From Nitrosovibrio sp. Nv17 (lineage in GTDB: Bacteria; Pseudomonadota; Gammaproteobacteria; Burkholderiales; Nitrosomonadaceae), in contig NZ_FPIQ01000001.1 of the NCBI RefSeq assembly GCF_900119085.1, positions 248,001 through 312,000 on the forward strand: DNA of 64,000 nt, given 5' to 3'. A model generated the notes under the pieces. The model was not told the DNA's origin and searched no databases. It saw nothing but the letters and a program-made list of their open reading frames with translations. Each line of letters starts with the position of its first letter. Within the stretch, counting starts at the first letter, position 1. The position numbers and the translations under genes are program-made. Positions 1-64,000 of this stretch are shown piece by piece.

Positions 1-1
1 G

Positions 2-394
2 ATGCTCTCGCGCTGCATCGAATCGGGCGAGGCGCCCGTGCGGCAGTTCAGCACCGCGGCGCTCAACAGCCTGAGAAACCATGACTGGCCCGGCAATCTC
101 GCCCAGCTCGCAGGCACGGTGCGCTCGCTCGCGCTCACCTGCGCGGGCGAAGAGATATCGGCGGAGGACGTCAAGCGGATACTGGCCTCGTCCTCACCCA
201 TTCAGGCGGTGAGTGGCATTCCGCTCAACGTTCCACTGCGCGAGGCGCGCGACATGTTCGAGAAGGTCTATTTCGAGCAGCTCATCAATCAGGAAAATGG
301 CAACATGACTCGTGTGGCCGAGCGGGCGGGACTGGAGCGTACCCATCTGTATCGCAAGCTCAAGCTGCTCGGCATCCGGTTGCGCGGCCACTGA
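2..394 (+). CDS. NtrC-family sigma-54 response regulator, C-terminal part (5' end outside window)
   Basis: This is the last 130 residues of a sigma-54 activator; the gene starts left of the window, so the ATG at base 2 is an internal codon. Visible are the end of the AAA+ domain (the WPGNLAQL segment near residue 30, the usual WPGNxxEL motif) and a C-terminal Fis-type helix-turn-helix with MTRVAERAGLERTHLYRKLK near residues 102-121. The Fis helix resembles NtrX-type regulators more than PrsR of PEP-CTERM loci. The receiver domain and GAFTGA loop are not in view, so target and sensor are unknown. Confidence 0.85.
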   Translation: MLSRCIESGEAPVRQFSTAALNSLRNHDWPGNLAQLAGTVRSLALTCAGEEISAEDVKRILASSSPIQAVSGIPLNVPLREARDMFEKVYFEQLINQENGNMTRVAERAGLERTHLYRKLKLLGIRLRGH

Positions 395-507
395 ACCGTG
401 GCCAGCCGCGGGCGCGAACTGTGGGGCCGCGGCGGCTGGTGGCGCGACTCTGCGCGCCCGGCCCCGTCCCGCGCCTGTACCCCATCCGGTGCAGAGTGGA
501 AGCGAAG

Positions 508-536
508 TTGTCTGACATCGCATCTTAAGCGATAAT
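508..536 (+). promoter_or_regulatory. Candidate sigma-70 promoter for the tkt cluster
   Basis: TTGTCT (508-513), a 17-base spacer and GATAAT (531-536) match the -35 and -10 consensus at 4/6 and 5/6 positions. Transcription would start near 543, giving a leader of about 90 nt before tkt. It is the best match in the 239-base gap. No operator for a Calvin-cycle regulator was recognised with confidence. Confidence 0.45.
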
Positions 537-633
537 AACGCGCTTTCGATCCGCACCGGCATGCTGCCGGGCGCGGAATCTCGTTGCCGTATCCACCTGT
601 ATCCTTATCCATCGAACGAGGGAGTCTACGTCC

Positions 634-2649
634 ATGGGAACATTCAGAAATATCGATGCGCCGGTGTTCAGGAACTCGACCAGCGCAATCCGCGCATTGG
701 CCATGGACGCCGTGCAGAAGGCCAATTCCGGCCATCCTGGCATGCCGATGGGTATGGCCGAGATCGCCGAGGTGTTGTGGACCCGCCATCTTCGCCACAA
801 TCCCGCCAATCCGAAATGGGTCGACCGCGACCGGTTCGTGCTTTCGAACGGGCATGGATCGATGTTGATCTACGCCCTGCTGCACCTGACCGGCTACGAC
901 CTGCCCATGGAGGAGATCAAGCGCTTCCGCCAGCTGCACTCCAAGACCCCGGGGCATCCGGAATACGGCTATACCCCCGGGGTGGAAACCACCACCGGAC
1001 CGCTGGGGCAGGGACTCGCCAATGCGGTCGGCATGGCGCTGGCGGAAAAGATGCTGGCGGCGGATTTCAACCGCCCCGGCTTCGACATCGTCGATCATCA
1101 CACCTATGTGTTCCTCGGAGATGGCTGCCTCATGGAAGGGGTGTCGCACGAGGCCTGCTCCCTGGCCGGTACCCTCGGGCTCGGCAAGCTGATCTGCTTC
1201 TATGACGATAACGGCATTTCCATCGACGGCCACGTCGAGGGATGGTTCACCGATGATACCCCGAAGCGCTTCGAGGCCTACGGCTGGCACGTGGTGCCGA
1301 ACGTGAACGGCCACGATCCGGAAGCGATCGAGGCGGCAATCCAGGCGGCCAGGCGGGCCGCGGGAAAACCTTCCATGATCTGCTGCAGGACGGTCATCGG
1401 CATGGGTTCGCCCAACAAGGCCGATACCCACGAAGTGCACGGCGCCGCGCTGGGCGACGCCGAGATCGCGGCAACCCGCCCGCACATCGGCTGGCAGTAT
1501 CCGCCGTTCGAGATTCCGGAGGAGGTCTATGCGGCGTGGGACGGCCGCGCAAAAGGAGAGGCGCTGGAAGGCGAATGGAATCGCAGGTTTGCCGAATACG
1601 CTGCCCAGTACCCCGCCGAGGCTGCCGAGTTCAGGCGGCGCACGGCGGGGGAACTGCCCGCCGGCTGGAGGGAGCATGTGCAGGATCTGCTGCGCCAGGT
1701 CGATGCCAGGCAGGAGACGATCGCCACCCGCAAGGCATCGCAGAACGCCATCGAGGGCCTGGCGCCGGTGCTGCCGGAACTGGTGGGCGGCTCCGCGGAC
1801 CTGGCCGGCTCCAACCTGACCCTGTGGTCCGGATCCAAGGGCTGCAACCGGGAGCGGGGCGGCAACTACATCTACTACGGCGTGCGCGAGTTCGGCATGA
1901 GCGCCATCATGAACGGATTGTCCCTGCACGGCGGCATCATTCCCTACGGCGCCACCTTTCTGATGTTCTCGGAATATGCGCGCAACGCCCTGCGCATGGC
2001 CGCCCTGATGAAGATCCGTACCCTGTTCGTGTTCACCCACGACTCGATCGGCCTGGGCGAGGACGGTCCGACGCACCAGCCGGTAGAACAGACCGCGACG
2101 CTGCGCTACATCCCCAACATGGATGTCTGGCGTCCCTGCGACACCGTCGAGTCCACCGTCGCCTGGGCGCATGCGATCGAGCGCAGGGAGGGGCCGTCGG
2201 CGCTGATATTCAGCCGCCAGAACCTGCCTTTCCAGAAGCGTGACGCGGCCACCATCGGGCTGATAGAAAAGGGGGGCTACGTCCTTTCCGAGGCGGACGG
2301 CGGTGCGCCCAGGGCGGTCATCATCGCGACCGGTTCCGAGGTCGGCCTCGCGATCCTGGCGCAGAAGGCGCTGGCGGAGACGGGCGTGCCCGTGCGCGTG
2401 GTCTCGATGCCCTGCACCAGCCTGTTCGACCGGCAGGACGCAGCCTATCGCGACAGCATCCTGCCGAAGGGCGTCGGGCGTGTGGCGGTGGAGGCGGGCA
2501 TCACCGACTACTGGCGCAAGTACGTGGGACTCGACGGTGCGGTGGTGGGCATGGATACCTTCGGCGAGTCGGCCCCGGCCGGCGATCTGTTCCGACACTT
2601 CGGCTTCACCGTCGAAAACGTGGTGAAGGCGGTCAACGGCATCGCCTGA
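634..2649 (+). CDS. tkt: Transketolase
   Basis: Full-length (671 aa) thiamine-diphosphate enzyme that moves two-carbon units between ketose and aldose phosphates in the pentose phosphate and Calvin cycles, in the cytoplasm. Visible are the substrate/ThDP loop TGPLGQG (residues 121-127), the ThDP/Mg motif GDGCLMEG (162-169) and the C-terminal-half stretch [15 protein letters not shown]. The ATG at 634 follows a GGGAG about 10 bases upstream and gives the usual N-terminus before [11 protein letters not shown]. It is the first gene of a same-strand cluster with gap, pgk, pyk and fba, an order typical of autotrophic betaproteobacteria. Confidence 0.97.
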
Positions 2650-3708
<1,059 letters not shown>

Positions 3709-3842
3709 CCTGCGGCAATCGGTGGAACGGGGCAACCGCGGGAGCGGGGTCCCGTCCACGTCTCCTTTTCGCTCATCATCCTGATCCGGCGCGGGAAGGT
3801 GCCGCAGCCCTTTCCCGTGCCTTACCAACCCGGAGTATTCCC

Positions 3843-5021
3843 GTGCCAGTCATCAAGCTCATCGACCTCGATCTCAAGGGCAAGCGTGTATTCATCCGCG
3901 CCGATCTGAACGTTCCCATCCAGGATGGAAGGGTAACCTCGGACGCGCGCATCACCGCCTCCATGGCCACCATCGAACACTGCCTCAAGCAGGGCGCCCG
4001 CGTGATGGTGACCTCGCATCTGGGGCGGCCCGAAGAAGGCGTATGGTCGGACGAGCACTCGCTCAAGCCGGTGGCCGATGACATTGCCGCCCGTCTGGGC
4101 AGGCAGGTTCGCCTGATCAGGGACTGGACGAAAAGCGAGTTCGAAGTGGCCGAAGGCGAGCTGGTGGTACTGGAGAACTGCCGCATCAACCGGGGGGAGA
4201 AGAAGAACGCCGACGAGACGGCCCGAAAGTATGCACGCCTGTGCGACGTGTTCGTGATGGATGCCTTCGGCACTGCCCATCGTGCCGAAGCCTCGACCTA
4301 CGGCATCGCCAGGTATGCGCCGGTTGCCTGCGCGGGCATCCTGCTCACGCAGGAGCTGGACGCGCTGGGCCAGGCGCTGTTGAATCCCGCGCGCCCCATG
4401 GTGGCCATCGTCGGCGGCTCCAAGGTTTCGACCAAGCTTACGGTGCTGGAATCCCTGTCGGAAAAAGTGGATCAGCTGGTGGTGGGCGGCGGCATCGCCA
4501 ATACCTTTCTCAAGGCCACCGGCAAGCGCGTCGGGAAGTCGCTGTGCGAGGATGACCTGGTGCCGACCGCCAGGGCCCTGATGGACAAGATGGCCCGGCG
4601 TCAGGCCTCCATTCCGATCGCGGTGGACGTCGTGGTGGGCAAGAAGTTCGACGCCAACGAGCCCGCGGTGCTGAAGGATGCCGATGCAGTGGCCGATGAC
4701 GAGATGATCTTCGACATCGGCCCGAAGAGTGCGCAGGAGCTGGCCGACATCATCATGAAGGCCGGAACCGTGGTATGGAACGGACCCGTGGGCGTATTCG
4801 AATTCGAGCAGTTCGGGGACGGCACCCGCACCATCGCCACGGCGATCGCCGAGACCGCCGCGTTCACCCTGGCGGGTGGCGGCGATACCATCGCAGCGAT
4901 CCAGAAGTACGGCATCTACGACCGGATATCGTACATTTCGACGGCCGGCGGCGCCTTCCTGGAATTCCTGGAGGGCAAGACGCTGCCGGCCGTCGAAATC
5001 CTGGAGCAGCGTGCAGGCTGA
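3843..5021 (+). CDS. pgk: Phosphoglycerate kinase
   Basis: PGK, 392 aa, transferring phosphate between 1,3-bisphosphoglycerate and ADP. Motifs include FIRADLNVP near the N-terminus (substrate site), GGSKVSTKL in the middle and the C-terminal nucleotide-binding stretch GGGDTIAAI. The frame is open upstream inside gap, but homology begins at the GTG at 3843, which has GGAG at 3832-3835 with a 7-base spacer. A GTG start is therefore preferred. It is the third gene of the carbon cluster. Confidence 0.96.
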
Positions 5022-5053
5022 TCCCTCATGATCGTTTCCCCGGCCGATCCAGA

Positions 5054-6502
5054 ATGATCCGCAGAACCAAGATCGTCGCCACCCTCGGGCCGGCCTCCCG
5101 TGATCCCGGGGTGCTGGAGCGCATGATCAATGCCGGCGTGGACGTGGTACGCATCAATTTCTCCCACGGCACGCGCGAGGAGCATATCCGCAGTGCCGAG
5201 CTGGCCCGTTCGCTGGCGCATGCCGCGGGCCATGCCGTGGGAGTGCTGGCCGACCTGCAGGGGCCGAAAATCCGGATCGGCAGGTTCGAGCAGGGCAGGA
5301 TCCTGCTCGCGACCGGCGATACCTTCATCCTGGATGCCGAGTGCGAGTTGGGAAATCAGGAGCGGGTCGGCCTGGACTACAAGGAACTGCCCAATGACGT
5401 CGAGCCCGGCGCAACCCTGATCCTGGATGACGGCCGCATCGTCCTGGGCGTGGCCGAGGTCCAGGGTGCGCAGGTCTATTGCACGGTGGAGCAGGGCGGT
5501 GTGCTGTCCGACAACAAGGGCATCAACCGCAAGGGCGGCGGACTCAGCGCCCCTGCCCTGACCGGCAAGGATGTGGAGGACATACGGACCGCGGCGGCGA
5601 TCAAGGCGGATTATCTCGCGGTGTCGTTTCCGCGATCCGGGGAGGACATGCGCTGGGCGCGCCAGGTCATGCGCGAGGTGGGCGGCAAGAGCCTGTTGAT
5701 GGCCAAGATCGAGCGATCGGAGGCGATCCTCGCGCTGGACGACATCCTGCAGGAATCCGACGCCATCATGGTGGCGCGCGGCGACCTTGCGGTCGAGGTG
5801 GGGGACGCGGTGGTGCCCGCCCTGCAGAAACGCATGATCCGCACCGCGCGTGCCAACAACAAGCTGGTGGTGACGGCTACCCAGATGATGGAGTCGATGG
5901 TGAGCAGTCCGGTGCCTACCCGGGCGGAAGTCTCCGACGTCGCCAACGCGGTGCTCGACGGCACCGATGCGGTAATGCTCTCGGCGGAGTCCGCGGCAGG
6001 GCAGTATCCGGTGGAATCGGTCGCGGCCATGGCCAGGGTCTGCCTCGAGGCGGAGAAGGAGTACCTGGCGGGCAGCGAGCTGCGCCGCTCGCAGGGAGGC
6101 TTGCCCGACACCATCGAGGAGGCGATCGCGCGGGCCACCATGTTCACCGCCGGCGGACTCAAGCTGCGCGCCATCGCCGCATTGACGCAAAGCGGCCGGA
6201 CCGTGCTGCTGATGTCCCGCAGAAGCTCCAACGTGCCCATCTTCGCGCTGAGCCCGCAGGAGGACACGCGCCGCAAAATGACCTTGTTTCGCGGTGTGTA
6301 TCCGATAAAATTCGGGGGCGGCTCGAACGATCCGGAGATCATCCTGAATCACGCCGAAAACGAGTTGCTCAAGCGGGGCGTGGTGCGCAACGACGACCTG
6401 ATCATCATGACGATCGGTGAGCCGGTGGGCAAGGCGGGCGGCACCAACACCATGAAGATCGTCAGGGTGGGAGAATACAAGAAGGCGCTGGCCAAGTCCT
6501 GA
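5054..6502 (+). CDS. pyk: Pyruvate kinase
   Basis: Pyruvate kinase, 482 aa, making pyruvate and ATP from phosphoenolpyruvate and ADP. It begins MIRRTKIVATLGPAS, the family N-terminus; further motifs are the lysine-containing MAKIERSEA (catalytic Lys) and MVARGDLAVEVG, followed by the C-terminal allosteric-type domain. The ATG at 5054 is 32 bases after the pgk stop. Its presence inside a tkt-gap-pgk-fba cluster links carbon fixation or gluconeogenesis with lower glycolysis. Confidence 0.96.
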   Translation: MIRRTKIVATLGPASRDPGVLERMINAGVDVVRINFSHGTREEHIRSAELARSLAHAAGHAVGVLADLQGPKIRIGRFEQGRILLATGDTFILDAECELGNQERVGLDYKELPNDVEPGATLILDDGRIVLGVAEVQGAQVYCTVEQGGVLSDNKGINRKGGGLSAPALTGKDVEDIRTAAAIKADYLAVSFPRSGEDMRWARQVMREVGGKSLLMAKIERSEAILALDDILQESDAIMVARGDLAVEVGDAVVPALQKRMIRTARANNKLVVTATQMMESMVSSPVPTRAEVSDVANAVLDGTDAVMLSAESAAGQYPVESVAAMARVCLEAEKEYLAGSELRRSQGGLPDTIEEAIARATMFTAGGLKLRAIAALTQSGRTVLLMSRRSSNVPIFALSPQEDTRRKMTLFRGVYPIKFGGGSNDPEIILNHAENELLKRGVVRNDDLIIMTIGEPVGKAGGTNTMKIVRVGEYKKALAKS

Positions 6503-6619
6503 TCGGGCCAGCGACATGCCGGACTTCCGATCCTCCGGATGGCGGTTCGGTCGTCGGGGACGAGAGTCCGGGCGTTGCTCATATACGGATTTTAATTTGA
6601 AAGGTAAAGGAGGCTCGAC

Positions 6620-7684
6620 ATGGCACTCGTATCATTGCGTCAACTTCTGGATCATGCGGCGGAAAACGACTACGGTCTGCCCGCCTTCAACGTGAACAAC
6701 CTGGAGCAGATCCACGCCATCATGCAGGCTGCCGACGAATGCGACAGCCCCGTGATCATGCAGGGCTCGGCGGGCGCCCGCAAGTACGCCGGGGAGGCGT
6801 TCCTGCGGCATCTGATCGAGGCGGCCGTGGAAAGCTATCCGCACATTCCCATCGTCATGCATCAGGATCACGGCGCCTCGCCGGCGGTCTGCGTCAATGC
6901 CATCCGCAGCGGCTTTTCCAGCGTGATGATGGACGGCTCCCTGGAAGAGGATGCCAAGACGCCTTCATCCTACGAGTACAACGTCGCGGTCACCGCCAAG
7001 GTGGTGAGCATGGCCCACGCCGTGGGAGTATCCGTGGAAGGGGAGCTCGGTTGCCTGGGTTCGCTGGAGTCGGGCATGGGCGAGGCGGAGGATGGCCACG
7101 GAGCCGAGGGCAAGCTTTCCCACGACCAGTTGCTGACCGATCCGGAGCAGGCGGCGGACTTCGTCAAGCAGACGGGTGTGGATGCGCTGGCCATCGCCAT
7201 CGGCACTTCCCACGGGGCGTACAAGTTCACCCGCAAGCCGACCGGCGATATCCTCGCCATCGAGCGCGTCAAGGAAATCCACCAGCGTATTCCCAATACC
7301 CATCTGGTCATGCATGGTTCCAGCTCCGTGCCCCAGGAATGGCTCGAGATCATCCGCGAGTATGGTGGAGAGATGAAGGAGACCTACGGCGTGCCGGTGG
7401 AGGAGATCCAGGAAGGGATCAAGCACGGCGTGCGCAAGGTCAACATCGATACCGATATCCGGCTCGCCATGACGGGCGCGATCCGCCGGCACCTGGCCAG
7501 GAACAAGAGCGAATTCGACCCGAGGAAGTACCTCAAGGATGCCACCGCGGCGGCGAAGGAGATCTGCAAGGCGCGCTTCGAGGCATTCGGCAGCGCGGGC
7601 CAGGCAAGCAGGATCAAGCCCGTCGCGCTCGACAGCATGGCCAGCAAGTACGTCAAAGGGGAATTGAAGGCCATCATCCACTGA
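6620..7684 (+). CDS. fba: Class II fructose-bisphosphate aldolase (Calvin-cycle subtype)
   Basis: Zinc-dependent aldolase, 354 aa, joining dihydroxyacetone phosphate to glyceraldehyde-3-phosphate or erythrose-4-phosphate. Metal and substrate residues are seen in [10 protein letters not shown] (residues 79-88), the IGTSHGAYK stretch and [11 protein letters not shown]. Length and the N-terminal [10 protein letters not shown] match the CbbA-like subtype of autotrophs. A strong AAAGGAGG lies just before ATG 6620. The 117-base gap after pyk leaves room for its own promoter, but none is clear. It is the last gene of the carbon cluster. Confidence 0.96.
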
Positions 7685-7691
7685 CGAGGGA

Positions 7692-7711
7692 AGGGGCGCA
7701 CCGCCGCCCCT
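7692..7711. terminator. Possible GC-rich hairpin terminator between fba and the CYTH/CHAD gene
   Basis: AGGGGCG (7692-7698), a 6-base loop and CGCCCCT (7705-7711) form a perfect 7-bp stem in the 29-base gap between two convergent genes. It lacks a T-run on either strand, so termination strength is doubtful. Confidence 0.35.
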
Positions 7712-7713
7712 GC

Positions 7714-9294
7714 CTACCAGAATGGCTGCTCGCTGCGGAAACGCTGCCAGGCATCGTCCAGCAGATCCTGCCTGGGACAGGCCTGGCGCAGGCTCCATCC
7801 CAGCACGATGCCGATCGCTTCGTGTTTCTCCTGTTGGCCCCTGGCCGTTGGATGTCGGTCCTCTCCGGCGGCCGACATCTCGCCGAGCAGCCCCCTGGCT
7901 ACCGTGGCGTCGTTCAGGATGCCAAGGATGTCCTGCAGCGCGGACAGGGAGTCGAGGTAGGCACCCGCTGCGCCGGCGGGGTAGAGTCTGGACAGGAATT
8001 CCACTGCGTAGCGCTGCTTCTTGGCCAGAATGCGCACGGCGTGCAGCGCGGGAGCGCCGAGGCCCTGCAGCGTGCGTCCGTGTTTTCTCAACTGGCGGTG
8101 CCGCCGGGTCAGCAGTTTCCTGGCGAAGGGTCCCACCCCCATGTCCGCCCGGGCGTCGTCCGGCGCCTGGGGATTCTCCTGCTGAGCCTCCATAGGCGCC
8201 CCGCACAGCCACGCTCCCAGGCTGAGCATCGTTTCCGTATAGCGCCGGGACGCCACGGCCTGGCGCGCGATCTCGCCATGGTGCTGTCGCATGCGTTCAC
8301 AGCGATCCCGCAACTCCGAGATTCCCGCATGGTCCGGCAGGGCGGCATCGACTGCGGCCAATGTCTCTTCCGTGAATACGTCCCAGTCCCGTGCCGGACC
8401 CAGCTGTCCCGCGAGCCATTGCAGCTCCCCGGCAGCGGGCGCGATCAGCCCCGTCCGGGCCTGCTTCCCGCAAAAAAGGCCGAAGGCCGAGCGCAGTCTG
8501 CGCAAGGCCACGCGCATCTGATGCAGGTACTCGATGCCGCTTCCCTCCAGCATGCCGGTCTCGTTTCCGTGCAGGTGGTCGAGGCAGCTCTGCACCACCG
8601 CCTTGAGGGCCGCATCCATACCCATGCCGGAGGTCAGGCGGGGTGGGCGCGCCTTGAGCGGTGTCGGTGCGGCGCCGGACACGAGGGCGTAGCCCCGCGC
8701 GGCCTTGCTGGCATGTTCGATCCGGACGGGAAAGTGGTGCATCAGCGCCTGTGCCAGCTGGAACAGGGAGAGCGGATGGCCCGACTGCAGTTCGAGTTCA
8801 ATCTCGCACAGGGGCACGCCGGGTCCCTCGCCGTCGCCCGCGGCGATGGTGCCCCGATCGAGGCAGAATTCCACTTCGCTGCCGTCCGGCAGGCGCAGCA
8901 TGCGGGTGTTGCGCTGGCAGGTGGTGGTGAACAGCGGTCGCAGGCGCTCGCGCAGCTTGTCCGACGCCAGCAGCCGGGCGAGCGCGGGATCCGCGATCTT
9001 GGTGAAGTCGGGGTGGGGACCCAGTACCGGCGCTTCCTGCTCTTCCCGTCGATGCAGCCCCGCCGCGACGCTTCCCCCGCCTTTGACGGATTGTATCCAG
9101 TGGCGACCCTCGCGCCGCAGACGCAGGGCGACGTCGTGGCGGCGCAGATGAAAGGCGGGCGTGTCGTAGTAGACCGTACGCAGCCTGCGGGTGACCGGAT
9201 CCGAGCCGCCCAGCGCGCGTAGCCACGGGTTGCGCAGCACGCGGGCGGCGGCGGACGGAGACAGGCGCAGCTTGAGTTCGATCTCGGTGGTCAT
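7714..9294 (-). CDS. CYTH and CHAD domain protein (polyphosphate-associated)
   Basis: A 526-aa protein with an N-terminal CYTH (triphosphate tunnel) domain, marked by the EIELKLRLSP start and later acidic/basic strand patterns, followed by a helical, His/Arg-rich CHAD domain (MRVALRRLRSAFGLF and similar helices). CYTH domains of this type hydrolyse triphosphate, and CHAD domains bind inorganic polyphosphate (family knowledge). It follows ppk on the same strand with only 16 bases between coding regions, so the two are probably cotranscribed. ATG 9294 (MTTEIELKL) is preferred over an in-frame GTG at 9303, because the GGGAG upstream is spaced properly only for the ATG. Confidence 0.9.
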   Translation of the reverse strand: MTTEIELKLRLSPSAAARVLRNPWLRALGGSDPVTRRLRTVYYDTPAFHLRRHDVALRLRREGRHWIQSVKGGGSVAAGLHRREEQEAPVLGPHPDFTKIADPALARLLASDKLRERLRPLFTTTCQRNTRMLRLPDGSEVEFCLDRGTIAAGDGEGPGVPLCEIELELQSGHPLSLFQLAQALMHHFPVRIEHASKAARGYALVSGAAPTPLKARPPRLTSGMGMDAALKAVVQSCLDHLHGNETGMLEGSGIEYLHQMRVALRRLRSAFGLFCGKQARTGLIAPAAGELQWLAGQLGPARDWDVFTEETLAAVDAALPDHAGISELRDRCERMRQHHGEIARQAVASRRYTETMLSLGAWLCGAPMEAQQENPQAPDDARADMGVGPFARKLLTRRHRQLRKHGRTLQGLGAPALHAVRILAKKQRYAVEFLSRLYPAGAAGAYLDSLSALQDILGILNDATVARGLLGEMSAAGEDRHPTARGQQEKHEAIGIVLGWSLRQACPRQDLLDDAWQRFRSEQPFW

Positions 9295-9310
9295 GCCGGT
9301 CACGCTCCCG

Positions 9311-11413
9311 CTACAGGGCGGGAGGGCCTGTCAGCGCAAGTTCCGCGAGCAGCGTTTCCTGAGCGCAGAACTTCTTGCCGGCGCGGGCAGACTTGAGGCG
9401 GTAGTGGCCGTTGCCGTCCATCTCCCAGGCCTGCGTGTTGTCCCGAAGGTACGTGTTCAGACCCTCCGCCAGCACGCGCTTCTTGAGTCTCGGCTCCAGG
9501 ATGGGGAAGCATATCTCGATGCGGCGGAAGAAATTCCGGTCCATCCAGTCCGCGCTGGAGAGATAGATGGCGTGGCTGCCGTCGTCATGAAAACAGAATA
9601 TGCGGGTATGTTCGAGGAAGCGACCGATGATGGATCGCACCCGGATATTCTCCGACAGTCCCGCGATGCCGGGACGCAGGGCGCACACTCCCCGCACGAT
9701 GAGATCGATGCGGACGCCGGCGTTCGATGCGGCGTACAGCGCCTGGATGATTTCCGGCTCCAGCAGCGCATTCATCTTGGCGATGATGCGTGCCGGCTTC
9801 CCCGCCCTGGCGCTCTGCGCCTCCTTGTTGATGGCCGCGAGCATCTGGCTGTGGAAGCTGAAGGGAGATTGCCACAGGTGCTTGAGTTTTCCCGCCTTGC
9901 CCAGGCCGGTGAGCTGCATGAAGACCTCGTTCACGTCCGCGCAGACCTCTTCGTTGCAGGTGAACATCCCGAAGTCGGTGTAGAAGCGCGCCGTGCTGGG
10001 GTGGTAGTTTCCCGTGCTGACGTGCACGTAGCGCCGCAGCTTCCCCTCCTCGCGCCGCACCACCATCGCCATCTTGGCATGGGTCTTGTGGCCCACCACG
10101 CCGTACACCACGTGCGCGCCCACCTCTTCGAGGCGCCCGGCCCAGTTGATGTTGGCCTCCTCGTCGAAGCGCGCCAGCAGCTCCACCACCACCGTGACCT
10201 CCTTGCCGCTGCTGGCGGCGGCAATCAGCGCGGTCATCACCGACGAATCCGCGCCGGTGCGGTAGACGGTCTGCTTGATCGCCACCACATCCGGATCGGT
10301 CGACGCCTGCTGGATGAAATGGATCACGGGCTGGAACGACTGGTACGGGTGGTGCAGGAGGACGTCGTTCTTGCGGATGATCTGGAAGATGTCGACGATC
10401 TTTTTCTTCTGCAGGGTGAGCGGGAGGCCGGGGACGAATGGCGGGTATTTGAGCTGGGGGCACTCGATGCGGTCCGGCACCTGCATCAGCCTGACGAGAT
10501 TGACGGGGCCCTCCACCTGGTAGAAGTCGTCGCGGGTGAGGCCGAGCTGCTCCAGCAGGAAGTCCGCCATGTGCCGCGGGCAGTTGTCCGCCACCTCCAG
10601 GCGTACCGCATTGCCGAAGTGGCGCTGCGGCAGCTCGCCCTGGAGCGCGATGCGCAGGTTCTTGACCTCCTCCTCGTCGACGAACAGGTCGCTGTTGCGC
10701 GTGGCGCGGAACTGGTAGCAGCCCAGCACGCTCATGCCGGAGAACAGTTCACCCACATGGGCGTGCAGGATCGAGGACAGGAAGACGAAGTTGTACTTGC
10801 CGATGGTCAATTCGTCCGGCAGCAGGATCACGCGCGGCAGCACCCGGGGCGCCTGTACGATGGCGGTGCCGGAACTGCGCCCGAAGGCGTCCTTGCCTTC
10901 CAGTTCGACCGCGAAATTCAGGCTTTTATTGAGCACGCGCGGGAAAGGGTGGGAGATGTCGAGGCCGATCGGGGTCAGGACCGGCATCAACTCGCGGAAA
11001 AAGAACGCCTTGACCCACTCGCGCTGCGCGTCGTTCCAGGCGTCGCGGCGCAGGAAATGGATGCCTTCGCTGGCGAGTCCGGGCAGGACCTCCTGGTTCA
11101 GGATCTGGTACTGGCGTGCCACCAGCGTGTGGATCTGCTCGGATACCAGCCTGAATACCTGCTGCGGCAGCATGCCGTCCGGTCCGAAGCCGTGCGTGTC
11201 GAGGTCGATCTGCTCCTTCAGCCCGGCGACGCGGACCTCGAAGAACTCGTCCAGATTGCTGCTGACGATGCACAGGAACTTCAGCCGCTCCAGCAGGGGC
11301 GTGAGCTTGTTGCCGGCCTGCGCGAGCACGCGGCGATTGAACTCGATCTGGCCCAGTTCGCGGTTGATGAACTGGCTGCCGTTGAGGGTGCTCAGCATGG
11401 CCGCACTGCCCAT
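9311..11413 (-). CDS. ppk: Polyphosphate kinase 1
   Basis: PPK1, 700 aa, reversibly polymerising the gamma-phosphate of ATP into polyphosphate at the membrane. The N-terminal FINRELGQIEFNRRVL, the phospho-histidine segment HVSTGNYHPSTARFYTDFG and the second conserved His in GRFLEHTRIF are all present, so the enzyme looks intact. ATG 11413 follows a GGAAG; a second ATG at 11398 lacks a ribosome site. It heads a ppk-CYTH/CHAD pair and may be cotranscribed with yggX and argA upstream on the same strand. Confidence 0.97.
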   Translation of the reverse strand: MGSAAMLSTLNGSQFINRELGQIEFNRRVLAQAGNKLTPLLERLKFLCIVSSNLDEFFEVRVAGLKEQIDLDTHGFGPDGMLPQQVFRLVSEQIHTLVARQYQILNQEVLPGLASEGIHFLRRDAWNDAQREWVKAFFFRELMPVLTPIGLDISHPFPRVLNKSLNFAVELEGKDAFGRSSGTAIVQAPRVLPRVILLPDELTIGKYNFVFLSSILHAHVGELFSGMSVLGCYQFRATRNSDLFVDEEEVKNLRIALQGELPQRHFGNAVRLEVADNCPRHMADFLLEQLGLTRDDFYQVEGPVNLVRLMQVPDRIECPQLKYPPFVPGLPLTLQKKKIVDIFQIIRKNDVLLHHPYQSFQPVIHFIQQASTDPDVVAIKQTVYRTGADSSVMTALIAAASSGKEVTVVVELLARFDEEANINWAGRLEEVGAHVVYGVVGHKTHAKMAMVVRREEGKLRRYVHVSTGNYHPSTARFYTDFGMFTCNEEVCADVNEVFMQLTGLGKAGKLKHLWQSPFSFHSQMLAAINKEAQSARAGKPARIIAKMNALLEPEIIQALYAASNAGVRIDLIVRGVCALRPGIAGLSENIRVRSIIGRFLEHTRIFCFHDDGSHAIYLSSADWMDRNFFRRIEICFPILEPRLKKRVLAEGLNTYLRDNTQAWEMDGNGHYRLKSARAGKKFCAQETLLAELALTGPPAL

Positions 11414-11499
11414 CGGCTTCCGGCTCCGCCGTCAGGAGGGCGGGAGGCAGGCAGTGCCGCCGTTTCAGCGACGAAAGCCATGTCTGACATCGCTTCTGG

Positions 11500-11769
11500 T
11501 CATTTTACGGGCACGTAGCCCGCCGGCTGTTCCGCCCCCTCGCCGAAGAAGTACGCTTCCATCTGTTCCAGCAGGTACTTGCGTGCCTTCGCTTCCGAAA
11601 GATTCAGGCGGTTCTCGTTGACCAGCATGGTCTGGTGCCTGACCCATCGCGCCCACGCTTCCTTCGAGACGTTGTCGAGTATGCGCTTCCCGAGTTCCCC
11701 CGGATAAGGCGCAAATTCCAGGCCCTCGGCCTCTCGCCCGAGCTTGATGCAGCGTACCAGTCTTGGCAT
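11500..11769 (-). CDS. yggX: YggX-family oxidative damage / Fe(II)-trafficking protein
   Basis: A small 89-aa protein of the YggX family, which protects iron-sulfur clusters from oxidation. The N-terminus [17 protein letters not shown] carries the conserved Cys, and the [16 protein letters not shown] motif follows. Length is normal for the family. A GGAGA lies 9 bases before the ATG. Confidence 0.93.
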
Positions 11770-11903
11770 CGATCGCGTCTCCGTAATGAACAGATAAGGG
11801 ATGCATTATGGCCATTTCGGCCGACCCCGTAAACACGCGGCTGCCGTCACCGATCCCCGGCCTGCCCTTTTGCCGTGAATCTCGGCGCCAACATGCGTCC
11901 GCG

Positions 11904-13250
11904 CTATACGCGCGGCGCCATCGTCTTGATGAACACCTTGGAGCGGCGCCGGTAGTTGTACAGTCCGCGCTTGATCCCGGGAAGGGACCGGATGCCGGTT
12001 TCGCGGAACCCGCGTTCGACGAACCAGTGGGCGGCACGGGTGGTGAGAACGAAGAGCTTCCGGCCACCCATGGACTGGAGCCGGGTCTCCACGTGCCTGA
12101 GCAGCGCATCGCCGCATCCCGTACTGCGGTAGTCGGCATGGACCGTGAGGCAGGCCAGTTCACCGGCCTTGTCGTCGGGAAACGGGTAAAGTGCGGCGCA
12201 ACCTACGATCATGCCGTCATGTTCGGCCACGATGAAGCGATCGATTTCCATTTCCAGCAGCTCCCGGCTTCGGCGCACCAGCGTGCCGTCGGCCTCGAGC
12301 GGTTCGATCAGCTGCAGGATGCCGCCCACGTCGCGGATCCCCGCGTTCCTGAGGTTCTGCAGCGATCCTTCCGCGACCATGCTGCCGATGCCGCCGTGCG
12401 TGAACAGCTCCTGTAGTATGGCGCCGTCGACGTGACGGCTGATGAGGTGTACCCTCGCCACGCCGTGCTCGCATGCCCGGATCGCACAGGGCAGATACAG
12501 CCGTGCATCCTCGCAGAGGGCGGATGTTTCGCCGGGAGTCCCCGCGAGCAGGGCCTTGCCCTGTGCGACGGTCAGCTCCCGGGGCAGTTCCGGGGCCTCG
12601 CCGGAGGCGGCTTCGGCGCCGGCGGTGTCCATCAGGAATACCAGTTTCTCGGCCTTGAGCGCCATCGCCGTCTCGGTGGCGACGTTTTCCAGGGTCAGGT
12701 TGAAGATTTCCCCGGTGGGGGAATATCCCAGCGGCGACAGCAGCACCATCTCGCCCTGCTCCAGCCGGGCGCGGATCGCGGCGACCGCGATCCTGCGCAC
12801 TTCCCCGGTGTACATCAGGTCCGTGCCATCGATGACGCCCATGGGGCGGGCGGTGACGAAGTTGCCGCTGGCCAGGCGGATGTCGGCGTTGGCCATGGGC
12901 GAGTTCGGCAGCCCCATGGACAGCAGCGCCTCGATGTCGACGCGGATGTGTCCCACGGACTCCTTGGCACACTGTAGCGCCTCTGCGTCGGTCACGCGCA
13001 GGCTGCCGGCGTACGTGGTCCGTAGCCCCCGTTCCTTCAGCCTGGCCTCGATCTGGGGGCGTGCCCCGTGCACCAGCACGAGCCGCACTCCCAGGCTCGC
13101 CAGAAGATTGAGGTCATGGACGAGCCCGACGAATTTTCCATCGGCCACCACTTCGCCACCGAAGGCGATGACGAACGTCTTGCCACGGAATGCATAGATA
13201 TAGGGTGCCACCGAGCGGAACCAGGTGACGAAGCCGGTATGGATTTTCAT
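11904..13250 (-). CDS. argA: N-acetylglutamate synthase
   Basis: First enzyme of arginine biosynthesis, acetylating glutamate with acetyl-CoA; 448 aa. An N-terminal amino-acid-kinase fold (FVIAFGGEVV, about residues 27-36) is followed by a C-terminal GNAT domain with acetyl-CoA motif LTVHADYRSTGCGDALL (about residues 370-386). This is the classic ArgA two-domain layout of beta- and gammaproteobacteria. It begins about 90 bases after the rsmE stop on the same strand. Confidence 0.95.
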   Translation of the reverse strand: MKIHTGFVTWFRSVAPYIYAFRGKTFVIAFGGEVVADGKFVGLVHDLNLLASLGVRLVLVHGARPQIEARLKERGLRTTYAGSLRVTDAEALQCAKESVGHIRVDIEALLSMGLPNSPMANADIRLASGNFVTARPMGVIDGTDLMYTGEVRRIAVAAIRARLEQGEMVLLSPLGYSPTGEIFNLTLENVATETAMALKAEKLVFLMDTAGAEAASGEAPELPRELTVAQGKALLAGTPGETSALCEDARLYLPCAIRACEHGVARVHLISRHVDGAILQELFTHGGIGSMVAEGSLQNLRNAGIRDVGGILQLIEPLEADGTLVRRSRELLEMEIDRFIVAEHDGMIVGCAALYPFPDDKAGELACLTVHADYRSTGCGDALLRHVETRLQSMGGRKLFVLTTRAAHWFVERGFRETGIRSLPGIKRGLYNYRRRSKVFIKTMAPRV

Positions 13251-13337
13251 GTCGGTGAAGGAGACGCAGGGGGTTTCATCGCATTAAGGGCCATATGCAG
13301 GCGCAGCACGGATGGGGGGACAATCGTCCGGGCGGCA

Positions 13338-14123
13338 TCAATAGTCCCCCCACAGGGCCTGCATGCCTGCCACCGCCGCCAGGGCAGCGCTCTCCGTGCG
13401 CAGCGTGCGCCTGCCCAGGCGCAGGGGGATCCATCCGGATGCCAGGGCGGCCGCTACTTCCCCCGGCGCAAGACCGCCTTCCGGACCTACCATCAGGATC
13501 AACCGGCGCGGGGATGAAGTGCCTGAGAGGTCGCGCAACCCTCTTTCCGCGGCGGGCAGCAGTATGAAGCGCGGCGCGGCTGTGCCGTCTCCGCCGGCAC
13601 GCTCCGTTCTGCAGGTATCCAGCCACTCCGGCAGGGACGCCGACGGCGCCACCGGCGGGATGCGGTTGCGTCCGCATTGCTCGCAGGCGGAGATGGCAAT
13701 CTGTCGCCAGTGGCGCAGGCGCCGTTCCGCGCGCATCCCGGCAAGCCTGACCGTGCTCCGCTCGGCCATGAGCGGCTGGATGCGGCAGACTCCGAGTTCC
13801 ACCGCCTTCTGGACGATCCAGTCCATCTTCTCCCCGGCGCAGATCGCCTGGGCCAGCGTGATGTCCAGCGGCGATTCGCGCTCGACGTCCAGATGGCGCT
13901 CGACCACGGCTTCCGCGCCCTGCGCGCCGCAACGAACCAGGGCGGCCTCGAACTCTCCTCCCTCGCCGTTGAACAGGACCAGCCCAGCGCCCGGTTTCAG
14001 CCGCAGCACCCGGAGGGCATGATGCGCGACGGTGTCCGGCAGGCTGACGGCCTCGCCGATCCTCATCGCACCCGGATGGTAGAAGCGGGGAAGCACCGGC
14101 ACCCGGGCGGGGCGGTCAGTCAT
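13338..14123 (-). CDS. rsmE: 16S rRNA (uracil-1498-N3)-methyltransferase
   Basis: RsmE, 261 aa, methylating U1498 of 16S rRNA. It has the N-terminal PUA-like RNA-binding part (PRFYHPG... HHALRVLRLKPG) and a SPOUT knot with MVGPEGGLAPGEV near the C-terminus, which binds S-adenosylmethionine. ATG 14123 gives a slightly long N-terminus, but no better start is visible. It is divergent from the redoxin gene. Confidence 0.94.
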   Translation of the reverse strand: MTDRPARVPVLPRFYHPGAMRIGEAVSLPDTVAHHALRVLRLKPGAGLVLFNGEGGEFEAALVRCGAQGAEAVVERHLDVERESPLDITLAQAICAGEKMDWIVQKAVELGVCRIQPLMAERSTVRLAGMRAERRLRHWRQIAISACEQCGRNRIPPVAPSASLPEWLDTCRTERAGGDGTAAPRFILLPAAERGLRDLSGTSSPRRLILMVGPEGGLAPGEVAAALASGWIPLRLGRRTLRTESAALAAVAGMQALWGDY

Positions 14124-14261
14124 CGGCTCTCATGATAATATAACGGAGTTCTGGATGGCTACATTATACGGCCCGGCAAGCAAGGACCGTTGATTCCGTT
14201 CCGGATTCCCGACCGTGGCGGCTGAGCGCCCATGGATCCCTCAGTAACCTGGAGAACAGAG

Positions 14262-14819
14262 ATGGCTAGTCTGGAAACACCGGTGTGCGACTTCGGCTGG
14301 AAGGCGGTGGACTTCGACCTGCCGGGTGTGGACGGGAGGCGCCATACCCTGGCATCGGCGGCCGGCGAGAAGGGGGTGCTCGTCATGTTCATCTGCAACC
14401 ATTGCCCCTACGTCAAGGCGGTGCGGGATCGCATCGTCCGCGATGCTGGAGAACTGGCCCGGTACGGTATCGGCAGCATCGCCATCATGTCGAACGATCC
14501 CGCCGACTATCCCGAGGATTCCTTCGACAACATGGCGCGGATCGCCCTGGAGCATCGTTTTCCGTTTCCCTACGTATGGGACGAAACTCAGCAGGTGGCG
14601 CGGGCCTATGGTGCGGTATGCACGCCCGATTTCTTCGGCTTCAACGCCCGCTTGGAGCTGCAGTACCGCGGCCGGCTGGATGCGTCGCGCAAGGAGGCCG
14701 CACCCGTGGGTGCGCGCCGCGACTTGTTTGAGGCCATGCAGCAGGTGGCCGAGACGAGTCGTGGTCCCGCCGAACAGATTCCCAGCATCGGCTGCTCGAT
14801 CAAGTGGCGGGAACGCTAG
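14262..14819 (+). CDS. Thioredoxin-like redoxin family protein
   Basis: A 185-aa cytoplasmic redoxin (AhpC/TSA or alkyl-hydroperoxide-reductase-like fold) with the active-site stretch FICNHCPYVKAV (about residues 44-55), a CxxC within a CNHCPYVK motif common to a family often annotated as thiol-disulfide isomerase. No signal peptide is seen. Start ATG 14262 has GGAG about 8 bases upstream and is preferred over ATG 14232. The exact substrate is unknown. The next gene begins 3 bases after its stop. Confidence 0.85.
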   Translation: MASLETPVCDFGWKAVDFDLPGVDGRRHTLASAAGEKGVLVMFICNHCPYVKAVRDRIVRDAGELARYGIGSIAIMSNDPADYPEDSFDNMARIALEHRFPFPYVWDETQQVARAYGAVCTPDFFGFNARLELQYRGRLDASRKEAAPVGARRDLFEAMQQVAETSRGPAEQIPSIGCSIKWRER

Positions 14820-14822
14820 CCG

Positions 14823-15605
14823 GTGATCGATGCCGTCATGCAGGCGGTGCGCACGGTCGCGCAGCAGGAGATCGTTCCCCGTTACCTCAACGTCGCGCGC
14901 CAGCGGAAGGCGGACGGAAGCCTGATCACGGACGCCGACCTTGCGACGCAGGAGGCGCTGTCGCATGCCTTGCGTGAGATCCTGCCCGCCGCGGTGGTGG
15001 GCGAGGAGATGACGGAGCGCGAGCAGGTGGAACAATGGCTGGCGGGAGATGCGGGATTGTGGTGCATGGATCCCATAGACGGCACCTCCAATTTCGTCAA
15101 CGGATTGCCCTATTTTGCCGTATCGGTGGCCCTGATGCGGCGGGGAAGGAGTGTGCTGGGCGTCGTCTACAATCCCGTGATGGACGAGATGTTCCACGCC
15201 ACCAAGGGCGGCGGCGCCTATCTCAATGGCGAGAAACTGCCCATCAGGACGCATGCCCCCCCTCTCTCCGGCGCCATGGCGAACGTCGATCTCAAGCGGC
15301 TGGGCAACCGGCTGGCACGGGAGATCTGCACCGGGCGGCCCTTCTCCTCCCAGCGCAACTATGGATCCTGCGCACTGGAGTGGTGCTATACCGCCGCAGG
15401 GCGGTTCGACCTTTCCCTGCACGGCGGGCAGAAGCTGTGGGATTATGCCGCAGGCAGCCTGATCCTCGAAGAGGCAGGGGGAAGCATGTGCGGGTTCGAC
15501 CAGGATGATTTCTGGGCGGAGCCTCCATGGCAGCGTTCCACCATCGCCGCACTCGACCCGGAGCTGTTCATCAAATGGCGGGACTGGGTCAGGAGCCACC
15601 GCTAG
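14823..15605 (+). CDS. Inositol-monophosphatase-family phosphatase
   Basis: A 260-aa Mg-dependent phosphatase of the IMPase/HisN/CysQ superfamily. Seen are the metal-binding GEEMTE (about residues 60-65), the core DPIDGTSNFVNGLPYFAVS and the C-terminal WDYAAGSLILEEAGG. The substrate cannot be settled from sequence; histidinol-phosphate or inositol phosphate are both possible. A GTG start at 14823 is used, with an ATG at 14838 as alternative. It follows the redoxin gene by 3 bases and is probably cotranscribed. Confidence 0.88.
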   Translation: MIDAVMQAVRTVAQQEIVPRYLNVARQRKADGSLITDADLATQEALSHALREILPAAVVGEEMTEREQVEQWLAGDAGLWCMDPIDGTSNFVNGLPYFAVSVALMRRGRSVLGVVYNPVMDEMFHATKGGGAYLNGEKLPIRTHAPPLSGAMANVDLKRLGNRLAREICTGRPFSSQRNYGSCALEWCYTAAGRFDLSLHGGQKLWDYAAGSLILEEAGGSMCGFDQDDFWAEPPWQRSTIAALDPELFIKWRDWVRSHR

Positions 15606-15683
15606 CCCGGATTTTCAGGCGGTGTTCTTTGCAGCATCACCCGACCCGTGTCAGGACGATGCGCACGCGTGATCGGGGCGGGT

Positions 15684-15699
15684 ACGGATTTTCATCCGT
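15684..15699 (+). terminator. Weak hairpin downstream of the IMPase gene
   Basis: ACGGAT, loop TTTC and ATCCGT make a perfect 6-bp stem about 80 bases after the IMPase stop, followed by the T-rich CTCATTTTC. It is a short stem, so only a tentative terminator. Confidence 0.35.
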
Positions 15700-15726
15700 C
15701 TCATTTTCATGATACGGAAATACATG

Positions 15727-15746
15727 TTGTCGCCATATGGCGACAA
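15727..15746. promoter_or_regulatory. 20-bp perfect palindrome, putative operator or enhancer
   Basis: TTGTCGCCATATGGCGACAA is a perfect inverted repeat with no spacer. It lies about 136 bases upstream of the centre of the sigma-54-like promoter at 15865-15880, a usual distance for an enhancer bound by an NtrC-family activator. The bound protein is unknown. Confidence 0.6.
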
Positions 15747-15792
15747 TCAATTTTCATATAAAACAAAGTCTTGATAATGATATGGGATATCT

Positions 15793-15810
15793 TGTCGTAA
15801 TTCTACGACA
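15793..15810. promoter_or_regulatory. Second related inverted repeat
   Basis: TGTCGTA-ATTC-TACGACA has perfect 7-bp arms and shares the TTGTCG half-site with the palindrome 65 bases upstream (centre to centre, close to six helical turns). It is about 70 bases upstream of the sigma-54-like element. The pair looks like a tandem activator site. Confidence 0.55.
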
Positions 15811-15864
15811 TAATCTCAAATATATTATTTATAAGTGACTGGTTTAAATAATCATTTAATGACA

Positions 15865-15880
15865 TGGCATGAATCGTGCT
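15865..15880 (+). promoter_or_regulatory. Sigma-54-like -24/-12 promoter
   Basis: TGGCATG-AATC-GTGCT matches the consensus TGGCACG-N4-TTGCW, with the invariant GG and GC at the right spacing. Transcription would start near 15891 on the plus strand, 550 bases before the FeeM-like gene, so it either makes a long leader or a separate RNA. Confidence 0.45.
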
Positions 15881-16218
15881 AATCAACTTGGTGATCTGAT
15901 CTGGATACATCCGGCATATGCAAATGAACACACCGCTCCATTATTTTTGGTAGTACGATGTAGCCAAATACCGCATGACCATTTCCGGTAGAATGAACCG
16001 CGATCAAGGTCGATATCGAAGTGATCCGTATCATGGAAACCGGATGATGGCATTCGAATCGATTCTTTCCGGACCGGCGTGTTGAGACAGGCATGCCACT
16101 GGTTCGTCAACTGCTATCGAGAGCGTTCCGGTTGGGATAGATGTTCGTCCTGCTCCAGACGTCGGGGGGGGCATGCAGTGGAGCATCGGATTTCCCGGTT
16201 TTTCCTGGGGGATCCATC

Positions 16219-16260
16219 GTTGGTCAAGCCAACTAGCAGGTAACTGCTAGCCTTGTTTTC
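16219..16260 (+). terminator. Twin hairpins followed by a T-rich tract
   Basis: GTTGG-TCAAG-CCAAC (16219-16233) is followed directly by CTAGCAG-GTAA-CTGCTAG (16233-16250), a perfect 7-bp stem with a GNRA-type tetraloop, then CCTTGTTTTC. This resembles an intrinsic terminator or attenuator inside the leader of the downstream gene. Confidence 0.4.
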
Positions 16261-16443
16261 AATCCATGACGATACACTCCTTGTTCGATGAGACTTGCTG
16301 GCAGATTGTTTCTCGAAGGAAATGACTCCCATTACCTCTTGTGGGGACAGGATTTCCGCGCAGTGAAAGATTCGTCGACAGGGATCGCTGGTCATGTTTG
16401 CACGAGTGAGCCATGCCAAGTCCATTCTTCCAGTACCTGAATC

Positions 16444-17223
16444 ATGAATCGTGAGGCAGAGGAGTATTCCACCGCGTCACATGCCGCACGAGCGGACCGG
16501 CCTTTTGGCGATATTCCGCACGAAGAATTGCTGCTCGAACGCGAGCACTACGATATCCGGCTGGTGAGCACATCCCGGCAGCGCATCAAGACCGGGATAT
16601 TCATCGAGCGCATGTATTCATGCAGGGGCTACCACACCGATATCTGCGCGCTCCTGCAGAATCGTGCCAATCAGCTCACGCTCGAGGCCTCGGACCCCTG
16701 TCGAATCCTGGGAACATTGACGTTGGGCATGGATTCCGAATCAGGGCTCCTGGCTGATGAGCTCTATGGGCGGGAGATCAATTTCTTCCGTCGGCAGAAT
16801 CGAAAGGTTTGCGAGCTTTCCAGGCTTGCCATGGATCTCGAGCATGGTTCGAAAGAAATGCTGGCATCCCTGTTTCACCTTGCCTATATCCTGGGGCGCA
16901 ACATTAACAAGGCCACGGATCTGTTCATCGAGGTCAACCCCAGGCATGCCGGATTCTACCGGCGCATGCTCGGCCTGCGCCAGATTGGCGAGGAACGCAC
17001 CTGCCGGCGTGTCCAGGCGCCTGCGGTCCTGATGCACCTGGAACTGGACTACGTGGACGAGAAGATTGCCCAGCTGGCGGGACTCGCGGAGCTGTGTGAC
17101 CAGGGCGAGCGCTCGCTCTATCCCTACTTCTTCTCCAAGCGCGAAGAAGAAAAGGCGGCGAGCAAGGTGAGTGGATATCTCAGCAGGATCATGAGCGGGA
17201 CGCCAGCGGTTTTGTCCGATTGA
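16444..17223 (+). CDS. FeeM-like N-acyl amino acid synthase (GNAT-type acyltransferase)
   Basis: A 259-aa protein whose middle part (IRLVSTSRQRIKTGIFIERM... then LTLGMDSESGLLADELY and the VCELSRLAMD region) fits the FeeM-type N-acyl amino acid synthase family, GNAT-fold enzymes that join a long acyl chain from acyl carrier protein to an amino acid. No signal peptide or membrane segment. No clear ribosome site precedes ATG 16444, so the start is uncertain. It lies next to PEP-CTERM genes, as such synthases often do. Substrate specificity cannot be read from the sequence. Confidence 0.65.
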   Translation: MNREAEEYSTASHAARADRPFGDIPHEELLLEREHYDIRLVSTSRQRIKTGIFIERMYSCRGYHTDICALLQNRANQLTLEASDPCRILGTLTLGMDSESGLLADELYGREINFFRRQNRKVCELSRLAMDLEHGSKEMLASLFHLAYILGRNINKATDLFIEVNPRHAGFYRRMLGLRQIGEERTCRRVQAPAVLMHLELDYVDEKIAQLAGLAELCDQGERSLYPYFFSKREEEKAASKVSGYLSRIMSGTPAVLSD

Positions 17224-17311
17224 TCGACGCGGTCTTCGATCCGCTGTCGAAATTTTTTACACCCTGTCTTTCTTTCCTGTCTTCCTTTGCCTTCCCGGTT
17301 TCCAGAATAAA

Positions 17312-17335
17312 AAACGCCTGCTAAAGCAGGCGTTT
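17312..17335. terminator. Bidirectional intrinsic terminator
   Basis: AAACGCCTGC, loop TAAA and GCAGGCGTTT form a perfect 10-bp stem flanked by A- and T-rich sequence on both sides. It lies between the convergent FeeM-like gene and PEP-CTERM gene and can serve both. Confidence 0.88.
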
Positions 17336-17360
17336 AAAGGATATTATTATTTAGATTGAA

Positions 17361-18452
17361 TTATTTGTTCTTGCGGCTCCGGGTGGTGAATCCCATGCCC
17401 GCCAATCCCAATCCCAGCAGGGCCAGTGTTGCAGGTTCCGGCACGAAGCTGGATCCCGGCGCTGCGATCGTGCCCAAGGTGAGCCGGGCATCGGCACTAT
17501 TCAGGCCAGTGGCCCCTACGGTGGAAGCAATTACGAACGCCTCCGGATCAGCCAATTCTGCTGCTGTGCAATTCAGAGGATTGCAAATGGTGCTGGCAAA
17601 CTCCACACCGGCGAGAACTTCTGAAATCGTATTCAATGCAGCAAGTCCCGTTATCGAATCCAGCGCCCCCTGATTGGCAGTTCCGGTAATAACGTGTTGA
17701 TTGGATTGAATGATCAATCCTTCCCCGCTACCCGTAGGCGATGTCACCGTCAGCCAGTTCGCACCGGGATCGAGCGTCACAGGTGTGCCGTCCGTGTTGG
17801 TCAGCGGGCCACCGTTTTCCGGCAGGAACAGAATGTTGCCTTGTTGATCCGTGGCTGTTGTGGTGCTTACGCCCGATGTATTGACCTGTCCTGCCAACAA
17901 ATTGAAGGCGGAATAGCCAGTGCCAGGTGCAACATTATCGGGGGTACCCAGGTTGAAAACCGCGATCGGCGCGTTGAGCAGTGTGCCTGCACCATTAGTC
18001 GCCCCCCACGAAAGCGGGTCATTCAGGTTGTACGAGTTCGGATTGGAAATCGTGAAGAATGCCAGGCTGCCGCCGGTGAAAGTTGCCGTCGATACACCAG
18101 CAGCGTCCGGAGCGCTCGCGGTACCCGTAAGGGAGAAGACGCCGACGATCGCCAATCCGTTATAAGTGGCATCCGCCCCAGTACCGCCTTGTACCGTATA
18201 GCTGCCGAGCAGGTTGGAACCGACTACGCGAATTGCTCCAGCAGAGCCCGCGGCATTGCTGGTAACGTTGTTTGTGAAAGTGACACCGCGACCGGTGATG
18301 CCATTCACGTCGGTCACATTTGGCGTTGTGCCTCCCGCGGAATCGATTTGAAAATTAGCGAGGTCCGTGAAGAACGTGGCTGACGCCGGGGCAGCGCTGA
18401 AAAGCATGGCGACCGCGGCGCTGATTGTGGCTTTTTTAAAGAGACTGTTCAT
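17361..18452 (-). CDS. PEP-CTERM sorting-domain exported protein
   Basis: A 363-aa secreted protein. The N-terminus (MNSLFKKATISAAVAMLFSAAPASA) is a signal peptide with an AxA cleavage site. The C-terminus has VPEPATLALLGLGLAGMGF followed by basic TRSRKNK, the exosortase signal: PEP motif, hydrophobic helix and positive tail. The body is Gly/Asn/Thr-rich with no recognised domain and looks like a surface or exopolysaccharide-associated protein. Two Cys near residue 290 are the only pair. A GGGAG precedes the ATG, and a sigma-54 promoter lies 74 bases upstream. Base composition is lower in GC than the neighbours. Confidence 0.93.
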   Translation of the reverse strand: MNSLFKKATISAAVAMLFSAAPASATFFTDLANFQIDSAGGTTPNVTDVNGITGRGVTFTNNVTSNAAGSAGAIRVVGSNLLGSYTVQGGTGADATYNGLAIVGVFSLTGTASAPDAAGVSTATFTGGSLAFFTISNPNSYNLNDPLSWGATNGAGTLLNAPIAVFNLGTPDNVAPGTGYSAFNLLAGQVNTSGVSTTTATDQQGNILFLPENGGPLTNTDGTPVTLDPGANWLTVTSPTGSGEGLIIQSNQHVITGTANQGALDSITGLAALNTISEVLAGVEFASTICNPLNCTAAELADPEAFVIASTVGATGLNSADARLTLGTIAAPGSSFVPEPATLALLGLGLAGMGFTTRSRKNK

Positions 18453-18525
18453 TTCTTGTGGCTCCCAGGAGAGATAAAATCAATAAACCGGTATTTTTCG
18501 ACAACTAGCCTGACATGCTTCATAA

Positions 18526-18541
18526 AGCAATTCGCGTGCCA
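18526..18541 (-). promoter_or_regulatory. Near-perfect sigma-54 promoter of the PEP-CTERM gene
   Basis: On the minus strand TGGCACG-CGAA-TTGCT matches the RpoN consensus TGGCACG-N4-TTGCW at every defined position. Transcription would begin about 12 bases after the GC, giving a leader of about 65 nt to the PEP-CTERM ATG. RpoN with PrsK/PrsR is known to drive PEP-CTERM genes in other betaproteobacteria; here that is inferred. Confidence 0.88.
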
Positions 18542-18646
18542 TCTCTTGTTGTTGTATTATATATCAATGTTTAATAAGGAATATTTATGTAGTTCGGACG
18601 ATGAAACGGGGTGGGGCCGCCTTTTAACGAATTGGGCACGACCGGA

Positions 18647-18665
18647 TTGTAAAATATTCCGACAA
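18647..18665. promoter_or_regulatory. Imperfect inverted repeat, possible enhancer for the sigma-54 promoter
   Basis: TTGTAAAATATTCCGACAA has outer TTGT/ACAA arms and, read on the minus strand, starts with the same TTGTCG half-site as the palindromes at 15727 and 15793. Position about 120 bases upstream of the promoter suits an activator site. The match is weak. Confidence 0.3.
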
Positions 18666-19092
18666 CCATATTTTTTATCTGCATTTTCCTGAACCATTTG
18701 CGGGACTTTTTGCCCTAGTATAGGCACAATAGACCAGATTTACGGCAGGGGCAATGTTTGTAGATTACGACGATCGGAAGGGCATGGAGCCTTTTAGGAA
18801 GAAAACCGGGCAAAGCGTCGGATTTAGTTGCATCTGCATGATATGCGGTGCGTTGTCACGAGCTTGTGAATGAGGGTGAATAAACCAGACCGATCGGACG
18901 GATTACCCTGAAGCTCGCTCGAACGGAAGCGAATGCCCTTAAAAGGAAATGCACCCATGGGGCAGGGGTGATGCCGTGACGCTGCGCGTTGGTTGATCCC
19001 GCAAATGTACCGGTAAAGCCGACCGTAAACAATATTCTAGACATACATCGCTTATCATCATGTCTCTTTGGTCGATGGGAGAGGTTGTAAGA

Positions 19093-21894
19093 ATGGATCG
19101 GTGGCGTTTCATGTATGTGTTAAACAACCGAGGCAAGGTGGTGGCCGCGTCGCTGGCAGCGGTCGCCCTGCTGCTTTTTTTCCCGGCGTGCGACAGGGTC
19201 GGCGGCCAGACTTTCGATCAGCACGTGCAGAATGCGAAGGTTTTTCAGGACAAGGGGGAACTGCGCGCAAGCATCATCGAGCTCAAGAATGCACTGCAGC
19301 AGAATCCCGACAGCGCGGAAGCGCGGCTGCTGCTTGGGGAGATATATGTCGCGGTACGCGACGGGGTCAGCGCCGAAAAGGAATTGTCGCGGGCGAGAAA
19401 ACTGGGAGCCGATGGCGAATCCAGCAAAATAATGCTGGGTCAGGCGCTGCTCCTGCAGGAAAGCTACACCCGGATCCTGGAAGAGATCGAACCGGATCCC
19501 GGGGCATCCCCCAAGGATGTGGCCAGGATACAGCAGCTTCGTGCGGAAGCTCAATTCGGCCTGGGGCATCCGGAGCAGGCCTGCGACCTGCTGGAACAAT
19601 CCGTGCGAGTCGACTCGACCTATGTCCCGGTTTATTGGGGGTTGGCCCGGTGTGCCGCCATCAGGGAAGATTTCCAGTATGCCAGGACGCTGCTTGAGCG
19701 CGCACTGGAACTCGAAGCCCGGAATGCCGAGACCTGGATATGGCTGGGCAAGCTGGCGCAGATGACGAGCGATTTCAAGGCGGCCGAGGCGGCCTTCTCC
19801 AGTGCGCTCGAGATCTCTCAGGATCATGTCGAGGCTTATCAGAACCTGGTCTTCCTGTACTTAGCAACGGGTGAGTACGACAAGGCACGGACACAACTCG
19901 GCGCAGCGCGCAAGTTCGCGCCCAAGAATCTCAGGCTCTTGTATCTGCAGGGGTTGTTGAATTTCCGGGAGAAAAATTATACGGAGGCCAGGGACAACCT
20001 GCTGGAAGTGCTGAAAAGTGCTCCGGATGACACGCCCAGCTTGCTGCTTTCCGGGGTAGTTTTTCATGAACTGGGCAGCTTCCAGCAGGCGATCCAGAAT
20101 CTCGGGAAGGTGCTGGATCGATTCCCCGATAACGAGCACGCTCGCAAAGCCCTGGCTGCCGCGTTGCTGAAAACGGGGCAATCCGACCGTGCGCTGACTA
20201 CCCTGAAGCCCCTACTCACAGCGGGTAGTCAGAATACGGACGTATGGGTTCTGGCCAGCGAGGCGGCGCTCCAGGGGGGGCACCCTGCCCAGGCCAGGGA
20301 CTATCTTCAAAAGGCGGCGGCGGACGATCCGAAGAATACCCGTTTGCGCACCGCCCTGGGCGTGGGCCTGATGATGGCCGGTGACGCGATTCGCGGCGTG
20401 GCGGAGTTGGAGTCGGTCGTCGCGGAGGATGCGGAGCAGACGACCGCGGAAACACTGCTGATCCTGAGCTACATGGACAAGCGGGAATATGACAAGGCGC
20501 TCGCCGCCCTTGCCAGGCTGGAAAAGAAGCACCCCGACGATCCTACCGTGCACAATTTCCGTGGCGCGATCTACGCGGCCAGGAAGGATATCGCCAATGC
20601 ACGCAGGAGCTTAGAACGGGCCCTGGCGATACAGCCCAATTACAAAGCCGCGCTGACCAATCTGGCGAAACTGGAGCTGCAGGAAAACAATCTGGCCGCT
20701 GCCCGCAAGCATTTCGAGGCTGTCCTAGTGATGGATAAAAGCGATGTTGAGTCCATGCTGGCCTTGATGCGACTGGAGAGCGACGAGGGGAAAAAAATTA
20801 CCTGGCTCAAGCGGGCGGTCGAAGCCAATCCTGCTGTGCTGGAACCCAGGATTCTCCTGGCCCAGTATTACCTGAGAAAGCAGCAGCCGGCCCAGGCATT
20901 GGCGCTCGCCCAGGAGGGGGTGCGCCTGAATCCCGCCAGCCGCGATGCGGTCGACCTGCTCGGCACGACGCAATGGGAAAATGGAGAAAAGGACAAGGCA
21001 CTGGCGACGTTTACTCAGCTTGCCACCGCGATGCCGCCCGAGTCCGCCGTCGCCTACTACAAGCTGGCATCGGTACAGGCGGCCATGACGGATAGCGACA
21101 CGACCCGGGCATCCCTGACCAAGGCGTTGAAGCTCAAGCCCGACTACCTGCCTGCGCAAACGGCGCTCGTCTGGCTGGAGTACAATGCCGGCCGGCCGGC
21201 GGAGGCGCTGAAGCTCGCGCAGAGAATCCAGAAGCAGTCCCCCGGCCTTGCCTCCGGCTTCATGCTCGAAGCCAAGGTTCTGACCGCCCAGGAAAAGCAC
21301 GCGGAAGCGGCGGCGGCCTACGAAAAGGCCCTGGCGATCGAAAACAGTGGCCCGGTGGCCATCGAAGTCCATCGGGCACGGATTCTTGCGGGCAATCCAC
21401 AGAAGGCCGATGCCGACCTGCTGCAATGGCTGAAGAGCCACGACAGCCCGGATGCGCGATACCATCTTGCGCACGCTTACCTGGCTTCGGGACGTCACAA
21501 GCTGGCGATTGAGCAGTATTCGATTCTCTTGAAGAAAAATCCTGAGAACGTCGCGGTACTGAACAATCTTGCCGGGCTGTATCACCAGGAAAAGAATCCC
21601 GAGGCGCTGACATGGGCCGAGAAGGCCTACAAGCTCAGCCCGGGCTCGCCCGTCGTCGCCGATACCCTGGGCTGGATCCTGACGGAACAGGGTGAGGTCG
21701 CCCGAGGCGTGGAATTGCTGCACAAGGCGGCGACCGGCGCGCCTGCCGACCTGGAGATCGGATACCATTACGCGGTGGCCCTGGCCAAGGCGGGAGAAAA
21801 GGTCAAGGCACGCCGGCAGCTGGAGAAATTGCTGGCGGCCAACGGCAAGTTTCCCCAGAAGGCAGAGGCCAGAACGCTGCTCGATCGGCTGTGA
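19093..21894 (+). CDS. prsT: PEP-CTERM system TPR-repeat lipoprotein (PrsT-like)
   Basis: A 933-aa lipoprotein built almost wholly of tetratricopeptide repeats. The N-terminus has a hydrophobic stretch ending FFPAC, a lipobox with Cys at about residue 33, so it should be lipidated and face the periplasm. Repeats such as ASIIELKNALQQNPDSAEARLLLGEIY run to the C-terminus. Length and layout match the PEP-CTERM-associated TPR family PrsT, found in exopolysaccharide/exosortase loci. ATG 19093 has GAGG at 19081-19084; an upstream ATG at 19060 is less likely. It is isolated here from any exosortase gene. Confidence 0.88.
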   Translation: MDRWRFMYVLNNRGKVVAASLAAVALLLFFPACDRVGGQTFDQHVQNAKVFQDKGELRASIIELKNALQQNPDSAEARLLLGEIYVAVRDGVSAEKELSRARKLGADGESSKIMLGQALLLQESYTRILEEIEPDPGASPKDVARIQQLRAEAQFGLGHPEQACDLLEQSVRVDSTYVPVYWGLARCAAIREDFQYARTLLERALELEARNAETWIWLGKLAQMTSDFKAAEAAFSSALEISQDHVEAYQNLVFLYLATGEYDKARTQLGAARKFAPKNLRLLYLQGLLNFREKNYTEARDNLLEVLKSAPDDTPSLLLSGVVFHELGSFQQAIQNLGKVLDRFPDNEHARKALAAALLKTGQSDRALTTLKPLLTAGSQNTDVWVLASEAALQGGHPAQARDYLQKAAADDPKNTRLRTALGVGLMMAGDAIRGVAELESVVAEDAEQTTAETLLILSYMDKREYDKALAALARLEKKHPDDPTVHNFRGAIYAARKDIANARRSLERALAIQPNYKAALTNLAKLELQENNLAAARKHFEAVLVMDKSDVESMLALMRLESDEGKKITWLKRAVEANPAVLEPRILLAQYYLRKQQPAQALALAQEGVRLNPASRDAVDLLGTTQWENGEKDKALATFTQLATAMPPESAVAYYKLASVQAAMTDSDTTRASLTKALKLKPDYLPAQTALVWLEYNAGRPAEALKLAQRIQKQSPGLASGFMLEAKVLTAQEKHAEAAAAYEKALAIENSGPVAIEVHRARILAGNPQKADADLLQWLKSHDSPDARYHLAHAYLASGRHKLAIEQYSILLKKNPENVAVLNNLAGLYHQEKNPEALTWAEKAYKLSPGSPVVADTLGWILTEQGEVARGVELLHKAATGAPADLEIGYHYAVALAKAGEKVKARRQLEKLLAANGKFPQKAEARTLLDRL

Positions 21895-21942
21895 CGGCTT
21901 GTCGTCCGGGATGGGCCGGCCGTGTTGGATGCGGATGCATGC

Positions 21943-23172
21943 TCATGCTCCGTGGCGCTTCCCGTGCAGGATTTCCGCGGTGATCGCCCGGAAACGCCGG
22001 CTGGCGTCGGTCTGGGCCAGGATACGGCTGATCCGTCCGGCGGCTTCGGCGTAGGTGGTGTTTTCCAGCACTTCGGTCACCGTCTTGTCCAGGTCTGCGA
22101 GGCAATTCCTGGTCGCGCGCAGCGCGATGCCGGATCCGGAGCGCTCCACCGCCTTCATGTTCAATAGCTGGTCCATATTGGAGCACAGGCCGATGACCGG
22201 TACCCCGTGGGCAAGCGCCCAATAGGTGGTCAGGCTGCCGCCGTTGCTGATGATCAACCGGGATCGCCGGCTTGCGCTCTCGATGGAGAGGTAATCGATG
22301 ATGAAGGCATTCGAGGGCGGATCGGCAATCACGATCTTCCCGGCGGTGGCCACGATGATCGTTATCGGGAGCCTTGACAGTGTGACAAGAACCGAAGGCA
22401 GGAGGCCGGCCTGCCCCGAGCTTCCCAGCGTCATGAACACCACTGGTCTGTCCGGGGGCAGATGGGTCCACCAGGCCGGCAAGGGAGTGCATGTCGACCA
22501 GAATACCGGACCAAGGTAATAATGGTGGGACGGCAGGGCACGTGTGGGTACAATCTCGGGAATGTCCGCGTATAGCGTATAGTTGCCCCAGGTGTAGACG
22601 TTTCTGAGATCGGGCTGCAAGGGCGGCAGCCCGTAACGGCGGCGCACCTGATTCAGGGGTCTTGCATGCAGGGCAAATATGACGGGCCTGGCGGTGTCGA
22701 ATATCGCTTGTGCGATACCGACCCCGAGGAAGCGGGTGATGGGCAAGTCAGGCACGGGGTATTCCGTCCCTGCGAATGGACTCCAGTAGGCGTTGACCAT
22801 CGAGGCATATGGTACGTTGCGCAGTGGCGCACTGACGGCCAGGGACAATCTGAAGTCGCCAACCACCAGATCCGGCTTGACGTCGTCCAGCAGCACCAGG
22901 TCCTCCTCGACGTAGCGGGCAAGAGTTTCCGCACTGTAGAGCCGCTCGCCCCGGGCAAGGGCGCGCTCGAATGCGGCGGAAGGGATGGACCATATGGGAC
23001 GGAACGCACATCCTGACAATGACTCCAGCGCCAGATAGCGGGGATCCGATGCGACCACCACTTCATATTCGGATGGATCGAGCGAGCGAGCCAACACGGC
23101 GATCCGGGCAAAATGTGCAAGCGTGACCGCTTCGGCGACAAGGAGGATGACGGGCTTGGCTGGCGTTTTCAA
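21943..23172 (-). CDS. UGT/MGT-type glycosyltransferase (GT1-like)
   Basis: A 409-aa GT-B glycosyltransferase of the UDP-glucuronosyl/macrolide type. The N-terminal half has the Rossmann-like acceptor domain, and the C-terminal half carries VVFMTLGSSGQAG and the donor-binding stretch SNGGSLTTYWALAHGVPVI with the Gly-rich/HGVP motif. Such enzymes add sugars to small lipophilic acceptors rather than to polysaccharide. It sits between prsT and the ABC transporter, on the opposite strand to both, so a role in decorating the locus product is plausible but inferred. Confidence 0.82.
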   Translation of the reverse strand: MKTPAKPVILLVAEAVTLAHFARIAVLARSLDPSEYEVVVASDPRYLALESLSGCAFRPIWSIPSAAFERALARGERLYSAETLARYVEEDLVLLDDVKPDLVVGDFRLSLAVSAPLRNVPYASMVNAYWSPFAGTEYPVPDLPITRFLGVGIAQAIFDTARPVIFALHARPLNQVRRRYGLPPLQPDLRNVYTWGNYTLYADIPEIVPTRALPSHHYYLGPVFWSTCTPLPAWWTHLPPDRPVVFMTLGSSGQAGLLPSVLVTLSRLPITIIVATAGKIVIADPPSNAFIIDYLSIESASRRSRLIISNGGSLTTYWALAHGVPVIGLCSNMDQLLNMKAVERSGSGIALRATRNCLADLDKTVTEVLENTTYAEAAGRISRILAQTDASRRFRAITAEILHGKRHGA

Positions 23173-23195
23173 TTACGCTGGTTCACATGAGGTCA

Positions 23196-23213
23196 TTCTC
23201 ATCGGGATGAGAA
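23196..23213. promoter_or_regulatory. 18-bp inverted repeat in a divergent promoter region
   Basis: TTCTCATC-GG-GATGAGAA has perfect 8-bp arms and lies in the 143-base gap between the divergent glycosyltransferase and ABC-permease genes. It looks like a repressor or activator operator; the regulator is unknown. Confidence 0.5.
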
Positions 23214-23315
23214 GGGCGGGTCGTGTCATGAAGGCCTTTCCCGGTCAGACGGAACCGTCACTCGATTGACCGGCACGCTGTTCCAGCCAATCTTACCGGT
23301 GCTCGCAAGGATGTC

Positions 23316-24554
23316 ATGATCAAAAGCGCGATGGCGGATTTTCGGATTGCTGCCCGCAACCTCGCACGGAACCGGCGGCGGGCGCTTGCGGCCCTGCTCA
23401 TGGTGGTCGTCGGCGGCGTCTCGCTGATACTTGCCGACGGTTTCATCCAGTGGATTTTCTGGGCCATGCGCGAAAGCACCATCCACTCCCAGTCCGGGCA
23501 CATCCAGGTCATGCGTCCAGGATACCTCGCTGCGGGCGCCAGCGATCCCTACGCCTACATGTTACCGGAGAATTCGCCGCAGCGTAGCGCAATCGAATCC
23601 ACGGCAGGAGTCAAGCTCACGACCCCGAGACTGGCACTGAGCGGACTCATCAGCCATGACGAGACGACTGTCGCATTCATGGCGGACGGTGTGGACCCGA
23701 ACAGGGAGGCTGAGCTGAGCAAGTCCTTGAACATCGTGACGGGACGGAACCTCGCCGATGCGAAAGCAAGAGAGGTGATTCTCGGCAGCGGTCTGGCGCG
23801 CACCCTCGCTGTGGAGCCGGGGGCTACCATCACCCTGCTGGCGACCACCGCGAGCGGAGGCATCAATGCCGTGGAAGCGAAGGTGGCCGGGACTTTCGTC
23901 AGTGTCAACAAAGTCTATGATGATTCGGCGCTGCGTCTCCCGATCGGCCTGGCCCAGTCTCTGATGCGGGTGAAGGGCGCCCACCTCTGGCTGGTGCTGC
24001 TGGACGACACCGAGCGTACGGACGATTATCTGGCCGGGTTTCGCGCGCGCTTTCCCATGGCAGCGAGCCAGCTCGAACTGGTGCCGTGGCATCAGCAGGC
24101 CGATTTCTACAAGAAGACGGTGACGCTGTTCTCGCAGCAGATGAACGTGTTGCGGCTGATCATCGGCTGCATCATCATACTCAGCATTTCCAACATGCTG
24201 GTGATGAATGTGCTGGAGCGCACGGGTGAAATCGGCACGCTGCTGGCCATTGGCTTCAAGCGCAGCAAGATTCTTCGCCTGTTTGCGATGGAGGGCCTGC
24301 TGCTGGGCCTGATCGGCGCCTCCATGGGACTGGTCCTCGGGTATGCGCTGGCTGAGGTGATCTCGGCGATCGGCATTCCCATGCCGCCTCCACCCGGCAT
24401 GACGGAAGGCTACACTGGCGAGATCCGGGTGACCGCGAGCGTGATGACGCATGCCTTCCTGGTCGCGCTCGTTACCACCTCGCTCGCAGGCGTGTATCCG
24501 GCATGGCAGGCATCGCGCCTGCAGATCATCAACGCATTGCGCCACAATATATGA
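23316..24554 (+). CDS. ABC transporter permease, FtsX/MacB/LolCE family (first)
   Basis: A 412-aa inner-membrane permease: one N-terminal transmembrane segment after a basic start, a large periplasmic MacB-PCD-like domain (about residues 50-270), then three C-terminal membrane segments with the conserved ERTGEIGTLLAIGFKRSKI cytoplasmic loop. This layout is typical of LolC/LolE and MacB-type mechanotransmitters that pass lipids or peptides to periplasmic partners. ATG 23316 or the in-frame ATG 23331 could be used. It is followed by a paralogous permease and an ATPase. Confidence 0.88.
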   Translation: MIKSAMADFRIAARNLARNRRRALAALLMVVVGGVSLILADGFIQWIFWAMRESTIHSQSGHIQVMRPGYLAAGASDPYAYMLPENSPQRSAIESTAGVKLTTPRLALSGLISHDETTVAFMADGVDPNREAELSKSLNIVTGRNLADAKAREVILGSGLARTLAVEPGATITLLATTASGGINAVEAKVAGTFVSVNKVYDDSALRLPIGLAQSLMRVKGAHLWLVLLDDTERTDDYLAGFRARFPMAASQLELVPWHQQADFYKKTVTLFSQQMNVLRLIIGCIIILSISNMLVMNVLERTGEIGTLLAIGFKRSKILRLFAMEGLLLGLIGASMGLVLGYALAEVISAIGIPMPPPPGMTEGYTGEIRVTASVMTHAFLVALVTTSLAGVYPAWQASRLQIINALRHNI

Positions 24555-24594
24555 GGCATCGATTGAATACGGCCACCTGAGTACGGATCTCCGC

Positions 24595-25806
24595 ATGCTC
24601 AAGCTTGCCTTTCGCAACATCTTCCGGAATCGCTTGCGCACTGCCCTGACGCTGGCGGCCATCACCACCGGTGTGGTGGCCATCATCATCAGTGGCGGTT
24701 TCGTCGAGGATGTGTTCGTGCAGCTGCGCGAATCGACGATTCGTTCACGTATCGGGCACGTCCAGGTGTTCAGGTACGGATACAACGAATACGGGGGGCG
24801 CGAGCCTTCGCGCTACATGATCACGCAGCCCGCTCCCGTGGCGGATGCCATAGGGCATATCCCGCATGTGCGTACCGTCATGGCGCGTCTGAATTTTTCC
24901 GGATTGATCAACAACGGCCGCGCCAACCTGTCCATTGTGGGCGAAGGCATCGAACCGGACAAGGAGGCCCAGCTGGGAACCGGCATGGCCATCATCGCCG
25001 GCCGTGCATTGTCCGGCAACGATACGTTCGGGGCGGTGATCGGCGAGGGCGTTGCAACAGCCATGCATCTGCGGCCCGGCAGCCAGATAACCCTGATGGT
25101 GAATACCCTGGAGGGTGCGTTGAATACGCTGGAGTGCGAAGTCGTCGGGGTATTCCGAACATTCTCCAAGGAATACGACGACCGTGCCATCCGTATTTCA
25201 TTGGTCTCCGCCCAGGAGCTTCTCTTTACCCAGTCGGTGCACAACATGGTCGTGCTGCTGGATGATACCCGCACCACGGATACCGTGACGCAAGCCCTTA
25301 AGACGCAACTGGAATCGCTGGGCCATGAGATCAAGTCCTGGGACGAGCTGGCCGATTTCTATCAGAAAACGGAAGCGCTCTATCGGCGCCAGCTCGGGGC
25401 GCTGCAGTTCATCGTCCTCGTCATGCTGGTTCTGAGCGTGACCAGCACCATCAATATGGTGGTGCATGAGCGCACCGGGGAGTTCGGAACCCTGCTTGCG
25501 CTGGGGCTGCGTCAGCGTCAGATCTTCAAGCTCGTAATGATCGAGAACACGCTGCTGGGACTGATCGGCAGCATGTTCGGCGTGCTGCTGGGGACTGCGC
25601 TTGCGGGAGCGATATCGAACATCGGCATTGCCATGCCGCCGCCGCCCGGCTCGAACATCGGCTATACCGCCACGATACAACTGGCCCCCTGGATACTCGG
25701 AACGGCGGCCACGATAGGGATTCTGGCGGCGATCATGGCTGCCCTGCTGCCGGCTCGCCGCGCCTCGCGCCTAGTGATCGTGAATGCGTTGCGCCAGAAT
25801 ATCTGA
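24595..25806 (+). CDS. ABC transporter permease, FtsX/MacB/LolCE family (second)
   Basis: A 403-aa paralogue of the preceding permease, with the same one-plus-three membrane layout and the HERTGEFGTLLALGLRQRQI loop near residue 295. Both carry a similar pattern of REST(I)R/HS(QSGHIQV or RIGHVQV) after the first membrane segment and MPPPPG before the last segments, showing that they arose by duplication. The frame is open upstream into the first permease, but ATG 24595 gives the family start MLKLAFRNIFRNRLR. It lies 40 bases after the first permease. Together they should form a heterodimer. Confidence 0.87.
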   Translation: MLKLAFRNIFRNRLRTALTLAAITTGVVAIIISGGFVEDVFVQLRESTIRSRIGHVQVFRYGYNEYGGREPSRYMITQPAPVADAIGHIPHVRTVMARLNFSGLINNGRANLSIVGEGIEPDKEAQLGTGMAIIAGRALSGNDTFGAVIGEGVATAMHLRPGSQITLMVNTLEGALNTLECEVVGVFRTFSKEYDDRAIRISLVSAQELLFTQSVHNMVVLLDDTRTTDTVTQALKTQLESLGHEIKSWDELADFYQKTEALYRRQLGALQFIVLVMLVLSVTSTINMVVHERTGEFGTLLALGLRQRQIFKLVMIENTLLGLIGSMFGVLLGTALAGAISNIGIAMPPPPGSNIGYTATIQLAPWILGTAATIGILAAIMAALLPARRASRLVIVNALRQNI

Positions 25807-25972
25807 TGGGCAAGGTGGTCCTGCATGCGTGCGTCGCCGGCCATGGAGGGTCTTTTCCAGGCATCCGATCGGGCCACTTTGGGCGGCATGACGGGCCGGA
25901 CGTCGAATGCATGTGCAATCGGCCGCTGTCCGTGGTCTTAGGGGCAATATGGCTTCCAGAGGGAGTATGGTC

Positions 25973-26686
25973 ATGAATGAGAGGCATGACACCGGATCGT
26001 CGGCAGCGATGGTCGAGGTTCGCGCGGTCAGCAAAGTGTATTCGCTCGGGAAGCAGTCGGTCATGGCTCTGGATGCGGTCTCGCTTACCGTGGGCCGAGG
26101 CGAGTTCATGGCGCTAGCGGGCCCCTCCGGCAGCGGCAAATCGACCTTGCTCAATTTGATCGGCTGCATCGATACCCCTACGTCGGGAAGCATCCTGATC
26201 GCAGGGCAGGATATCGGCGGCAGGACACCCGATGAGCTTTCCGACCTGCGATTGAACACCCTGGGCTTCGTTTTCCAGACCTTCAACCTGCTGCCGGTCC
26301 TGTCTGCATGGGAGAACGTCGAATACCCCTTGCTGCAAAAGGCCGGCATGTCCAAGGAAACACGGGATGAGCGCGTACGGCACTATCTGGGCGTGGTTGG
26401 ACTGGAGCACTACACGCACCATCGTCCCAATGAACTGAGCGGCGGGCAGCGTCAGCGGGTGGCCATCGCGCGTGCGCTCGCCACCCGTCCCAGCATCGTA
26501 CTTGCGGATGAGCCAACCGCCAATCTCGATCACAAGACCGGCGCAGGCATACTGAACCTGATGAAGTCGCTCAATCAGGAAGAGGGGACCACGTTCATCT
26601 TCTCGACCCATGATCCGCGGGTCATGGAGATGGCAAGCCGGCTGGTCAGGCTGGCCGATGGCCAGATCATCGGCCAGGGAATGTGA
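25973..26686 (+). CDS. ABC transporter ATP-binding protein (LolD/MacB-like)
   Basis: A 237-aa ATPase with Walker A GPSGSGKST, Q-loop region LGFVFQTFNLLPVLSAWENV, signature LSGGQRQRVAIARAL, Walker B IVLADEPTANLDH and the switch His in STHDPRV. The Q-loop stretch and length place it in the LolD/MacB/FtsE group. ATG 25973 is chosen because GAGGGAG lies 7 bases upstream; two further in-frame ATGs upstream are less likely. It should energise the two preceding permeases. Confidence 0.92.
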   Translation: MNERHDTGSSAAMVEVRAVSKVYSLGKQSVMALDAVSLTVGRGEFMALAGPSGSGKSTLLNLIGCIDTPTSGSILIAGQDIGGRTPDELSDLRLNTLGFVFQTFNLLPVLSAWENVEYPLLQKAGMSKETRDERVRHYLGVVGLEHYTHHRPNELSGGQRQRVAIARALATRPSIVLADEPTANLDHKTGAGILNLMKSLNQEEGTTFIFSTHDPRVMEMASRLVRLADGQIIGQGM

Positions 26687-26736
26687 AGGAAGGGGGGCGT
26701 GACTGCCATCGCTTGCGCCGCATCTTCCGCGTGATT

Positions 26737-27810
26737 CTATTTTTCGCGCTCAACCAGGCGTTCCAGGGACAGGCGCAAGGAGCGGCTTGCTGCTGGGGGG
26801 CCATGGCCGATGCGCCCAAGGAAAACGACCCGCTCGACCAGGGAATCGCCCATCAGTCGAGACAGGCGTGCGGACAGTTCGGTCGCGGTATCCATCATGC
26901 CGGGCAGACGGCTGAACGTCCGCTGCTCGCGCACGTAACGGCCGAAGATCAAAGGGGTCATCTCGGGCTGCAGCTGCAATCCCAGGTGCGTCGCCGTCAG
27001 CCAGAAACGCTGGACGGCCCGTCCGGCGGCGACGTAGTCGTCGATCGTCTGCGGCGCGCGCGCGGACAGGATGGCAAAATGGGCTGCACAGAACAGGCCG
27101 GGCAGCAGATCCATTTCGATGCGGGGAACGAGATGCCCGGACAGGTAGGTGTTAAAGAAAGCGACACGTTGCCAGCTTGCCATGACCCAACGCATCAGCC
27201 TGAGGGTCATGGCATCCAGTCCGAGGGCCTGATCCGGTACCTTGTCGTCGCTGTATCGTGATCGCCATTGAATGATGTCCCGGTGTACGGTGTAGGCTTC
27301 CGGCAAGGTCAGCCGAAGCTTGGCATTGTCGAACATCAGCCTGGCCAATTGCCGCCGCTGTGCCCGGGTATCGAACCATCTGATGGAGCAGGCGTTTCCT
27401 GCGGCATGTTGCAGCGCCGTTTTCTGTGCTGCGGTCAGCGGCGTGGTGCGCATGGGCCGGCGCTGTACCGAGCGTGTCCTGATGCAGGGAAACAGCGGAT
27501 CGGGCGGTTGATCTTGGGGATTCAGCGTCGCGACATACCTGGGGTGCGTATCGGACAATTCGGTGCAGCGCCTGAATTCGGCGTGCATGCCGTGCGCGCT
27601 GGCGGCGATCGCAAGGGTCTCCAGCAATGCGCCCAGCGCCATCTGGCTGGGGTGGCCATCGAGATCGTAGACGCAGTGGTCGCGGGTGTCGAATGCATTG
27701 ATAGCCAGATGATGGTCATCGATGACTTCAAATCTCCATGGCTGGGTGTTGTCCCCGCTCGGCGCCCAACGGGCGGACTCCAGAATATCCGCGAGAAGTC
27801 GGGGGATCAT
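26737..27810 (-). CDS. Nitroreductase-like flavoprotein (partner of the adjacent ThiF protein)
   Basis: A 357-aa protein of the nitroreductase superfamily: ARWAPSGDNTQPWRFEV at residues 13-29 resembles the FMN-binding N-terminus of this fold, and the rest is longer than simple nitroreductases (about 200 aa), as in proteins related to the C-terminal half of mycobacterial MoeY/Rv1355c. The true substrate is unknown. It starts 3 bases after the ThiF gene stop, on the same strand, so the two are translationally close and probably work together. It converges on the ABC transporter operon with a 50-base gap. Confidence 0.75.
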   Translation of the reverse strand: MIPRLLADILESARWAPSGDNTQPWRFEVIDDHHLAINAFDTRDHCVYDLDGHPSQMALGALLETLAIAASAHGMHAEFRRCTELSDTHPRYVATLNPQDQPPDPLFPCIRTRSVQRRPMRTTPLTAAQKTALQHAAGNACSIRWFDTRAQRRQLARLMFDNAKLRLTLPEAYTVHRDIIQWRSRYSDDKVPDQALGLDAMTLRLMRWVMASWQRVAFFNTYLSGHLVPRIEMDLLPGLFCAAHFAILSARAPQTIDDYVAAGRAVQRFWLTATHLGLQLQPEMTPLIFGRYVREQRTFSRLPGMMDTATELSARLSRLMGDSLVERVVFLGRIGHGPPAASRSLRLSLERLVEREK

Positions 27811-27813
27811 GGC

Positions 27814-28671
27814 CTACAGTCCCAGTCTGCGTTTCGCCAGGGCGATGGCGAGACGCTGGAGAGGATGGCGATTGCCGCCGGGTCTCCAGGTCGATGCCAG
27901 CTTGTTGCGATAGGCGTCGAAATGATAGCCCCTGGGTGCCGCCCGGATCGGGCCGCGCTTCAGGAGGATCTTCAGGACTTCGGTTGCGGCCACGCCGGCG
28001 CAGAGCTGACAGGCCATGATGGTCGATGGGCCTTTACGGTTGGCGAGATCGACCGTCGATGGGTCCGCCAGATAGCCCATCTGCAGGCGGGCGGGTGCAA
28101 GCCCCATGAGAAAACGCACGGGTTCCTCGCTTGCAGGGCCGTCATTGAGGCGGAAATAGTCACTGAAACTCATGCCGCCCGGCAGGAAATTGAGAACTGC
28201 CGCCCCCATGCCCAGCGGGGCGGCCGTGACACCGGGAATACCCTTGCGCAGGCACGCCGCAAAGACCTGCTGGCGAATCTGCAGGGCAAAGAAATCCAGG
28301 CCGTCGACGTACACGTCCACGTTTTCCAGAAACTCTTCCAGGTTGTCAGGGGTGACTCCGGTTGCAAACTCCCTGATTTCGATCCCGGGATTGATATCGT
28401 GAGCCTGCTGGATCATGACTTCGAGCTTGCTCCGACCCAGACTGCTCACAGTCGCACCGGCCTGACGATTGAAGTTGACCAGATCGAAGGTATCGAAATC
28501 GGCCAGGTGGAATTTTTCGATGCCCAGCCGGCAGAGTGTCAGAAGATGGATGCCTCCCACTCCTCCAAGGCCGGCGATGGCTACCCTTCCATGACGCAGT
28601 TGCGTTTGCTCCTGCCGGGTCAGCCAGCCGACATTTCTGGAAAAAGCCTCGTCATAGTTGAAGGACGGCAT
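27814..28671 (-). CDS. ThiF/HesA/E1-like adenylyltransferase
   Basis: A 285-aa E1-superfamily protein. The nucleotide-binding GLGGVGG is at residues 34-40 and the DFDTFDLVNFNRQ stretch follows, as in enzymes that adenylate a carboxylate such as the C-terminus of a sulfur carrier. Only one CxxC (CQLC) is seen, so the zinc site of MoeB/ThiF looks incomplete. ATG 28671 (MPSFNYDEAFSRN) matches the start of close families; the frame is open to a GTG at 28773. No sulfur-carrier gene is next to it, so the acceptor may be unusual. Paired with the nitroreductase-like gene. Confidence 0.8.
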   Translation of the reverse strand: MPSFNYDEAFSRNVGWLTRQEQTQLRHGRVAIAGLGGVGGIHLLTLCRLGIEKFHLADFDTFDLVNFNRQAGATVSSLGRSKLEVMIQQAHDINPGIEIREFATGVTPDNLEEFLENVDVYVDGLDFFALQIRQQVFAACLRKGIPGVTAAPLGMGAAVLNFLPGGMSFSDYFRLNDGPASEEPVRFLMGLAPARLQMGYLADPSTVDLANRKGPSTIMACQLCAGVAATEVLKILLKRGPIRAAPRGYHFDAYRNKLASTWRPGGNRHPLQRLAIALAKRRLGL

Positions 28672-28909
28672 GCGATCCGGGAATCTGTTAAGCGCCGATC
28701 TCGGCTGGAAAAGGGGCCTGGAGACGGACGCAGCGACGACAGCGTGCGGCGGAGAGGCGGGCGAATGAAGCACGACTGCATCGAAGGCCCGTACGTCCTT
28801 CCCGTGCCTCGCTCAACCATTGGATTCCAAATACGCGAGCATGAAAGCTACCGGGGAATATACCTCCAACCCCATCAGGGGTCAATGCGGCACTCGATGC
28901 CCGCAGATA

Positions 28910-30451
28910 TCAGAAGGAATAGCGCAATTCACTGTAGACACGGTCGCTATGGTCGAAGCGCCCAAACAGGCCGGTGGGCCTCCCGCCGAAAATGTCGGCA
29001 CCCAGCGCCCAGCGCCAGTCCTTTTGAAAATTCCAGGACAACCGGGGCCGGAACATCCAGTCGCTATGATTCAGGCTGTGAATCAGCAAGGCCTGCGCCT
29101 CCAGCTTGTTCCAGATCTTGCCGTTGAGCAGGATGCTGGCGCCGCTTTCCCTTTTGTCCGCGATGAGATCGGGATCGTGCCCGAAATAGACGCGTTGAAA
29201 GAATTGCAGATTCAGGCGGGTTTCGGCCGGAAGATTGAAATCGAGGCCCAGCACGTAGTCCAGGGTATTCTGCCTGGCCAGGCCATCGACGGCGGCCGGG
29301 CGAGTGACATTGAACTTGCGGCCATCCGTATAGATCAACTCGCCCTTCAGCACGATCGACCCGAAGTCCTTGGCGAAGGTTGCGCCGACCTGGTCGATCT
29401 TGTCGTGGCGTGCCTGGAACACGGGGGGGGCAGCGGGTCCGCTGACGCGATAGAACGTGGGAGACGCATCGAGGCTGTGGTAATAGAATCCCGACACGTC
29501 CCAGCCGTCTTTCAGGTATGACAGACGAAGCCCATAGTTCGAGTTGCCGATATTGCGCCCCGATCGATCTTCGGGAAGGTAGCCGGCCCCTCGCAGCGGG
29601 CCGGAATAATAGTCGGCGCCCGGCCTGCCGATTTCATCGAGCGTTGCCACGGGGATCCACAATACTTCGGCATGCAGGTCGTCTTTCGTATATTCGGTAC
29701 GCATGGCCCATTGGGGAATGCGCATGATATCGAACGAAGGGAGGATGAATTCACGCATATCCCTGGCCGACACCACGTCCGCGAAGAACAGCCCGACCAT
29801 TTCACCCCATATGACGTGCTGGCGGCCCAGCCGGAAATCGAAATCACCTGCGGAGATGTCCAGATAGTTCTCGCGCAGGAAGAAGTCGTAGCGCTGATCC
29901 CGCCGAACCTCGGATGGATAGAAGCCTGACAGATCGTAGGCGGCGTCATAGTCGAAGCGGCCGCTTATCTTCCACTTCACATTCGCGCCGAACTGCCCGG
30001 TGCGGGAAAGCTCGGTACGCAGTTTTCCTTTGGAAAAATGTTCCGGGCGACTGTAGGTTCCTGCAATCTCAAGCTGGGAAAATCCTTTCCAGCCGGTTGT
30101 CAACTCGTTCCAGATGAGCGCGCCGGATGACGCGGATTCGTCGGGGCCGGAGGGCGGCGGGGAGGTGTCGAGGATATTTCCGTTTCCCCCGCCGCGCTGC
30201 ACCGTCATCAGACTGCCCCCCGTATTCCCGGCTGCCGCATGAATCGGGGACAGCAGGGAGGGCCCGTTGCCGACTGCGGCATGCCCGACCGCCCTGGTGA
30301 CCGGCGAGCCCAATGGCGTTTGCGCTTCATATGGGTGAGAGTAGGGCGGATGGCCGGTCCCGTCGGCCAGACCGTGGGACGACAGGGAGAGCAGTCCCGC
30401 AATCAGTACCGAGCCTCCGAGTTCGTATGGGTATGTCTCACGCCGTGCCAT
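28910..30451 (-). CDS. Outer-membrane beta-barrel protein, DUF1302-like
   Basis: A 513-aa protein ending in YSELRYSF, the terminal-Phe signal of outer-membrane barrels, with alternating amphipathic strands (for example FDFRLGRQHVIWGEMVGLFF, a motif of DUF1302-type porin-like proteins). The N-terminus has a hydrophobic signal-like segment (VLIAGLLSLSSHGLADG) and then about 80 residues of Gly/Pro/Ser/His-rich, probably disordered sequence before the barrel. Such proteins often sit beside LolA-like and RND/ABC export genes. It diverges from the LolA-like gene; the 226-base gap shows no clear sigma-54 site. Confidence 0.8.
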   Translation of the reverse strand: MARRETYPYELGGSVLIAGLLSLSSHGLADGTGHPPYSHPYEAQTPLGSPVTRAVGHAAVGNGPSLLSPIHAAAGNTGGSLMTVQRGGGNGNILDTSPPPSGPDESASSGALIWNELTTGWKGFSQLEIAGTYSRPEHFSKGKLRTELSRTGQFGANVKWKISGRFDYDAAYDLSGFYPSEVRRDQRYDFFLRENYLDISAGDFDFRLGRQHVIWGEMVGLFFADVVSARDMREFILPSFDIMRIPQWAMRTEYTKDDLHAEVLWIPVATLDEIGRPGADYYSGPLRGAGYLPEDRSGRNIGNSNYGLRLSYLKDGWDVSGFYYHSLDASPTFYRVSGPAAPPVFQARHDKIDQVGATFAKDFGSIVLKGELIYTDGRKFNVTRPAAVDGLARQNTLDYVLGLDFNLPAETRLNLQFFQRVYFGHDPDLIADKRESGASILLNGKIWNKLEAQALLIHSLNHSDWMFRPRLSWNFQKDWRWALGADIFGGRPTGLFGRFDHSDRVYSELRYSF

Positions 30452-30677
30452 GATGTGTGCCTGGATTTCCTTTGATGCTCCGCCGAATCAAGCCTTCGCC
30501 GTTGCTTTACCCATTGCAGAGTGCTTTCACTGGGACTATGATGGAAACCCAGCCGATTTGTCTGCAGAGGGGTTTCCGGCCATGTCACATGTGCATGCGG
30601 CTCCCGCATGCCATGAAGATCATCCCAGTCCTGAAATGTGCGATTCCGTGAGGAATCGCCACCTGTAGCGAGGAGCC

Positions 30678-31439
30678 ATGATGAACCAGTCCTTCCTGTA
30701 TCGGTTGATGGTAGCCTGCCTCTTCCTGGCCTCGGTGCCTTCCACGGTGGCCAGAGCGGAGGAGGCGATATCCGCGCAAGGCATCCTCGAGAACGCCGAT
30801 CAGATACGCTTCCCGCGGGAAAGCTTCCAGGTCGATGTCAACGTCACCTCCACTGCGCCTGACCAGGCGGCGGACATCCGCAAATACCGGGTCTTGTCCA
30901 AGGGCAATGAAAACAGCGTCGTGATGACTGTCGAGCCTGCCTCGGATCGTGGCCAGGCGATATTGATGAAGGGTCGTGATCTGTGGATATTCCTTCCGGA
31001 TGTTTCTCAACCGGTACGTCTGTCATTATCTCAGAGACTGACCGGCCAGGTGGCAAATGGCGACTTGGCCCGCGCCAATTTTACAGGCGACTACAATGCG
31101 ACGATCCTGCGCACGGACACCATAGACGACGAGAAATTCTACGTATTGGAACTGACCGGTGTCGACCGGGGAGTCACCTATCACAAGGTTTTATACTGGA
31201 TACGCCAAACGAACCATTGGCCATACCGTGCCGAATTTTACTCGCTTTCCGATCGTCTGCTCAAAACCGCTTATTATGAAGACTTCAAGTTGCTCCTCGG
31301 CAAACACAGGCCTACACGCCTCGTCATGGAAGATGCATTGCGGAAGGGTGAAAAATCCGTACTGGAATATTCCGAAATGAAGCTGCAGGATTTGCCGGAT
31401 AAAATCTTTACCAAGAACTACCTGAAGAAACTCGAGTAG
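30678..31439 (+). CDS. Outer-membrane lipoprotein-sorting (LolA-like) periplasmic protein
   Basis: A 253-aa exported protein. MMNQSFLYRLMVACLFLASVPSTVARA is a signal peptide, and the mature part fits the LolA/LolB-like open barrel family annotated as outer-membrane lipoprotein-sorting protein (large beta sheet, for example KGRDLWIFLPDVSQPVRL and HYKVLYWIRQ-type strands). The fold binds lipids in transit across the periplasm. GAGGAG lies just before the ATG. It should partner the LolCDE-like transporter and the DUF1302-like barrel nearby, though this is inferred from context. Confidence 0.8.
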   Translation: MMNQSFLYRLMVACLFLASVPSTVARAEEAISAQGILENADQIRFPRESFQVDVNVTSTAPDQAADIRKYRVLSKGNENSVVMTVEPASDRGQAILMKGRDLWIFLPDVSQPVRLSLSQRLTGQVANGDLARANFTGDYNATILRTDTIDDEKFYVLELTGVDRGVTYHKVLYWIRQTNHWPYRAEFYSLSDRLLKTAYYEDFKLLLGKHRPTRLVMEDALRKGEKSVLEYSEMKLQDLPDKIFTKNYLKKLE

Positions 31440-31554
31440 ACCCCTATTGAATCGTCGGCAACGGCCGTAATACCCTGCAACGAGTACCACCTACCTAAAA
31501 ACTCGAATATCCCTATTGAAGCCTTCCGCATCTCGATTTGCCAAGGAGATCGAA

Positions 31555-32313
31555 ATGACTTCTGGTGAAGCTTTTACCCTGGGTAACGCTTTCAGGCAGT
31601 ACTTTGAAATCGTGCCCGCAGTTTCCGATGCCTTGAAAGACGAGGTCTATCGGATACGGCATCAGGTCTACTGCGAGGATCTGAAATTCGAGCCAACGCG
31701 ACCGGATGGCCGTGAGGTCGATGAACATGATCCGCATTCGCTGCATATTCTGATATGCAGCAGCAAAACGAAAAGGTTCGTCGGTTGCACGCGCATCATT
31801 CGTCCCCGGCCGGGCAATCCGCACGACCTTCTGCCTTTCGAGAAGGCGTGTGCCGCGACGCTGGACCGATCCGTCGTCGATCCCGCAAAACTAGCGCGTT
31901 GCAGCATTGGGGAAGTGTCACGCCTGGCTGTGGTGGCCGATTACCGCCGACGCAAGGGCGAGTCGAACGTGGCAATGGGGATTTCGGAGGCGGATTTCGG
32001 CACGCCGCTCCAGCCCCGTTTTCCATTCATCCCGATTGGCTTGTACCTTGCCACGACCGAGCTGGCACGATTGAACGGGGTCGAGACGGTATTTGTCCTG
32101 ACGGAGGAACGGCTTGCGAGCCATTTCGACAAGCTGGGGTTCAATCTCCAGTATATCGGCCGCCCGATCGAGCACCATGGCGTACGTGTTCCCTCGATGA
32201 TGAGCGTGAGCAGCGTCATACGCAACATGCGAACCAACCTGCAGTCACTCTACCGCACCATTGCGGCGGACATAGCAAGGGGCCTGGAGCAGAAGGAGGC
32301 GGAAGAGCCATGA
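31555..32313 (+). CDS. PEP-CTERM/exosortase system-associated acyltransferase
   Basis: A 252-aa GNAT-like protein. YRIRHQVYCEDLKFEP (about residues 32-47), CTRIIRPRP and EVSRLAVVADYRRR match the PEP-CTERM/exosortase-associated acyltransferase family (TIGR03694), related to autoinducer synthases and N-acyl amino acid synthases. No signal peptide. ATG 31555 has AAGGAG at 31543-31548. It lies 115 bases after the LolA-like gene on the same strand. The acyl acceptor is unknown. A second acyl enzyme, the FeeM-like protein, is 15 kb upstream. Confidence 0.85.
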   Translation: MTSGEAFTLGNAFRQYFEIVPAVSDALKDEVYRIRHQVYCEDLKFEPTRPDGREVDEHDPHSLHILICSSKTKRFVGCTRIIRPRPGNPHDLLPFEKACAATLDRSVVDPAKLARCSIGEVSRLAVVADYRRRKGESNVAMGISEADFGTPLQPRFPFIPIGLYLATTELARLNGVETVFVLTEERLASHFDKLGFNLQYIGRPIEHHGVRVPSMMSVSSVIRNMRTNLQSLYRTIAADIARGLEQKEAEEP

Positions 32314-32376
32314 GCGCCGTGCTCGCCTGCGCCGCACGACGGCTTGGCGAAAGGCGGCGCAACATGTCTGCCCTTC

Positions 32377-33828
32377 CTACACCAAGATGACGTCATACTG
32401 CTCCTGCGAGTAGGTCGTTTCCACCTGCAGGCTGATGGGTTTGGCGATGAAGTCGCCGAGCTGCGCCAGGCTCTGCGACTCCTCGTCCAGGAACAGGTCG
32501 ATCACCTGCTGGGAGGCGAGGATGCGGAATTCCCGGGCATCGAACTGGCGTGATTCGCGCAGCAGTTCGCGCAGGATTTCGTAGCACATCGTCTGGGCGG
32601 TCCGGACCTCGCCGCGCCCCTGGCAGGTAGGGCACGTTTCGCACAGGATATGGGCCAGGCTCTCGCGCGTGCGCTTGCGCGTCATTTCCACCAATCCGAG
32701 TGCCGTGAAGCCATTGACCGTCATGCGGGTGCGATCCTTCGCCAGGGATTTCTTGAATTCCGCGAGGACGGCATTCTTGTGATCCACGCTCTCCATGTCG
32801 ATGAAATCGATGATGATGATGCCGCCCAGGTTCCGCAGCCTCAATTGGCGCGCGATGACCTGCGCCGCCTCCAGGTTGGTCTTGAAGACGGTATCGTCGA
32901 AGCTGCGGACCCCCACGAACCCGCCTGTATTGACGTCTATGGTGGTGAGGGCCTCGGTCTGGTCGATGATCAGGTAGCCGCCGGACTTGAGGTCCACGCG
33001 CCGCGCAAGGCATTTCTCGATCTCGCTCTCGATGCCGTACAGGTCGAACAGCGGGCGTTCTCCCGCATAGTGACTGATCCGCTCCGTCACATTGGCCATG
33101 TAGTCTTGCGAAAAGCCGATCATTTTCTGGAAGGTCTCGCGTGAATCCACGAGTATCCTGGCCGTGCCGTCATCCACGAAATCGCGCAGCACGCGGTGGC
33201 CCAGGGTCAGATCCTGATAGAGCAGCCCGGGCGCGCCGGTCGAGAATTTTTCCTCGATGTCGTGCCACAGCTTGTACAGATAGTCGATGTCGGTCTGCAG
33301 TTCCTGGTCGCTGGCGGCCTCTGCCATGGTGCGGATGATGAAGCCGCCCTTCTCCCCCGTGGGAAGCAGGTGCTTCAGTTTCTCGCGCAGCAGCTTGCGC
33401 TCGGTTTCGTCCTCGATGCGCTGGGAAATGCCGATGTGGGAGACCTGCGGCAGGTAGACCAGCATGCGTCCGGCGATGCTCACCTGCGTGGAAAGGCGTG
33501 CGCCCTTCGTGCTGATGGAGTCCTTGATCACCTGGACCAGCACGTGCTTGCCCTCGTACAGCAGGCGTTCGATGGGCTTGTCGGCGTCCTCGCCCTGGCG
33601 CACCCTCCAGATGTCGGCCAGATGCAGGAAGGCGGCGCGCTCCAGGCCGATGTCCACGAATGCGGACTGCATGCCCGGCAGCACCCTGGTGACGCGGCCG
33701 TTGTATATGTTGCCGACGATGCCGCGATTGCTGGTGCGCTCGATGTGCAGTTCCTGGACCGCGCCCTGCTCCATGACCGCGACGCGGGTTTCCTGCGGCG
33801 TGACGTTGACGAGGATTTCGCTGGTCAT
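32377..33828 (-). CDS. rng: Ribonuclease G
   Basis: RNase G, 483 aa, cutting single-stranded AU-rich RNA and maturing the 16S rRNA 5' end. An N-terminal S1-like domain (GNIYNGRVTRVLPGMQSAFVDIGLERAAFLHL), the catalytic RNase H-like core (IIDFIDMESVDHKNAV, with metal-binding Asp) and the zinc-link CETCPTCQG are present. It lacks the long RNase E tail. ATG 33828 gives the family start MTSEILVNVTPQETRVA. It follows maf by 31 bases on the same strand. Confidence 0.96.
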   Translation of the reverse strand: MTSEILVNVTPQETRVAVMEQGAVQELHIERTSNRGIVGNIYNGRVTRVLPGMQSAFVDIGLERAAFLHLADIWRVRQGEDADKPIERLLYEGKHVLVQVIKDSISTKGARLSTQVSIAGRMLVYLPQVSHIGISQRIEDETERKLLREKLKHLLPTGEKGGFIIRTMAEAASDQELQTDIDYLYKLWHDIEEKFSTGAPGLLYQDLTLGHRVLRDFVDDGTARILVDSRETFQKMIGFSQDYMANVTERISHYAGERPLFDLYGIESEIEKCLARRVDLKSGGYLIIDQTEALTTIDVNTGGFVGVRSFDDTVFKTNLEAAQVIARQLRLRNLGGIIIIDFIDMESVDHKNAVLAEFKKSLAKDRTRMTVNGFTALGLVEMTRKRTRESLAHILCETCPTCQGRGEVRTAQTMCYEILRELLRESRQFDAREFRILASQQVIDLFLDEESQSLAQLGDFIAKPISLQVETTYSQEQYDVILV

Positions 33829-33859
33829 GGAAGTCGGGGCTGGAGGGGGCGGCGTCAGG

Positions 33860-34483
33860 TCAGCGCAGTATTCTGATCCCGGATTCCTCCAGGAGCTGGG
33901 CGGTCTCGAACAGCGGCAATCCCATGACACCGCTGTAGCTCCCGGCGATCTCCGTCACGAAGACCGCCGCGATCCCCTGGATCGCGTAGCCTCCGGCCTT
34001 GTCGTGGCCCTCCTCGTGCGCGAGGTAGCTTTCGATGTCGCGTTCGCTGAGAGAGCGGAAACGCACCGTGGAGGCGCAGACGCGTACGTGCAGCCCATTC
34101 TGCGCGGCGACTGCGACGGCGGTCAATACCTGATGAATCCGGCCTGACAGCGCCTCCATCATTTCCCGTGCATGGGCCGGGCTCGCCGGCTTGCCGAAGA
34201 TACGGTCTCCCAGCACCACGATGGTATCGGCGGCGAGCACCGGCAGTTGCGGCAGCTTGCGCTGCATGAGCTGCATCCAACCGATACCCGCCTTGTTCCG
34301 CGCCACGCGCGCGACGTAGGCATGCGGCGCTTCATCCGGCATCGACGACTCGTCGACATCGGCCGCGCGAGGCGCCGCCTCGCGCAGCAGCAGCGTGGCG
34401 AAATCGACGCCGATCTGCTTCAGCAGCTCTCGCCGGCGGGGGCTGCGCGAAGCAAGATAGATCCGGTTTTCGGGTGAGGTCAT
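33860..34483 (-). CDS. Maf-family nucleoside triphosphate pyrophosphatase
   Basis: Maf protein, 207 aa, with the N-terminal ASRSPRRRELL loop and the VLAADTIVVLGDRIFGKP motif. Family members hydrolyse non-canonical or regular NTPs (dTTP/UTP in the YhdE type) and affect septation. ATG 34483 is chosen because IYLASRSPRRRELL is the usual start; the frame is open to 34519. The maf-rng order is common in proteobacteria. Confidence 0.93.
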   Translation of the reverse strand: MTSPENRIYLASRSPRRRELLKQIGVDFATLLLREAAPRAADVDESSMPDEAPHAYVARVARNKAGIGWMQLMQRKLPQLPVLAADTIVVLGDRIFGKPASPAHAREMMEALSGRIHQVLTAVAVAAQNGLHVRVCASTVRFRSLSERDIESYLAHEEGHDKAGGYAIQGIAAVFVTEIAGSYSGVMGLPLFETAQLLEESGIRILR

Positions 34484-35102
34484 CCTGTCCTGGTTGAAGC
34501 CATCCTGAAATCCAGGCAATCGATCGTTGCAGCAGAGAGCAGGATTCCGGGTAATGGTCGCTCCCGACTGTACTGATGGATATCACGACTTCGACGAGCC
34601 CGGCTGGAGAGGGAGCGCTGGCAGGATATTCTCCTGCCGAGGCAGGGGAGGCTGTGCATCCCGGACCGCCGGCCTCGTGCCATCTTTCATCGAGGGCGGG
34701 AATGGACGGGTATTCTAATACAGAACCTGTCTCTCCCACTAATCAATGGCGGCATGCGGAAAAAATGGGTCCATCGAAGATTGCCGGGGAAAGCGGCACG
34801 GATTTCGGCAAGAGGCATTTCTGGTCGTGACATCCGTAAACCAGGCACCATGGTAAAGTGAAATGCAACGCATCCCAGCGCTGTCCGGAAGATGATGGGT
34901 TGCGCTGCGCTCTGCCCATCCTGCCCGTCCTTGCCCTCGCGCTTTTTTTTCGCGCAGCAACGCGGCCAGGAAACAGGTGTTAAGCGTTGCCAGGCCCTGA
35001 TCCACGCCGAACCGAAAAAATTTGCCGGCGTTGCGTTGAACCCCCCTGACGGGATCGGGTCGTAATTTTTGTGCAGGCGGGAAAACGGGAAGCGAGGAGA
35101 AC
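34484..35102. other. Intergenic region with alternative hairpins, no supported gene
   Basis: Several open frames cross this stretch on both strands but have no signal, family match or ribosome site. It holds two overlapping inverted repeats at 34620-34646. The piece 34,870-34,920 (GATGGGTTGCGCTGCGCTC...) resembles short dispersed repeats seen in intergenic DNA of many proteobacteria. Confidence 0.5.
34620..34646. repeat. Alternative stem-loops sharing one arm
   Basis: GGCAGGA-TATTC-TCCTGCC (34620-34638) is a perfect 7-bp stem; its right arm CCTGCC (34633-34638) can instead pair with GGCAGG (34641-34646). It lies about 140 bases upstream of maf on the minus strand. A regulatory role is not shown. 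Confidence 0.4.
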
Positions 35103-35336
35103 ATGGCGCATCGACAGCCTTCATCTTCAAGAAAACGGAAATCACGGGCCGTGCTCCTGCCACACGAGCGCGACGAGACCGTCGGGCCGGAAAGCACTGC
35201 CGCAGCCACGATGCACAAGAAGTCGCGCGATGCGGTTGAGCAGGCCGGCAGGGATGTCGAGAGCGGATTGAAGGACACCGAGCGCCGCGGCATTCCATCG
35301 GACATCCCTGCAGGAATCCGCAGGAAACGGATATAG
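35103..35336 (+). CDS. Small hydrophilic protein of unknown function
   Basis: A 77-aa, highly charged soluble peptide. A strong GAGGAGA lies just before ATG 35103. The sequence has PHERDET (about residues 20-26), AVEQAGRDVESGLKDTERRG and GIPSDIP near the end. This PHERDE... GLxDTxRRG pattern resembles small uncharacterised proteins in betaproteobacteria, but the family has no known role. It is the best coding candidate in the gap before the desaturase. No signal peptide or membrane segment. Confidence 0.6.
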   Translation: MAHRQPSSSRKRKSRAVLLPHERDETVGPESTAAATMHKKSRDAVEQAGRDVESGLKDTERRGIPSDIPAGIRRKRI

Positions 35337-35386
35337 GAGAGGGTTCCACGACCCGGCCGATCCTTGATGCTTCTTAGCACAATTTC

Positions 35387-35415
35387 TTGACTAAAGATCG
35401 GTTTCACTTTAAATT
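35387..35415 (+). promoter_or_regulatory. Sigma-70 promoter of the desaturase gene
   Basis: TTGACT (35387-35392), a 17-base spacer and TAAATT (35410-35415) match the -35 and -10 boxes at 5/6 and 4/6 positions in an AT-rich stretch. Transcription would begin near 35422, leaving a leader of about 35 nt to the GTG start. Confidence 0.7.
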
Positions 35416-35457
35416 GCAATCTCTTTTTCCCGGAATTCAAAAAAAGGATACTCAACA

Positions 35458-36624
35458 GTGACGGGTCTTGTCGATTTGCCATGGTGGGGCTATATTGCGG
35501 TCATTCTGGGCCTCACCCATATCACGATTGCCAGCATCACGATCTATCTCCACCGCCATCAGGCCCACCGCTCACTGGATCTGCATCCGATACCCAGCCA
35601 TTTCTTCAGATTCTGGCTGTGGCTGACCACCGGCATGGTCACCAAGGAGTGGACCGCGATACATCGCAAGCATCATGCCAAGTGTGAAACCTCCGATGAT
35701 CCCCACAGCCCGCAGATATTCGGCATCGGCAAGGTCCTCAAGGAAGGTTCGGAACTCTATCGGGCGGAGGCCAAGAATCTGGAAACCCTGGAAAGGTACG
35801 GCCACGGGACGCCGGACGACTGGCTGGAACGCAATGTCTATGCCGGCCAGAGCCGCAAGGGTGTCGCGCTGATGCTGGTCATCGACCTCGTCCTGTTCGG
35901 AACCATGGGTCTCACGGTATGGGCGATACAGATGGCGTGGGCTCCCATCATGGCGGCCGGCGTCATCAATGGAGTGGGGCATTTCTGGGGGTATCGCAAC
36001 TTCCAGGCGGAGGATGCAAGCCGCAACATCGTTCCCTGGGGCATACTCATCGGCGGAGAGGAACTGCACAACAATCATCACGCCTATGCCACCTCCGCCA
36101 GGCTTTCCAACAAGTGGTACGAGTTCGACATCGGCTGGCTGTATATCCGTATCCTGGAGATGATGGGGCTGGCGCAGGTGAAGAAGATCGCGCCCAAGCT
36201 GCGCCTGGATGCGGCCAAGACGAAGTGCGACCTGGATACCCTCCAGGCCGTCATTTCACATCGCTACGAGGTGCTCGCGAAGTATGCCCAGTCGCTCAAG
36301 CTGACGCTGGCCAAGGAAATCGATCATCTCAAGGAGGCCACTACCCATCTGGGGGTGGATCGGCCTACGCTCAAGCGCTGGGTGCTGGCCGATTCCAAGA
36401 CCCTGCAGGAGGACGAGCGCGCGAAGCTGAGCGCGGTGCTGAGCAAGGCCGTCACGCTGGACAAGGTCTATACCATGCGCGAGGAGCTCATGACTGTCTG
36501 GCAGCGCTCGACGGCCTCGAAGGATGATCTGGTGCGGCAGCTCGAGGATTGGTGTCATCGTGCGGAAGAAAGCGGTATCGAGGTGCTCGAAAAATTCTCC
36601 CGCAGGCTGCGCTGCTACGCCTGA
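35458..36624 (+). CDS. desA: Acyl-lipid/acyl-CoA delta-9 fatty acid desaturase (DesA type)
   Basis: A 388-aa di-iron membrane desaturase introducing a cis double bond in acyl chains. The three histidine boxes are HRHQAH (residues 32-37), HRKHH (69-73) and HNNHH (about 203-207), between hydrophobic membrane segments. About 130 residues of helical sequence follow the catalytic part, as in Pseudomonas DesA-type enzymes. The GTG start at 35458 has AAGGA upstream and its own sigma-70 promoter. The gene stands alone and ends at a strong terminator. Confidence 0.92.
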   Translation: MTGLVDLPWWGYIAVILGLTHITIASITIYLHRHQAHRSLDLHPIPSHFFRFWLWLTTGMVTKEWTAIHRKHHAKCETSDDPHSPQIFGIGKVLKEGSELYRAEAKNLETLERYGHGTPDDWLERNVYAGQSRKGVALMLVIDLVLFGTMGLTVWAIQMAWAPIMAAGVINGVGHFWGYRNFQAEDASRNIVPWGILIGGEELHNNHHAYATSARLSNKWYEFDIGWLYIRILEMMGLAQVKKIAPKLRLDAAKTKCDLDTLQAVISHRYEVLAKYAQSLKLTLAKEIDHLKEATTHLGVDRPTLKRWVLADSKTLQEDERAKLSAVLSKAVTLDKVYTMREELMTVWQRSTASKDDLVRQLEDWCHRAEESGIEVLEKFSRRLRCYA

Positions 36625-36640
36625 GAGGAGCCCAGGGTTA

Positions 36641-36687
36641 CACCACCAACAAAAAACCCGCATCATGCGGGTTTTTTGTTGGTGGTG
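36641..36687. terminator. Strong bidirectional terminator, 22-bp stem
   Basis: A perfect 22-bp inverted repeat (36641-36662 and 36666-36687) with a 3-base loop contains CCCGCA/TGCGGG flanked by A6 and T6, so it works as an intrinsic terminator for desA on the plus strand and rpmG on the minus strand. Confidence 0.93.
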
Positions 36688-36696
36688 ACGGGGATC

Positions 36697-36852
36697 CTAT
36701 TTCAGCTTGATTTCCTTGTACTTGACGTGCTTGCGCACCACGGGATCAAACTTGAGAATTTCCAGTTTCTCCGGCGTGGTGCGCTTGTTCTTGGTGGTGG
36801 TGTAGAAGTGTCCCGTACCCGCCGACGATTCCAGCTTTATCTTTTCCCGCAT
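36697..36852 (-). CDS. rpmG: 50S ribosomal protein L33
   Basis: L33, 51 aa: [20 protein letters not shown], then KNKR and a C-terminal [10 protein letters not shown], the non-zinc (C-minus) form lacking Cys pairs. It follows rpmB by 29 bases in the standard rpmB-rpmG operon. Confidence 0.96.
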
Positions 36853-36881
36853 GATGTTTTCCCGAGTTGTCTATCCTGGAC

Positions 36882-37115
36882 CTAGACGATGCCGCGAGCG
36901 CGCAGGTCCGCCAGCACGGGTTCGATACCGTTCTTGTCTATGGTGCGCAGCGCCGCATTCGACAGTCGCAGGCTGATCCACCGTTTCTCGCTTTCCACCC
37001 AGAAGCGACGATGCTGCAGATTGGGCAGAAAACGCCGTTTCGTCTTGTTGTTGGCATGGGAAACATGGTGCCCGGTCATGGGTTTCTTGCCGGTCAATTC
37101 GCATACGCGTGCCAT
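36882..37115 (-). CDS. rpmB: 50S ribosomal protein L28
   Basis: L28, 77 aa, with [20 protein letters not shown] at the start and the basic [13 protein letters not shown] segment. Only one Cys near the N-terminus is seen, so it is the non-zinc form. First gene of rpmB-rpmG, with a clear promoter directly upstream. Confidence 0.97.
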
Positions 37116-37146
37116 GTGGAGCGCTCCAGAAATCGATTGATCCGGA

Positions 37147-37176
37147 ATTATACTCCAGATCCGAGGATTTCCTCAA
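37147..37176 (-). promoter_or_regulatory. Sigma-70 promoter of rpmB-rpmG
   Basis: On the minus strand TTGAGG (37176-37171), an 18-base spacer and a perfect TATAAT (37152-37147) precede rpmB by about 30 bases. The -35 box overlaps the last codons of radC. Confidence 0.75.
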
Positions 37177-37847
37177 ATCAATCCTCGTTCGGCAAAAGAC
37201 ATGGCGATGCCGTTGCCGATGATGAAGTGATCCAGCACTCTGACATCCACCAGCGCAAGCGCCTGCTTGAGCGACTGGGTCAGAATCTCGTCGGCGCGGC
37301 TGGGTTCCGCCACGCCGGAAGGGTGATTATGGGCAAAGATGATGGCCGCGGCATTGTAGTGCAGCGCGCGTTTCACCACCTCACGGGGATATACGCTGGT
37401 CTGCGCAAGGGTTCCCCTGAACAGTTCCTCGCTGGCGATGGCATGGTGCCGGGTATCGAGGAAGATGCCCATGAACACCTCATGCTGCCTGCCTCCGAGC
37501 AACAGCCGCAGATAATTGCGCACGACTTCCGGAGAATCCATGGCATCGCCGGTCTTCAGCCTTTCCGCGAGCGCACGCCTCGCCATCTCAAGTACCGCCT
37601 GCAATTGGGCGTACTTGGCGGGTCCCAGTCCGGGCACCTGGCAGAAAGCTTCCCGCTCTGCCGCAAATAGACCCGTCGGTCCGCCAAAGCGTCCGAGAAG
37701 TTCGCGTGCCAGGTCCACGGCACTCTTTCCCTTCATGCCGGTTCTCAGGAATATTGCCAGGAGTTCGGCATCGGAGAGGTGAGATGCGCCGTGCAGCAGC
37801 AGTCTTTCGCGTGGCCGCTCGGATTCGGGCCAGTCCGGGATCGCCAT
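37173..37847 (-). CDS. radC: RadC-family JAB-domain protein
   Basis: RadC, 224 aa. The N-terminal helix-hairpin-helix-like part ([17 protein letters not shown]) precedes a JAMM/MPN domain with the metal motif [14 protein letters not shown] near residues 170-183. Despite the name, a direct DNA-repair role is not established for the family. It is upstream of rpmB on the same strand and divergent from coaBC. Confidence 0.93.
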
Positions 37848-38050
37848 GATGTGGTGAACGAGGGAAGAGGCGGAGTTCGAATGAGCAGAGTATCAGGGAA
37901 GCGCCTTGTTTTCCAGTGGAGGTAGGCGGATATCGTCCATTCGCATGCTGCATCATCCCGCTGCAGTGCCGAAGCAGGGGCGTGCATGAGGACGTGCTTT
38001 TTGAGTTAAACTCCCGGTCTCCATCGAAGCGTTCTTATTTACCACTACGT

Positions 38051-39277
38051 ATGGCGATCGATCCACTCCCCCCTCACGCCGGACGCCTGCTGCTGGGGCT
38101 GACCGGCGGCGTGGCTGCGTACAAGGCGGCTGAGCTTGCTCGCCTGCTGGTGCAGGATGGCATGGACGTGCAGGCGGTCATGACCGAGTCGGCCCGCCAT
38201 TTCGTGGGTACTGCGACGCTGCAGGCCCTGACGGGAAAACCCGTATTCACGGATCTATGGGACCCCGGTGCGGCCGGCGGCATGGCGCATATCGAACTTT
38301 CGCGGGGTGTGGATGCCATCCTGGTGGCACCTGCCAGCGCCGACTTCATCGCCAAGCTTGCCCATGGGTTTGCCGGCGACCTGCTCTCCGCGGTGTGTCT
38401 TGCGCGTGACTGTCCCCTGCTGCTGGCGCCCGCCATGAACCGGCAGATGTGGGAGCATCCCGCCACGCAGCGCAACATCGCCACGCTGACGCAGGATGGC
38501 GTGACGATACTGGGCCCGGCGAGCGGCGCCCAGGCCTGCGGCGAGACCGGCATGGGCCGCATGCTGGAGGCTGCCGAGCTTGCCGGGGCGGTGCATGCCT
38601 TTTCCCGTCCGGGCCTCCTGCACGGCAGGCGCGTACTCGTGACCGCAGGGCCGACGTACGAGGCCATCGACGCGGTGCGGGGGCTGACCAACCTGAGTTC
38701 GGGGAAGATGGGCTATGCGGTGGCGCGCGCGGCGGCCGAGGCCGGAGCGGACGTGACGCTCGTCTCCGGTCCCGTGTGCCTTCCCGTTCCCGCACGGGTC
38801 AGGCGGGTGGGCGTGGTCAGCGCACTGGAGATGCTGGCGGCCGTGAAGGCGCAGCTCGAGGATGGCGTCGATATCTTCGTGGGTGTTGCGGCGGTCGCCG
38901 ACTATCGTGCGGCCAGCACGAGCAGGCGCAAGCTGAAGAAGCAGGCAGAGGGTATCCTGCTGGAGTGCGTTCCGAATCCCGATATCATCGGCTACGTGGC
39001 GGATTTGCCCCGGCCGCCCTTCTGTGTCGGCTTCGCGGCGGAGACGGAAAACCTGGAAAAGAATGCGCAGACCAAGCGGCGTGACAAGAAGCTCCCGCTG
39101 CTGGCCGCCAACCTAGTACAGGACGCGGTTTCCAGCGATGAAAACATACTGATTCTGTTTGACGATGGCGGCAGGACGTACCTACCGAAAGCGCCCAAGA
39201 TCGAGCAGGCACGGCGACTGATCGGGCATGCCGCGGCACTGTATGCGAAATGGGATGGAGGGAGAGCCGGTGGATGA
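38051..39277 (+). CDS. coaBC: Bifunctional phosphopantothenoylcysteine decarboxylase / phosphopantothenate-cysteine ligase
   Basis: CoaBC, 408 aa, making phosphopantetheine for coenzyme A. The N-terminal flavin-dependent CoaC part has [12 protein letters not shown], the catalytic His in MAHIELSR and PAMNRQMW; the C-terminal CoaB part begins [19 protein letters not shown] and carries the KLKK loop. ATG 38051 is the family start; the frame is open to 37916. It overlaps dut by 8 bases. Confidence 0.96.
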
Positions 39278-39728
39278 CAGGAAGAGGGTCGATGTCAGGA
39301 TCCTGGATCCGCGCATGCGGGATCAACTGCCCACCTATGCCACCCCGGGGTCCGCGGGCCTGGATCTGCGCGCCTGCATCGATCACGCCATGACGATAGC
39401 GCCGGGACAGGCTGACCTCATCCCGACCGGCATCGCCATTCATCTCGCCGATCCCGGCCTGGCGGCGATGGTGCTGCCACGCTCGGGCCTGGGCCACAGG
39501 CATGGCATCGTGCTGGGAAACCTGGTCGGTCTCATCGACTCAGACTATCAGGGGCAGATACTCGTCTCCTGCTGGAATCGCGGAACGCACTCCTTTTCTC
39601 TCGATCCCTTCGAGCGTATCGCGCAACTGGTGGTGGTGCCGGTGGTGCAGGTGGCTTTCGAGGTGGTCGATGACTTTGCGCGGAGCCGGCGGGGCGACGG
39701 AGGGTTCGGCAGCACCGGCAAGCATTGA
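39270..39728 (+). CDS. dut: dUTP diphosphatase
   Basis: Trimeric dUTPase, 152 aa, cutting dUTP to dUMP and pyrophosphate. Conserved motifs include [11 protein letters not shown] (motif 1), [10 protein letters not shown] (motif 2), [11 protein letters not shown] (motif 3) and the C-terminal [10 protein letters not shown] (motif 5). The GTG at 39270 follows GGAGGGAG with a 5-base gap and fits the normal length; it overlaps the end of coaBC, the usual coaBC-dut arrangement. Confidence 0.96.
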
Positions 39729-39857
39729 ACCGGCGGGCATGGAAATGCTCCCATTCTCTCGAGAACCGCGACCGGCTAATCGTCAAGCCACCGGGAAATC
39801 GGTGCCGGATTGCCGGGCCTCGAGCACGATTCTGGCATTAAAGAAAGAGGAGAACGA

Positions 39858-40301
39858 ATGAATCGCGTCTTCCGGTGGCTGTTCATTCTTGTCCTGCCGC
39901 TGACGTCCGGGTCAGCCATGGCGGAAATGCCGGTGGCAGACCTTGGAATTTCCGGTCATGCTTTCTCCGTGGAGGTCGCGCGCACCCATGATACCCGCTC
40001 AAGAGGGCTGATGTTCCGGCAGTCGCTGGGCGAGAACGACGGCATGCTGTTCGTGTTTGCCGAGACCGTGGAGCAGAGCATGTGGATGATGAACACCGCG
40101 ATTCCCCTGAGCGTGGCCTTCATCGATGAAGCGGGCGTGATTCTCAATATTGCCGACATGGCGCCCTATACCTTGACGGCGCATCGTTCGGCGGGAGCGG
40201 CGAAGTATGCGCTGGAGATGAATCTGGGCTGGTTCGCAGCGCGCAAGATCGCCGCCGGCGCACGCCTGACCGGGCTCGAAAAGGTCCCGCCGGCCAGATG
40301 A
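39858..40301 (+). CDS. DUF192-family exported protein
   Basis: A 147-aa secreted protein: signal peptide MNRVFRWLFILVLPLTSGSAMA, then a DUF192 domain with TRSRGLMFRQSL, FVFAETVEQSMWMMNTAIPLSVAFID and the final KYALEMNLGWFAARKI. The family is widespread with no settled role. AGAGGAGA precedes ATG 39858. It is convergent with ffh. Confidence 0.9.
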   Translation: MNRVFRWLFILVLPLTSGSAMAEMPVADLGISGHAFSVEVARTHDTRSRGLMFRQSLGENDGMLFVFAETVEQSMWMMNTAIPLSVAFIDEAGVILNIADMAPYTLTAHRSAGAAKYALEMNLGWFAARKIAAGARLTGLEKVPPAR

Positions 40302-40310
40302 CCCGTCGGT

Positions 40311-41660
40311 TCACCGCATGCCCGGCAGCATGCCCTTCATGCCTCGCAGCATCTTCGCCATGCCCCCCTTGCTCATCATCTTCATCATCTTCTGGGTTTG
40401 CTCGAACTGCGCCAGCAGGCGATTCACCTCCTGCACCGTGACGCCCGCCCCGGCGGCGATGCGCCGCTTGCGGGATGCCTTCAGGATATCCGGCCGGGTG
40501 CGTTCCTGGGGGGTCATCGCATCGATGATGCCTTCGGTGCGCCCCATGAGTCTGTCGTCTATCTTCACCTTCTGCACCGCCTGTGTCAGCTGGGCGGGCA
40601 ACTTTTCCATCATGGCGCCCATCCCGCCCATGTTCTTCATCTGCTGAAGCTGTGCCTTGAAGTCGTTCAGGTCGAAGCTCTTGCCGGACTTCATCTTCCT
40701 GGCGAGCTTCTCGGCTTCCTCCCGATCCACACCGCGCTGGGCTTCCTCGATCAGGCCCAGGACATCGCCCATGCCAAGGATGCGCGAGGCCATGCGGTCC
40801 GGGTGGAATGCCTCCAGTCCGTTCATTTTCTCGGCGATCCCGGCGAACTTGATCGGCTTGCCGGTTACGTGGAGTACCGACAATGCGGCTCCGCCGCGGG
40901 CATCCCCGTCGAGCTTGGTGAGCACGATGCCTGTCAGAGGCAGGGCCTCGGCGAACGCCTTTGCAGTGTTGACCGCGTCCTGTCCCTGCATGGCGTCCAC
41001 CACGAACAGCGTTTCAACGGGTTTCAACAGCGCTCCCAGCGCGCTGATCTCCTCCATCATGGCCGTGTCGACGGCAAGCCGGCCGGCGGTGTCCACGATC
41101 ATGACGTCATGGAAGTGCTTGCGGGCGAAATCCAGGGCGGCGGCGGCGATCTCCCCGGGTCGCTGCCCGCTCTGGACCGGAAAGAAGTCCGCGCCGGTCT
41201 GCCCGGCCAGCAACTGCAGTTGCTGGATGGCGGCAGGCCGATAGGTATCGCAGGATACCAACAGCACCTTTTTCCTTTTCTGCTCCATCAGCCATTTGGC
41301 GAGCTTGCCGCTGCTGGTCGTCTTGCCCGCGCCCTGCAACCCGGCCATGAGTATCACTGCCGGCGGGGTGGTCGCCAGGTTGATCTCGGCCTTTTCCCCG
41401 CCCATGATGGCGATCAGCTCCCGGTGCACCACTCCCACCAGCGCCTGACCGGGCGAGAGGCTGCCCACGACCTCCTGGCCGACGGCCTTTTCCCGGATCC
41501 GTGCGACGAATTCCCTGACCACAGGCAAGGCGACGTCGGCTTCCAGGAGCGCCATGCGCACCTCTCGCAGCGCATCCTGAATATTGTCGTCGGTCAGCCT
41601 TGCCTCGCCTTTCAGGGTCTTGATGACGGCAGAAAGCCGGTGCGTCAGGTTGTCGAACAT
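40311..41660 (-). CDS. ffh: Signal recognition particle GTPase Ffh
   Basis: Ffh/SRP54, 449 aa, targeting nascent membrane proteins with 4.5S RNA and FtsY. N domain, then G domain with P-loop GLQGAGKTTSSGKLA, DTAGR and TKLDG motifs, then the Met-rich M domain ending in MLRGMKGMLPGMR. ATG 41660 (MFDNLTHRLSAV) is the family start; the frame is open to 41753. Confidence 0.97.
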   Translation of the reverse strand: MFDNLTHRLSAVIKTLKGEARLTDDNIQDALREVRMALLEADVALPVVREFVARIREKAVGQEVVGSLSPGQALVGVVHRELIAIMGGEKAEINLATTPPAVILMAGLQGAGKTTSSGKLAKWLMEQKRKKVLLVSCDTYRPAAIQQLQLLAGQTGADFFPVQSGQRPGEIAAAALDFARKHFHDVMIVDTAGRLAVDTAMMEEISALGALLKPVETLFVVDAMQGQDAVNTAKAFAEALPLTGIVLTKLDGDARGGAALSVLHVTGKPIKFAGIAEKMNGLEAFHPDRMASRILGMGDVLGLIEEAQRGVDREEAEKLARKMKSGKSFDLNDFKAQLQQMKNMGGMGAMMEKLPAQLTQAVQKVKIDDRLMGRTEGIIDAMTPQERTRPDILKASRKRRIAAGAGVTVQEVNRLLAQFEQTQKMMKMMSKGGMAKMLRGMKGMLPGMR

Positions 41661-41742
41661 GCGAAATGCCCCTCGGGAAAAATTGGTGTAGACTAACTGA
41701 AATAGGTTGAATTCAGTTGAATTTTTAAGATCTGCCCGTTCA

Positions 41743-42567
41743 ATGCCCGTCATTCTAGCCTATGCCGTTGCCTGTCTGCTGTACGGACTGATCAGCTGGC
41801 ATTTCTGGCGCACCCAATGGAGCCCCGTGTCGCAGCGGAAAGGAGATGCCCCGGCCGCGGAATGGGAGCGATACGCGTTGCTCGCGCCGCTGTGCCTGCA
41901 TGGCTACACGCTGTACCAGTCGGTATTTTCCGGCGAAGGGCTGAATTTCGGAGTGGGCAGCGCGGTCTCGTCCATCGTCTGGCTGACGGCGTCGATCTAC
42001 TGGCTGTCGGGGTTCTTTCACCGTTTCGAGGGATTGCAGACCCTGGTGGCCCCGGTGGCGGCGGTGGCAGTGCTGCTGCCGCTGGCGTTTCCCTCGCTGC
42101 GTCCCCTGGCCAACACCGAATTTCCCGCTTTCAAGGCGCATATTTCCATCGCCATGCTGGCCTACAGCCTGCTCACCATCGCCGCGTTCCATGCCTTGCT
42201 GATGGCGGTGGTGGAACGCCGCCTGCATCGTCCCTCGATGCCGGCGGTGCTGGCGGGGCTGCCTCCGCTCCTGACCATGGAGAAGCTGCTGTTCCGCGTC
42301 ATCTGGGTGGGATTCGTGCTGCTGACGCTGACGCTGCTCAGCGGCATCGTTTTTTCGGAGGAAGTGTTTGGCCAGCCACTCAAGTTCACGCACAAGACCT
42401 TGTTCGGCATCATTTCCTGGGCGGTGTTCGCAGCGCTGCTGGCGGGCAGGCAGCTCTACGGCTGGCGTGGGCGCATCGCCGTCCGTTGGACCCTGACCGG
42501 CTTCGTCATTCTGCTGCTGGCCTACCTCGGAAGCAAGTTCGTACTGGAAGTGATCCTGAAGCGCTGA
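41743..42567 (+). CDS. CcsA-like cytochrome c assembly family membrane protein (YpjD type)
   Basis: A 274-aa protein with about eight hydrophobic segments, of the CcsA/ResC heme-handling fold (YpjD subgroup). The WAVFAALLAGRQLYGWRGRIAVRWT end matches this subgroup. Its role in proteobacteria is not established. ATG 41743 is preferred over a TTG at 41707. It diverges from ffh, the usual neighbour in betaproteobacteria. Confidence 0.87.
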   Translation: MPVILAYAVACLLYGLISWHFWRTQWSPVSQRKGDAPAAEWERYALLAPLCLHGYTLYQSVFSGEGLNFGVGSAVSSIVWLTASIYWLSGFFHRFEGLQTLVAPVAAVAVLLPLAFPSLRPLANTEFPAFKAHISIAMLAYSLLTIAAFHALLMAVVERRLHRPSMPAVLAGLPPLLTMEKLLFRVIWVGFVLLTLTLLSGIVFSEEVFGQPLKFTHKTLFGIISWAVFAALLAGRQLYGWRGRIAVRWTLTGFVILLLAYLGSKFVLEVILKR

Positions 42568-42651
42568 CGTGCCGCAAGGCTGTCGATTGCGCGCCGTGGC
42601 CGCTCGCAGGTTCCGAATTCCTCCACCGCATGAGAAGGAGAGGCGTTTCTA

Positions 42652-43968
42652 TTGGAAGATCTGCCGTTGTATGCGCTGCTGCTGGCACTGGCCGTTCTGC
42701 TGATCCTGTCCGCATTCTTCTCGATTTCAGAGACCAGCATGATGGCCATCAACCGTTACCGGTTGAGGCATCTTGCAAAAACCGGGCATCGGGGAGCGCG
42801 CCTGACATCACGGCTGCTGCAGAACACCGACAGGCTGCTGGGCGTGATCCTGCTCGGGAACAACCTCCTCAACGCGGCAGCCGCCACGCTGGTGGCGGTG
42901 ATCGTCTCCAGCCTCTTCGGGCATAACGACCTGGCGCTGTTCATCGGCACGGTGGGCGTAACCTTTGCCATCCTGGTATTCAGCGAGATCACCCCCAAAG
43001 TCATCGCCGCCGCCTACCCCGAGCCCATCGCCCTCGCGTCAAGCTACGTCCTGACGCCGCTGCTCAAGATCTTCTATCCGGTGGTATGGTTCGTCAACCT
43101 GTTCGTCCAGGCGCTGCTCACGATCCTGCGCCTGAAGCCCGGGGAGAATAGCGCCGCGCAGACGGTCAGTCTGGAGGAACTCAAAACCCTGGTGCTGGAA
43201 GCCGGGCACTTCATCCGCAAGAAGCATCAGGGCATGCTGCTCAACCTGTTCGACCTCGAGACCGTCAGCGTCGACGACGTCATGGTGCCGCGTGGCCAGA
43301 TCGAGGCGGTGGACCTGGATGCCGGTGACGACGTGCTCCACAACCAGTTGCTGACGTGCCACCATACCCGTCTGCCGGTATACCGCGGAACGCTCGACAA
43401 CCTCGTGGGCGTGATCCATGTGCGCAAGGTGCTGCACCAGATGCGACACGGCGCGATCACCGGGGCGATACTCGAAAAAACCATGCGCGACCCCTATTTC
43501 GTTCCCTCCGGTACCGCCCTGTTTTCACAACTGCAATCGTTCCAGGAGAATCGCGAACGTGTGGGGTTCATCGTGGACGAGTATGGAGAATGGATAGGAT
43601 TGGTGGCGCTGGAGGACATCGTCGAGGAGATCATCGGGGAATTCACCACGCACGCGCCGACCCAGGCGGGCATGGCAATCAAGCAGGAAGAGGACGGCAG
43701 CGTGATCGTGGAAGGCAGCAGCCTGCTGCGCGACCTCAACCGCAAGCTCGGGCTGCGCTTGCCGCTGGGTGGCCCGAAGACCCTCAATGGTCTCATCCTG
43801 GAATACTTCGAGGACATTCCCGAAGCCGGTACCGGCCTGAAAATCGCAGACTATCCGATGGAGATCATCCAGACTCAGGATCGAGTGGTGAAGGTGGTAC
43901 GGATTTTCCCCAGCCTGGCACCCGTCACAGAGTCCCCGGAAGCCGAAGAACGGATTGCGGGCCGGTAG
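42652..43968 (+). CDS. CNNM/CorC-type hemolysin-family membrane protein with CBS domains
   Basis: A 438-aa protein: N-terminal CNNM membrane domain (about residues 1-190, with FFSISETSMMAINRYRLRHL), two CBS domains (about 200-330: VMVPRGQIEAVD, then the YFVPSGTALFSQLQ part) and a C-terminal CorC/HlyC domain. Members are linked to Mg/Co efflux. A TTG start at 42652 is used because AAGGAGAGG lies upstream and the first membrane segment begins right away. Confidence 0.9.
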   Translation: MEDLPLYALLLALAVLLILSAFFSISETSMMAINRYRLRHLAKTGHRGARLTSRLLQNTDRLLGVILLGNNLLNAAAATLVAVIVSSLFGHNDLALFIGTVGVTFAILVFSEITPKVIAAAYPEPIALASSYVLTPLLKIFYPVVWFVNLFVQALLTILRLKPGENSAAQTVSLEELKTLVLEAGHFIRKKHQGMLLNLFDLETVSVDDVMVPRGQIEAVDLDAGDDVLHNQLLTCHHTRLPVYRGTLDNLVGVIHVRKVLHQMRHGAITGAILEKTMRDPYFVPSGTALFSQLQSFQENRERVGFIVDEYGEWIGLVALEDIVEEIIGEFTTHAPTQAGMAIKQEEDGSVIVEGSSLLRDLNRKLGLRLPLGGPKTLNGLILEYFEDIPEAGTGLKIADYPMEIIQTQDRVVKVVRIFPSLAPVTESPEAEERIAGR

Positions 43969-43980
43969 CGCGATGTCCCG

Positions 43981-44856
43981 ATGCCGTTGAACGACTTCCT
44001 GCAGCACTCGCCGGCTGCCTTCATCTCGCTGTGCACTGTCGTTGGCCTGGCGGCGGGCAGTTTTCTGAACGTCGTCATCCACCGCCTGCCGGAAATGATG
44101 CGGCGCGAGTGGATGCAGCAATGCGCCGGGCTGCGCGGGGGGACCGTCGAATCCAGCGCGACGCCGTTCAATCTTTGTGTTCCGCGTTCGGCCTGCCCGC
44201 ATTGCGGGCATACCTTGCGGGCATTGGAGAATATCCCCGTGGCGAGCTACGTGTGGCTGGGAGGGCGCTGTTCCCGGTGCCGGGCGTCCATATCCCTGCG
44301 CTACCCGGCGGTCGAGATCCTGACGGCATCGCTGAGCGGCCTGACTGCCGCGCATCTCGGCTATGGCCCGGCTGCGCTCATGGCGCTGGTGTTCGTGTGG
44401 GGGCTGATCGCCCTGGCCTTCATCGACGCCCGGACGCAACTGCTTCCCGACGGCATCACGCTTCCCTTGCTGTGGGCGGGGTTGCTCGCGAGCCTGGAGG
44501 GCGGATTGACCGATCCGCGTTCCGCGGTCATCGGCGCAGCCGCCGGCTACCTCGCGCTATGGCTGATATACTGGTGCTTCAGGCTTGCGACGGGCCGAGA
44601 GGGCATGGGGCACGGCGATTTCAAGCTGCTGGCCATGATAGGCGCATGGCTCGGTTGGCAGATGCTGCCGCTGGTCATCCTGCTGGCATCGCTGGCGGGT
44701 GCGGCCGCGGGCATTGGGGCAATGGCGATCGCGGGGCGCGACCACCGGGCGCCCCTTCCTTTCGGGCCTTATCTGGCCGGCGCGGGCGGCGTCGCCCTGT
44801 TCTGGGGCGATTGCGCCAACCGTGCCTGGCTCGGATGGTCCGGCCTGACGGCCTAG
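43981..44856 (+). CDS. pilD: Type IV prepilin peptidase / leader methylase
   Basis: PilD, 291 aa, cleaving and N-methylating type IV pilin and type II secretion pseudopilins in the inner membrane. It has the cytoplasmic double CxxC (CPHCGH and CSRCRA) and the aspartic protease motifs FIDARTQLLPD and GHGDFKLLAMIGAWLG. Several membrane segments follow. It is followed by coaE after 3 bases and then zapD, a conserved order. Confidence 0.96.
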   Translation: MPLNDFLQHSPAAFISLCTVVGLAAGSFLNVVIHRLPEMMRREWMQQCAGLRGGTVESSATPFNLCVPRSACPHCGHTLRALENIPVASYVWLGGRCSRCRASISLRYPAVEILTASLSGLTAAHLGYGPAALMALVFVWGLIALAFIDARTQLLPDGITLPLLWAGLLASLEGGLTDPRSAVIGAAAGYLALWLIYWCFRLATGREGMGHGDFKLLAMIGAWLGWQMLPLVILLASLAGAAAGIGAMAIAGRDHRAPLPFGPYLAGAGGVALFWGDCANRAWLGWSGLTA

Positions 44857-44859
44857 CCC

Positions 44860-45468
44860 ATGTCCCTGGTCGTCGGGTTGACGGGTGGCATCGGCAGCGG
44901 CAAGACCACTGCCGCCCGCCTTTTCGCCGAACTGGGCGTCGATGTGGCGGATGCCGATGCGGTTTCGCACGCGCTCACCCAACCGCAGGGCCTGGCCATT
45001 GCCCCCATCCGGCGGGCGTTTCCGGAACGATTCATCACGGCGGAAGGCGCACTTGACCGCGCCAGGATGCGTAATCTGGTGTTTTCCGACGAGGCTGCCA
45101 GACACAGGCTCGAAGCGATCCTGCATCCTCTCATCCTCGACCAGCTTGCTCGTCAGGTGGCCGCTTTTTCCGCACCCTATGGGATCGTCGTGGTACCGCT
45201 GCTGTTCGAGACCGGCCACTATCGGGACATGATCCAGCGTACCGTGGTGGTGGACTGCAGCGAGCGGGAACAGATCGCGCGTACCATCTCCCGTACCGGC
45301 CTGGACCGGCAGGCGGTGCTCGCCGTCGTCGCGACCCAGATGAGCCGGCAGGAGCGGTTGCAGCGGGCGGACGACGTCATTGCCAACGACGGCGGCATGA
45401 CGTGTCTGACCCGGCAGGTGCATGCGCTGCATCGGAGATACCTGGCATTGGCCGGTGCGCGCCGATGA
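44860..45468 (+). CDS. coaE: Dephospho-CoA kinase
   Basis: CoaE, 202 aa, last step of coenzyme A synthesis. P-loop GLTGGIGSGKTTAARLF, DADAVSH and HPLILDQL motifs are present. It starts 3 bases after pilD. Confidence 0.96.
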   Translation: MSLVVGLTGGIGSGKTTAARLFAELGVDVADADAVSHALTQPQGLAIAPIRRAFPERFITAEGALDRARMRNLVFSDEAARHRLEAILHPLILDQLARQVAAFSAPYGIVVVPLLFETGHYRDMIQRTVVVDCSEREQIARTISRTGLDRQAVLAVVATQMSRQERLQRADDVIANDGGMTCLTRQVHALHRRYLALAGARR

Positions 45469-45582
45469 TTCGCAGCGATGGCAGGGAGCGGGAATCCCGC
45501 CCCGAATTGATTGTATAATTCCGTTTCGCCGGGCAATGCCGCCCTTCTCTCCATAACGGCCCCTGTTTTCTGGATCGTCACT

Positions 45583-46338
45583 GTGATCTGTTACGAACAT
45601 CCGCTGAACGAACGCATCCGTACACTGCTGCGGCTGGAGGATTTGTTCGACAGGGTGGCGTTCTTTACAGCCAGGGACGAGGCGATCGAGCATCATTCCG
45701 CTCTCGTGACGCTGTTCGAGATACTGGATGTGACGAGCCGCTCGGACATGAAGTCGGAACTGCTGCAGGAGCTGGAGCGCCAGAAGCAGTCCCTGGAGAC
45801 CATGCGCAGGAGCCCGAATATCTCGGAAGGGGCGCTGAACGAGGTGCTGGGCAGCATTCAGGCTGCGTCCCGCAGCATGCTCGGCATGGCGGGCAAGATC
45901 GGCGAGCACATGCGGGAAGACGAATGGCTGATGGGCATCAGGCAGCGCGTGGGGATACCCGGCGGCGCGTGCGAGTTCGACCTGCCGTCCTATCACTACT
46001 GGCTGCACCTGAATCCCGGCCTGCGCCGTACCGATCTCGACGGATGGCTGGCACCGTTGCTGCCCCTCAGGGAAGGTATCGACATCGTGCTGGACCTGCT
46101 GCGCCGCAGCGGCAAGACCGCTTCCTACGTGGCTCGGCGGGGGTCGTTTCAGCAAATGGCCGCCGGACGGGTCGCCCATATGCTGTGCCTGAAGGTGGAC
46201 GAGAAGCTGCCGTGCATTCCCGAAATCAGCGCCAACAAGTACGCGCTCAACATCCGCTTCGTCACGTCGGGTTCGAGGCAGAGAACACGGGTGTACGAGA
46301 ACGACGTCGCGTTCGACCTGACGTTCTGTAGCCTGTGA
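45583..46338 (+). CDS. zapD: Cell division protein ZapD
   Basis: ZapD, 251 aa, bundling FtsZ filaments at the division site. The start YEHPLNERIRTLLRLEDLF is typical of the family. A GTG at 45583 is used, since the family N-terminus begins exactly there and the upstream part of the frame has no similarity. The yacG gene often found next is not present. Confidence 0.94.
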   Translation: MICYEHPLNERIRTLLRLEDLFDRVAFFTARDEAIEHHSALVTLFEILDVTSRSDMKSELLQELERQKQSLETMRRSPNISEGALNEVLGSIQAASRSMLGMAGKIGEHMREDEWLMGIRQRVGIPGGACEFDLPSYHYWLHLNPGLRRTDLDGWLAPLLPLREGIDIVLDLLRRSGKTASYVARRGSFQQMAAGRVAHMLCLKVDEKLPCIPEISANKYALNIRFVTSGSRQRTRVYENDVAFDLTFCSL

Positions 46339-46426
46339 AACCGGTTGCAAGGGCATGGAATCCCCATCGCGTGGAGAAATGGCCTGAATTGCGTCTGCTG
46401 CATCCGATTCATTCCGGATTCGTCCG

Positions 46427-47146
46427 ATGCCGTTCTTCGCATTGATTCCCGCGGCGGGGGCGGGCTCGCGCCTGGGTGGAGAGACTCCGAAGCAGTACCT
46501 TCCCCTGGCCGGCCGGCCGATGATCCATCATGCGCTGCAGCTTCTGTGCGGCTCTCCCAGGATCGCCCGCGTATGCGTGGTGCTCTCCCCCGGCGATACC
46601 GAATGGGAACGGCATGATTGGTCGGCTTTCTCGTCCAGGCTGGCCGTGCTCGAATGCGGCGGCGCCACCCGTGCCGAAAGCGTGCTCAACGGTCTGCGGG
46701 CGGCACGGCAGGCCTTCGCGATCAATGATGACGATTGGATATTGGTGCATGATGCGGCGCGGCCCTGCCTGGCGGCTGCGCAGCTGGACCGGCTGCTGGA
46801 CGAACTGGCCGACGATGCGGTGGGGGGGTTGCTCGCGGTGCCGGTGGCGGATACGCTGAAGCGCGGAGGCAGCGGTGGCCGTGTCGCGCACACCGAGTCC
46901 CGGGAGGATCTGTGGCAGGCGCAAACGCCCCAGATGTTCCGCTACGCGCGGCTGGTCGAGGCGCTGTGCAGGGCGGGCGGCACGGCCATGACCGACGACG
47001 CCGGGGCCATCGAGGCGCTGGGGCTGCATCCCAGGCTGGTGCCGGGGGATCCGTTCAACCTGAAGGTGACCTATCCGCAGGATCTCGCCCTGGCGGAACT
47101 GATCCTGGCGGGCAGGCGCGCCACATGGCGCAAGAATTCCGGATAG
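46427..47146 (+). CDS. ispD: 2-C-methyl-D-erythritol 4-phosphate cytidylyltransferase
   Basis: IspD, 239 aa, third step of the MEP isoprenoid pathway. It has the nucleotide-binding [24 protein letters not shown] and the VHDAARPC and QTPQMFRY motifs. ispF follows after 8 bases. Confidence 0.96.
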
Positions 47147-47154
47147 GGAGGGAA

Positions 47155-47652
47155 ATGGACGGATTCAGGGTGGGGCAGGGATTCGACGTGCACCAGCTGG
47201 TCGAGGGCCGCAGGCTCGTCATCGGCGGCGTGGCCATTCCCTGGGACAAGGGGCTGCTCGGCCACTCCGATGCCGACGTGCTGCTGCACGCGATCTGCGA
47301 TGCGCTCCTGGGTGCGGCGGCGCTGGGGGACATCGGCCGGCATTTTTCCGATACCGATCCGCGCTTCAAGGATATCGACAGCCGCGCGCTGCTGCGGGCC
47401 GTTGCGGATCTGCTGGCGCAGCGCAGGTGCCGCGTGGTGAACATCGATGCCACCATCATTATCCAGGCGCCGAGGATGGCACCGTACATTCCTGCCATGG
47501 TGGCCAATATCGCGCAGGATCTCGGCGTGCCGGGAGAGGATGTCAACATCAAGGCAAAGACCGCCGAGCATCTGGGTCCCGTGGGCAGGGGAGAGGGTGT
47601 GGAGGCGCAGGCGGTATGCCTGATCGCCCGGCCGCATGTTGCGGATGGGTGA
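47155..47652 (+). CDS. ispF: 2-C-methyl-D-erythritol 2,4-cyclodiphosphate synthase
   Basis: IspF, 165 aa, closing the cyclodiphosphate ring in the MEP pathway. Zinc ligands are in GQGFDVHQL and [25 protein letters not shown] (residues cited by motif), and the C-terminal [16 protein letters not shown] is conserved. A GGGAGGG precedes the ATG. Its stop overlaps the start of thpR. Confidence 0.96.
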
Positions 47653-48191
47653 AAGGGGGCGGCATCCGGATTTTCTTCGCACTCTGGCCTGACGAGCCGG
47701 CGCGACGGCAGCTGGCGGCGCTGGCCGAGCGTCTGTACGCAGGTTCGTGCGGCGGTGGCCACGGCGTCAGGGCGGCGAATCTCCACTTGACGCTGGCGTT
47801 CGTGGGGCAGGTCGCACCGGAGCGACTGACGGTACTCCATGGGGTGGCCGACGCCGTGGGTCGCCGGAATGCGGATGCATTCGAATGCACCCTGGACAGG
47901 CTCTGCTACTGGAAGCGGAGCCGTATCATCTGTGCAGCCGTGAGCGAGCCTTCGCGGGCCCTCGTGGATCTGGCGCATACCCTGGAAGACGCACTGTCCG
48001 AGGCCGGCTTTCCGCTGGAGCGGCGGCCCTATGTGCCTCACGTGACGCTGATGCGGGGTGCGTCATGTTCCGCGTTGCCCGCATTGGCGGCGCCCATCGG
48101 CTGGCGGGTGCGCGAATGGGTGTTGGCCGAATCGATGCCGGCTGCGGGCGGATCGGTCTATAGTGCCATTCGCCGCTGGCCGCTGTCATGA
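47649..48191 (+). CDS. thpR: RNA 2',3'-cyclic phosphodiesterase (2H family)
   Basis: A 180-aa 2H phosphoesterase with both catalytic motifs, HLTL and HVTL, and the early [16 protein letters not shown]. It opens 2',3'-cyclic phosphates. The GTG at 47649 overlaps the ispF stop by 4 bases (GTGA), so translational coupling is likely. The plus-strand frame extends upstream inside ispF but carries no similarity there. Confidence 0.88.
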
Positions 48192-48877
48192 TTCCCGGCG
48201 CGGCGTTGAGGATCCTGGCCTTCGACACCTCCACCGAATACTGTTCCGTTGCCGTTTTGACGGGCGACGCGTGCGTGCACCGGGAGGTGCTCGCACAGCA
48301 GCGGCACTCCGAGCTGATCCTGCCGATGGCGAGATGCCTGCTTGACGAGGCTGGCCTGGCGCTTGCCCAGCTGGACGGCATCGCCTTCGGTGCCGGCCCC
48401 GGATCCTTCACCGGTCTGCGCATCGCCTGCGGTGTCGCGCAGGGAATGGCCCTGGGAGCCGGCCTGCCGGTGGCGGGCATCGGCACGCTGGAGGCATTGG
48501 CCGAGGCGGCGGGTGGAGACCGTGTCGTCGCATCCCTTGATGCCCGCATGGGCGAGATCTATCATGCAGCCTATGAAAGGACGCTCGATGGGTGGCAACC
48601 GGTGAGCGCGCCCGTTCTGTGCGCGCCGCAGCAGGCGCCGCGGATGGAGGGCAGCGGCTGGACAGGCTGCGGCAGCGGCTTTGCAGTATACGGTGAGGCA
48701 TTGCGTGCCCGTCATGCGGGGCGCATCGACCGCATCCTGCCCGGAATCCGGCCGCATGCCCGCGAAGTGGCGCGACTGGCGAAAGCAGCGTTCGAGTGCG
48801 GCCGAGGGATGGACCCTGCCGGAGCCGTGCCGTTCTATGTACGCGACAAGGTGGCGCTGAAGGAACGGGAACGATGA
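48188..48877 (+). CDS. tsaB: tRNA t6A biosynthesis protein TsaB
   Basis: TsaB, 229 aa, partner of TsaD in making threonylcarbamoyl-adenosine in tRNA. ILAFDTSTEYCSVAV, QQRHSELILP and FGAGPGSFTGLRIACG are characteristic. ATGA overlap with thpR upstream and rimI downstream. Confidence 0.95.
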   Translation: MIPGAALRILAFDTSTEYCSVAVLTGDACVHREVLAQQRHSELILPMARCLLDEAGLALAQLDGIAFGAGPGSFTGLRIACGVAQGMALGAGLPVAGIGTLEALAEAAGGDRVVASLDARMGEIYHAAYERTLDGWQPVSAPVLCAPQQAPRMEGSGWTGCGSGFAVYGEALRARHAGRIDRILPGIRPHAREVARLAKAAFECGRGMDPAGAVPFYVRDKVALKERER

Positions 48878-49335
48878 GTGCGCAGCTGCAGGAGGTTCCG
48901 CGGATCAGAAAGATGCTTGCGGCGGATCTGGACGAAGTCGTGGCGATCGAACGCGAAGTCTTCCTGTTTCCGTGGACGCGCGGTAATTTCTGCGATTCGC
49001 TCGATTCCGGCTATCACTGCCTGGTGCTGGAGTACTATGATCACCCCGTTGGCTACGGGGTGATGACGATCGGAGCCGAGGAGGCGCACCTGCTCACGCT
49101 CAGCGTCGCGGGGGGGGCGCAGCGAAAAGGCTGGGGGGAGAAGCTGTTGCGCCACTTCATTCGCATCGCGAGGGAGCAGCATGCCCGCTCGATGTTCCTG
49201 GATGTGCGCGAGTCCAATCATGCCGCGGCCCGGCTGTATCAGCGGGTGGGTTTCGTTCAGGTCGGCAGGCGCAGGGACTACTACCCGGCGATGGGTGGGC
49301 GCGAGGATTCTCTGGTGATGGAATTGATGCTGTGA
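48874..49335 (+). CDS. rimI: Ribosomal protein S18 alanine N-acetyltransferase
   Basis: RimI, 153 aa GNAT enzyme. Acetyl-CoA motif region LLTLSVAGGAQRKGWGEKLL and NHAAARLYQRVGFVQVGRR are present. ATG 48874 overlaps the tsaB stop by 4 bases; the open frame begins earlier at 48796. The tsaB-rimI-udg order is common in betaproteobacteria. Confidence 0.94.
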   Translation: MSAQLQEVPRIRKMLAADLDEVVAIEREVFLFPWTRGNFCDSLDSGYHCLVLEYYDHPVGYGVMTIGAEEAHLLTLSVAGGAQRKGWGEKLLRHFIRIAREQHARSMFLDVRESNHAAARLYQRVGFVQVGRRRDYYPAMGGREDSLVMELML

Positions 49336-50069
49336 CGCCGGACAATCCCTCCCGGCGATCCCGGCGCAAAGAGGTGCTCAGGGAACTGGGACTGGGGCCG
49401 CTGTGGCGTGCCCGGGCCCCGATGGGCCCCTCCGCTGCACAGGACACCATCGCTCCGGCATTTCCCGCCGATGCGATCGCCGGACGCGTCGCGGCGATCC
49501 GGAGCATGGACTGGAGCGAGCTTGAGGCGAGCGTGGCGGCATGCACGGCATGCGGGCTGTGTCGTTCACGCACCCATACGGTATTCGGGGTGGGCGACAG
49601 GCGTGCCGACTGGCTGTGCGTAGGCGAAGGGCCCGGGGCGGAGGAGGACGCCAGGGGAGAGCCTTTCGTCGGTCCGTCCGGCAGGCTGCTCGACAACATG
49701 CTGGCGGCTGTCGGCCTCATGCGTGGGCGAGGCGTGTACATTGCCAATATCGTGAAGTGCCGTCCGCCCGGCAACAGGAATCCCGCCCCCGATGAAATGG
49801 AGCAGTGCGCGCCCTACCTCGCGCGGCAGATCGAACTGATCCAGCCCCGGCTCATCGTGACACTGGGAAGGATCGCCGCGCAGAACCTGTTGCATACCGA
49901 TGCCAGTATCGCCAGCCTGCGCGGCAGGCTGCATCGGCATGCCGGAATTCCGGTGATCGTCACCTACCATCCCGCCTACCTGCTGCGCACGCTTGCCGAC
50001 AAGGCCAAAGTCTGGGAGGATTTGTGTTTCGCCCGCAGCACGATGCAGGATCTGATGCCCGCCGGATGA
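49332..50069 (+). CDS. Family 4 uracil-DNA glycosylase (iron-sulfur type)
   Basis: A 245-aa type 4 uracil-DNA glycosylase. After a variable 70-residue N-terminus, Cys of the 4Fe-4S cluster appear in CTACGLC and later in IVKCRPPGNRNP and EMEQC; the active-site GEGPGAEED and the C-terminal HPAYLLR follow. Removes uracil from DNA. GTG 49332 overlaps the rimI stop. Confidence 0.93.
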   Translation: MTPDNPSRRSRRKEVLRELGLGPLWRARAPMGPSAAQDTIAPAFPADAIAGRVAAIRSMDWSELEASVAACTACGLCRSRTHTVFGVGDRRADWLCVGEGPGAEEDARGEPFVGPSGRLLDNMLAAVGLMRGRGVYIANIVKCRPPGNRNPAPDEMEQCAPYLARQIELIQPRLIVTLGRIAAQNLLHTDASIASLRGRLHRHAGIPVIVTYHPAYLLRTLADKAKVWEDLCFARSTMQDLMPAG

Positions 50070-50226
50070 ATGCCCGGCCACGGTCCGATGGGGGAAGCGG
50101 GTTGCGCCGCCTGCGACCTTGCCTGTCCAATGCCCGGGAATCCGGTCGCCCATGGTTGTGCATCATGGATCCTGCGCTTCGATGGCCATTTCTAAGGTTC
50201 AGCTTCGATTCTTTCGGGAGAACGCC

Positions 50227-50826
50227 ATGCTCAAACTGCTGTCCCTGGTACTGCTTGCCCTGTCCTTGAGCGGTTGCGGCTACAACACCCTGCAGTCCGC
50301 CGATGAACGGATCAAGGCGAGTTGGTCAGAAGTGCTGAACCAGTACCAGCGCCGTGCGGATCTGGTTCCCAATCTCGTCAATGTGGTGAAGGGTTTCGCC
50401 GCCCAGGAGAAGGAGGTGCTGCTGGGCGTGACCGATGCACGATCCAGGGTGGGAAGCATCCAGGCCACGCCGGAACTGGTTGACGATCCGGAAGCGTTTG
50501 CCCGATTTCAAAGCGCCCAGGGGGAGCTGTCGGGCGCCCTGTCGCGCCTGCTGGTGGTGGCCGAAAACTATCCGCAGCTCAAGTCGGACGCAAATTTCCG
50601 TGATCTGCAGGCTCAGCTGGAGGGTACCGAGAATCGGATCACGGTGGCGCGCAAGCGCTATATCGAGGCGGTACAGGACTACAACGTGACGGTGCGCGCC
50701 TTTCCCAGCAACCTGACCGCAAAGCTGTTCGGCTACGAGGTGAAGCCGGGCTTCGCGGTGGAGAACGAACAAGCGATATCTTCCGCCCCCAGAGTGGATT
50801 TCGGCGCCCCTGCGGCGGACAGATAG
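50227..50826 (+). CDS. lemA: LemA-family lipoprotein
   Basis: A 199-aa LemA protein: signal with lipobox LSGC (Cys at about residue 18), then YNTLQSADERIKASWSEVLNQY and PNLVNVVKGFAAQEK in the coiled helical domain. ATG 50227 follows GGGAGAA; the frame is open to 50119. It stands directly before two TPM-domain genes, a known association. Confidence 0.92.
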   Translation: MLKLLSLVLLALSLSGCGYNTLQSADERIKASWSEVLNQYQRRADLVPNLVNVVKGFAAQEKEVLLGVTDARSRVGSIQATPELVDDPEAFARFQSAQGELSGALSRLLVVAENYPQLKSDANFRDLQAQLEGTENRITVARKRYIEAVQDYNVTVRAFPSNLTAKLFGYEVKPGFAVENEQAISSAPRVDFGAPAADR

Positions 50827-50857
50827 CCCTCCCGGCGATGCGCAGCGGCTCGTCATC

Positions 50858-51724
50858 ATGATTTCCACCTGGGGAAGGGTTTTCCTGCTGACGTGCCTGC
50901 CCTTCCTTGCCGCCGCAGTGGCGGCGGAAGTGGCGGTACCTCCCCTCGTCTCCCGCGTGACCGACCTGACGGGTATCCTGCCCGCGGACCGGGCAGCCGC
51001 GATCGAACGCAGGCTGGCCGTCTTCGAGGAAAGGCGGGGGAGCCAGATGGCGGTGCTGGTCGTTCCAACCACCCACCCCGAATCCATCGAGCAATACTCG
51101 ATCCGCGTGGCCGAGCACTGGAAGCTGGGGCGCAGCAAGGTGGATGACGGAATACTCCTGGTGGTGGCCAGGGATGATCGGGCCTTGCGAATAGAGGTGG
51201 GATACGGACTGGAGGGCATCCTGCCGGATGCCGTGACGAAACGCATCATCGAGGAAGTCATCCTGCCCCGCTTTCGGGCGGAGGATTTCGCCGGCGGCAT
51301 CGATGCGGGAATCGAGGCGCTGGAGCGCATCGTCCAGGGCGAAGCGCTGCCGCCGCCGCGACCGGGCAGTGGAGCGCCGATGGCCGGTGCCGCGGATGCG
51401 GTTCTGCTGCTGTTCATCGGCCTGCTTCTGGCCGGCAGGGTGTTGCAATCCATGTTCGGGCGTCTGGCCGGCGCCACCCTCATGAGCACGGCGGGAGGCA
51501 TCATCGGCTGGATCGTTTTCTCGTCGCTGGCGGCCGCCATCGTTCTCGCACTGCTTGCGTTTGTCATGGGTTTCCTGGGCGGCATGGGCGGTGGAATCGC
51601 GCGAGGCGGCCGGAGCGGCTGGCCTCCCGGCGGCGGATTCGGCGGCGGCGGTTTTGGCGGGGGCGGGGGGTTCGGAGGAGGTGGAGGCGGCTTTGGCGGT
51701 GGTGGTGCTTCGGGGAGGTGGTGA
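50858..51724 (+). CDS. TPM-domain (YgcG-like) membrane protein with Gly-rich tail
   Basis: A 288-aa exported protein: signal peptide (LLTCLPFLAAAVAA), a TPM phosphatase-like domain (about residues 30-170, with VSRVTDLTGILPADRA and GILLVVARDDRALRIEVGYGLEG), one or two membrane segments (about 180-245), then a tail of about 40 residues almost wholly Gly/Phe. Similar proteins with LemA occur widely; function uncertain. Confidence 0.9.
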   Translation: MISTWGRVFLLTCLPFLAAAVAAEVAVPPLVSRVTDLTGILPADRAAAIERRLAVFEERRGSQMAVLVVPTTHPESIEQYSIRVAEHWKLGRSKVDDGILLVVARDDRALRIEVGYGLEGILPDAVTKRIIEEVILPRFRAEDFAGGIDAGIEALERIVQGEALPPPRPGSGAPMAGAADAVLLLFIGLLLAGRVLQSMFGRLAGATLMSTAGGIIGWIVFSSLAAAIVLALLAFVMGFLGGMGGGIARGGRSGWPPGGGFGGGGFGGGGGFGGGGGGFGGGGASGRW

Positions 51725-52231
51725 GTGAGCCTTGGACGCATATGGCGGCATTTCCTGATGGGCCGTGCAGCCGTGCGGCACCGGTTTCCCGAGGCCTGCC
51801 TGGCTGCCGTCGAGAGGGCCATCCGTGCATCGGAAGCGCGGCATACCGGCGAAATCTGCTTCGCGGTGGAAGCGGCGCTCGACACCCTGCCCCTGGTGAG
51901 GGGGCAGTCGGCCCGGGATCGTGCGGTGGAAGTGTTTTCCCATCTGCGGATCTGGGACACGGAACATGACAATGGCGTTCTGATCTATCTGCTGCTGGCG
52001 GACCGCGACGTCGAGATCATCGCCGATCGGGGGATCGCGGCGCATGTCGGTTCCGGGGAGTGGGAGAGAATCTGTCGTGAAATGGAGCATGCGTTCGGCC
52101 AGGGACGCTATGGGCCGGGCGTGATTGCCGGCATCGATGCGGTCGATCGCCATCTGCGGGCGCATTTCGGCGTGGAGGGCGACGGCCGGGAGAACGGCAA
52201 CGTGGTGCCCGACGCTCCCGTCATCCTGTAG
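51725..52231 (+). CDS. Second TPM-domain protein, soluble
   Basis: A 168-aa TPM-domain protein without a signal peptide or Gly tail: HTGEICFAVEAALDTLPLV, DNGVLIYLLLADRDVEIIADRGIA and RYGPGVIAGIDAVDRHL. It begins (GTG) directly after the stop of the first TPM gene, so the two are coupled. Together with lemA it forms a three-gene unit. Confidence 0.9.
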   Translation: MSLGRIWRHFLMGRAAVRHRFPEACLAAVERAIRASEARHTGEICFAVEAALDTLPLVRGQSARDRAVEVFSHLRIWDTEHDNGVLIYLLLADRDVEIIADRGIAAHVGSGEWERICREMEHAFGQGRYGPGVIAGIDAVDRHLRAHFGVEGDGRENGNVVPDAPVIL

Positions 52232-52234
52232 CGA

Positions 52235-53497
52235 TCAGTGCCTCTTGTGCGCACCGATCAGGTGCAGGGAGTCCTCCACGCTCTGGTTGTGCAGGTGCCA
52301 TTGGCGGATCAGCGCCATGATGACCGAGACGAACAGCCCGAACAGGACGATGACCGTGTACACGTGCACGTCCAGGCTGACCAGTCCCGCATAGATCGCC
52401 AGCATGGCGAGTATGCTCAGATTCTCGTTGAAGTTCTGCACCGCGATGGAGTGGCCTGCACCCATCAGGATATGCCCGCGATGCTGCAGCAGCGCATTCA
52501 TCGGCACCACGAAGAATCCCGCCAGCCCGCCTATCAGGGCGAGCAGCACGATCGCGATCCACAGGTCGCGCGCGAAGATCATGGCCATCACCACGATGCC
52601 CATGGCGATCCCCAGAGGGATCACCTTCACCGATTGCCGCAGCGATACCACCTTCGCCGCGGTGACGGCGCCGATCGCGATGCCGAGGGCGACAATGCCC
52701 TGCAGCTGGGCAGCCTTGTTCAGCGGATAGCCGAGCGCGGCATCGGCCCACTTGAGCACGATGAACTGGAGCGTGGCCCCGGCTCCCCAGAATAGCGTCG
52801 TCACGGAGAGCGAGATCTGGCCGAGCCTGTCCGTCCACAGCAGCTTCATGCAGTGGGCGAACTCCCGGACCAGGAATGCGGGATCCTTTCTGAGGATGCG
52901 GTGGTCGACCCCGGTATTCGGGATGTACAGGTTGAAGGCGGCGGCGATGCTGTAGAATACGGCGGTCACGAGGATGGCGGCTTCCAGCATGGTGTCGATG
53001 AGCGGCAGATCGAGATCCAGGAGTACCGCGGAAATCTCGGGCGTGATCAACAGTCCGCCAAGCACCGTGCCCAGCACGATGGAGGCGACGGTCAGGCCCT
53101 CTATCCAGCCGTTGGCGATCACCAGCATCTCGGGCGGGAGCAGTTCGGTGAGGATGCCGTATTTGGCGGGCGAGTAGGCCGCCGCGCCGAGACCCACCAC
53201 CGCGTAGGCGGCAAGCGCGACGTACTGGTGCGCTGCCAGGAACAGCAGACCGCAACCCGTGATCTTGATCGCGTTGCTGATGAACATGACCCGTCCCTTG
53301 GCCATGGAATCGGCGAAGGCGCCGACGAAAGGCGCCAGTATCACGTAGAACAGGACGAAGACGAATTTGAGCATCGGAGTAAGATAGGCGGGCGCGTGCA
53401 ATTCGAGCAGCAGCGCGATGGCGATGACCAGGAGGGCATTGTCGGCGAGCGAGGAAAAGAACTGCGCCGTCATGATGGTATAGAATCCGCGTTTCAC
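52235..53497 (-). CDS. lplT: Lysophospholipid transporter LplT (major facilitator)
   Basis: A 420-aa, roughly 12-segment MFS protein matching LplT, which flips lysophosphatidylethanolamine across the inner membrane. The FYTIMTAQFFSSLADNALLV start and SPAKYGILTELLPPEMLVIANGW stretch are typical. A GTG start at 53497 has GGAG upstream. The usual partner aas (acyl-ACP synthetase) is not adjacent. Divergent from alr, an order seen in related betaproteobacteria. Confidence 0.92.
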   Translation of the reverse strand: MKRGFYTIMTAQFFSSLADNALLVIAIALLLELHAPAYLTPMLKFVFVLFYVILAPFVGAFADSMAKGRVMFISNAIKITGCGLLFLAAHQYVALAAYAVVGLGAAAYSPAKYGILTELLPPEMLVIANGWIEGLTVASIVLGTVLGGLLITPEISAVLLDLDLPLIDTMLEAAILVTAVFYSIAAAFNLYIPNTGVDHRILRKDPAFLVREFAHCMKLLWTDRLGQISLSVTTLFWGAGATLQFIVLKWADAALGYPLNKAAQLQGIVALGIAIGAVTAAKVVSLRQSVKVIPLGIAMGIVVMAMIFARDLWIAIVLLALIGGLAGFFVVPMNALLQHRGHILMGAGHSIAVQNFNENLSILAMLAIYAGLVSLDVHVYTVIVLFGLFVSVIMALIRQWHLHNQSVEDSLHLIGAHKRH

Positions 53498-53671
53498 TTC
53501 GAACGTTCTCCAGAGATCCCCTCGTGGTCAGGCGTGAGATTATACAATGCGCATCCAGGCTTATCCCGGCGAAACGCCACGAATCATCAAGGCATTTCCC
53601 TGCTGTGCCGCCCTGAGGGAGCAGGGGGCGGGTAAGGCCGCGCCGGTGGCGCGCCTGTCCTGCCGCTCCTG

Positions 53672-54745
53672 ATGTCGCGTCCCATCCAGGCGCTGATCGA
53701 TCTTTCCGCGATCGAGCACAATCTCACCGTCGTTCGCCGCCACGCACCCCGTCCGCAGGTCATGGCGGTGGTCAAGGCCGATGCCTATGGGCATGGCCTG
53801 CTGCGCGCCGCGGATGCGCTGAAGCGCGCGGAAGGCTTCGCCATGCTCGAGATCGATGCGGCCATACAGCTGCGCGAGGCAGGACATCGCCAGGCCATCC
53901 TGCTGCTGGAGGGTTTTTTCTCGATGGAGGAACTGGCGTGGATCGAGCGCTACCGCCTGAGCACGGTCATTCATCACCGCGAGCAGATCGAGATGCTTTC
54001 ATCATACAAGCGGCGCAGCCCGGTCGATATATTCGTGAAGATCAACACCGGCATGCATCGCCTCGGGTTTTCACTCGCGGAGATCCCCTCCGTGCTGGAC
54101 GCGCTGGCGGCCGATTTCCCGCCTCATCGGATCACGCTCATGACCCACCTTGCCCGCGCCGACGAATCCTCCGGCGACGAAAGCGTTGCTGCGCAGATGC
54201 GATCCTTCGAAGCCGCTGCCGGCGGGCGCCGGCTACCGTGCTCCCTGGCCAATTCCGCCGCCATCCTGCGCTGTCCCGGTACGCATGGCGACTGGGTGCG
54301 CCCCGGCATCATGCTCTACGGTGCCTCGCCCCTTCCGGGCACGAGTGCCGCCGCGCTGGATCTGCGTCCGGCGATGACCGTCTCGAGCCGGATCATCGCG
54401 GTGCAGGCGCTGCAGGGGGGAGACGGCGTGGGGTACGGTCATGCATTCCGCGCCGACCGGCCCATGCGCGTCGGGATCGTGGCGGGCGGCTATGCGGACG
54501 GCTACCCACGGCATGCGCCCACTGGCACGCCTGTTCTGGTAAATGGCCGGCGCACTCGGCTCGTCGGACGCGTGTCGATGGACATGCTGCACGTCGACCT
54601 GAGCGGAATGGAAGATGCCGGTGTCGGCAGCCCCGTCACGCTCTGGGGGAAGGGCCTGCCGGTGGATGAAGTGGCTCGCGCGGCAGGCACCATAGCCTAT
54701 GAATTGCTATGCGCGTTGGCGCCGCGCATGCGTATCGTGACCTGA
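53672..54745 (+). CDS. alr: Alanine racemase
   Basis: Alr, 357 aa, making D-alanine for peptidoglycan. The PLP lysine is in MAVVKADAYGHGL (about residues 31-43) and the catalytic Tyr region GYGHAFRADRPMRVG and VSMDMLHVDLS follow. Length is normal. Confidence 0.96.
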   Translation: MSRPIQALIDLSAIEHNLTVVRRHAPRPQVMAVVKADAYGHGLLRAADALKRAEGFAMLEIDAAIQLREAGHRQAILLLEGFFSMEELAWIERYRLSTVIHHREQIEMLSSYKRRSPVDIFVKINTGMHRLGFSLAEIPSVLDALAADFPPHRITLMTHLARADESSGDESVAAQMRSFEAAAGGRRLPCSLANSAAILRCPGTHGDWVRPGIMLYGASPLPGTSAAALDLRPAMTVSSRIIAVQALQGGDGVGYGHAFRADRPMRVGIVAGGYADGYPRHAPTGTPVLVNGRRTRLVGRVSMDMLHVDLSGMEDAGVGSPVTLWGKGLPVDEVARAAGTIAYELLCALAPRMRIVT

Positions 54746-54827
54746 ACCTGAGCAGCGGGGTGCGGAGGGACATTCGCCCCGGAGGGGATTCGCAGGCTCC
54801 TCCAGGGGCCTGGCTGCCGAATCCCGA

Positions 54828-55625
54828 CTATTCGATCCTGGCCTTGCTGCGAAGATCGCCGACGAAGGCTGCGAACTGGCGTTGCAGCACGCGCTGCGTC
54901 AGGTTCTGCTTCGCTTCCTCGAACGAGGGTATCTTCAGGGGCCGGATATCCTCCAGCCGGATGACATGCCAGCCGAAAGGGGTCTGTACCGGCTGCTCGT
55001 TCAGTTGCCCCTTGTTCATTTTCGTCAGGGCCTCGGCAAAAGGCTGGGGATAGCTCACGGGAGGACTCCATTCGAGCTCGCCCCCCTTGCCCTTGCTGCC
55101 GGTGTCGATGGATTTTTCCTGCGCGATCTTGTCGAATTTGCCGCCCTTCTTGAGGCGTGCGATGATGTCCTTGGCTTCCGCCTCGGTGGCAACCAGGATA
55201 TGGTGCGCCTTGTACTCCTTGTCCCCCACCTGGGCCTTCAAGGCTTCGTATTCCTTCTTCAGTTCCTCGTCGGCGACCGGATGGCTCTTCACATAGTCGA
55301 CCTCGTACGCCTTCACCAGCGCCGTCAGGCGGGCGATCTCCACTTGGGAGACGAAATCCGGGTCCTTGTCGAGGCCTTTCTTCAGGGCTTCCTGCGCGAC
55401 GATCTCCTCGGTGATGAGGGCTTCCTTGAGTGCCTTCCTGGTTTCCGGGTTGTCGGCCTGCCCCTGAGCCGCCCGCGCCCTGACGATGAATTCCAGGCGT
55501 GACTGGGGGATCGTGACGCCGTTCACCTTTGCCAGAGGCGAACTGGGCTGCGCGTGTGCGATTGCTACGGCGACCAGGCTGGAGATGCCGAGTGTCGTCA
55601 ATAGGGAGGGCTTCATGAGACGCAT
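54828..55625 (-). CDS. Periplasmic parvulin-type peptidyl-prolyl isomerase
   Basis: A 265-aa exported PpiC-type isomerase: signal peptide (LGISSLVAVAIAHA), a SurA-N-like helical part, then a parvulin domain (HILVATEAEAKDIIARLKKGGKFDKIA and VQTPFGWHVIRLED). AAGGAA lies 5 bases before ATG 55625. It follows bolA on the same strand. Confidence 0.93.
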   Translation of the reverse strand: MRLMKPSLLTTLGISSLVAVAIAHAQPSSPLAKVNGVTIPQSRLEFIVRARAAQGQADNPETRKALKEALITEEIVAQEALKKGLDKDPDFVSQVEIARLTALVKAYEVDYVKSHPVADEELKKEYEALKAQVGDKEYKAHHILVATEAEAKDIIARLKKGGKFDKIAQEKSIDTGSKGKGGELEWSPPVSYPQPFAEALTKMNKGQLNEQPVQTPFGWHVIRLEDIRPLKIPSFEEAKQNLTQRVLQRQFAAFVGDLRSKARIE

Positions 55626-55657
55626 GGGGTTTCCTTGTGAGTGGACGGTAGGTCAGG

Positions 55658-55933
55658 TCAAATTTCTTCGGGAGTATACGCTTTTACGCTTAACGCGTGA
55701 ATATCCCCGTGCAGCATCTCCCGCAGCAGGCCATATACCATGCGGTGCCGGGCAAGCGCCGACTGCCCCATGAATTTGTGCGAGACCACGGTGAGGAGGT
55801 AGTGGCCGCCACCGCTTCGTGCGCCCGCGTGCCCCGCATGCCTTGCGCTCTCGTCCACGATGTGGACGTCTTGCGGTTCCAACGGGGCGAGCCTATCCCT
55901 TATCGCATCGATCGTTCCGGGGATGCCGGTCAC
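55658..55933 (-). CDS. BolA-family protein
   Basis: BolA-like protein, 91 aa, with the conserved [29 protein letters not shown] and [12 protein letters not shown]. BolA proteins partner monothiol glutaredoxins in iron-sulfur handling. Its start overlaps the end of the yciI gene by 4 bases. Confidence 0.93.
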
Positions 55934-56232
55934 GGCAGTACCTTCTTGAACGGCTTCACCGTCACCCTCGCATAGACCCCCGTGGTGGCATAGGGATCGG
56001 CTTCCGCCCAGGCGCGTGCCGCCTCGAGCGACTCGAATTCCGCCACGATCAGGCTGCCGGAGAAGCCGGCGGGACCGGGATCGGGGCTGTCGATGGCCGG
56101 GTAGGGTCCCGCCAGGATCAGGCGGCCGTCCTGGCGCAGCTCGTTGAGGCGCTCCAGGTGCGCGGTGCGCACCGCCAGGCGCCTGTCCAGGCTGTCGGGC
56201 ACATCCTCCCCGCTGATTGCATACAGCATCAT
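55930..56232 (-). CDS. YciI-family protein
   Basis: A 100-aa YciI-like (dimeric alpha/beta barrel) protein: [15 protein letters not shown], then [22 protein letters not shown] and the [19 protein letters not shown] end with the conserved Asp-Pro-Tyr. Function unclear in this family. ATG 56232 overlaps the yciB stop, so yciB, yciI and bolA are coupled. The frame continues upstream inside yciB without similarity. Confidence 0.92.
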
Positions 56233-56774
56233 GCTTCGTTGTCTTCCTTGTCTTCCATGTACCGGTTCAGCATCAGTCCCTGCAGGACGATGAACACCAG
56301 CATGAGCCCCATGAATCCGAACAGCTTGAAGTTGACCCAGGTCTCGGTGGAGAAGTTGAAGGCGACATACAGGTTGATGGCCCCCATCATCGCGAAGAAC
56401 GCAGCCCAGCTGGCGTTGAGGCGGGCCCAGATGGGTTCGGGCAGCACGATCTGCTCCTTCATCATGATTCGTATCAGGTTCTTCTTGAAGATCGCGTGGG
56501 CCAGCAGCAGCACCACCGCAAACAGCCAGTAGAGCACGGATGGCTTCCACTTGATGAAGGATTCGTCCTGCAGGATCAGCGTCGCACCCCCGAAAATGGC
56601 GATGATGACGAGGCTGACCCAGAGCATGGTCTCGACCTTGCGATGGCGGAACCAGACCCAGCCGATCTGCGCGAAGGTGGCGGCGATCGCCACCGCCGTG
56701 GCGACGTAGATGTCGTAGGCCTTGAAGGCGATGAAGAACAGGATGACGGGAAAGAGGTCGAAAAGGAATTTCAT
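56229..56774 (-). CDS. yciB: Septation protein A / YciB
   Basis: YciB (IspZ), 181 aa, inner membrane protein with about five hydrophobic segments that affects septation and the envelope. It starts [20 protein letters not shown], the family N-terminus, so ATG 56774 is used rather than 56831. First gene of yciB-yciI-bolA. Confidence 0.95.
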
Positions 56775-56887
56775 GGATGCCGATACCGTCGCCGGAAGGC
56801 GTTCGAGGCCCATGCCGGATGCCGGGCGCAATGGGCGGAATGTAGCAGGGTATCGGTCATCGCGCCACCTCGACGGCGATTCGGTTC

Positions 56888-58105
56888 TCAGTGCAGGTGA
56901 ACCGGCATCACCTCCCCCTCGTCAGGGAATTCGGCGTGCACGGCCTCGCCTTCCGGATTGGGAAACAGCGGTGCGCCGCATTCCTCGCAGTACTCCAGCA
57001 GGAAATGGTGGTCCAGCGTGACGATGTGCGTGACGCCGCACTCCCGCAGCGTCGACTCGATCTGCGCCACGGTGTCGCTGTGCTCGTCCTCGTCGCCCAC
57101 CAGCGCCCAGACGATGCCGTAGAGGACGTCGTCGCGATCGTTGAGAGTGAAGCTGACGCGATACTCCTCCAGCCACTGGTCGTGAAAAGGGGCGATGACG
57201 GCGCGCAGGCGGCTCGCCGGGATGTTCAGCGTCGATTGCAGGAAATTGACGGTGGCGTGCGTGGAATAGGGACGGGCGAGTCGGTCGGCCGTGCGCCATG
57301 CCGAAAAGAAGCTGTCCGGCAGCAGCAGCTCGAATGCGCATCCCTGGAACAGGGGGCGGAGGGCTTCGCTCCCGTGCGCCTGCCACGCCTGCAGGATTTC
57401 TTCCTTGGAAAGCCTGCCATCGGGGGCATGGACATTCTTGCTCGCGCGGCTTTCCTGGATTTCCTGCCATCGGAACATGGGTTTGCCCTGGGGTGCGGCG
57501 ACTGCACCGAGGAGGTAGCGCGTATCCGACAGGAAGCGTCCGGTTTCCGCCAGTTGGCGCGGATTGATGTGCAGGTAGTGTTCCTCGTTCACTGCGGCGG
57601 CCCACAACCTGCCGGCGAATTCGTGCGTGAGGTGGTAGCCGCGCGGAAGCTGATCGGGGCTGAACAGGCAGTTCGCCAATACGAAGCGGGTTTCCTGCGC
57701 CATCACGTGCGTCTGCAGCTGTACGCGTACGTCGGCGAGCACCGGGCCGGAAACCGGGCCCGAGGGAATGGAAAAACGCGACCAGGTGAGTATCGGCGCA
57801 GCGAACATGAGCACGTCGTTATCGGTGTTCTCGTGTGTCAGCAGGCTGCACTCGATGGCAGCCTCGATGGCGTAGATGAATTCGCCGTAGGCCACCGAGT
57901 CGGTCTCATAGAGCTGATCCAGGGCCGCTTCCAGGTTCTGGTCGTCGCCGGCGCGCAGTTGCGCAAGTATCTTGGCTGCAAGCCGGCTTTCCCAGAAAGC
58001 ATCCTCGATACGACTGCCGGAGGCGGCAAGTCCCGCGGCCAGCCTGGAAAGTTCCTGGACCAGGCGCAGGGATCGCGTGCGATGCAGGGCGCGGGGCTTC
58101 TTCAT
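56888..58105 (-). CDS. DUF2863-family protein
   Basis: A 405-aa soluble protein matching DUF2863, a family known mainly from betaproteobacteria. The C-terminal part has [15 protein letters not shown], a CxxC that may bind zinc. No signal peptide or membrane segment. Its role is unknown. Confidence 0.85.
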
Positions 58106-58157
58106 GGGAGGATGGACGGATGCGGTAAAGCGCCATTCTAACCTAAATCCGCCTGAT

Positions 58158-61100
58158 TCAATTCGTTGCCCGATCGCCCATGCCGGAACCAGAGGGTGCC
58201 GCCTGCGTGCGGTCGCCGGCGTGGGCCAGCCGGTAGAGCACCGGCAGCACCAGCAGCGTCAGCGCCGTGGATGACAGGATGCCGCCGATGACCACCGTCG
58301 CCAGCGGACGCTGCACCTCCGCGCCGGTACTGGTGGCGACCGCCATGGGAATGAATCCGATGGCCGCCACCAGGGCGGTCATCAGCACCGGCCGCAACCG
58401 GGTGAGCGCGCCGTTGCGGATGGCGTCGTCGAGGGCTTCTCCCCGGTTGCGCAGGTCACGGATGAACGCGAGCATCACCAGGCTGTTCAGCACCGCCACG
58501 CCGGAGAGCGCGATGAAGCCCACCCCCGCCGATATGGACAGAGGAATGCCGCGCAGCCACAGCGCCACGACGCCGCCGCTGAGGGCGAAGGGCACGCCGG
58601 TGAACATCAGCCATCCATCCCGGAAATTGCCGAACATCGTGTACAGCAGTGCGAAGATCAGCCCCAACGCAAGCGGTATCACGATCTTGAGCCGCTGCGC
58701 CGCGGCGACGAGCTGCTCGAACTGCCCGCCCCAGGTCACCCAGTATCCGGGAGGAATGGAAATCCTTTCCGCGATGCGCGCCTGCGCATCCCCGACGAAG
58801 GAACCGAGGTCGCGCCCCCGCACGTTCGCCGTGACCACCACCCTGCGCTTGCCGTTTTCCCGACTCACCTGATTGGGTTCCTGCGCCACCACGATGTCGG
58901 CGACCTCGCTCAGCAGGACGTAGCCGGCCACTCCGCCAGGGACAGCGGCACCCGCGCCTGCCTCTATCCCGATCGGCGGCAGCCTGATCGGCAGGCGTCC
59001 CAGGGCGTCGACGTCGCTGCGCAGGGCCTCGGGCAGCCGCACCTGCAGGTCGAAGCGGCGGTCGCCCTCGTAGAGGGTGCCGGTGGTCCTGCCCCCGATG
59101 GCGATGGTGACGGCGTCCTGCACGTCAGTACCGCTCAGGCCGTAGCGCGCCAGCCTGGCCCGATCCATGCGCACGGACAGCACCGGCAGTCCCGTGATCT
59201 GCTCGACGCGCACGTCCGCCGCCCCGGGCACGGTACCGAGCACGGCCTCGATGCGTCCGGCGGTGTCGAGCAGCGTTTCCATGTCGTCGCCGAACACCTT
59301 GACCGCGACATCCGCGCGCACGCCCGACAGCAGCTCGTTGAAGCGCATCTGTATCGGTTGGGTGAATTCGTAGTTGTTGCCAGGTATCCGCTGCAGCGTC
59401 AGCTCCATGGCGGCGACCAGCTCAGCCTTGGTGCGCCGCGGCCGGGGCCACTCCGACGCGGGCTTGAGGATGACGAATACGTCCGTGACGTTGGGCGGCA
59501 TGGGGTCGGTCGCGATCTGCGCCACCCCGATCTTCGAGAAGGTGCGGTCCACCTCGGGAAATTCCGCGAGGCGCTGCTCGATCTCGTTCTGCATCCCGAT
59601 CGACGTGGTGAGGCTGGTGCCGACGATGCGGATGGCATGGAGCGCGATGTCGCCCTCGTCCAGGCTGGGGATGAACTCGCTGCCCATGCGGGTCGTCAGC
59701 AGGCCGGACAGCGCCATGACCACCACCGCCAGCGTGACGGTGAGCGCCCGGTTGCGCAGGGCGGCGTCGAGGAGGGGCAGGTAGGCCCGCCGCGCCCAGG
59801 CGACGGCGGGGCTTTCCCTTTCCGCGAGCCTGCCGGAGAGGAATTGCGCGACCGCGGCCGGGACGAAGGTGACCGATAGGATCATTGCCCCCAGTAGCGC
59901 AATGACCACCGTGAAGGCCATGGGATGGAACATCTTCCCTTCCACGCCCGAGAGCGCGAAGATGGGAAGATAGACCACCATGATGATCAGTTCCCCGTAG
60001 ATCAGCACCTTGCGCGCTTCCCGGGAGGCCTCGAAGACCACCGCGCGCCGCTCGGGGGGCGTGAGTGCGCGTCCCAGCCTTTCCTGTTCGTGGACGATGC
60101 GGCGGATGCTGTTCTCGATGATGACGATGGCGCCGTCCACGATGAGCCCGAAATCGAGCGCCCCCAGGCTCATGAGGTTGGCGCTGACCTCGTGGGCCAC
60201 CATGCCGCTGAAGGTGAACAGCATGGAAAGCGGGATGACGAGCGCGGCGATGAGCGCCGCGCGCAGGTTGCCCAGGAACAGGAACAGCACCGCGATCACC
60301 AGCGTGGCGCCCTCGAACAGGTTGGTGGCCACCGTGCGGATAGTCTGGTCGACGAGGTGGGTGCGGTCGTACACGGCGCTGGCGACCACGCCTTCGGGCA
60401 GCGTGCGGTTGACCTGCGCCAGCTTTTCCGCCACCGCTCGCGCCACGGCGCGGCTGTTCTCGCCGATCAGCATGTGTGCCGTGGCGAGCACCGTTTCCTT
60501 GCCGTCGCGCGTGGCGGTGCCGTTGCGCAGTTCCCTGCCGATGGCCACGTCGGCGATGTCCCGGATGCGCAGCGGCACGCCGGCATGGCTTTCCAGGAGC
60601 ACATCGGCGATCTCGTCCAGATTTGCGAGCTGGCCGGGCACTCTCACCAGGTACTGCTCTCCGCTCTTCTCGATGTAGCCGGCGCCGACGTTGAGGTTGT
60701 TGCGTTCCAGCGCGCGCACCACGTCCTGCAGGGTCAGGCCCAGGGAGAGCAGCTTTTCGGGGTGGGGCGTCACGTGGTACTGCTTGACGTAGCCGCCGAT
60801 CGAATTGACCTCGGTGATTCCCTTCACCGTCCGCAGCTGGGGGCGGATGATCCAGTCCTGGATCTCCCGCAGGTCCATGGTGTCGTACGCCGTGCCGTCC
60901 GGCTTAAGCGCCCCTTCCTGCGCATCGACGGTCCACATGAAGACTTCACCCAGGCCGGTGGAAATCGGTCCCATCGTCGGCACGATTCCCGCAGGCAGGC
61001 TGCCCTGCGCCTCCTGGATCCGCTGGTCCACCAGCTGCCGGGCGAAGTAGATGTCCGTCCCGTCCTCGAAGATGATGGTGACCTGGGACAGCCCGTAGCG

Positions 61101-61397
61101 TGAGAGCGAGCGGGTATGGTGCAGGTGGGGAAGGCCGGCCATCACCGTCTCGATCGGGAAGGTCACGCGCTGCTCCGTCTCCACCGGCGAGTAGCCGGGC
61201 GCCGGGGTGTTGATCTGGACCTGGACATTGGTGATGTCCGGCACCGCGTCGATGGCCAGCCTCTGGTAGCTGTGGACGCCCAGTGCGGCCATCGCCAGCA
61301 CCGCGCCCAGGACGAGCACGCGCCGCCGGATCGACAGGTGCAGGATGCGTTCGACCAGGCCCGGCCTGTCGCGGGCGGGGATATGCTCAGTGGTCAT
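58158..61397 (-). CDS. czcA: Heavy-metal efflux RND transporter, CzcA type
   Basis: A 1079-aa HME-RND inner-membrane pump with 12 membrane segments. The fourth-segment motif is DFGLIVDGAIVIIE with D415, D421 and E428, the same spacing as the proton/cation residues of CzcA, favouring Zn/Co/Cd/Ni over Cu/Ag (CusA has different residues). It overlaps the adaptor gene by 11 bases. The operon order is czcC-czcB-czcA on the minus strand. Confidence 0.93.
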   Translation of the reverse strand: MTTEHIPARDRPGLVERILHLSIRRRVLVLGAVLAMAALGVHSYQRLAIDAVPDITNVQVQINTPAPGYSPVETEQRVTFPIETVMAGLPHLHHTRSLSRYGLSQVTIIFEDGTDIYFARQLVDQRIQEAQGSLPAGIVPTMGPISTGLGEVFMWTVDAQEGALKPDGTAYDTMDLREIQDWIIRPQLRTVKGITEVNSIGGYVKQYHVTPHPEKLLSLGLTLQDVVRALERNNLNVGAGYIEKSGEQYLVRVPGQLANLDEIADVLLESHAGVPLRIRDIADVAIGRELRNGTATRDGKETVLATAHMLIGENSRAVARAVAEKLAQVNRTLPEGVVASAVYDRTHLVDQTIRTVATNLFEGATLVIAVLFLFLGNLRAALIAALVIPLSMLFTFSGMVAHEVSANLMSLGALDFGLIVDGAIVIIENSIRRIVHEQERLGRALTPPERRAVVFEASREARKVLIYGELIIMVVYLPIFALSGVEGKMFHPMAFTVVIALLGAMILSVTFVPAAVAQFLSGRLAERESPAVAWARRAYLPLLDAALRNRALTVTLAVVVMALSGLLTTRMGSEFIPSLDEGDIALHAIRIVGTSLTTSIGMQNEIEQRLAEFPEVDRTFSKIGVAQIATDPMPPNVTDVFVILKPASEWPRPRRTKAELVAAMELTLQRIPGNNYEFTQPIQMRFNELLSGVRADVAVKVFGDDMETLLDTAGRIEAVLGTVPGAADVRVEQITGLPVLSVRMDRARLARYGLSGTDVQDAVTIAIGGRTTGTLYEGDRRFDLQVRLPEALRSDVDALGRLPIRLPPIGIEAGAGAAVPGGVAGYVLLSEVADIVVAQEPNQVSRENGKRRVVVTANVRGRDLGSFVGDAQARIAERISIPPGYWVTWGGQFEQLVAAAQRLKIVIPLALGLIFALLYTMFGNFRDGWLMFTGVPFALSGGVVALWLRGIPLSISAGVGFIALSGVAVLNSLVMLAFIRDLRNRGEALDDAIRNGALTRLRPVLMTALVAAIGFIPMAVATSTGAEVQRPLATVVIGGILSSTALTLLVLPVLYRLAHAGDRTQAAPSGSGMGDRATN

Positions 61398-63036
61398 GGG
61401 AGGCGCCCGCCTTGCCGAGTTCCGCCTTGACGGCGAAGCTGTTGCCCGCCGCGTATCGTTCCCCGGCGGAGATTCCTCCCCTGACCTCGACCATCGTCTC
61501 GTCGCTGCGTCCGAGCTTCAGGGGCCGCGCTTCCAGGTACTGCCCGTAGCGGCCGAATACCACCGACCAGTCGTTCAGCGTCTGGATCGCATCCCGCGAC
61601 ACGGCGACCGGCACGGCGATTTCTTCCGTGACCACATCCGCCGTGACGAACATGCCGGGCAGCCAGTGGCCCGCCCTGTTGTCCAGCACGATGCGCGCCG
61701 TGGCGCTGCGCGTCTGGGCGCCGATCAGGGTGCTGACATAGGAGACGACGCCCTCCGCCTCGATGCCGAGCGCGGTGGAGCGGACCACGGCGCGGCTGCC
61801 GACCCGGATCTTCTCCAGATCCCGCTCGTAGACCGTGGCGTGCGCCCATAGGGTGGAGATGTCTGCGATGGTGAAGATGGCGGCATCCTCCTTGAGCGTC
61901 TGGCCCTGGGCGATGGCCTTGGCGGTGATGAGCCCGCGGTTGGGCGCGCGGATCTCGTAGCGCGCGAGGTTGCCCTTGCCCTGCATCGCCCCGGGCGGGA
62001 TGCCCAGCGTGCGCAGCCTGGCAAGGGCGAGATCCGCCGCGATCCCGGCCTCGTCCAGGGCCTGCCGCGCGGCCAGATAGTCCTGCATGGCGGAGATTTT
62101 TTCCTCCCACAGCCGCTTTTCCCGGTCGTGGGTGATGCGCGCCAGGTCGAGCCGCTTCCGCGCGGCCAGGAACTGCGCGCGCAGTTCCGCCAGCACCTGG
62201 CTTTCCATGACCGCCAGCACCTCGCCCTTCTCCACCTGCTGGCCGTGGTGGCGGTGGACGGCGGTGACGATGCCCGGCAGCCTGGGAACCACCTGCACGA
62301 TCGTGTGTTCGTCGTACACGATCTCTCCCGGCAGGCTGAGCCTGGGCCTGATCGTGGCCGGCCCGGCGGTGCGGATCTCCACGCCGATGCGCCGGAGCAC
62401 ATCGTCGGACAGCGTGATGCGCGCCTCGACCTGGCTGTATCCCCAGCGGAAGGATTTCTCGCCGTACTCCGCGGCGATCGCCATGTCGAAGGAATGCGGT
62501 TCGTCGACCACCTGGTCTCCCAGCAGGTAGTCATTCTCGGGACTGAAGCCGAACACCTGTGCAGGGGCGCCGAGGCGGGCCAGGGTGACGGTGATGCGGG
62601 CCGCGGCCGGCGGCAGCGGTTTTCCGTTTTCATATAGGTAAAGGCGCAGCTGCGGCGGCACGCCCTTCTCGAACAGGGTCACCTCCACGCCGAAGCCGTC
62701 TTCCACGAACAGCTTTCCGCCCCGTGGACCCCGGGCGGGCCGGTGTTTCCCGCTTCCATCCCCGGCTTCATCCGCGTGCATGTCCTCGTCATGGCCGTGA
62801 TCATGGTCGTCATGATCGTCATGCTCGTGGCCGTCGTGGCCCGCCTCATCCTCGTGGCCGCCATGGTCGCCGGAATCGTCGTGCGCCGCGTGGGAGCCGC
62901 CTGCGTGTCCATGCCCGTCCCCGGATACCGGGGCCTTGTCCAGGGTCAGGATCAGCCCCCCCAGCGCCACGCCGGCGATGATGACAAGGGCGATCAGGAA
63001 GGATTGCCGCCGGCTTGCGTCCGGGGTCGTACTCAT
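61387..63036 (-). CDS. czcB: Efflux RND periplasmic adaptor, CzcB type, with His-rich N-terminus
   Basis: A 549-aa membrane-fusion protein: an N-terminal membrane anchor (SFLIALVIIAGVALGGLIL), then a strongly His/Asp-rich stretch (about residues 40-100) expected to bind metal, followed by an extra beta domain and the usual hairpin and barrel regions (IVQVVPRLPGIVTAVHRHHGQQV). CzcB-type proteins carry such His-rich regions. It starts within the czcC stop (ATGA overlap). Confidence 0.93.
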   Translation of the reverse strand: MSTTPDASRRQSFLIALVIIAGVALGGLILTLDKAPVSGDGHGHAGGSHAAHDDSGDHGGHEDEAGHDGHEHDDHDDHDHGHDEDMHADEAGDGSGKHRPARGPRGGKLFVEDGFGVEVTLFEKGVPPQLRLYLYENGKPLPPAAARITVTLARLGAPAQVFGFSPENDYLLGDQVVDEPHSFDMAIAAEYGEKSFRWGYSQVEARITLSDDVLRRIGVEIRTAGPATIRPRLSLPGEIVYDEHTIVQVVPRLPGIVTAVHRHHGQQVEKGEVLAVMESQVLAELRAQFLAARKRLDLARITHDREKRLWEEKISAMQDYLAARQALDEAGIAADLALARLRTLGIPPGAMQGKGNLARYEIRAPNRGLITAKAIAQGQTLKEDAAIFTIADISTLWAHATVYERDLEKIRVGSRAVVRSTALGIEAEGVVSYVSTLIGAQTRSATARIVLDNRAGHWLPGMFVTADVVTEEIAVPVAVSRDAIQTLNDWSVVFGRYGQYLEARPLKLGRSDETMVEVRGGISAGERYAAGNSFAVKAELGKAGASHDH

Positions 63037-64000
63037 GATCCGCTCCCCGCGATACCATGCGCATCCGCTCCGTCCACGGCGAGGGCATCCGCTGCGCCGT
63101 CGGTGGGAGCGGCGATCAGCCGCTCGATCTCGTTGACGAGGCGCCTGTGGTTCGACAGCGCGCGTACGTACAGCACGCGGTGCTGGAACAGGGTGCGCTG
63201 CGCGTCCAGCACCTCCAGGAAGCCGAATTTCCCCAGCTCGTAGCCCTTGCGTGTGGCTTCGAAGGCCGCCGCCGCCTTGGGCAGGATGTCGTCGCGCAGG
63301 GCCCGGACTTCGTTCCGGGTGGCCGACCAGGCCTCATGGGCCTGCGTCAGTTCGCTCCTGAGCCGCAGCTCGGTTGCAGCCCGTTCGTCCATCGCCTTGT
63401 TCGCGCGCCGGTGGGCCGCCAGGAGATTGCCCTGGTTGCGGTCGAATATCTGCAACGGCAGGCTGATGCCGGCCACGGCGGTGGTGCCGCCGGTCTGCGA
63501 GTGGTTCAGGATGCCGGCGACGAGGGTGAGGTTGGGGATGCGCCGCGTCCGCTCCACCTCCAGCAGCGCCTGGCGCTGCTCCATGTTCTTCGCGGCGTGC
63601 AGCGCCATGGGGCTTGCCAGCACGCGCTCCACGAGCGTCTCCAGCCCCGGCAGGTCGATCCACGACTCGAGGTGGCCCACCGCCCTCTCGAATTGCGGCG
63701 CGGGGCTGCTCCACAGCAGCGCCAGGCGCTTGCGCGCGGAGGCCAGGTCGCGCTGCGCCTGCACCAGGGCAATCTCCGTGGCGGCGAGCGCCACCTCCAT
63801 CCGGGTATGCTCGATCGGCGCCACCTTGCCGGCCTCGACGCGGCGCGCCACCGCGTCCGCCACGTCGCGCGCCAGCTGCCGGTTTTCCTGGGCCAGCCGC
63901 AACTGCTCCTGGCCGGCGAGGACCTCGGTGAATCCGTCGGCCACCTGCGTCATGAGCGCCAGGCGCTTCACCTCGTAGGCCTGCACCGCCAGATCCTCGT
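63033..64000 (-). CDS. czcC: CzcC-type outer-membrane efflux protein, 3' part (5' end outside window)
   Basis: The last roughly 322 residues of a TolC/OEP-family protein, partner of CzcB and CzcA. Long helices with repeating heptads (LAQENRQLARDVADAVARRVEAGKV and the C-terminal ATRKGYELGKFGFLEVLDAQRTLF, typical of OEP repeats) are visible. The gene continues beyond base 64,000, so start and signal peptide are not seen. Overlaps czcB by 4 bases. Confidence 0.9.
   Translation of the reverse strand, partial: EDLAVQAYEVKRLALMTQVADGFTEVLAGQEQLRLAQENRQLARDVADAVARRVEAGKVAPIEHTRMEVALAATEIALVQAQRDLASARKRLALLWSSPAPQFERAVGHLESWIDLPGLETLVERVLASPMALHAAKNMEQRQALLEVERTRRIPNLTLVAGILNHSQTGGTTAVAGISLPLQIFDRNQGNLLAAHRRANKAMDERAATELRLRSELTQAHEAWSATRNEVRALRDDILPKAAAAFEATRKGYELGKFGFLEVLDAQRTLFQHRVLYVRALSNHRRLVNEIERLIAAPTDGAADALAVDGADAHGIAGSGS

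Follow-up and report, generated by a model that had tools for sequence, protein, structure and literature searches.

A candidate locus for N-acyl amino acid lipid synthesis and Lol-like export in Nitrosovibrio sp. Nv17, and its association with exosortase

Gene content of the locus

We analyzed a 64,000-nucleotide stretch of DNA from Nitrosovibrio sp. Nv17 (hereafter, the window), in which a cluster at positions 16444–32313 had been predicted to carry acyltransferases, an E1, a nitroreductase, a glycosyltransferase, an ABC transporter, a LolA-like protein, a barrel, a PEP-CTERM protein and PrsT. Family models confirmed that every one of these gene classes was present at the expected coordinates. 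The features are listed below, with model scores in brackets.

16444..17223, + strand: FeeM-type N-acyl amino acid synthase (acyltransferase) (PF21926, E 8e-48)
17361..18452, - strand: PEP-CTERM sorting-signal protein (PF07589, E 2e-7; TIGR02595)
18526..18541, - strand: sigma-54 (-24/-12) box, exact, upstream of the PEP-CTERM gene (pattern match)
19060..21894, + strand: PrsT, XrtA/PEP-CTERM system TPR protein (TIGR02917, 795 bits, cut-off 312)
21943..23172, - strand: UGT/macrolide-type (EryCIII/UGT-like) glycosyltransferase (PF06722, PF00201)
23316..24554, + strand: permease A, FtsX/LolC-E-like (PF02687, PF12704; TIGR02212, 109 bits, below the cut-off of 362)
~24595..25806, + strand: permease B, FtsX/LolC-E-like (PF12704, PF02687; TIGR02212, 100 bits, below the cut-off of 362)
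25907..26686, + strand: LolD-like ABC ATPase (PF00005; TIGR02211, 223 bits, below the cut-off of 308)
26737..27810, - strand: Acg-type flavin-dependent oxidase of the nitroreductase superfamily, TyzC/TrzS-like (NF005901, NF047509)
27814..28773, - strand: ThiF/E1-like adenylating enzyme, a predicted cyclase (NF006077, 448 bits, cut-off 266)
28910..30451, - strand: DUF1302 outer-membrane barrel (PF06980, E 1e-15; last residue F)
30678..31439, + strand: LolA-like periplasmic carrier (PF17131, E 6e-51; Sec-type N-terminus by eye)
31516..32313, + strand: exosortase-associated acyltransferase, probable second N-acyl amino acid synthase (TIGR03694, 260 bits, cut-off 112; PF21926, 29.7 bits, cut-off 27)

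From our reading of the translation, permease B probably starts near 24595 and not at the mechanical open reading frame start of 24451, because the latter overlaps permease A. The genes of the locus lie on both strands and form several transcription units. The E1 and nitroreductase genes are 3 bases apart, and the distance from the FeeM gene to the nitroreductase gene is about 9.5 kb. The sigma-54 box before the PEP-CTERM gene was the sole exact pattern match in the window and sits at roughly the position reported for such boxes ahead of PEP-CTERM genes (a mean of 71 nt from the start codon; Haft 2006). Matches with two or fewer mismatches numbered 27 against 32.9 expected, which is chance level, and one with two mismatches lay about 560 bases before the FeeM gene. 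With a single exact box and overall matches at chance, a sigma-54 regulon shared by the whole cluster was unsupported.

For comparison, we surveyed 300 genomes of the order, counting the window's own genome. Matches to the LolA-like protein were split by identity into a marker subfamily (54% or more) and distant homologues (39% or less), with one half-match on a second contig (G092) left out; genomes with the module are those with the high-identity protein. The mapping of permeases, ATPase and barrel covered the loci that we fetched.

The candidate Lol-like export module

The Lol-like module has five genes, which encode two FtsX/LolC-E-type permeases, an ATPase, a carrier resembling LolA and a DUF1302 barrel. 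Both permeases were nearest to lolCE, yet far under its cut-off, and the ATPase scored under the LolD cut-off. The carrier matched the orphan structure 3BUU (E 1.5e-124 by profile, 70% identity in the structure match), and its Foldseek matches were LolA-superfamily and LolA structures, indicating a LolA fold. The DUF1302 protein was predicted to form a beta-barrel in a model of moderate quality (mean pLDDT 70), for which the 50 listed Foldseek porin matches had TM-scores of 0.37–0.42 by query.

The Lol lipoprotein route (LolCDE-LolA-LolB) has in common with this module a LolD-like ATPase, two LolC/E-like permeases and a LolA-fold carrier. It differs in that the cluster has a DUF1302 barrel and no LolB among its annotated genes and in that the cargo here is probably a small lipid. 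In Castellaniella, a DUF1302 protein and a LolA-superfamily periplasmic protein likewise accompany an Ame-type monoterpene efflux transporter, whose inner-membrane part is of the RND type, whereas that of the present module is ABC/FtsX (PMC6394551).

In 28 out of 31 places, a high-identity LolA-like gene had an E1, FeeM or TIGR03694 gene no more than 20 kb away, whereas 0 out of 41 distant LolA-like homologues, used as a control, had such a neighbor; the other three marker genes had none of these neighbors within that distance. All five module genes occurred together in 24 out of 28 fetched loci with the high-identity subfamily in a non-overlapping map. A threshold count gave 25 out of 28 complete modules, but in that count the two homologous permease queries can match one gene. 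Gene order varied across related loci, and the gene set stayed together. These counts, with the permeases and barrel mapped in the fetched loci, contradict for the LolA-like marker the case in which transporter and barrel mostly stand beside unrelated genes.

In 16 out of 18 genomes, including the window's own, the best glycosyltransferase homologue had an E1, FeeM or high-identity LolA-like gene no farther than 13 kb away (two weak second matches, in G173 and G273, with 29–30% identity, were left out). The high-identity LolA-like subfamily was absent from 30 of the 51 E1 genomes. Separately, we observed an MMPL-type protein and another PF17131-type protein instead in five related E1 loci (Pfam was run on one of each).

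The module could be a resistance or detoxification pump, or a system for lipid or lipoprotein maintenance, that merely neighbors acyl-amino-acid genes. The MacB-like domains of the permeases, the Castellaniella efflux system and the three unlinked marker genes are consistent with such a role; co-localization at 28 out of 31 places against none in the control, and a gene set kept together despite its varying order, argue against it. We consider this role unlikely and prefer the export of an acylated product made by the neighboring enzymes.

Acyltransferases, ThiF/E1 and nitroreductase

In alignment, E124 of the window's FeeM protein stood opposite the Glu of the AEVVQFA stretch in the FeeM structure 2G0B; this Glu is chain position 96, which we took as the published Glu95 with a one-residue numbering offset (PMC4897644). 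Direct reading placed an E..SRLA motif at residue 124 of the FeeM protein and residue 133 of the TIGR03694 protein, whose global alignment with each other (23%) was too divergent for use. With a wider first-match pattern, the catalytic-Glu place held Glu in 72 out of 81 FeeM homologues (Asp in six, neither in three) and in 28 out of 30 TIGR03694-like homologues (Asp in one, none in one), although this pattern miscounts a few: the printed segments give eight FeeM homologues with Asp where the pattern gives six.

Three successive stretches of the NCBIfam model PRK14852 (989 positions) matched the FeeM, ThiF and nitroreductase proteins. Against PRK14851, the ThiF protein scored 319 bits, below the whole-protein cut-off. 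The nitroreductase matched NF005901 (the Rv1355c family; E 7e-36) and NF047509 (Acg; E 3e-35), in both cases below the cut-offs, and its best PDB match was the Acg structure 2YMV. ThiF and nitroreductase formed a single open frame in 11 out of 49 related loci; with the window protein as query, the nitroreductase was undetected in 10 out of 49 E1 loci. The E1 gene was within 10 kb of a FeeM or TIGR03694 gene in 44 out of 51 E1 genomes. A model spanning all three enzymes, the single frames and the co-localization measured against a control place the predicted grouping beyond chance, and the neighborhood comparison revealed that acyltransferase, E1, nitroreductase, ABC, LolA-like and barrel genes co-occur and co-localize across many families.

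The adenylation residues of the E1 protein (the glycine-rich loop, R103, K116, D157 and D160) were invariant in 12 out of 12 aligned proteins, with D157 and D160 aligning to the DCTDN stretch of ThiF; its acidic ATP-site residue may be equivalent to TrzS D217. R166 and Q281 of the nitroreductase were invariant in 15 out of 15 proteins and, going by profile offset, may fall at roughly the places of TrzS R540 and Q651.

A FeeM-type acyltransferase, a ThiF/E1 protein and an Acg-type nitroreductase constitute the acyl-oxazolone enzyme set of OxzAB (Pseudoalteromonas rubra), TyzABC and TrzAS (mycobacteria, Rhodococcus), which share a FeeM/AHL-synthase-fold acyltransferase, a ThiF cyclase and an Acg-type flavin oxidase, adjacent or fused (PMC10404671, PMC12856293). 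The same set has been implicated in N-acyl-dehydrotyrosines, whose clusters (for the kyonggic acids of Massilia, the thalassotalic acids and the stieleriacines) likewise group NAS, ThiF and nitroreductase genes; Massilia umbonata, with candidate clusters that are without ThiF and nitroreductase genes, made only saturated compounds (PMC12479983). Acyl-oxazolones were found in cell pellets and not in supernatants (PMC10404671), and tryptazolones were mainly intracellular, whereas acyl-tryptophan was mainly outside cells (PMC12856293).

The statement in the original prediction that no described pathway joins these parts was therefore wrong for the acyltransferase–ThiF–nitroreductase half (PMC10404671, PMC12856293, PMC12479983). 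Compared at the level of protein families, the present locus differs from OxzAB, TyzABC and TrzAS in having the Lol-like module, the glycosyltransferase, the TIGR03694 acyltransferase and the exosortase tie, and tyz, unlike the present locus, is flanked by mmpL9. Transporter, exosortase, PEP-CTERM, LolA and outer membrane go unmentioned in the main text of PMC12479983.

An acyl product might also be exported here with no oxazolones being made, if ThiF coupled an amine to the N-acyl amino acid while some other substrate served the nitroreductase. ThiF/E1 enzymes do perform conjugations and thiolations as well. Moreover, oxazolones were not seen for homologous clusters of Massilia, Thalassotalea and Stieleria (PMC12479983). 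Pointing the other way, the closest family models include ThiF–nitroreductase fusions, among them the Rv1355c family, and Rv1355c is the tryptazolone maker TrzS (PMC12856293). We judge conjugation to be a rather improbable account and retain the oxazolone-type route.

Exosortase association and proposed function

Exosortase was present in 50 out of 51 E1 genomes and in 31 out of 31 genomes with the LolA-like marker, compared with 115 out of 300 overall. Four genomes with weak E1 matches (G086, G165, G289 and G298; E 1e-21 to 1e-25, 33% identity or less) were left out; only G298 among them has an exosortase, and including all four gives 51 out of 55. The window's own genome has at least two PF09721 matches on other contigs, one of them in a 597-residue frame, among the matches listed. 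XrtA-type counts, for which we took those of the matches listed whose exosortase frame has 490 residues or more, are lower bounds: at least 30 out of 31 marker genomes had such a frame. In at least 15 out of 51 genomes, an exosortase was no farther than 25 kb from the E1 gene. Because the genomes are related, genome-level p-values overstate these associations, and the family-level table and a one-genome-per-family sample are the safer tests. The neighborhood recurred across 13 families when followed by the LolA-like marker and across 22 when followed by E1, and the one-genome-per-family sample of the class agreed on exosortase (8 out of 8 versus 31 out of 91 overall; 7 out of 7 without G367, a weak match that we kept). 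PrsT is tied less tightly to the cluster, with PrsT-like ORFs in 19 out of 60 loci in the clustering of loci.

A link between the acyltransferases and the PEP-CTERM/exosortase system has been in print since 2011 (Craig et al., cited in PMC4897644 and PMC11072679); the present locus shares this tie and adds the E1, nitroreductase, glycosyltransferase and export module. We found no literature uniting the oxazolone enzyme set, or the export module, with exosortase in a search that most subscription journals lay outside.

Among the 115 exosortase genomes, the LolA-like marker occurred in 31 out of 69 with an acyltransferase (FeeM or TIGR03694) and in 0 out of 46 without one, which leads us to favor an acyl product over PEP-CTERM proteins as the cargo. 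Where acyltransferase and exosortase were both present, the marker occurred in 21 out of 49 genomes with E1 and in 10 out of 20 without it. We thus rejected E1 as a requirement for the module; it may carry the unmodified N-acyl amino acid, or it may be linked to the acyltransferases alone.

Proteins with a lipid anchor are transported by Lol systems, and the module might carry lipid-attached, exosortase-processed PEP-CTERM proteins to the outer membrane, the acyltransferases making the lipid anchor. The exosortases and XrtA-type frames of the marker genomes, and the proximity of E1 to exosortase, fit such a cargo. However, the marker occurs in just 31 out of 115 exosortase genomes, and none of the 46 that have neither a FeeM nor a TIGR03694 match carries it, so the sorting of PEP-CTERM proteins can as a rule do without the module. 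PEP-CTERM proteins are thereby weakened as the general cargo, and we regard this proposal as quite improbable. A coincidental neighborhood, which genes on both strands in several transcription units might suggest, is already contradicted by the recurrence across 13 and 22 families and the empty control, and can be set aside as exceedingly improbable.

We favor, with moderate confidence, a reading in which an N-acyl amino acid lipid is synthesized by an oxazolone-type route encoded in the locus and then exported in a Lol-like manner. Counting against it are the independence of the module from E1, the 30 E1 genomes without the marker subfamily, the E1 loci in which the nitroreductase was undetected, the FeeM homologues with Asp for the catalytic Glu, the mainly cellular location of the published oxazolones, the homologous clusters from which none was seen, and the moderate barrel model with its low-scoring porin matches. 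In this reading, the FeeM acyltransferase, the TIGR03694 acyltransferase or both would acylate an aromatic amino acid with a fatty acyl group; the ThiF/E1 protein would activate the carboxylate with ATP and close the ring to an oxazolone; and the Acg-type flavoenzyme would desaturate the alpha-beta bond with O2. The product would be an acyl-oxazolone or, once hydrolyzed, an N-acyl-dehydroamino acid, to which the glycosyltransferase may attach a sugar. The two permeases and the ATPase would then take the lipid out of the inner membrane, and the LolA-like protein would ferry it over the periplasm and hand it to, or through, the outer-membrane barrel, in cells running an exosortase/PEP-CTERM surface program. 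That an acylated, possibly glycosylated amino acid is made and moved outward, as originally predicted, stands as the best reading; the chemistry of this copy, its substrate and product, glycosylation, cargo and direction of transport are what we infer alongside the observed gene content, family membership, co-localization, co-occurrence and predicted folds.

A bolder proposal, which we hold to be a long shot, gives the N-acyl(-dehydro)amino acid lipid a function within the exosortase system itself: as a surface lipid brought there by its own Lol-like route, it would hold exosortase-processed PEP-CTERM proteins in the exopolysaccharide matrix, either as their anchor or through a covalent bond. 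A matrix role is open to immediate testing, since a methanotroph loses its normal polysaccharide band upon disruption of what is described as an N-acyl amino acid synthase gene of the exosortase system (PMC11072679).

The locus would tie acyl-oxazolones and N-acyl-dehydroamino acids, a recent lipid class of unsettled role, to an exopolysaccharide-associated protein-sorting system, and it names a candidate exporter for them. It also places the LolA-like structure 3BUU, solved but so far unexplained, in a functional setting and suggests what activity the TIGR03694 acyltransferases may have. If the lipid does anchor or join PEP-CTERM proteins, it would be a candidate exosortase acceptor molecule in the marker-bearing subset of genomes.

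Gene content and known enzyme set

The locus at 16444-32313 comprises twelve genes on both strands. Assigning families by Pfam and NCBIfam, we obtained the same gene list as the original prediction, which had proposed an acyl-conjugate synthesis and export locus tied to PEP-CTERM genes. Features beside and within it are as follows.

14823-15605, inositol-monophosphatase-family gene flanking the locus on the low-coordinate side
18526-18541, (-) strand, exact sigma-54 box about 74 bases upstream of the PEP-CTERM gene start
32377-33930, RNase G, flanking the locus on the high-coordinate side
35458-36624, (+) strand, fatty acid desaturase of the DesA family, whose helical tail resembles an ISL3 transposase (NF049918, NF049919)

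A sigma-54 box ahead of PEP-CTERM genes was already described in 2006 (Haft 2006). G+C content was about 0.55 at window positions 16001-20000 (FeeM, the PEP-CTERM gene and the start of PrsT) and 0.56-0.69 in other 2-kb windows. The genome (2.84 Mb, 56 contigs) has two exosortase matches, both outside the locus. It also carries one more gene of the FeeM type and one more for the exosortase-associated acyltransferase TIGR03694.

The enzyme half of the locus is an already known set. By profile ranges, the NCBIfam one-protein model PRK14852 covers FeeM (86-212), the ThiF/E1-like adenylating enzyme (E1; 312-586) and the nitroreductase (621-780), and the PRK14851 and Rv1355c family models join the last two. 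The locus shares its acyltransferase, ThiF and flavin oxidase gene types with the acyl-oxazolone pathways TyzABC and TrzAS. The Mycobacterium route to C12 tyrazolone begins with acylation of tyrosine by TyzA, followed by ATP-dependent ring closure by the ThiF protein TyzB and desaturation by the flavin oxidase TyzC (PMC10404671); tryptazolones are the product of TrzAS (PMC12856293). The set is present in mycobacteria, outside the class. The same three gene types accompany the N-acyl-dehydrotyrosines of Massilia, Thalassotalea and Stieleria, and the candidate clusters of one Massilia, M. umbonata, which makes saturated compounds only, are without ThiF and nitroreductase genes (PMC12479983).

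Strong E1 matches were present in 51 of the 300 genomes of the order, with FeeM or TIGR03694 within 10 kb of E1 in 44. In the window, TIGR03694 is the acyltransferase near E1, FeeM lies about 10.6 kb away, and 3 bases separate E1 from the nitroreductase. Of 49 related E1 loci, 11 had both in a single open frame, 28 had the nitroreductase-like match as a separate one in the locus (some of these weak), and 10 had none that could be detected. Adenylation residues were invariant across 12 aligned E1 proteins. The best solved relatives were ThiF, t6A dehydratase and MoeB; t6A dehydratase is itself an ATP-dependent cyclising enzyme. FeeM-type proteins of eight loci (L038, L039, L040, L098, L102, L103, L104 and L155) have Asp for the expected catalytic Glu (e.g. 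CDITRLA). Loci L084 and L085 hold two different nitroreductase-like genes, E1 about 10 kb from FeeM, and an ATPase 46-47% identical to the window's.

The window's TIGR03694 protein has an E..SRLA motif in common with FeeM and matches the FeeM model weakly, over the cut-off. In fetched loci of Thauera, Azoarcus, Aromatoleum and others, its homologue lies within about 3.5 kb of E1, and FeeM was not detectable in the fetched flanks. Disrupting a Methylomonas LW13 gene described as an N-acyl amino acid synthase of the exosortase system abolished the normal polysaccharide band and gradient growth, and complementation brought back both (PMC11072679).

The Lol-like, putative export module

The putative export half consists of two FtsX/LolC-E-like permeases, a LolD-like ATPase, a LolA-like carrier and a DUF1302 barrel. 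From genomes of the order we retrieved 60 loci (20 kb at most), 49 at E1 matches and 11 at further LolA-like or FeeM matches. The high-identity LolA-like protein (54% identity and above), our marker for the module, occurred in 30 genomes besides the window's and fell within the fetched locus for 28. All five module genes were present in 24 of these 28 loci on a non-overlapping map. The exceptions were L063, with one permease at the stretch edge; L089 and L092, both short contigs with a single permease, the barrel being absent from L092 as well; and L097, where the fetched stretch held no permease. The set is kept together while gene order varies. In 28 of 31 genomes the marker had E1, FeeM or TIGR03694 no more than 20 kb away (the unlinked three being G111, G224 and G254), compared with 0 of 41 for the control, the low-identity group (39% and below) of the same search.

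The window's LolA-like protein (30678-31439, + strand) gave a predicted model with pLDDT 82 and is 70% identical to 3BUU; further matches were Porphyromonas LolA3, a Vibrio LolA-superfamily protein, a DUF1329 protein and LolA structures. The solved entry 3BUU, Nitrosomonas NE2245, is named only "uncharacterised LolA-superfamily protein". The barrel model (pLDDT 70, residues 1-115 at low confidence) had only loose matches to general porins.

In five E1 loci (L045, L046, L048, L055 and L083; Pfam run on one protein of each cluster), the ABC module is replaced by an MMPL-type protein together with a further LolA-like protein of the PF17131 type (at 7710-10043 and 11370-12227 in L045). These recall mmpL9, which adjoins tyz (PMC10404671), and suggest that different exporters serve one product class.

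Named-genome E1 loci were the best 80 of at least 505 candidates, with flanks of up to 10 kb; some records are not independent of the order-set genomes (e.g. L108/G062 and L175/G103). Among these 80, the nearest relatives of the window's E1 included those of the betaproteobacteria Nitrotoga, Nitrosovibrio and Thiobacillus, and other loci came from Nitrosospira, Sulfuriferula, Janthinobacterium, Duganella, Rugamonas, Thauera, Azoarcus and others. All five module genes stood inside the fetched flanks in 13 of the 80. Neither window acyltransferase was detected by the tblastn map in the fetched flanks of Janthinobacterium and Duganella loci; an NAS gene does stand at that place in their relative Massilia kyonggiensis (PMC12479983), so the map misses divergent acyltransferases. 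RNase G or IMPase/RsmE genes are kept at the edge of Nitrosovibrio and Nitrosospira loci (L100, L101, L105, L110 and L139), suggesting that the chromosomal place is old.

Tie to exosortase and predicted cargo

The tie of the whole system to exosortase is strong. Exosortase was present in 115 of the 300 genomes, in 50 of the 51 with strong E1 matches (51 of 55 with four weak matches included) and in all 31 with the LolA-like marker, each of which also had a FeeM or TIGR03694 match. By family, exosortase families made up 21 of 22 E1 families and 13 of 13 marker families, against 32 of 51 overall. In a class sample of 91 further genomes, one per family, E1 occurred in eight, all with exosortase, compared with 31 of 91 overall (p = 9e-5). 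Exosortase lay within 25 kb of E1 in at least 15 of the 51 genomes.

Among exosortase genomes, the marker occurred in 31 of 69 with FeeM or TIGR03694 and 0 of 46 without. PEP-CTERM proteins as general cargo would predict a module following exosortase; it follows the acyltransferase instead, which weakens this candidate. We rejected E1 as a requirement for the module, since among genomes with acyltransferase and exosortase the marker was found in 21 of 49 with E1 and 10 of 20 without. Because the module follows the acyltransferase independently of E1, it most likely carries products of the N-acyl amino acid family, for which ring closure and desaturation would be optional. Homologues of the glycosyltransferase are rare, occurring at E 1e-20 in 18 of 300 genomes, and in 16 of these 18 the gene lay no more than 13 kb from E1, FeeM or the LolA-like marker (14 of 18 for E1 or FeeM alone); the earlier suggestion that the product is perhaps glycosylated therefore gains weight.

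The locus is a genuine and conserved system of several parts: one half is a known pathway and the other a Lol-like partner module, with chemistry and cargo predicted from sequence. Our literature search, in a library with few subscription journals, found no description of this module and no paper joining it or the oxazolone set to exosortase. The enzyme set and the acyltransferase-exosortase link (Craig et al. 2011, cited by PMC4897644 and PMC11072679) were already known; within that search, the Lol-like partner module and its tie to exosortase appear to be new.
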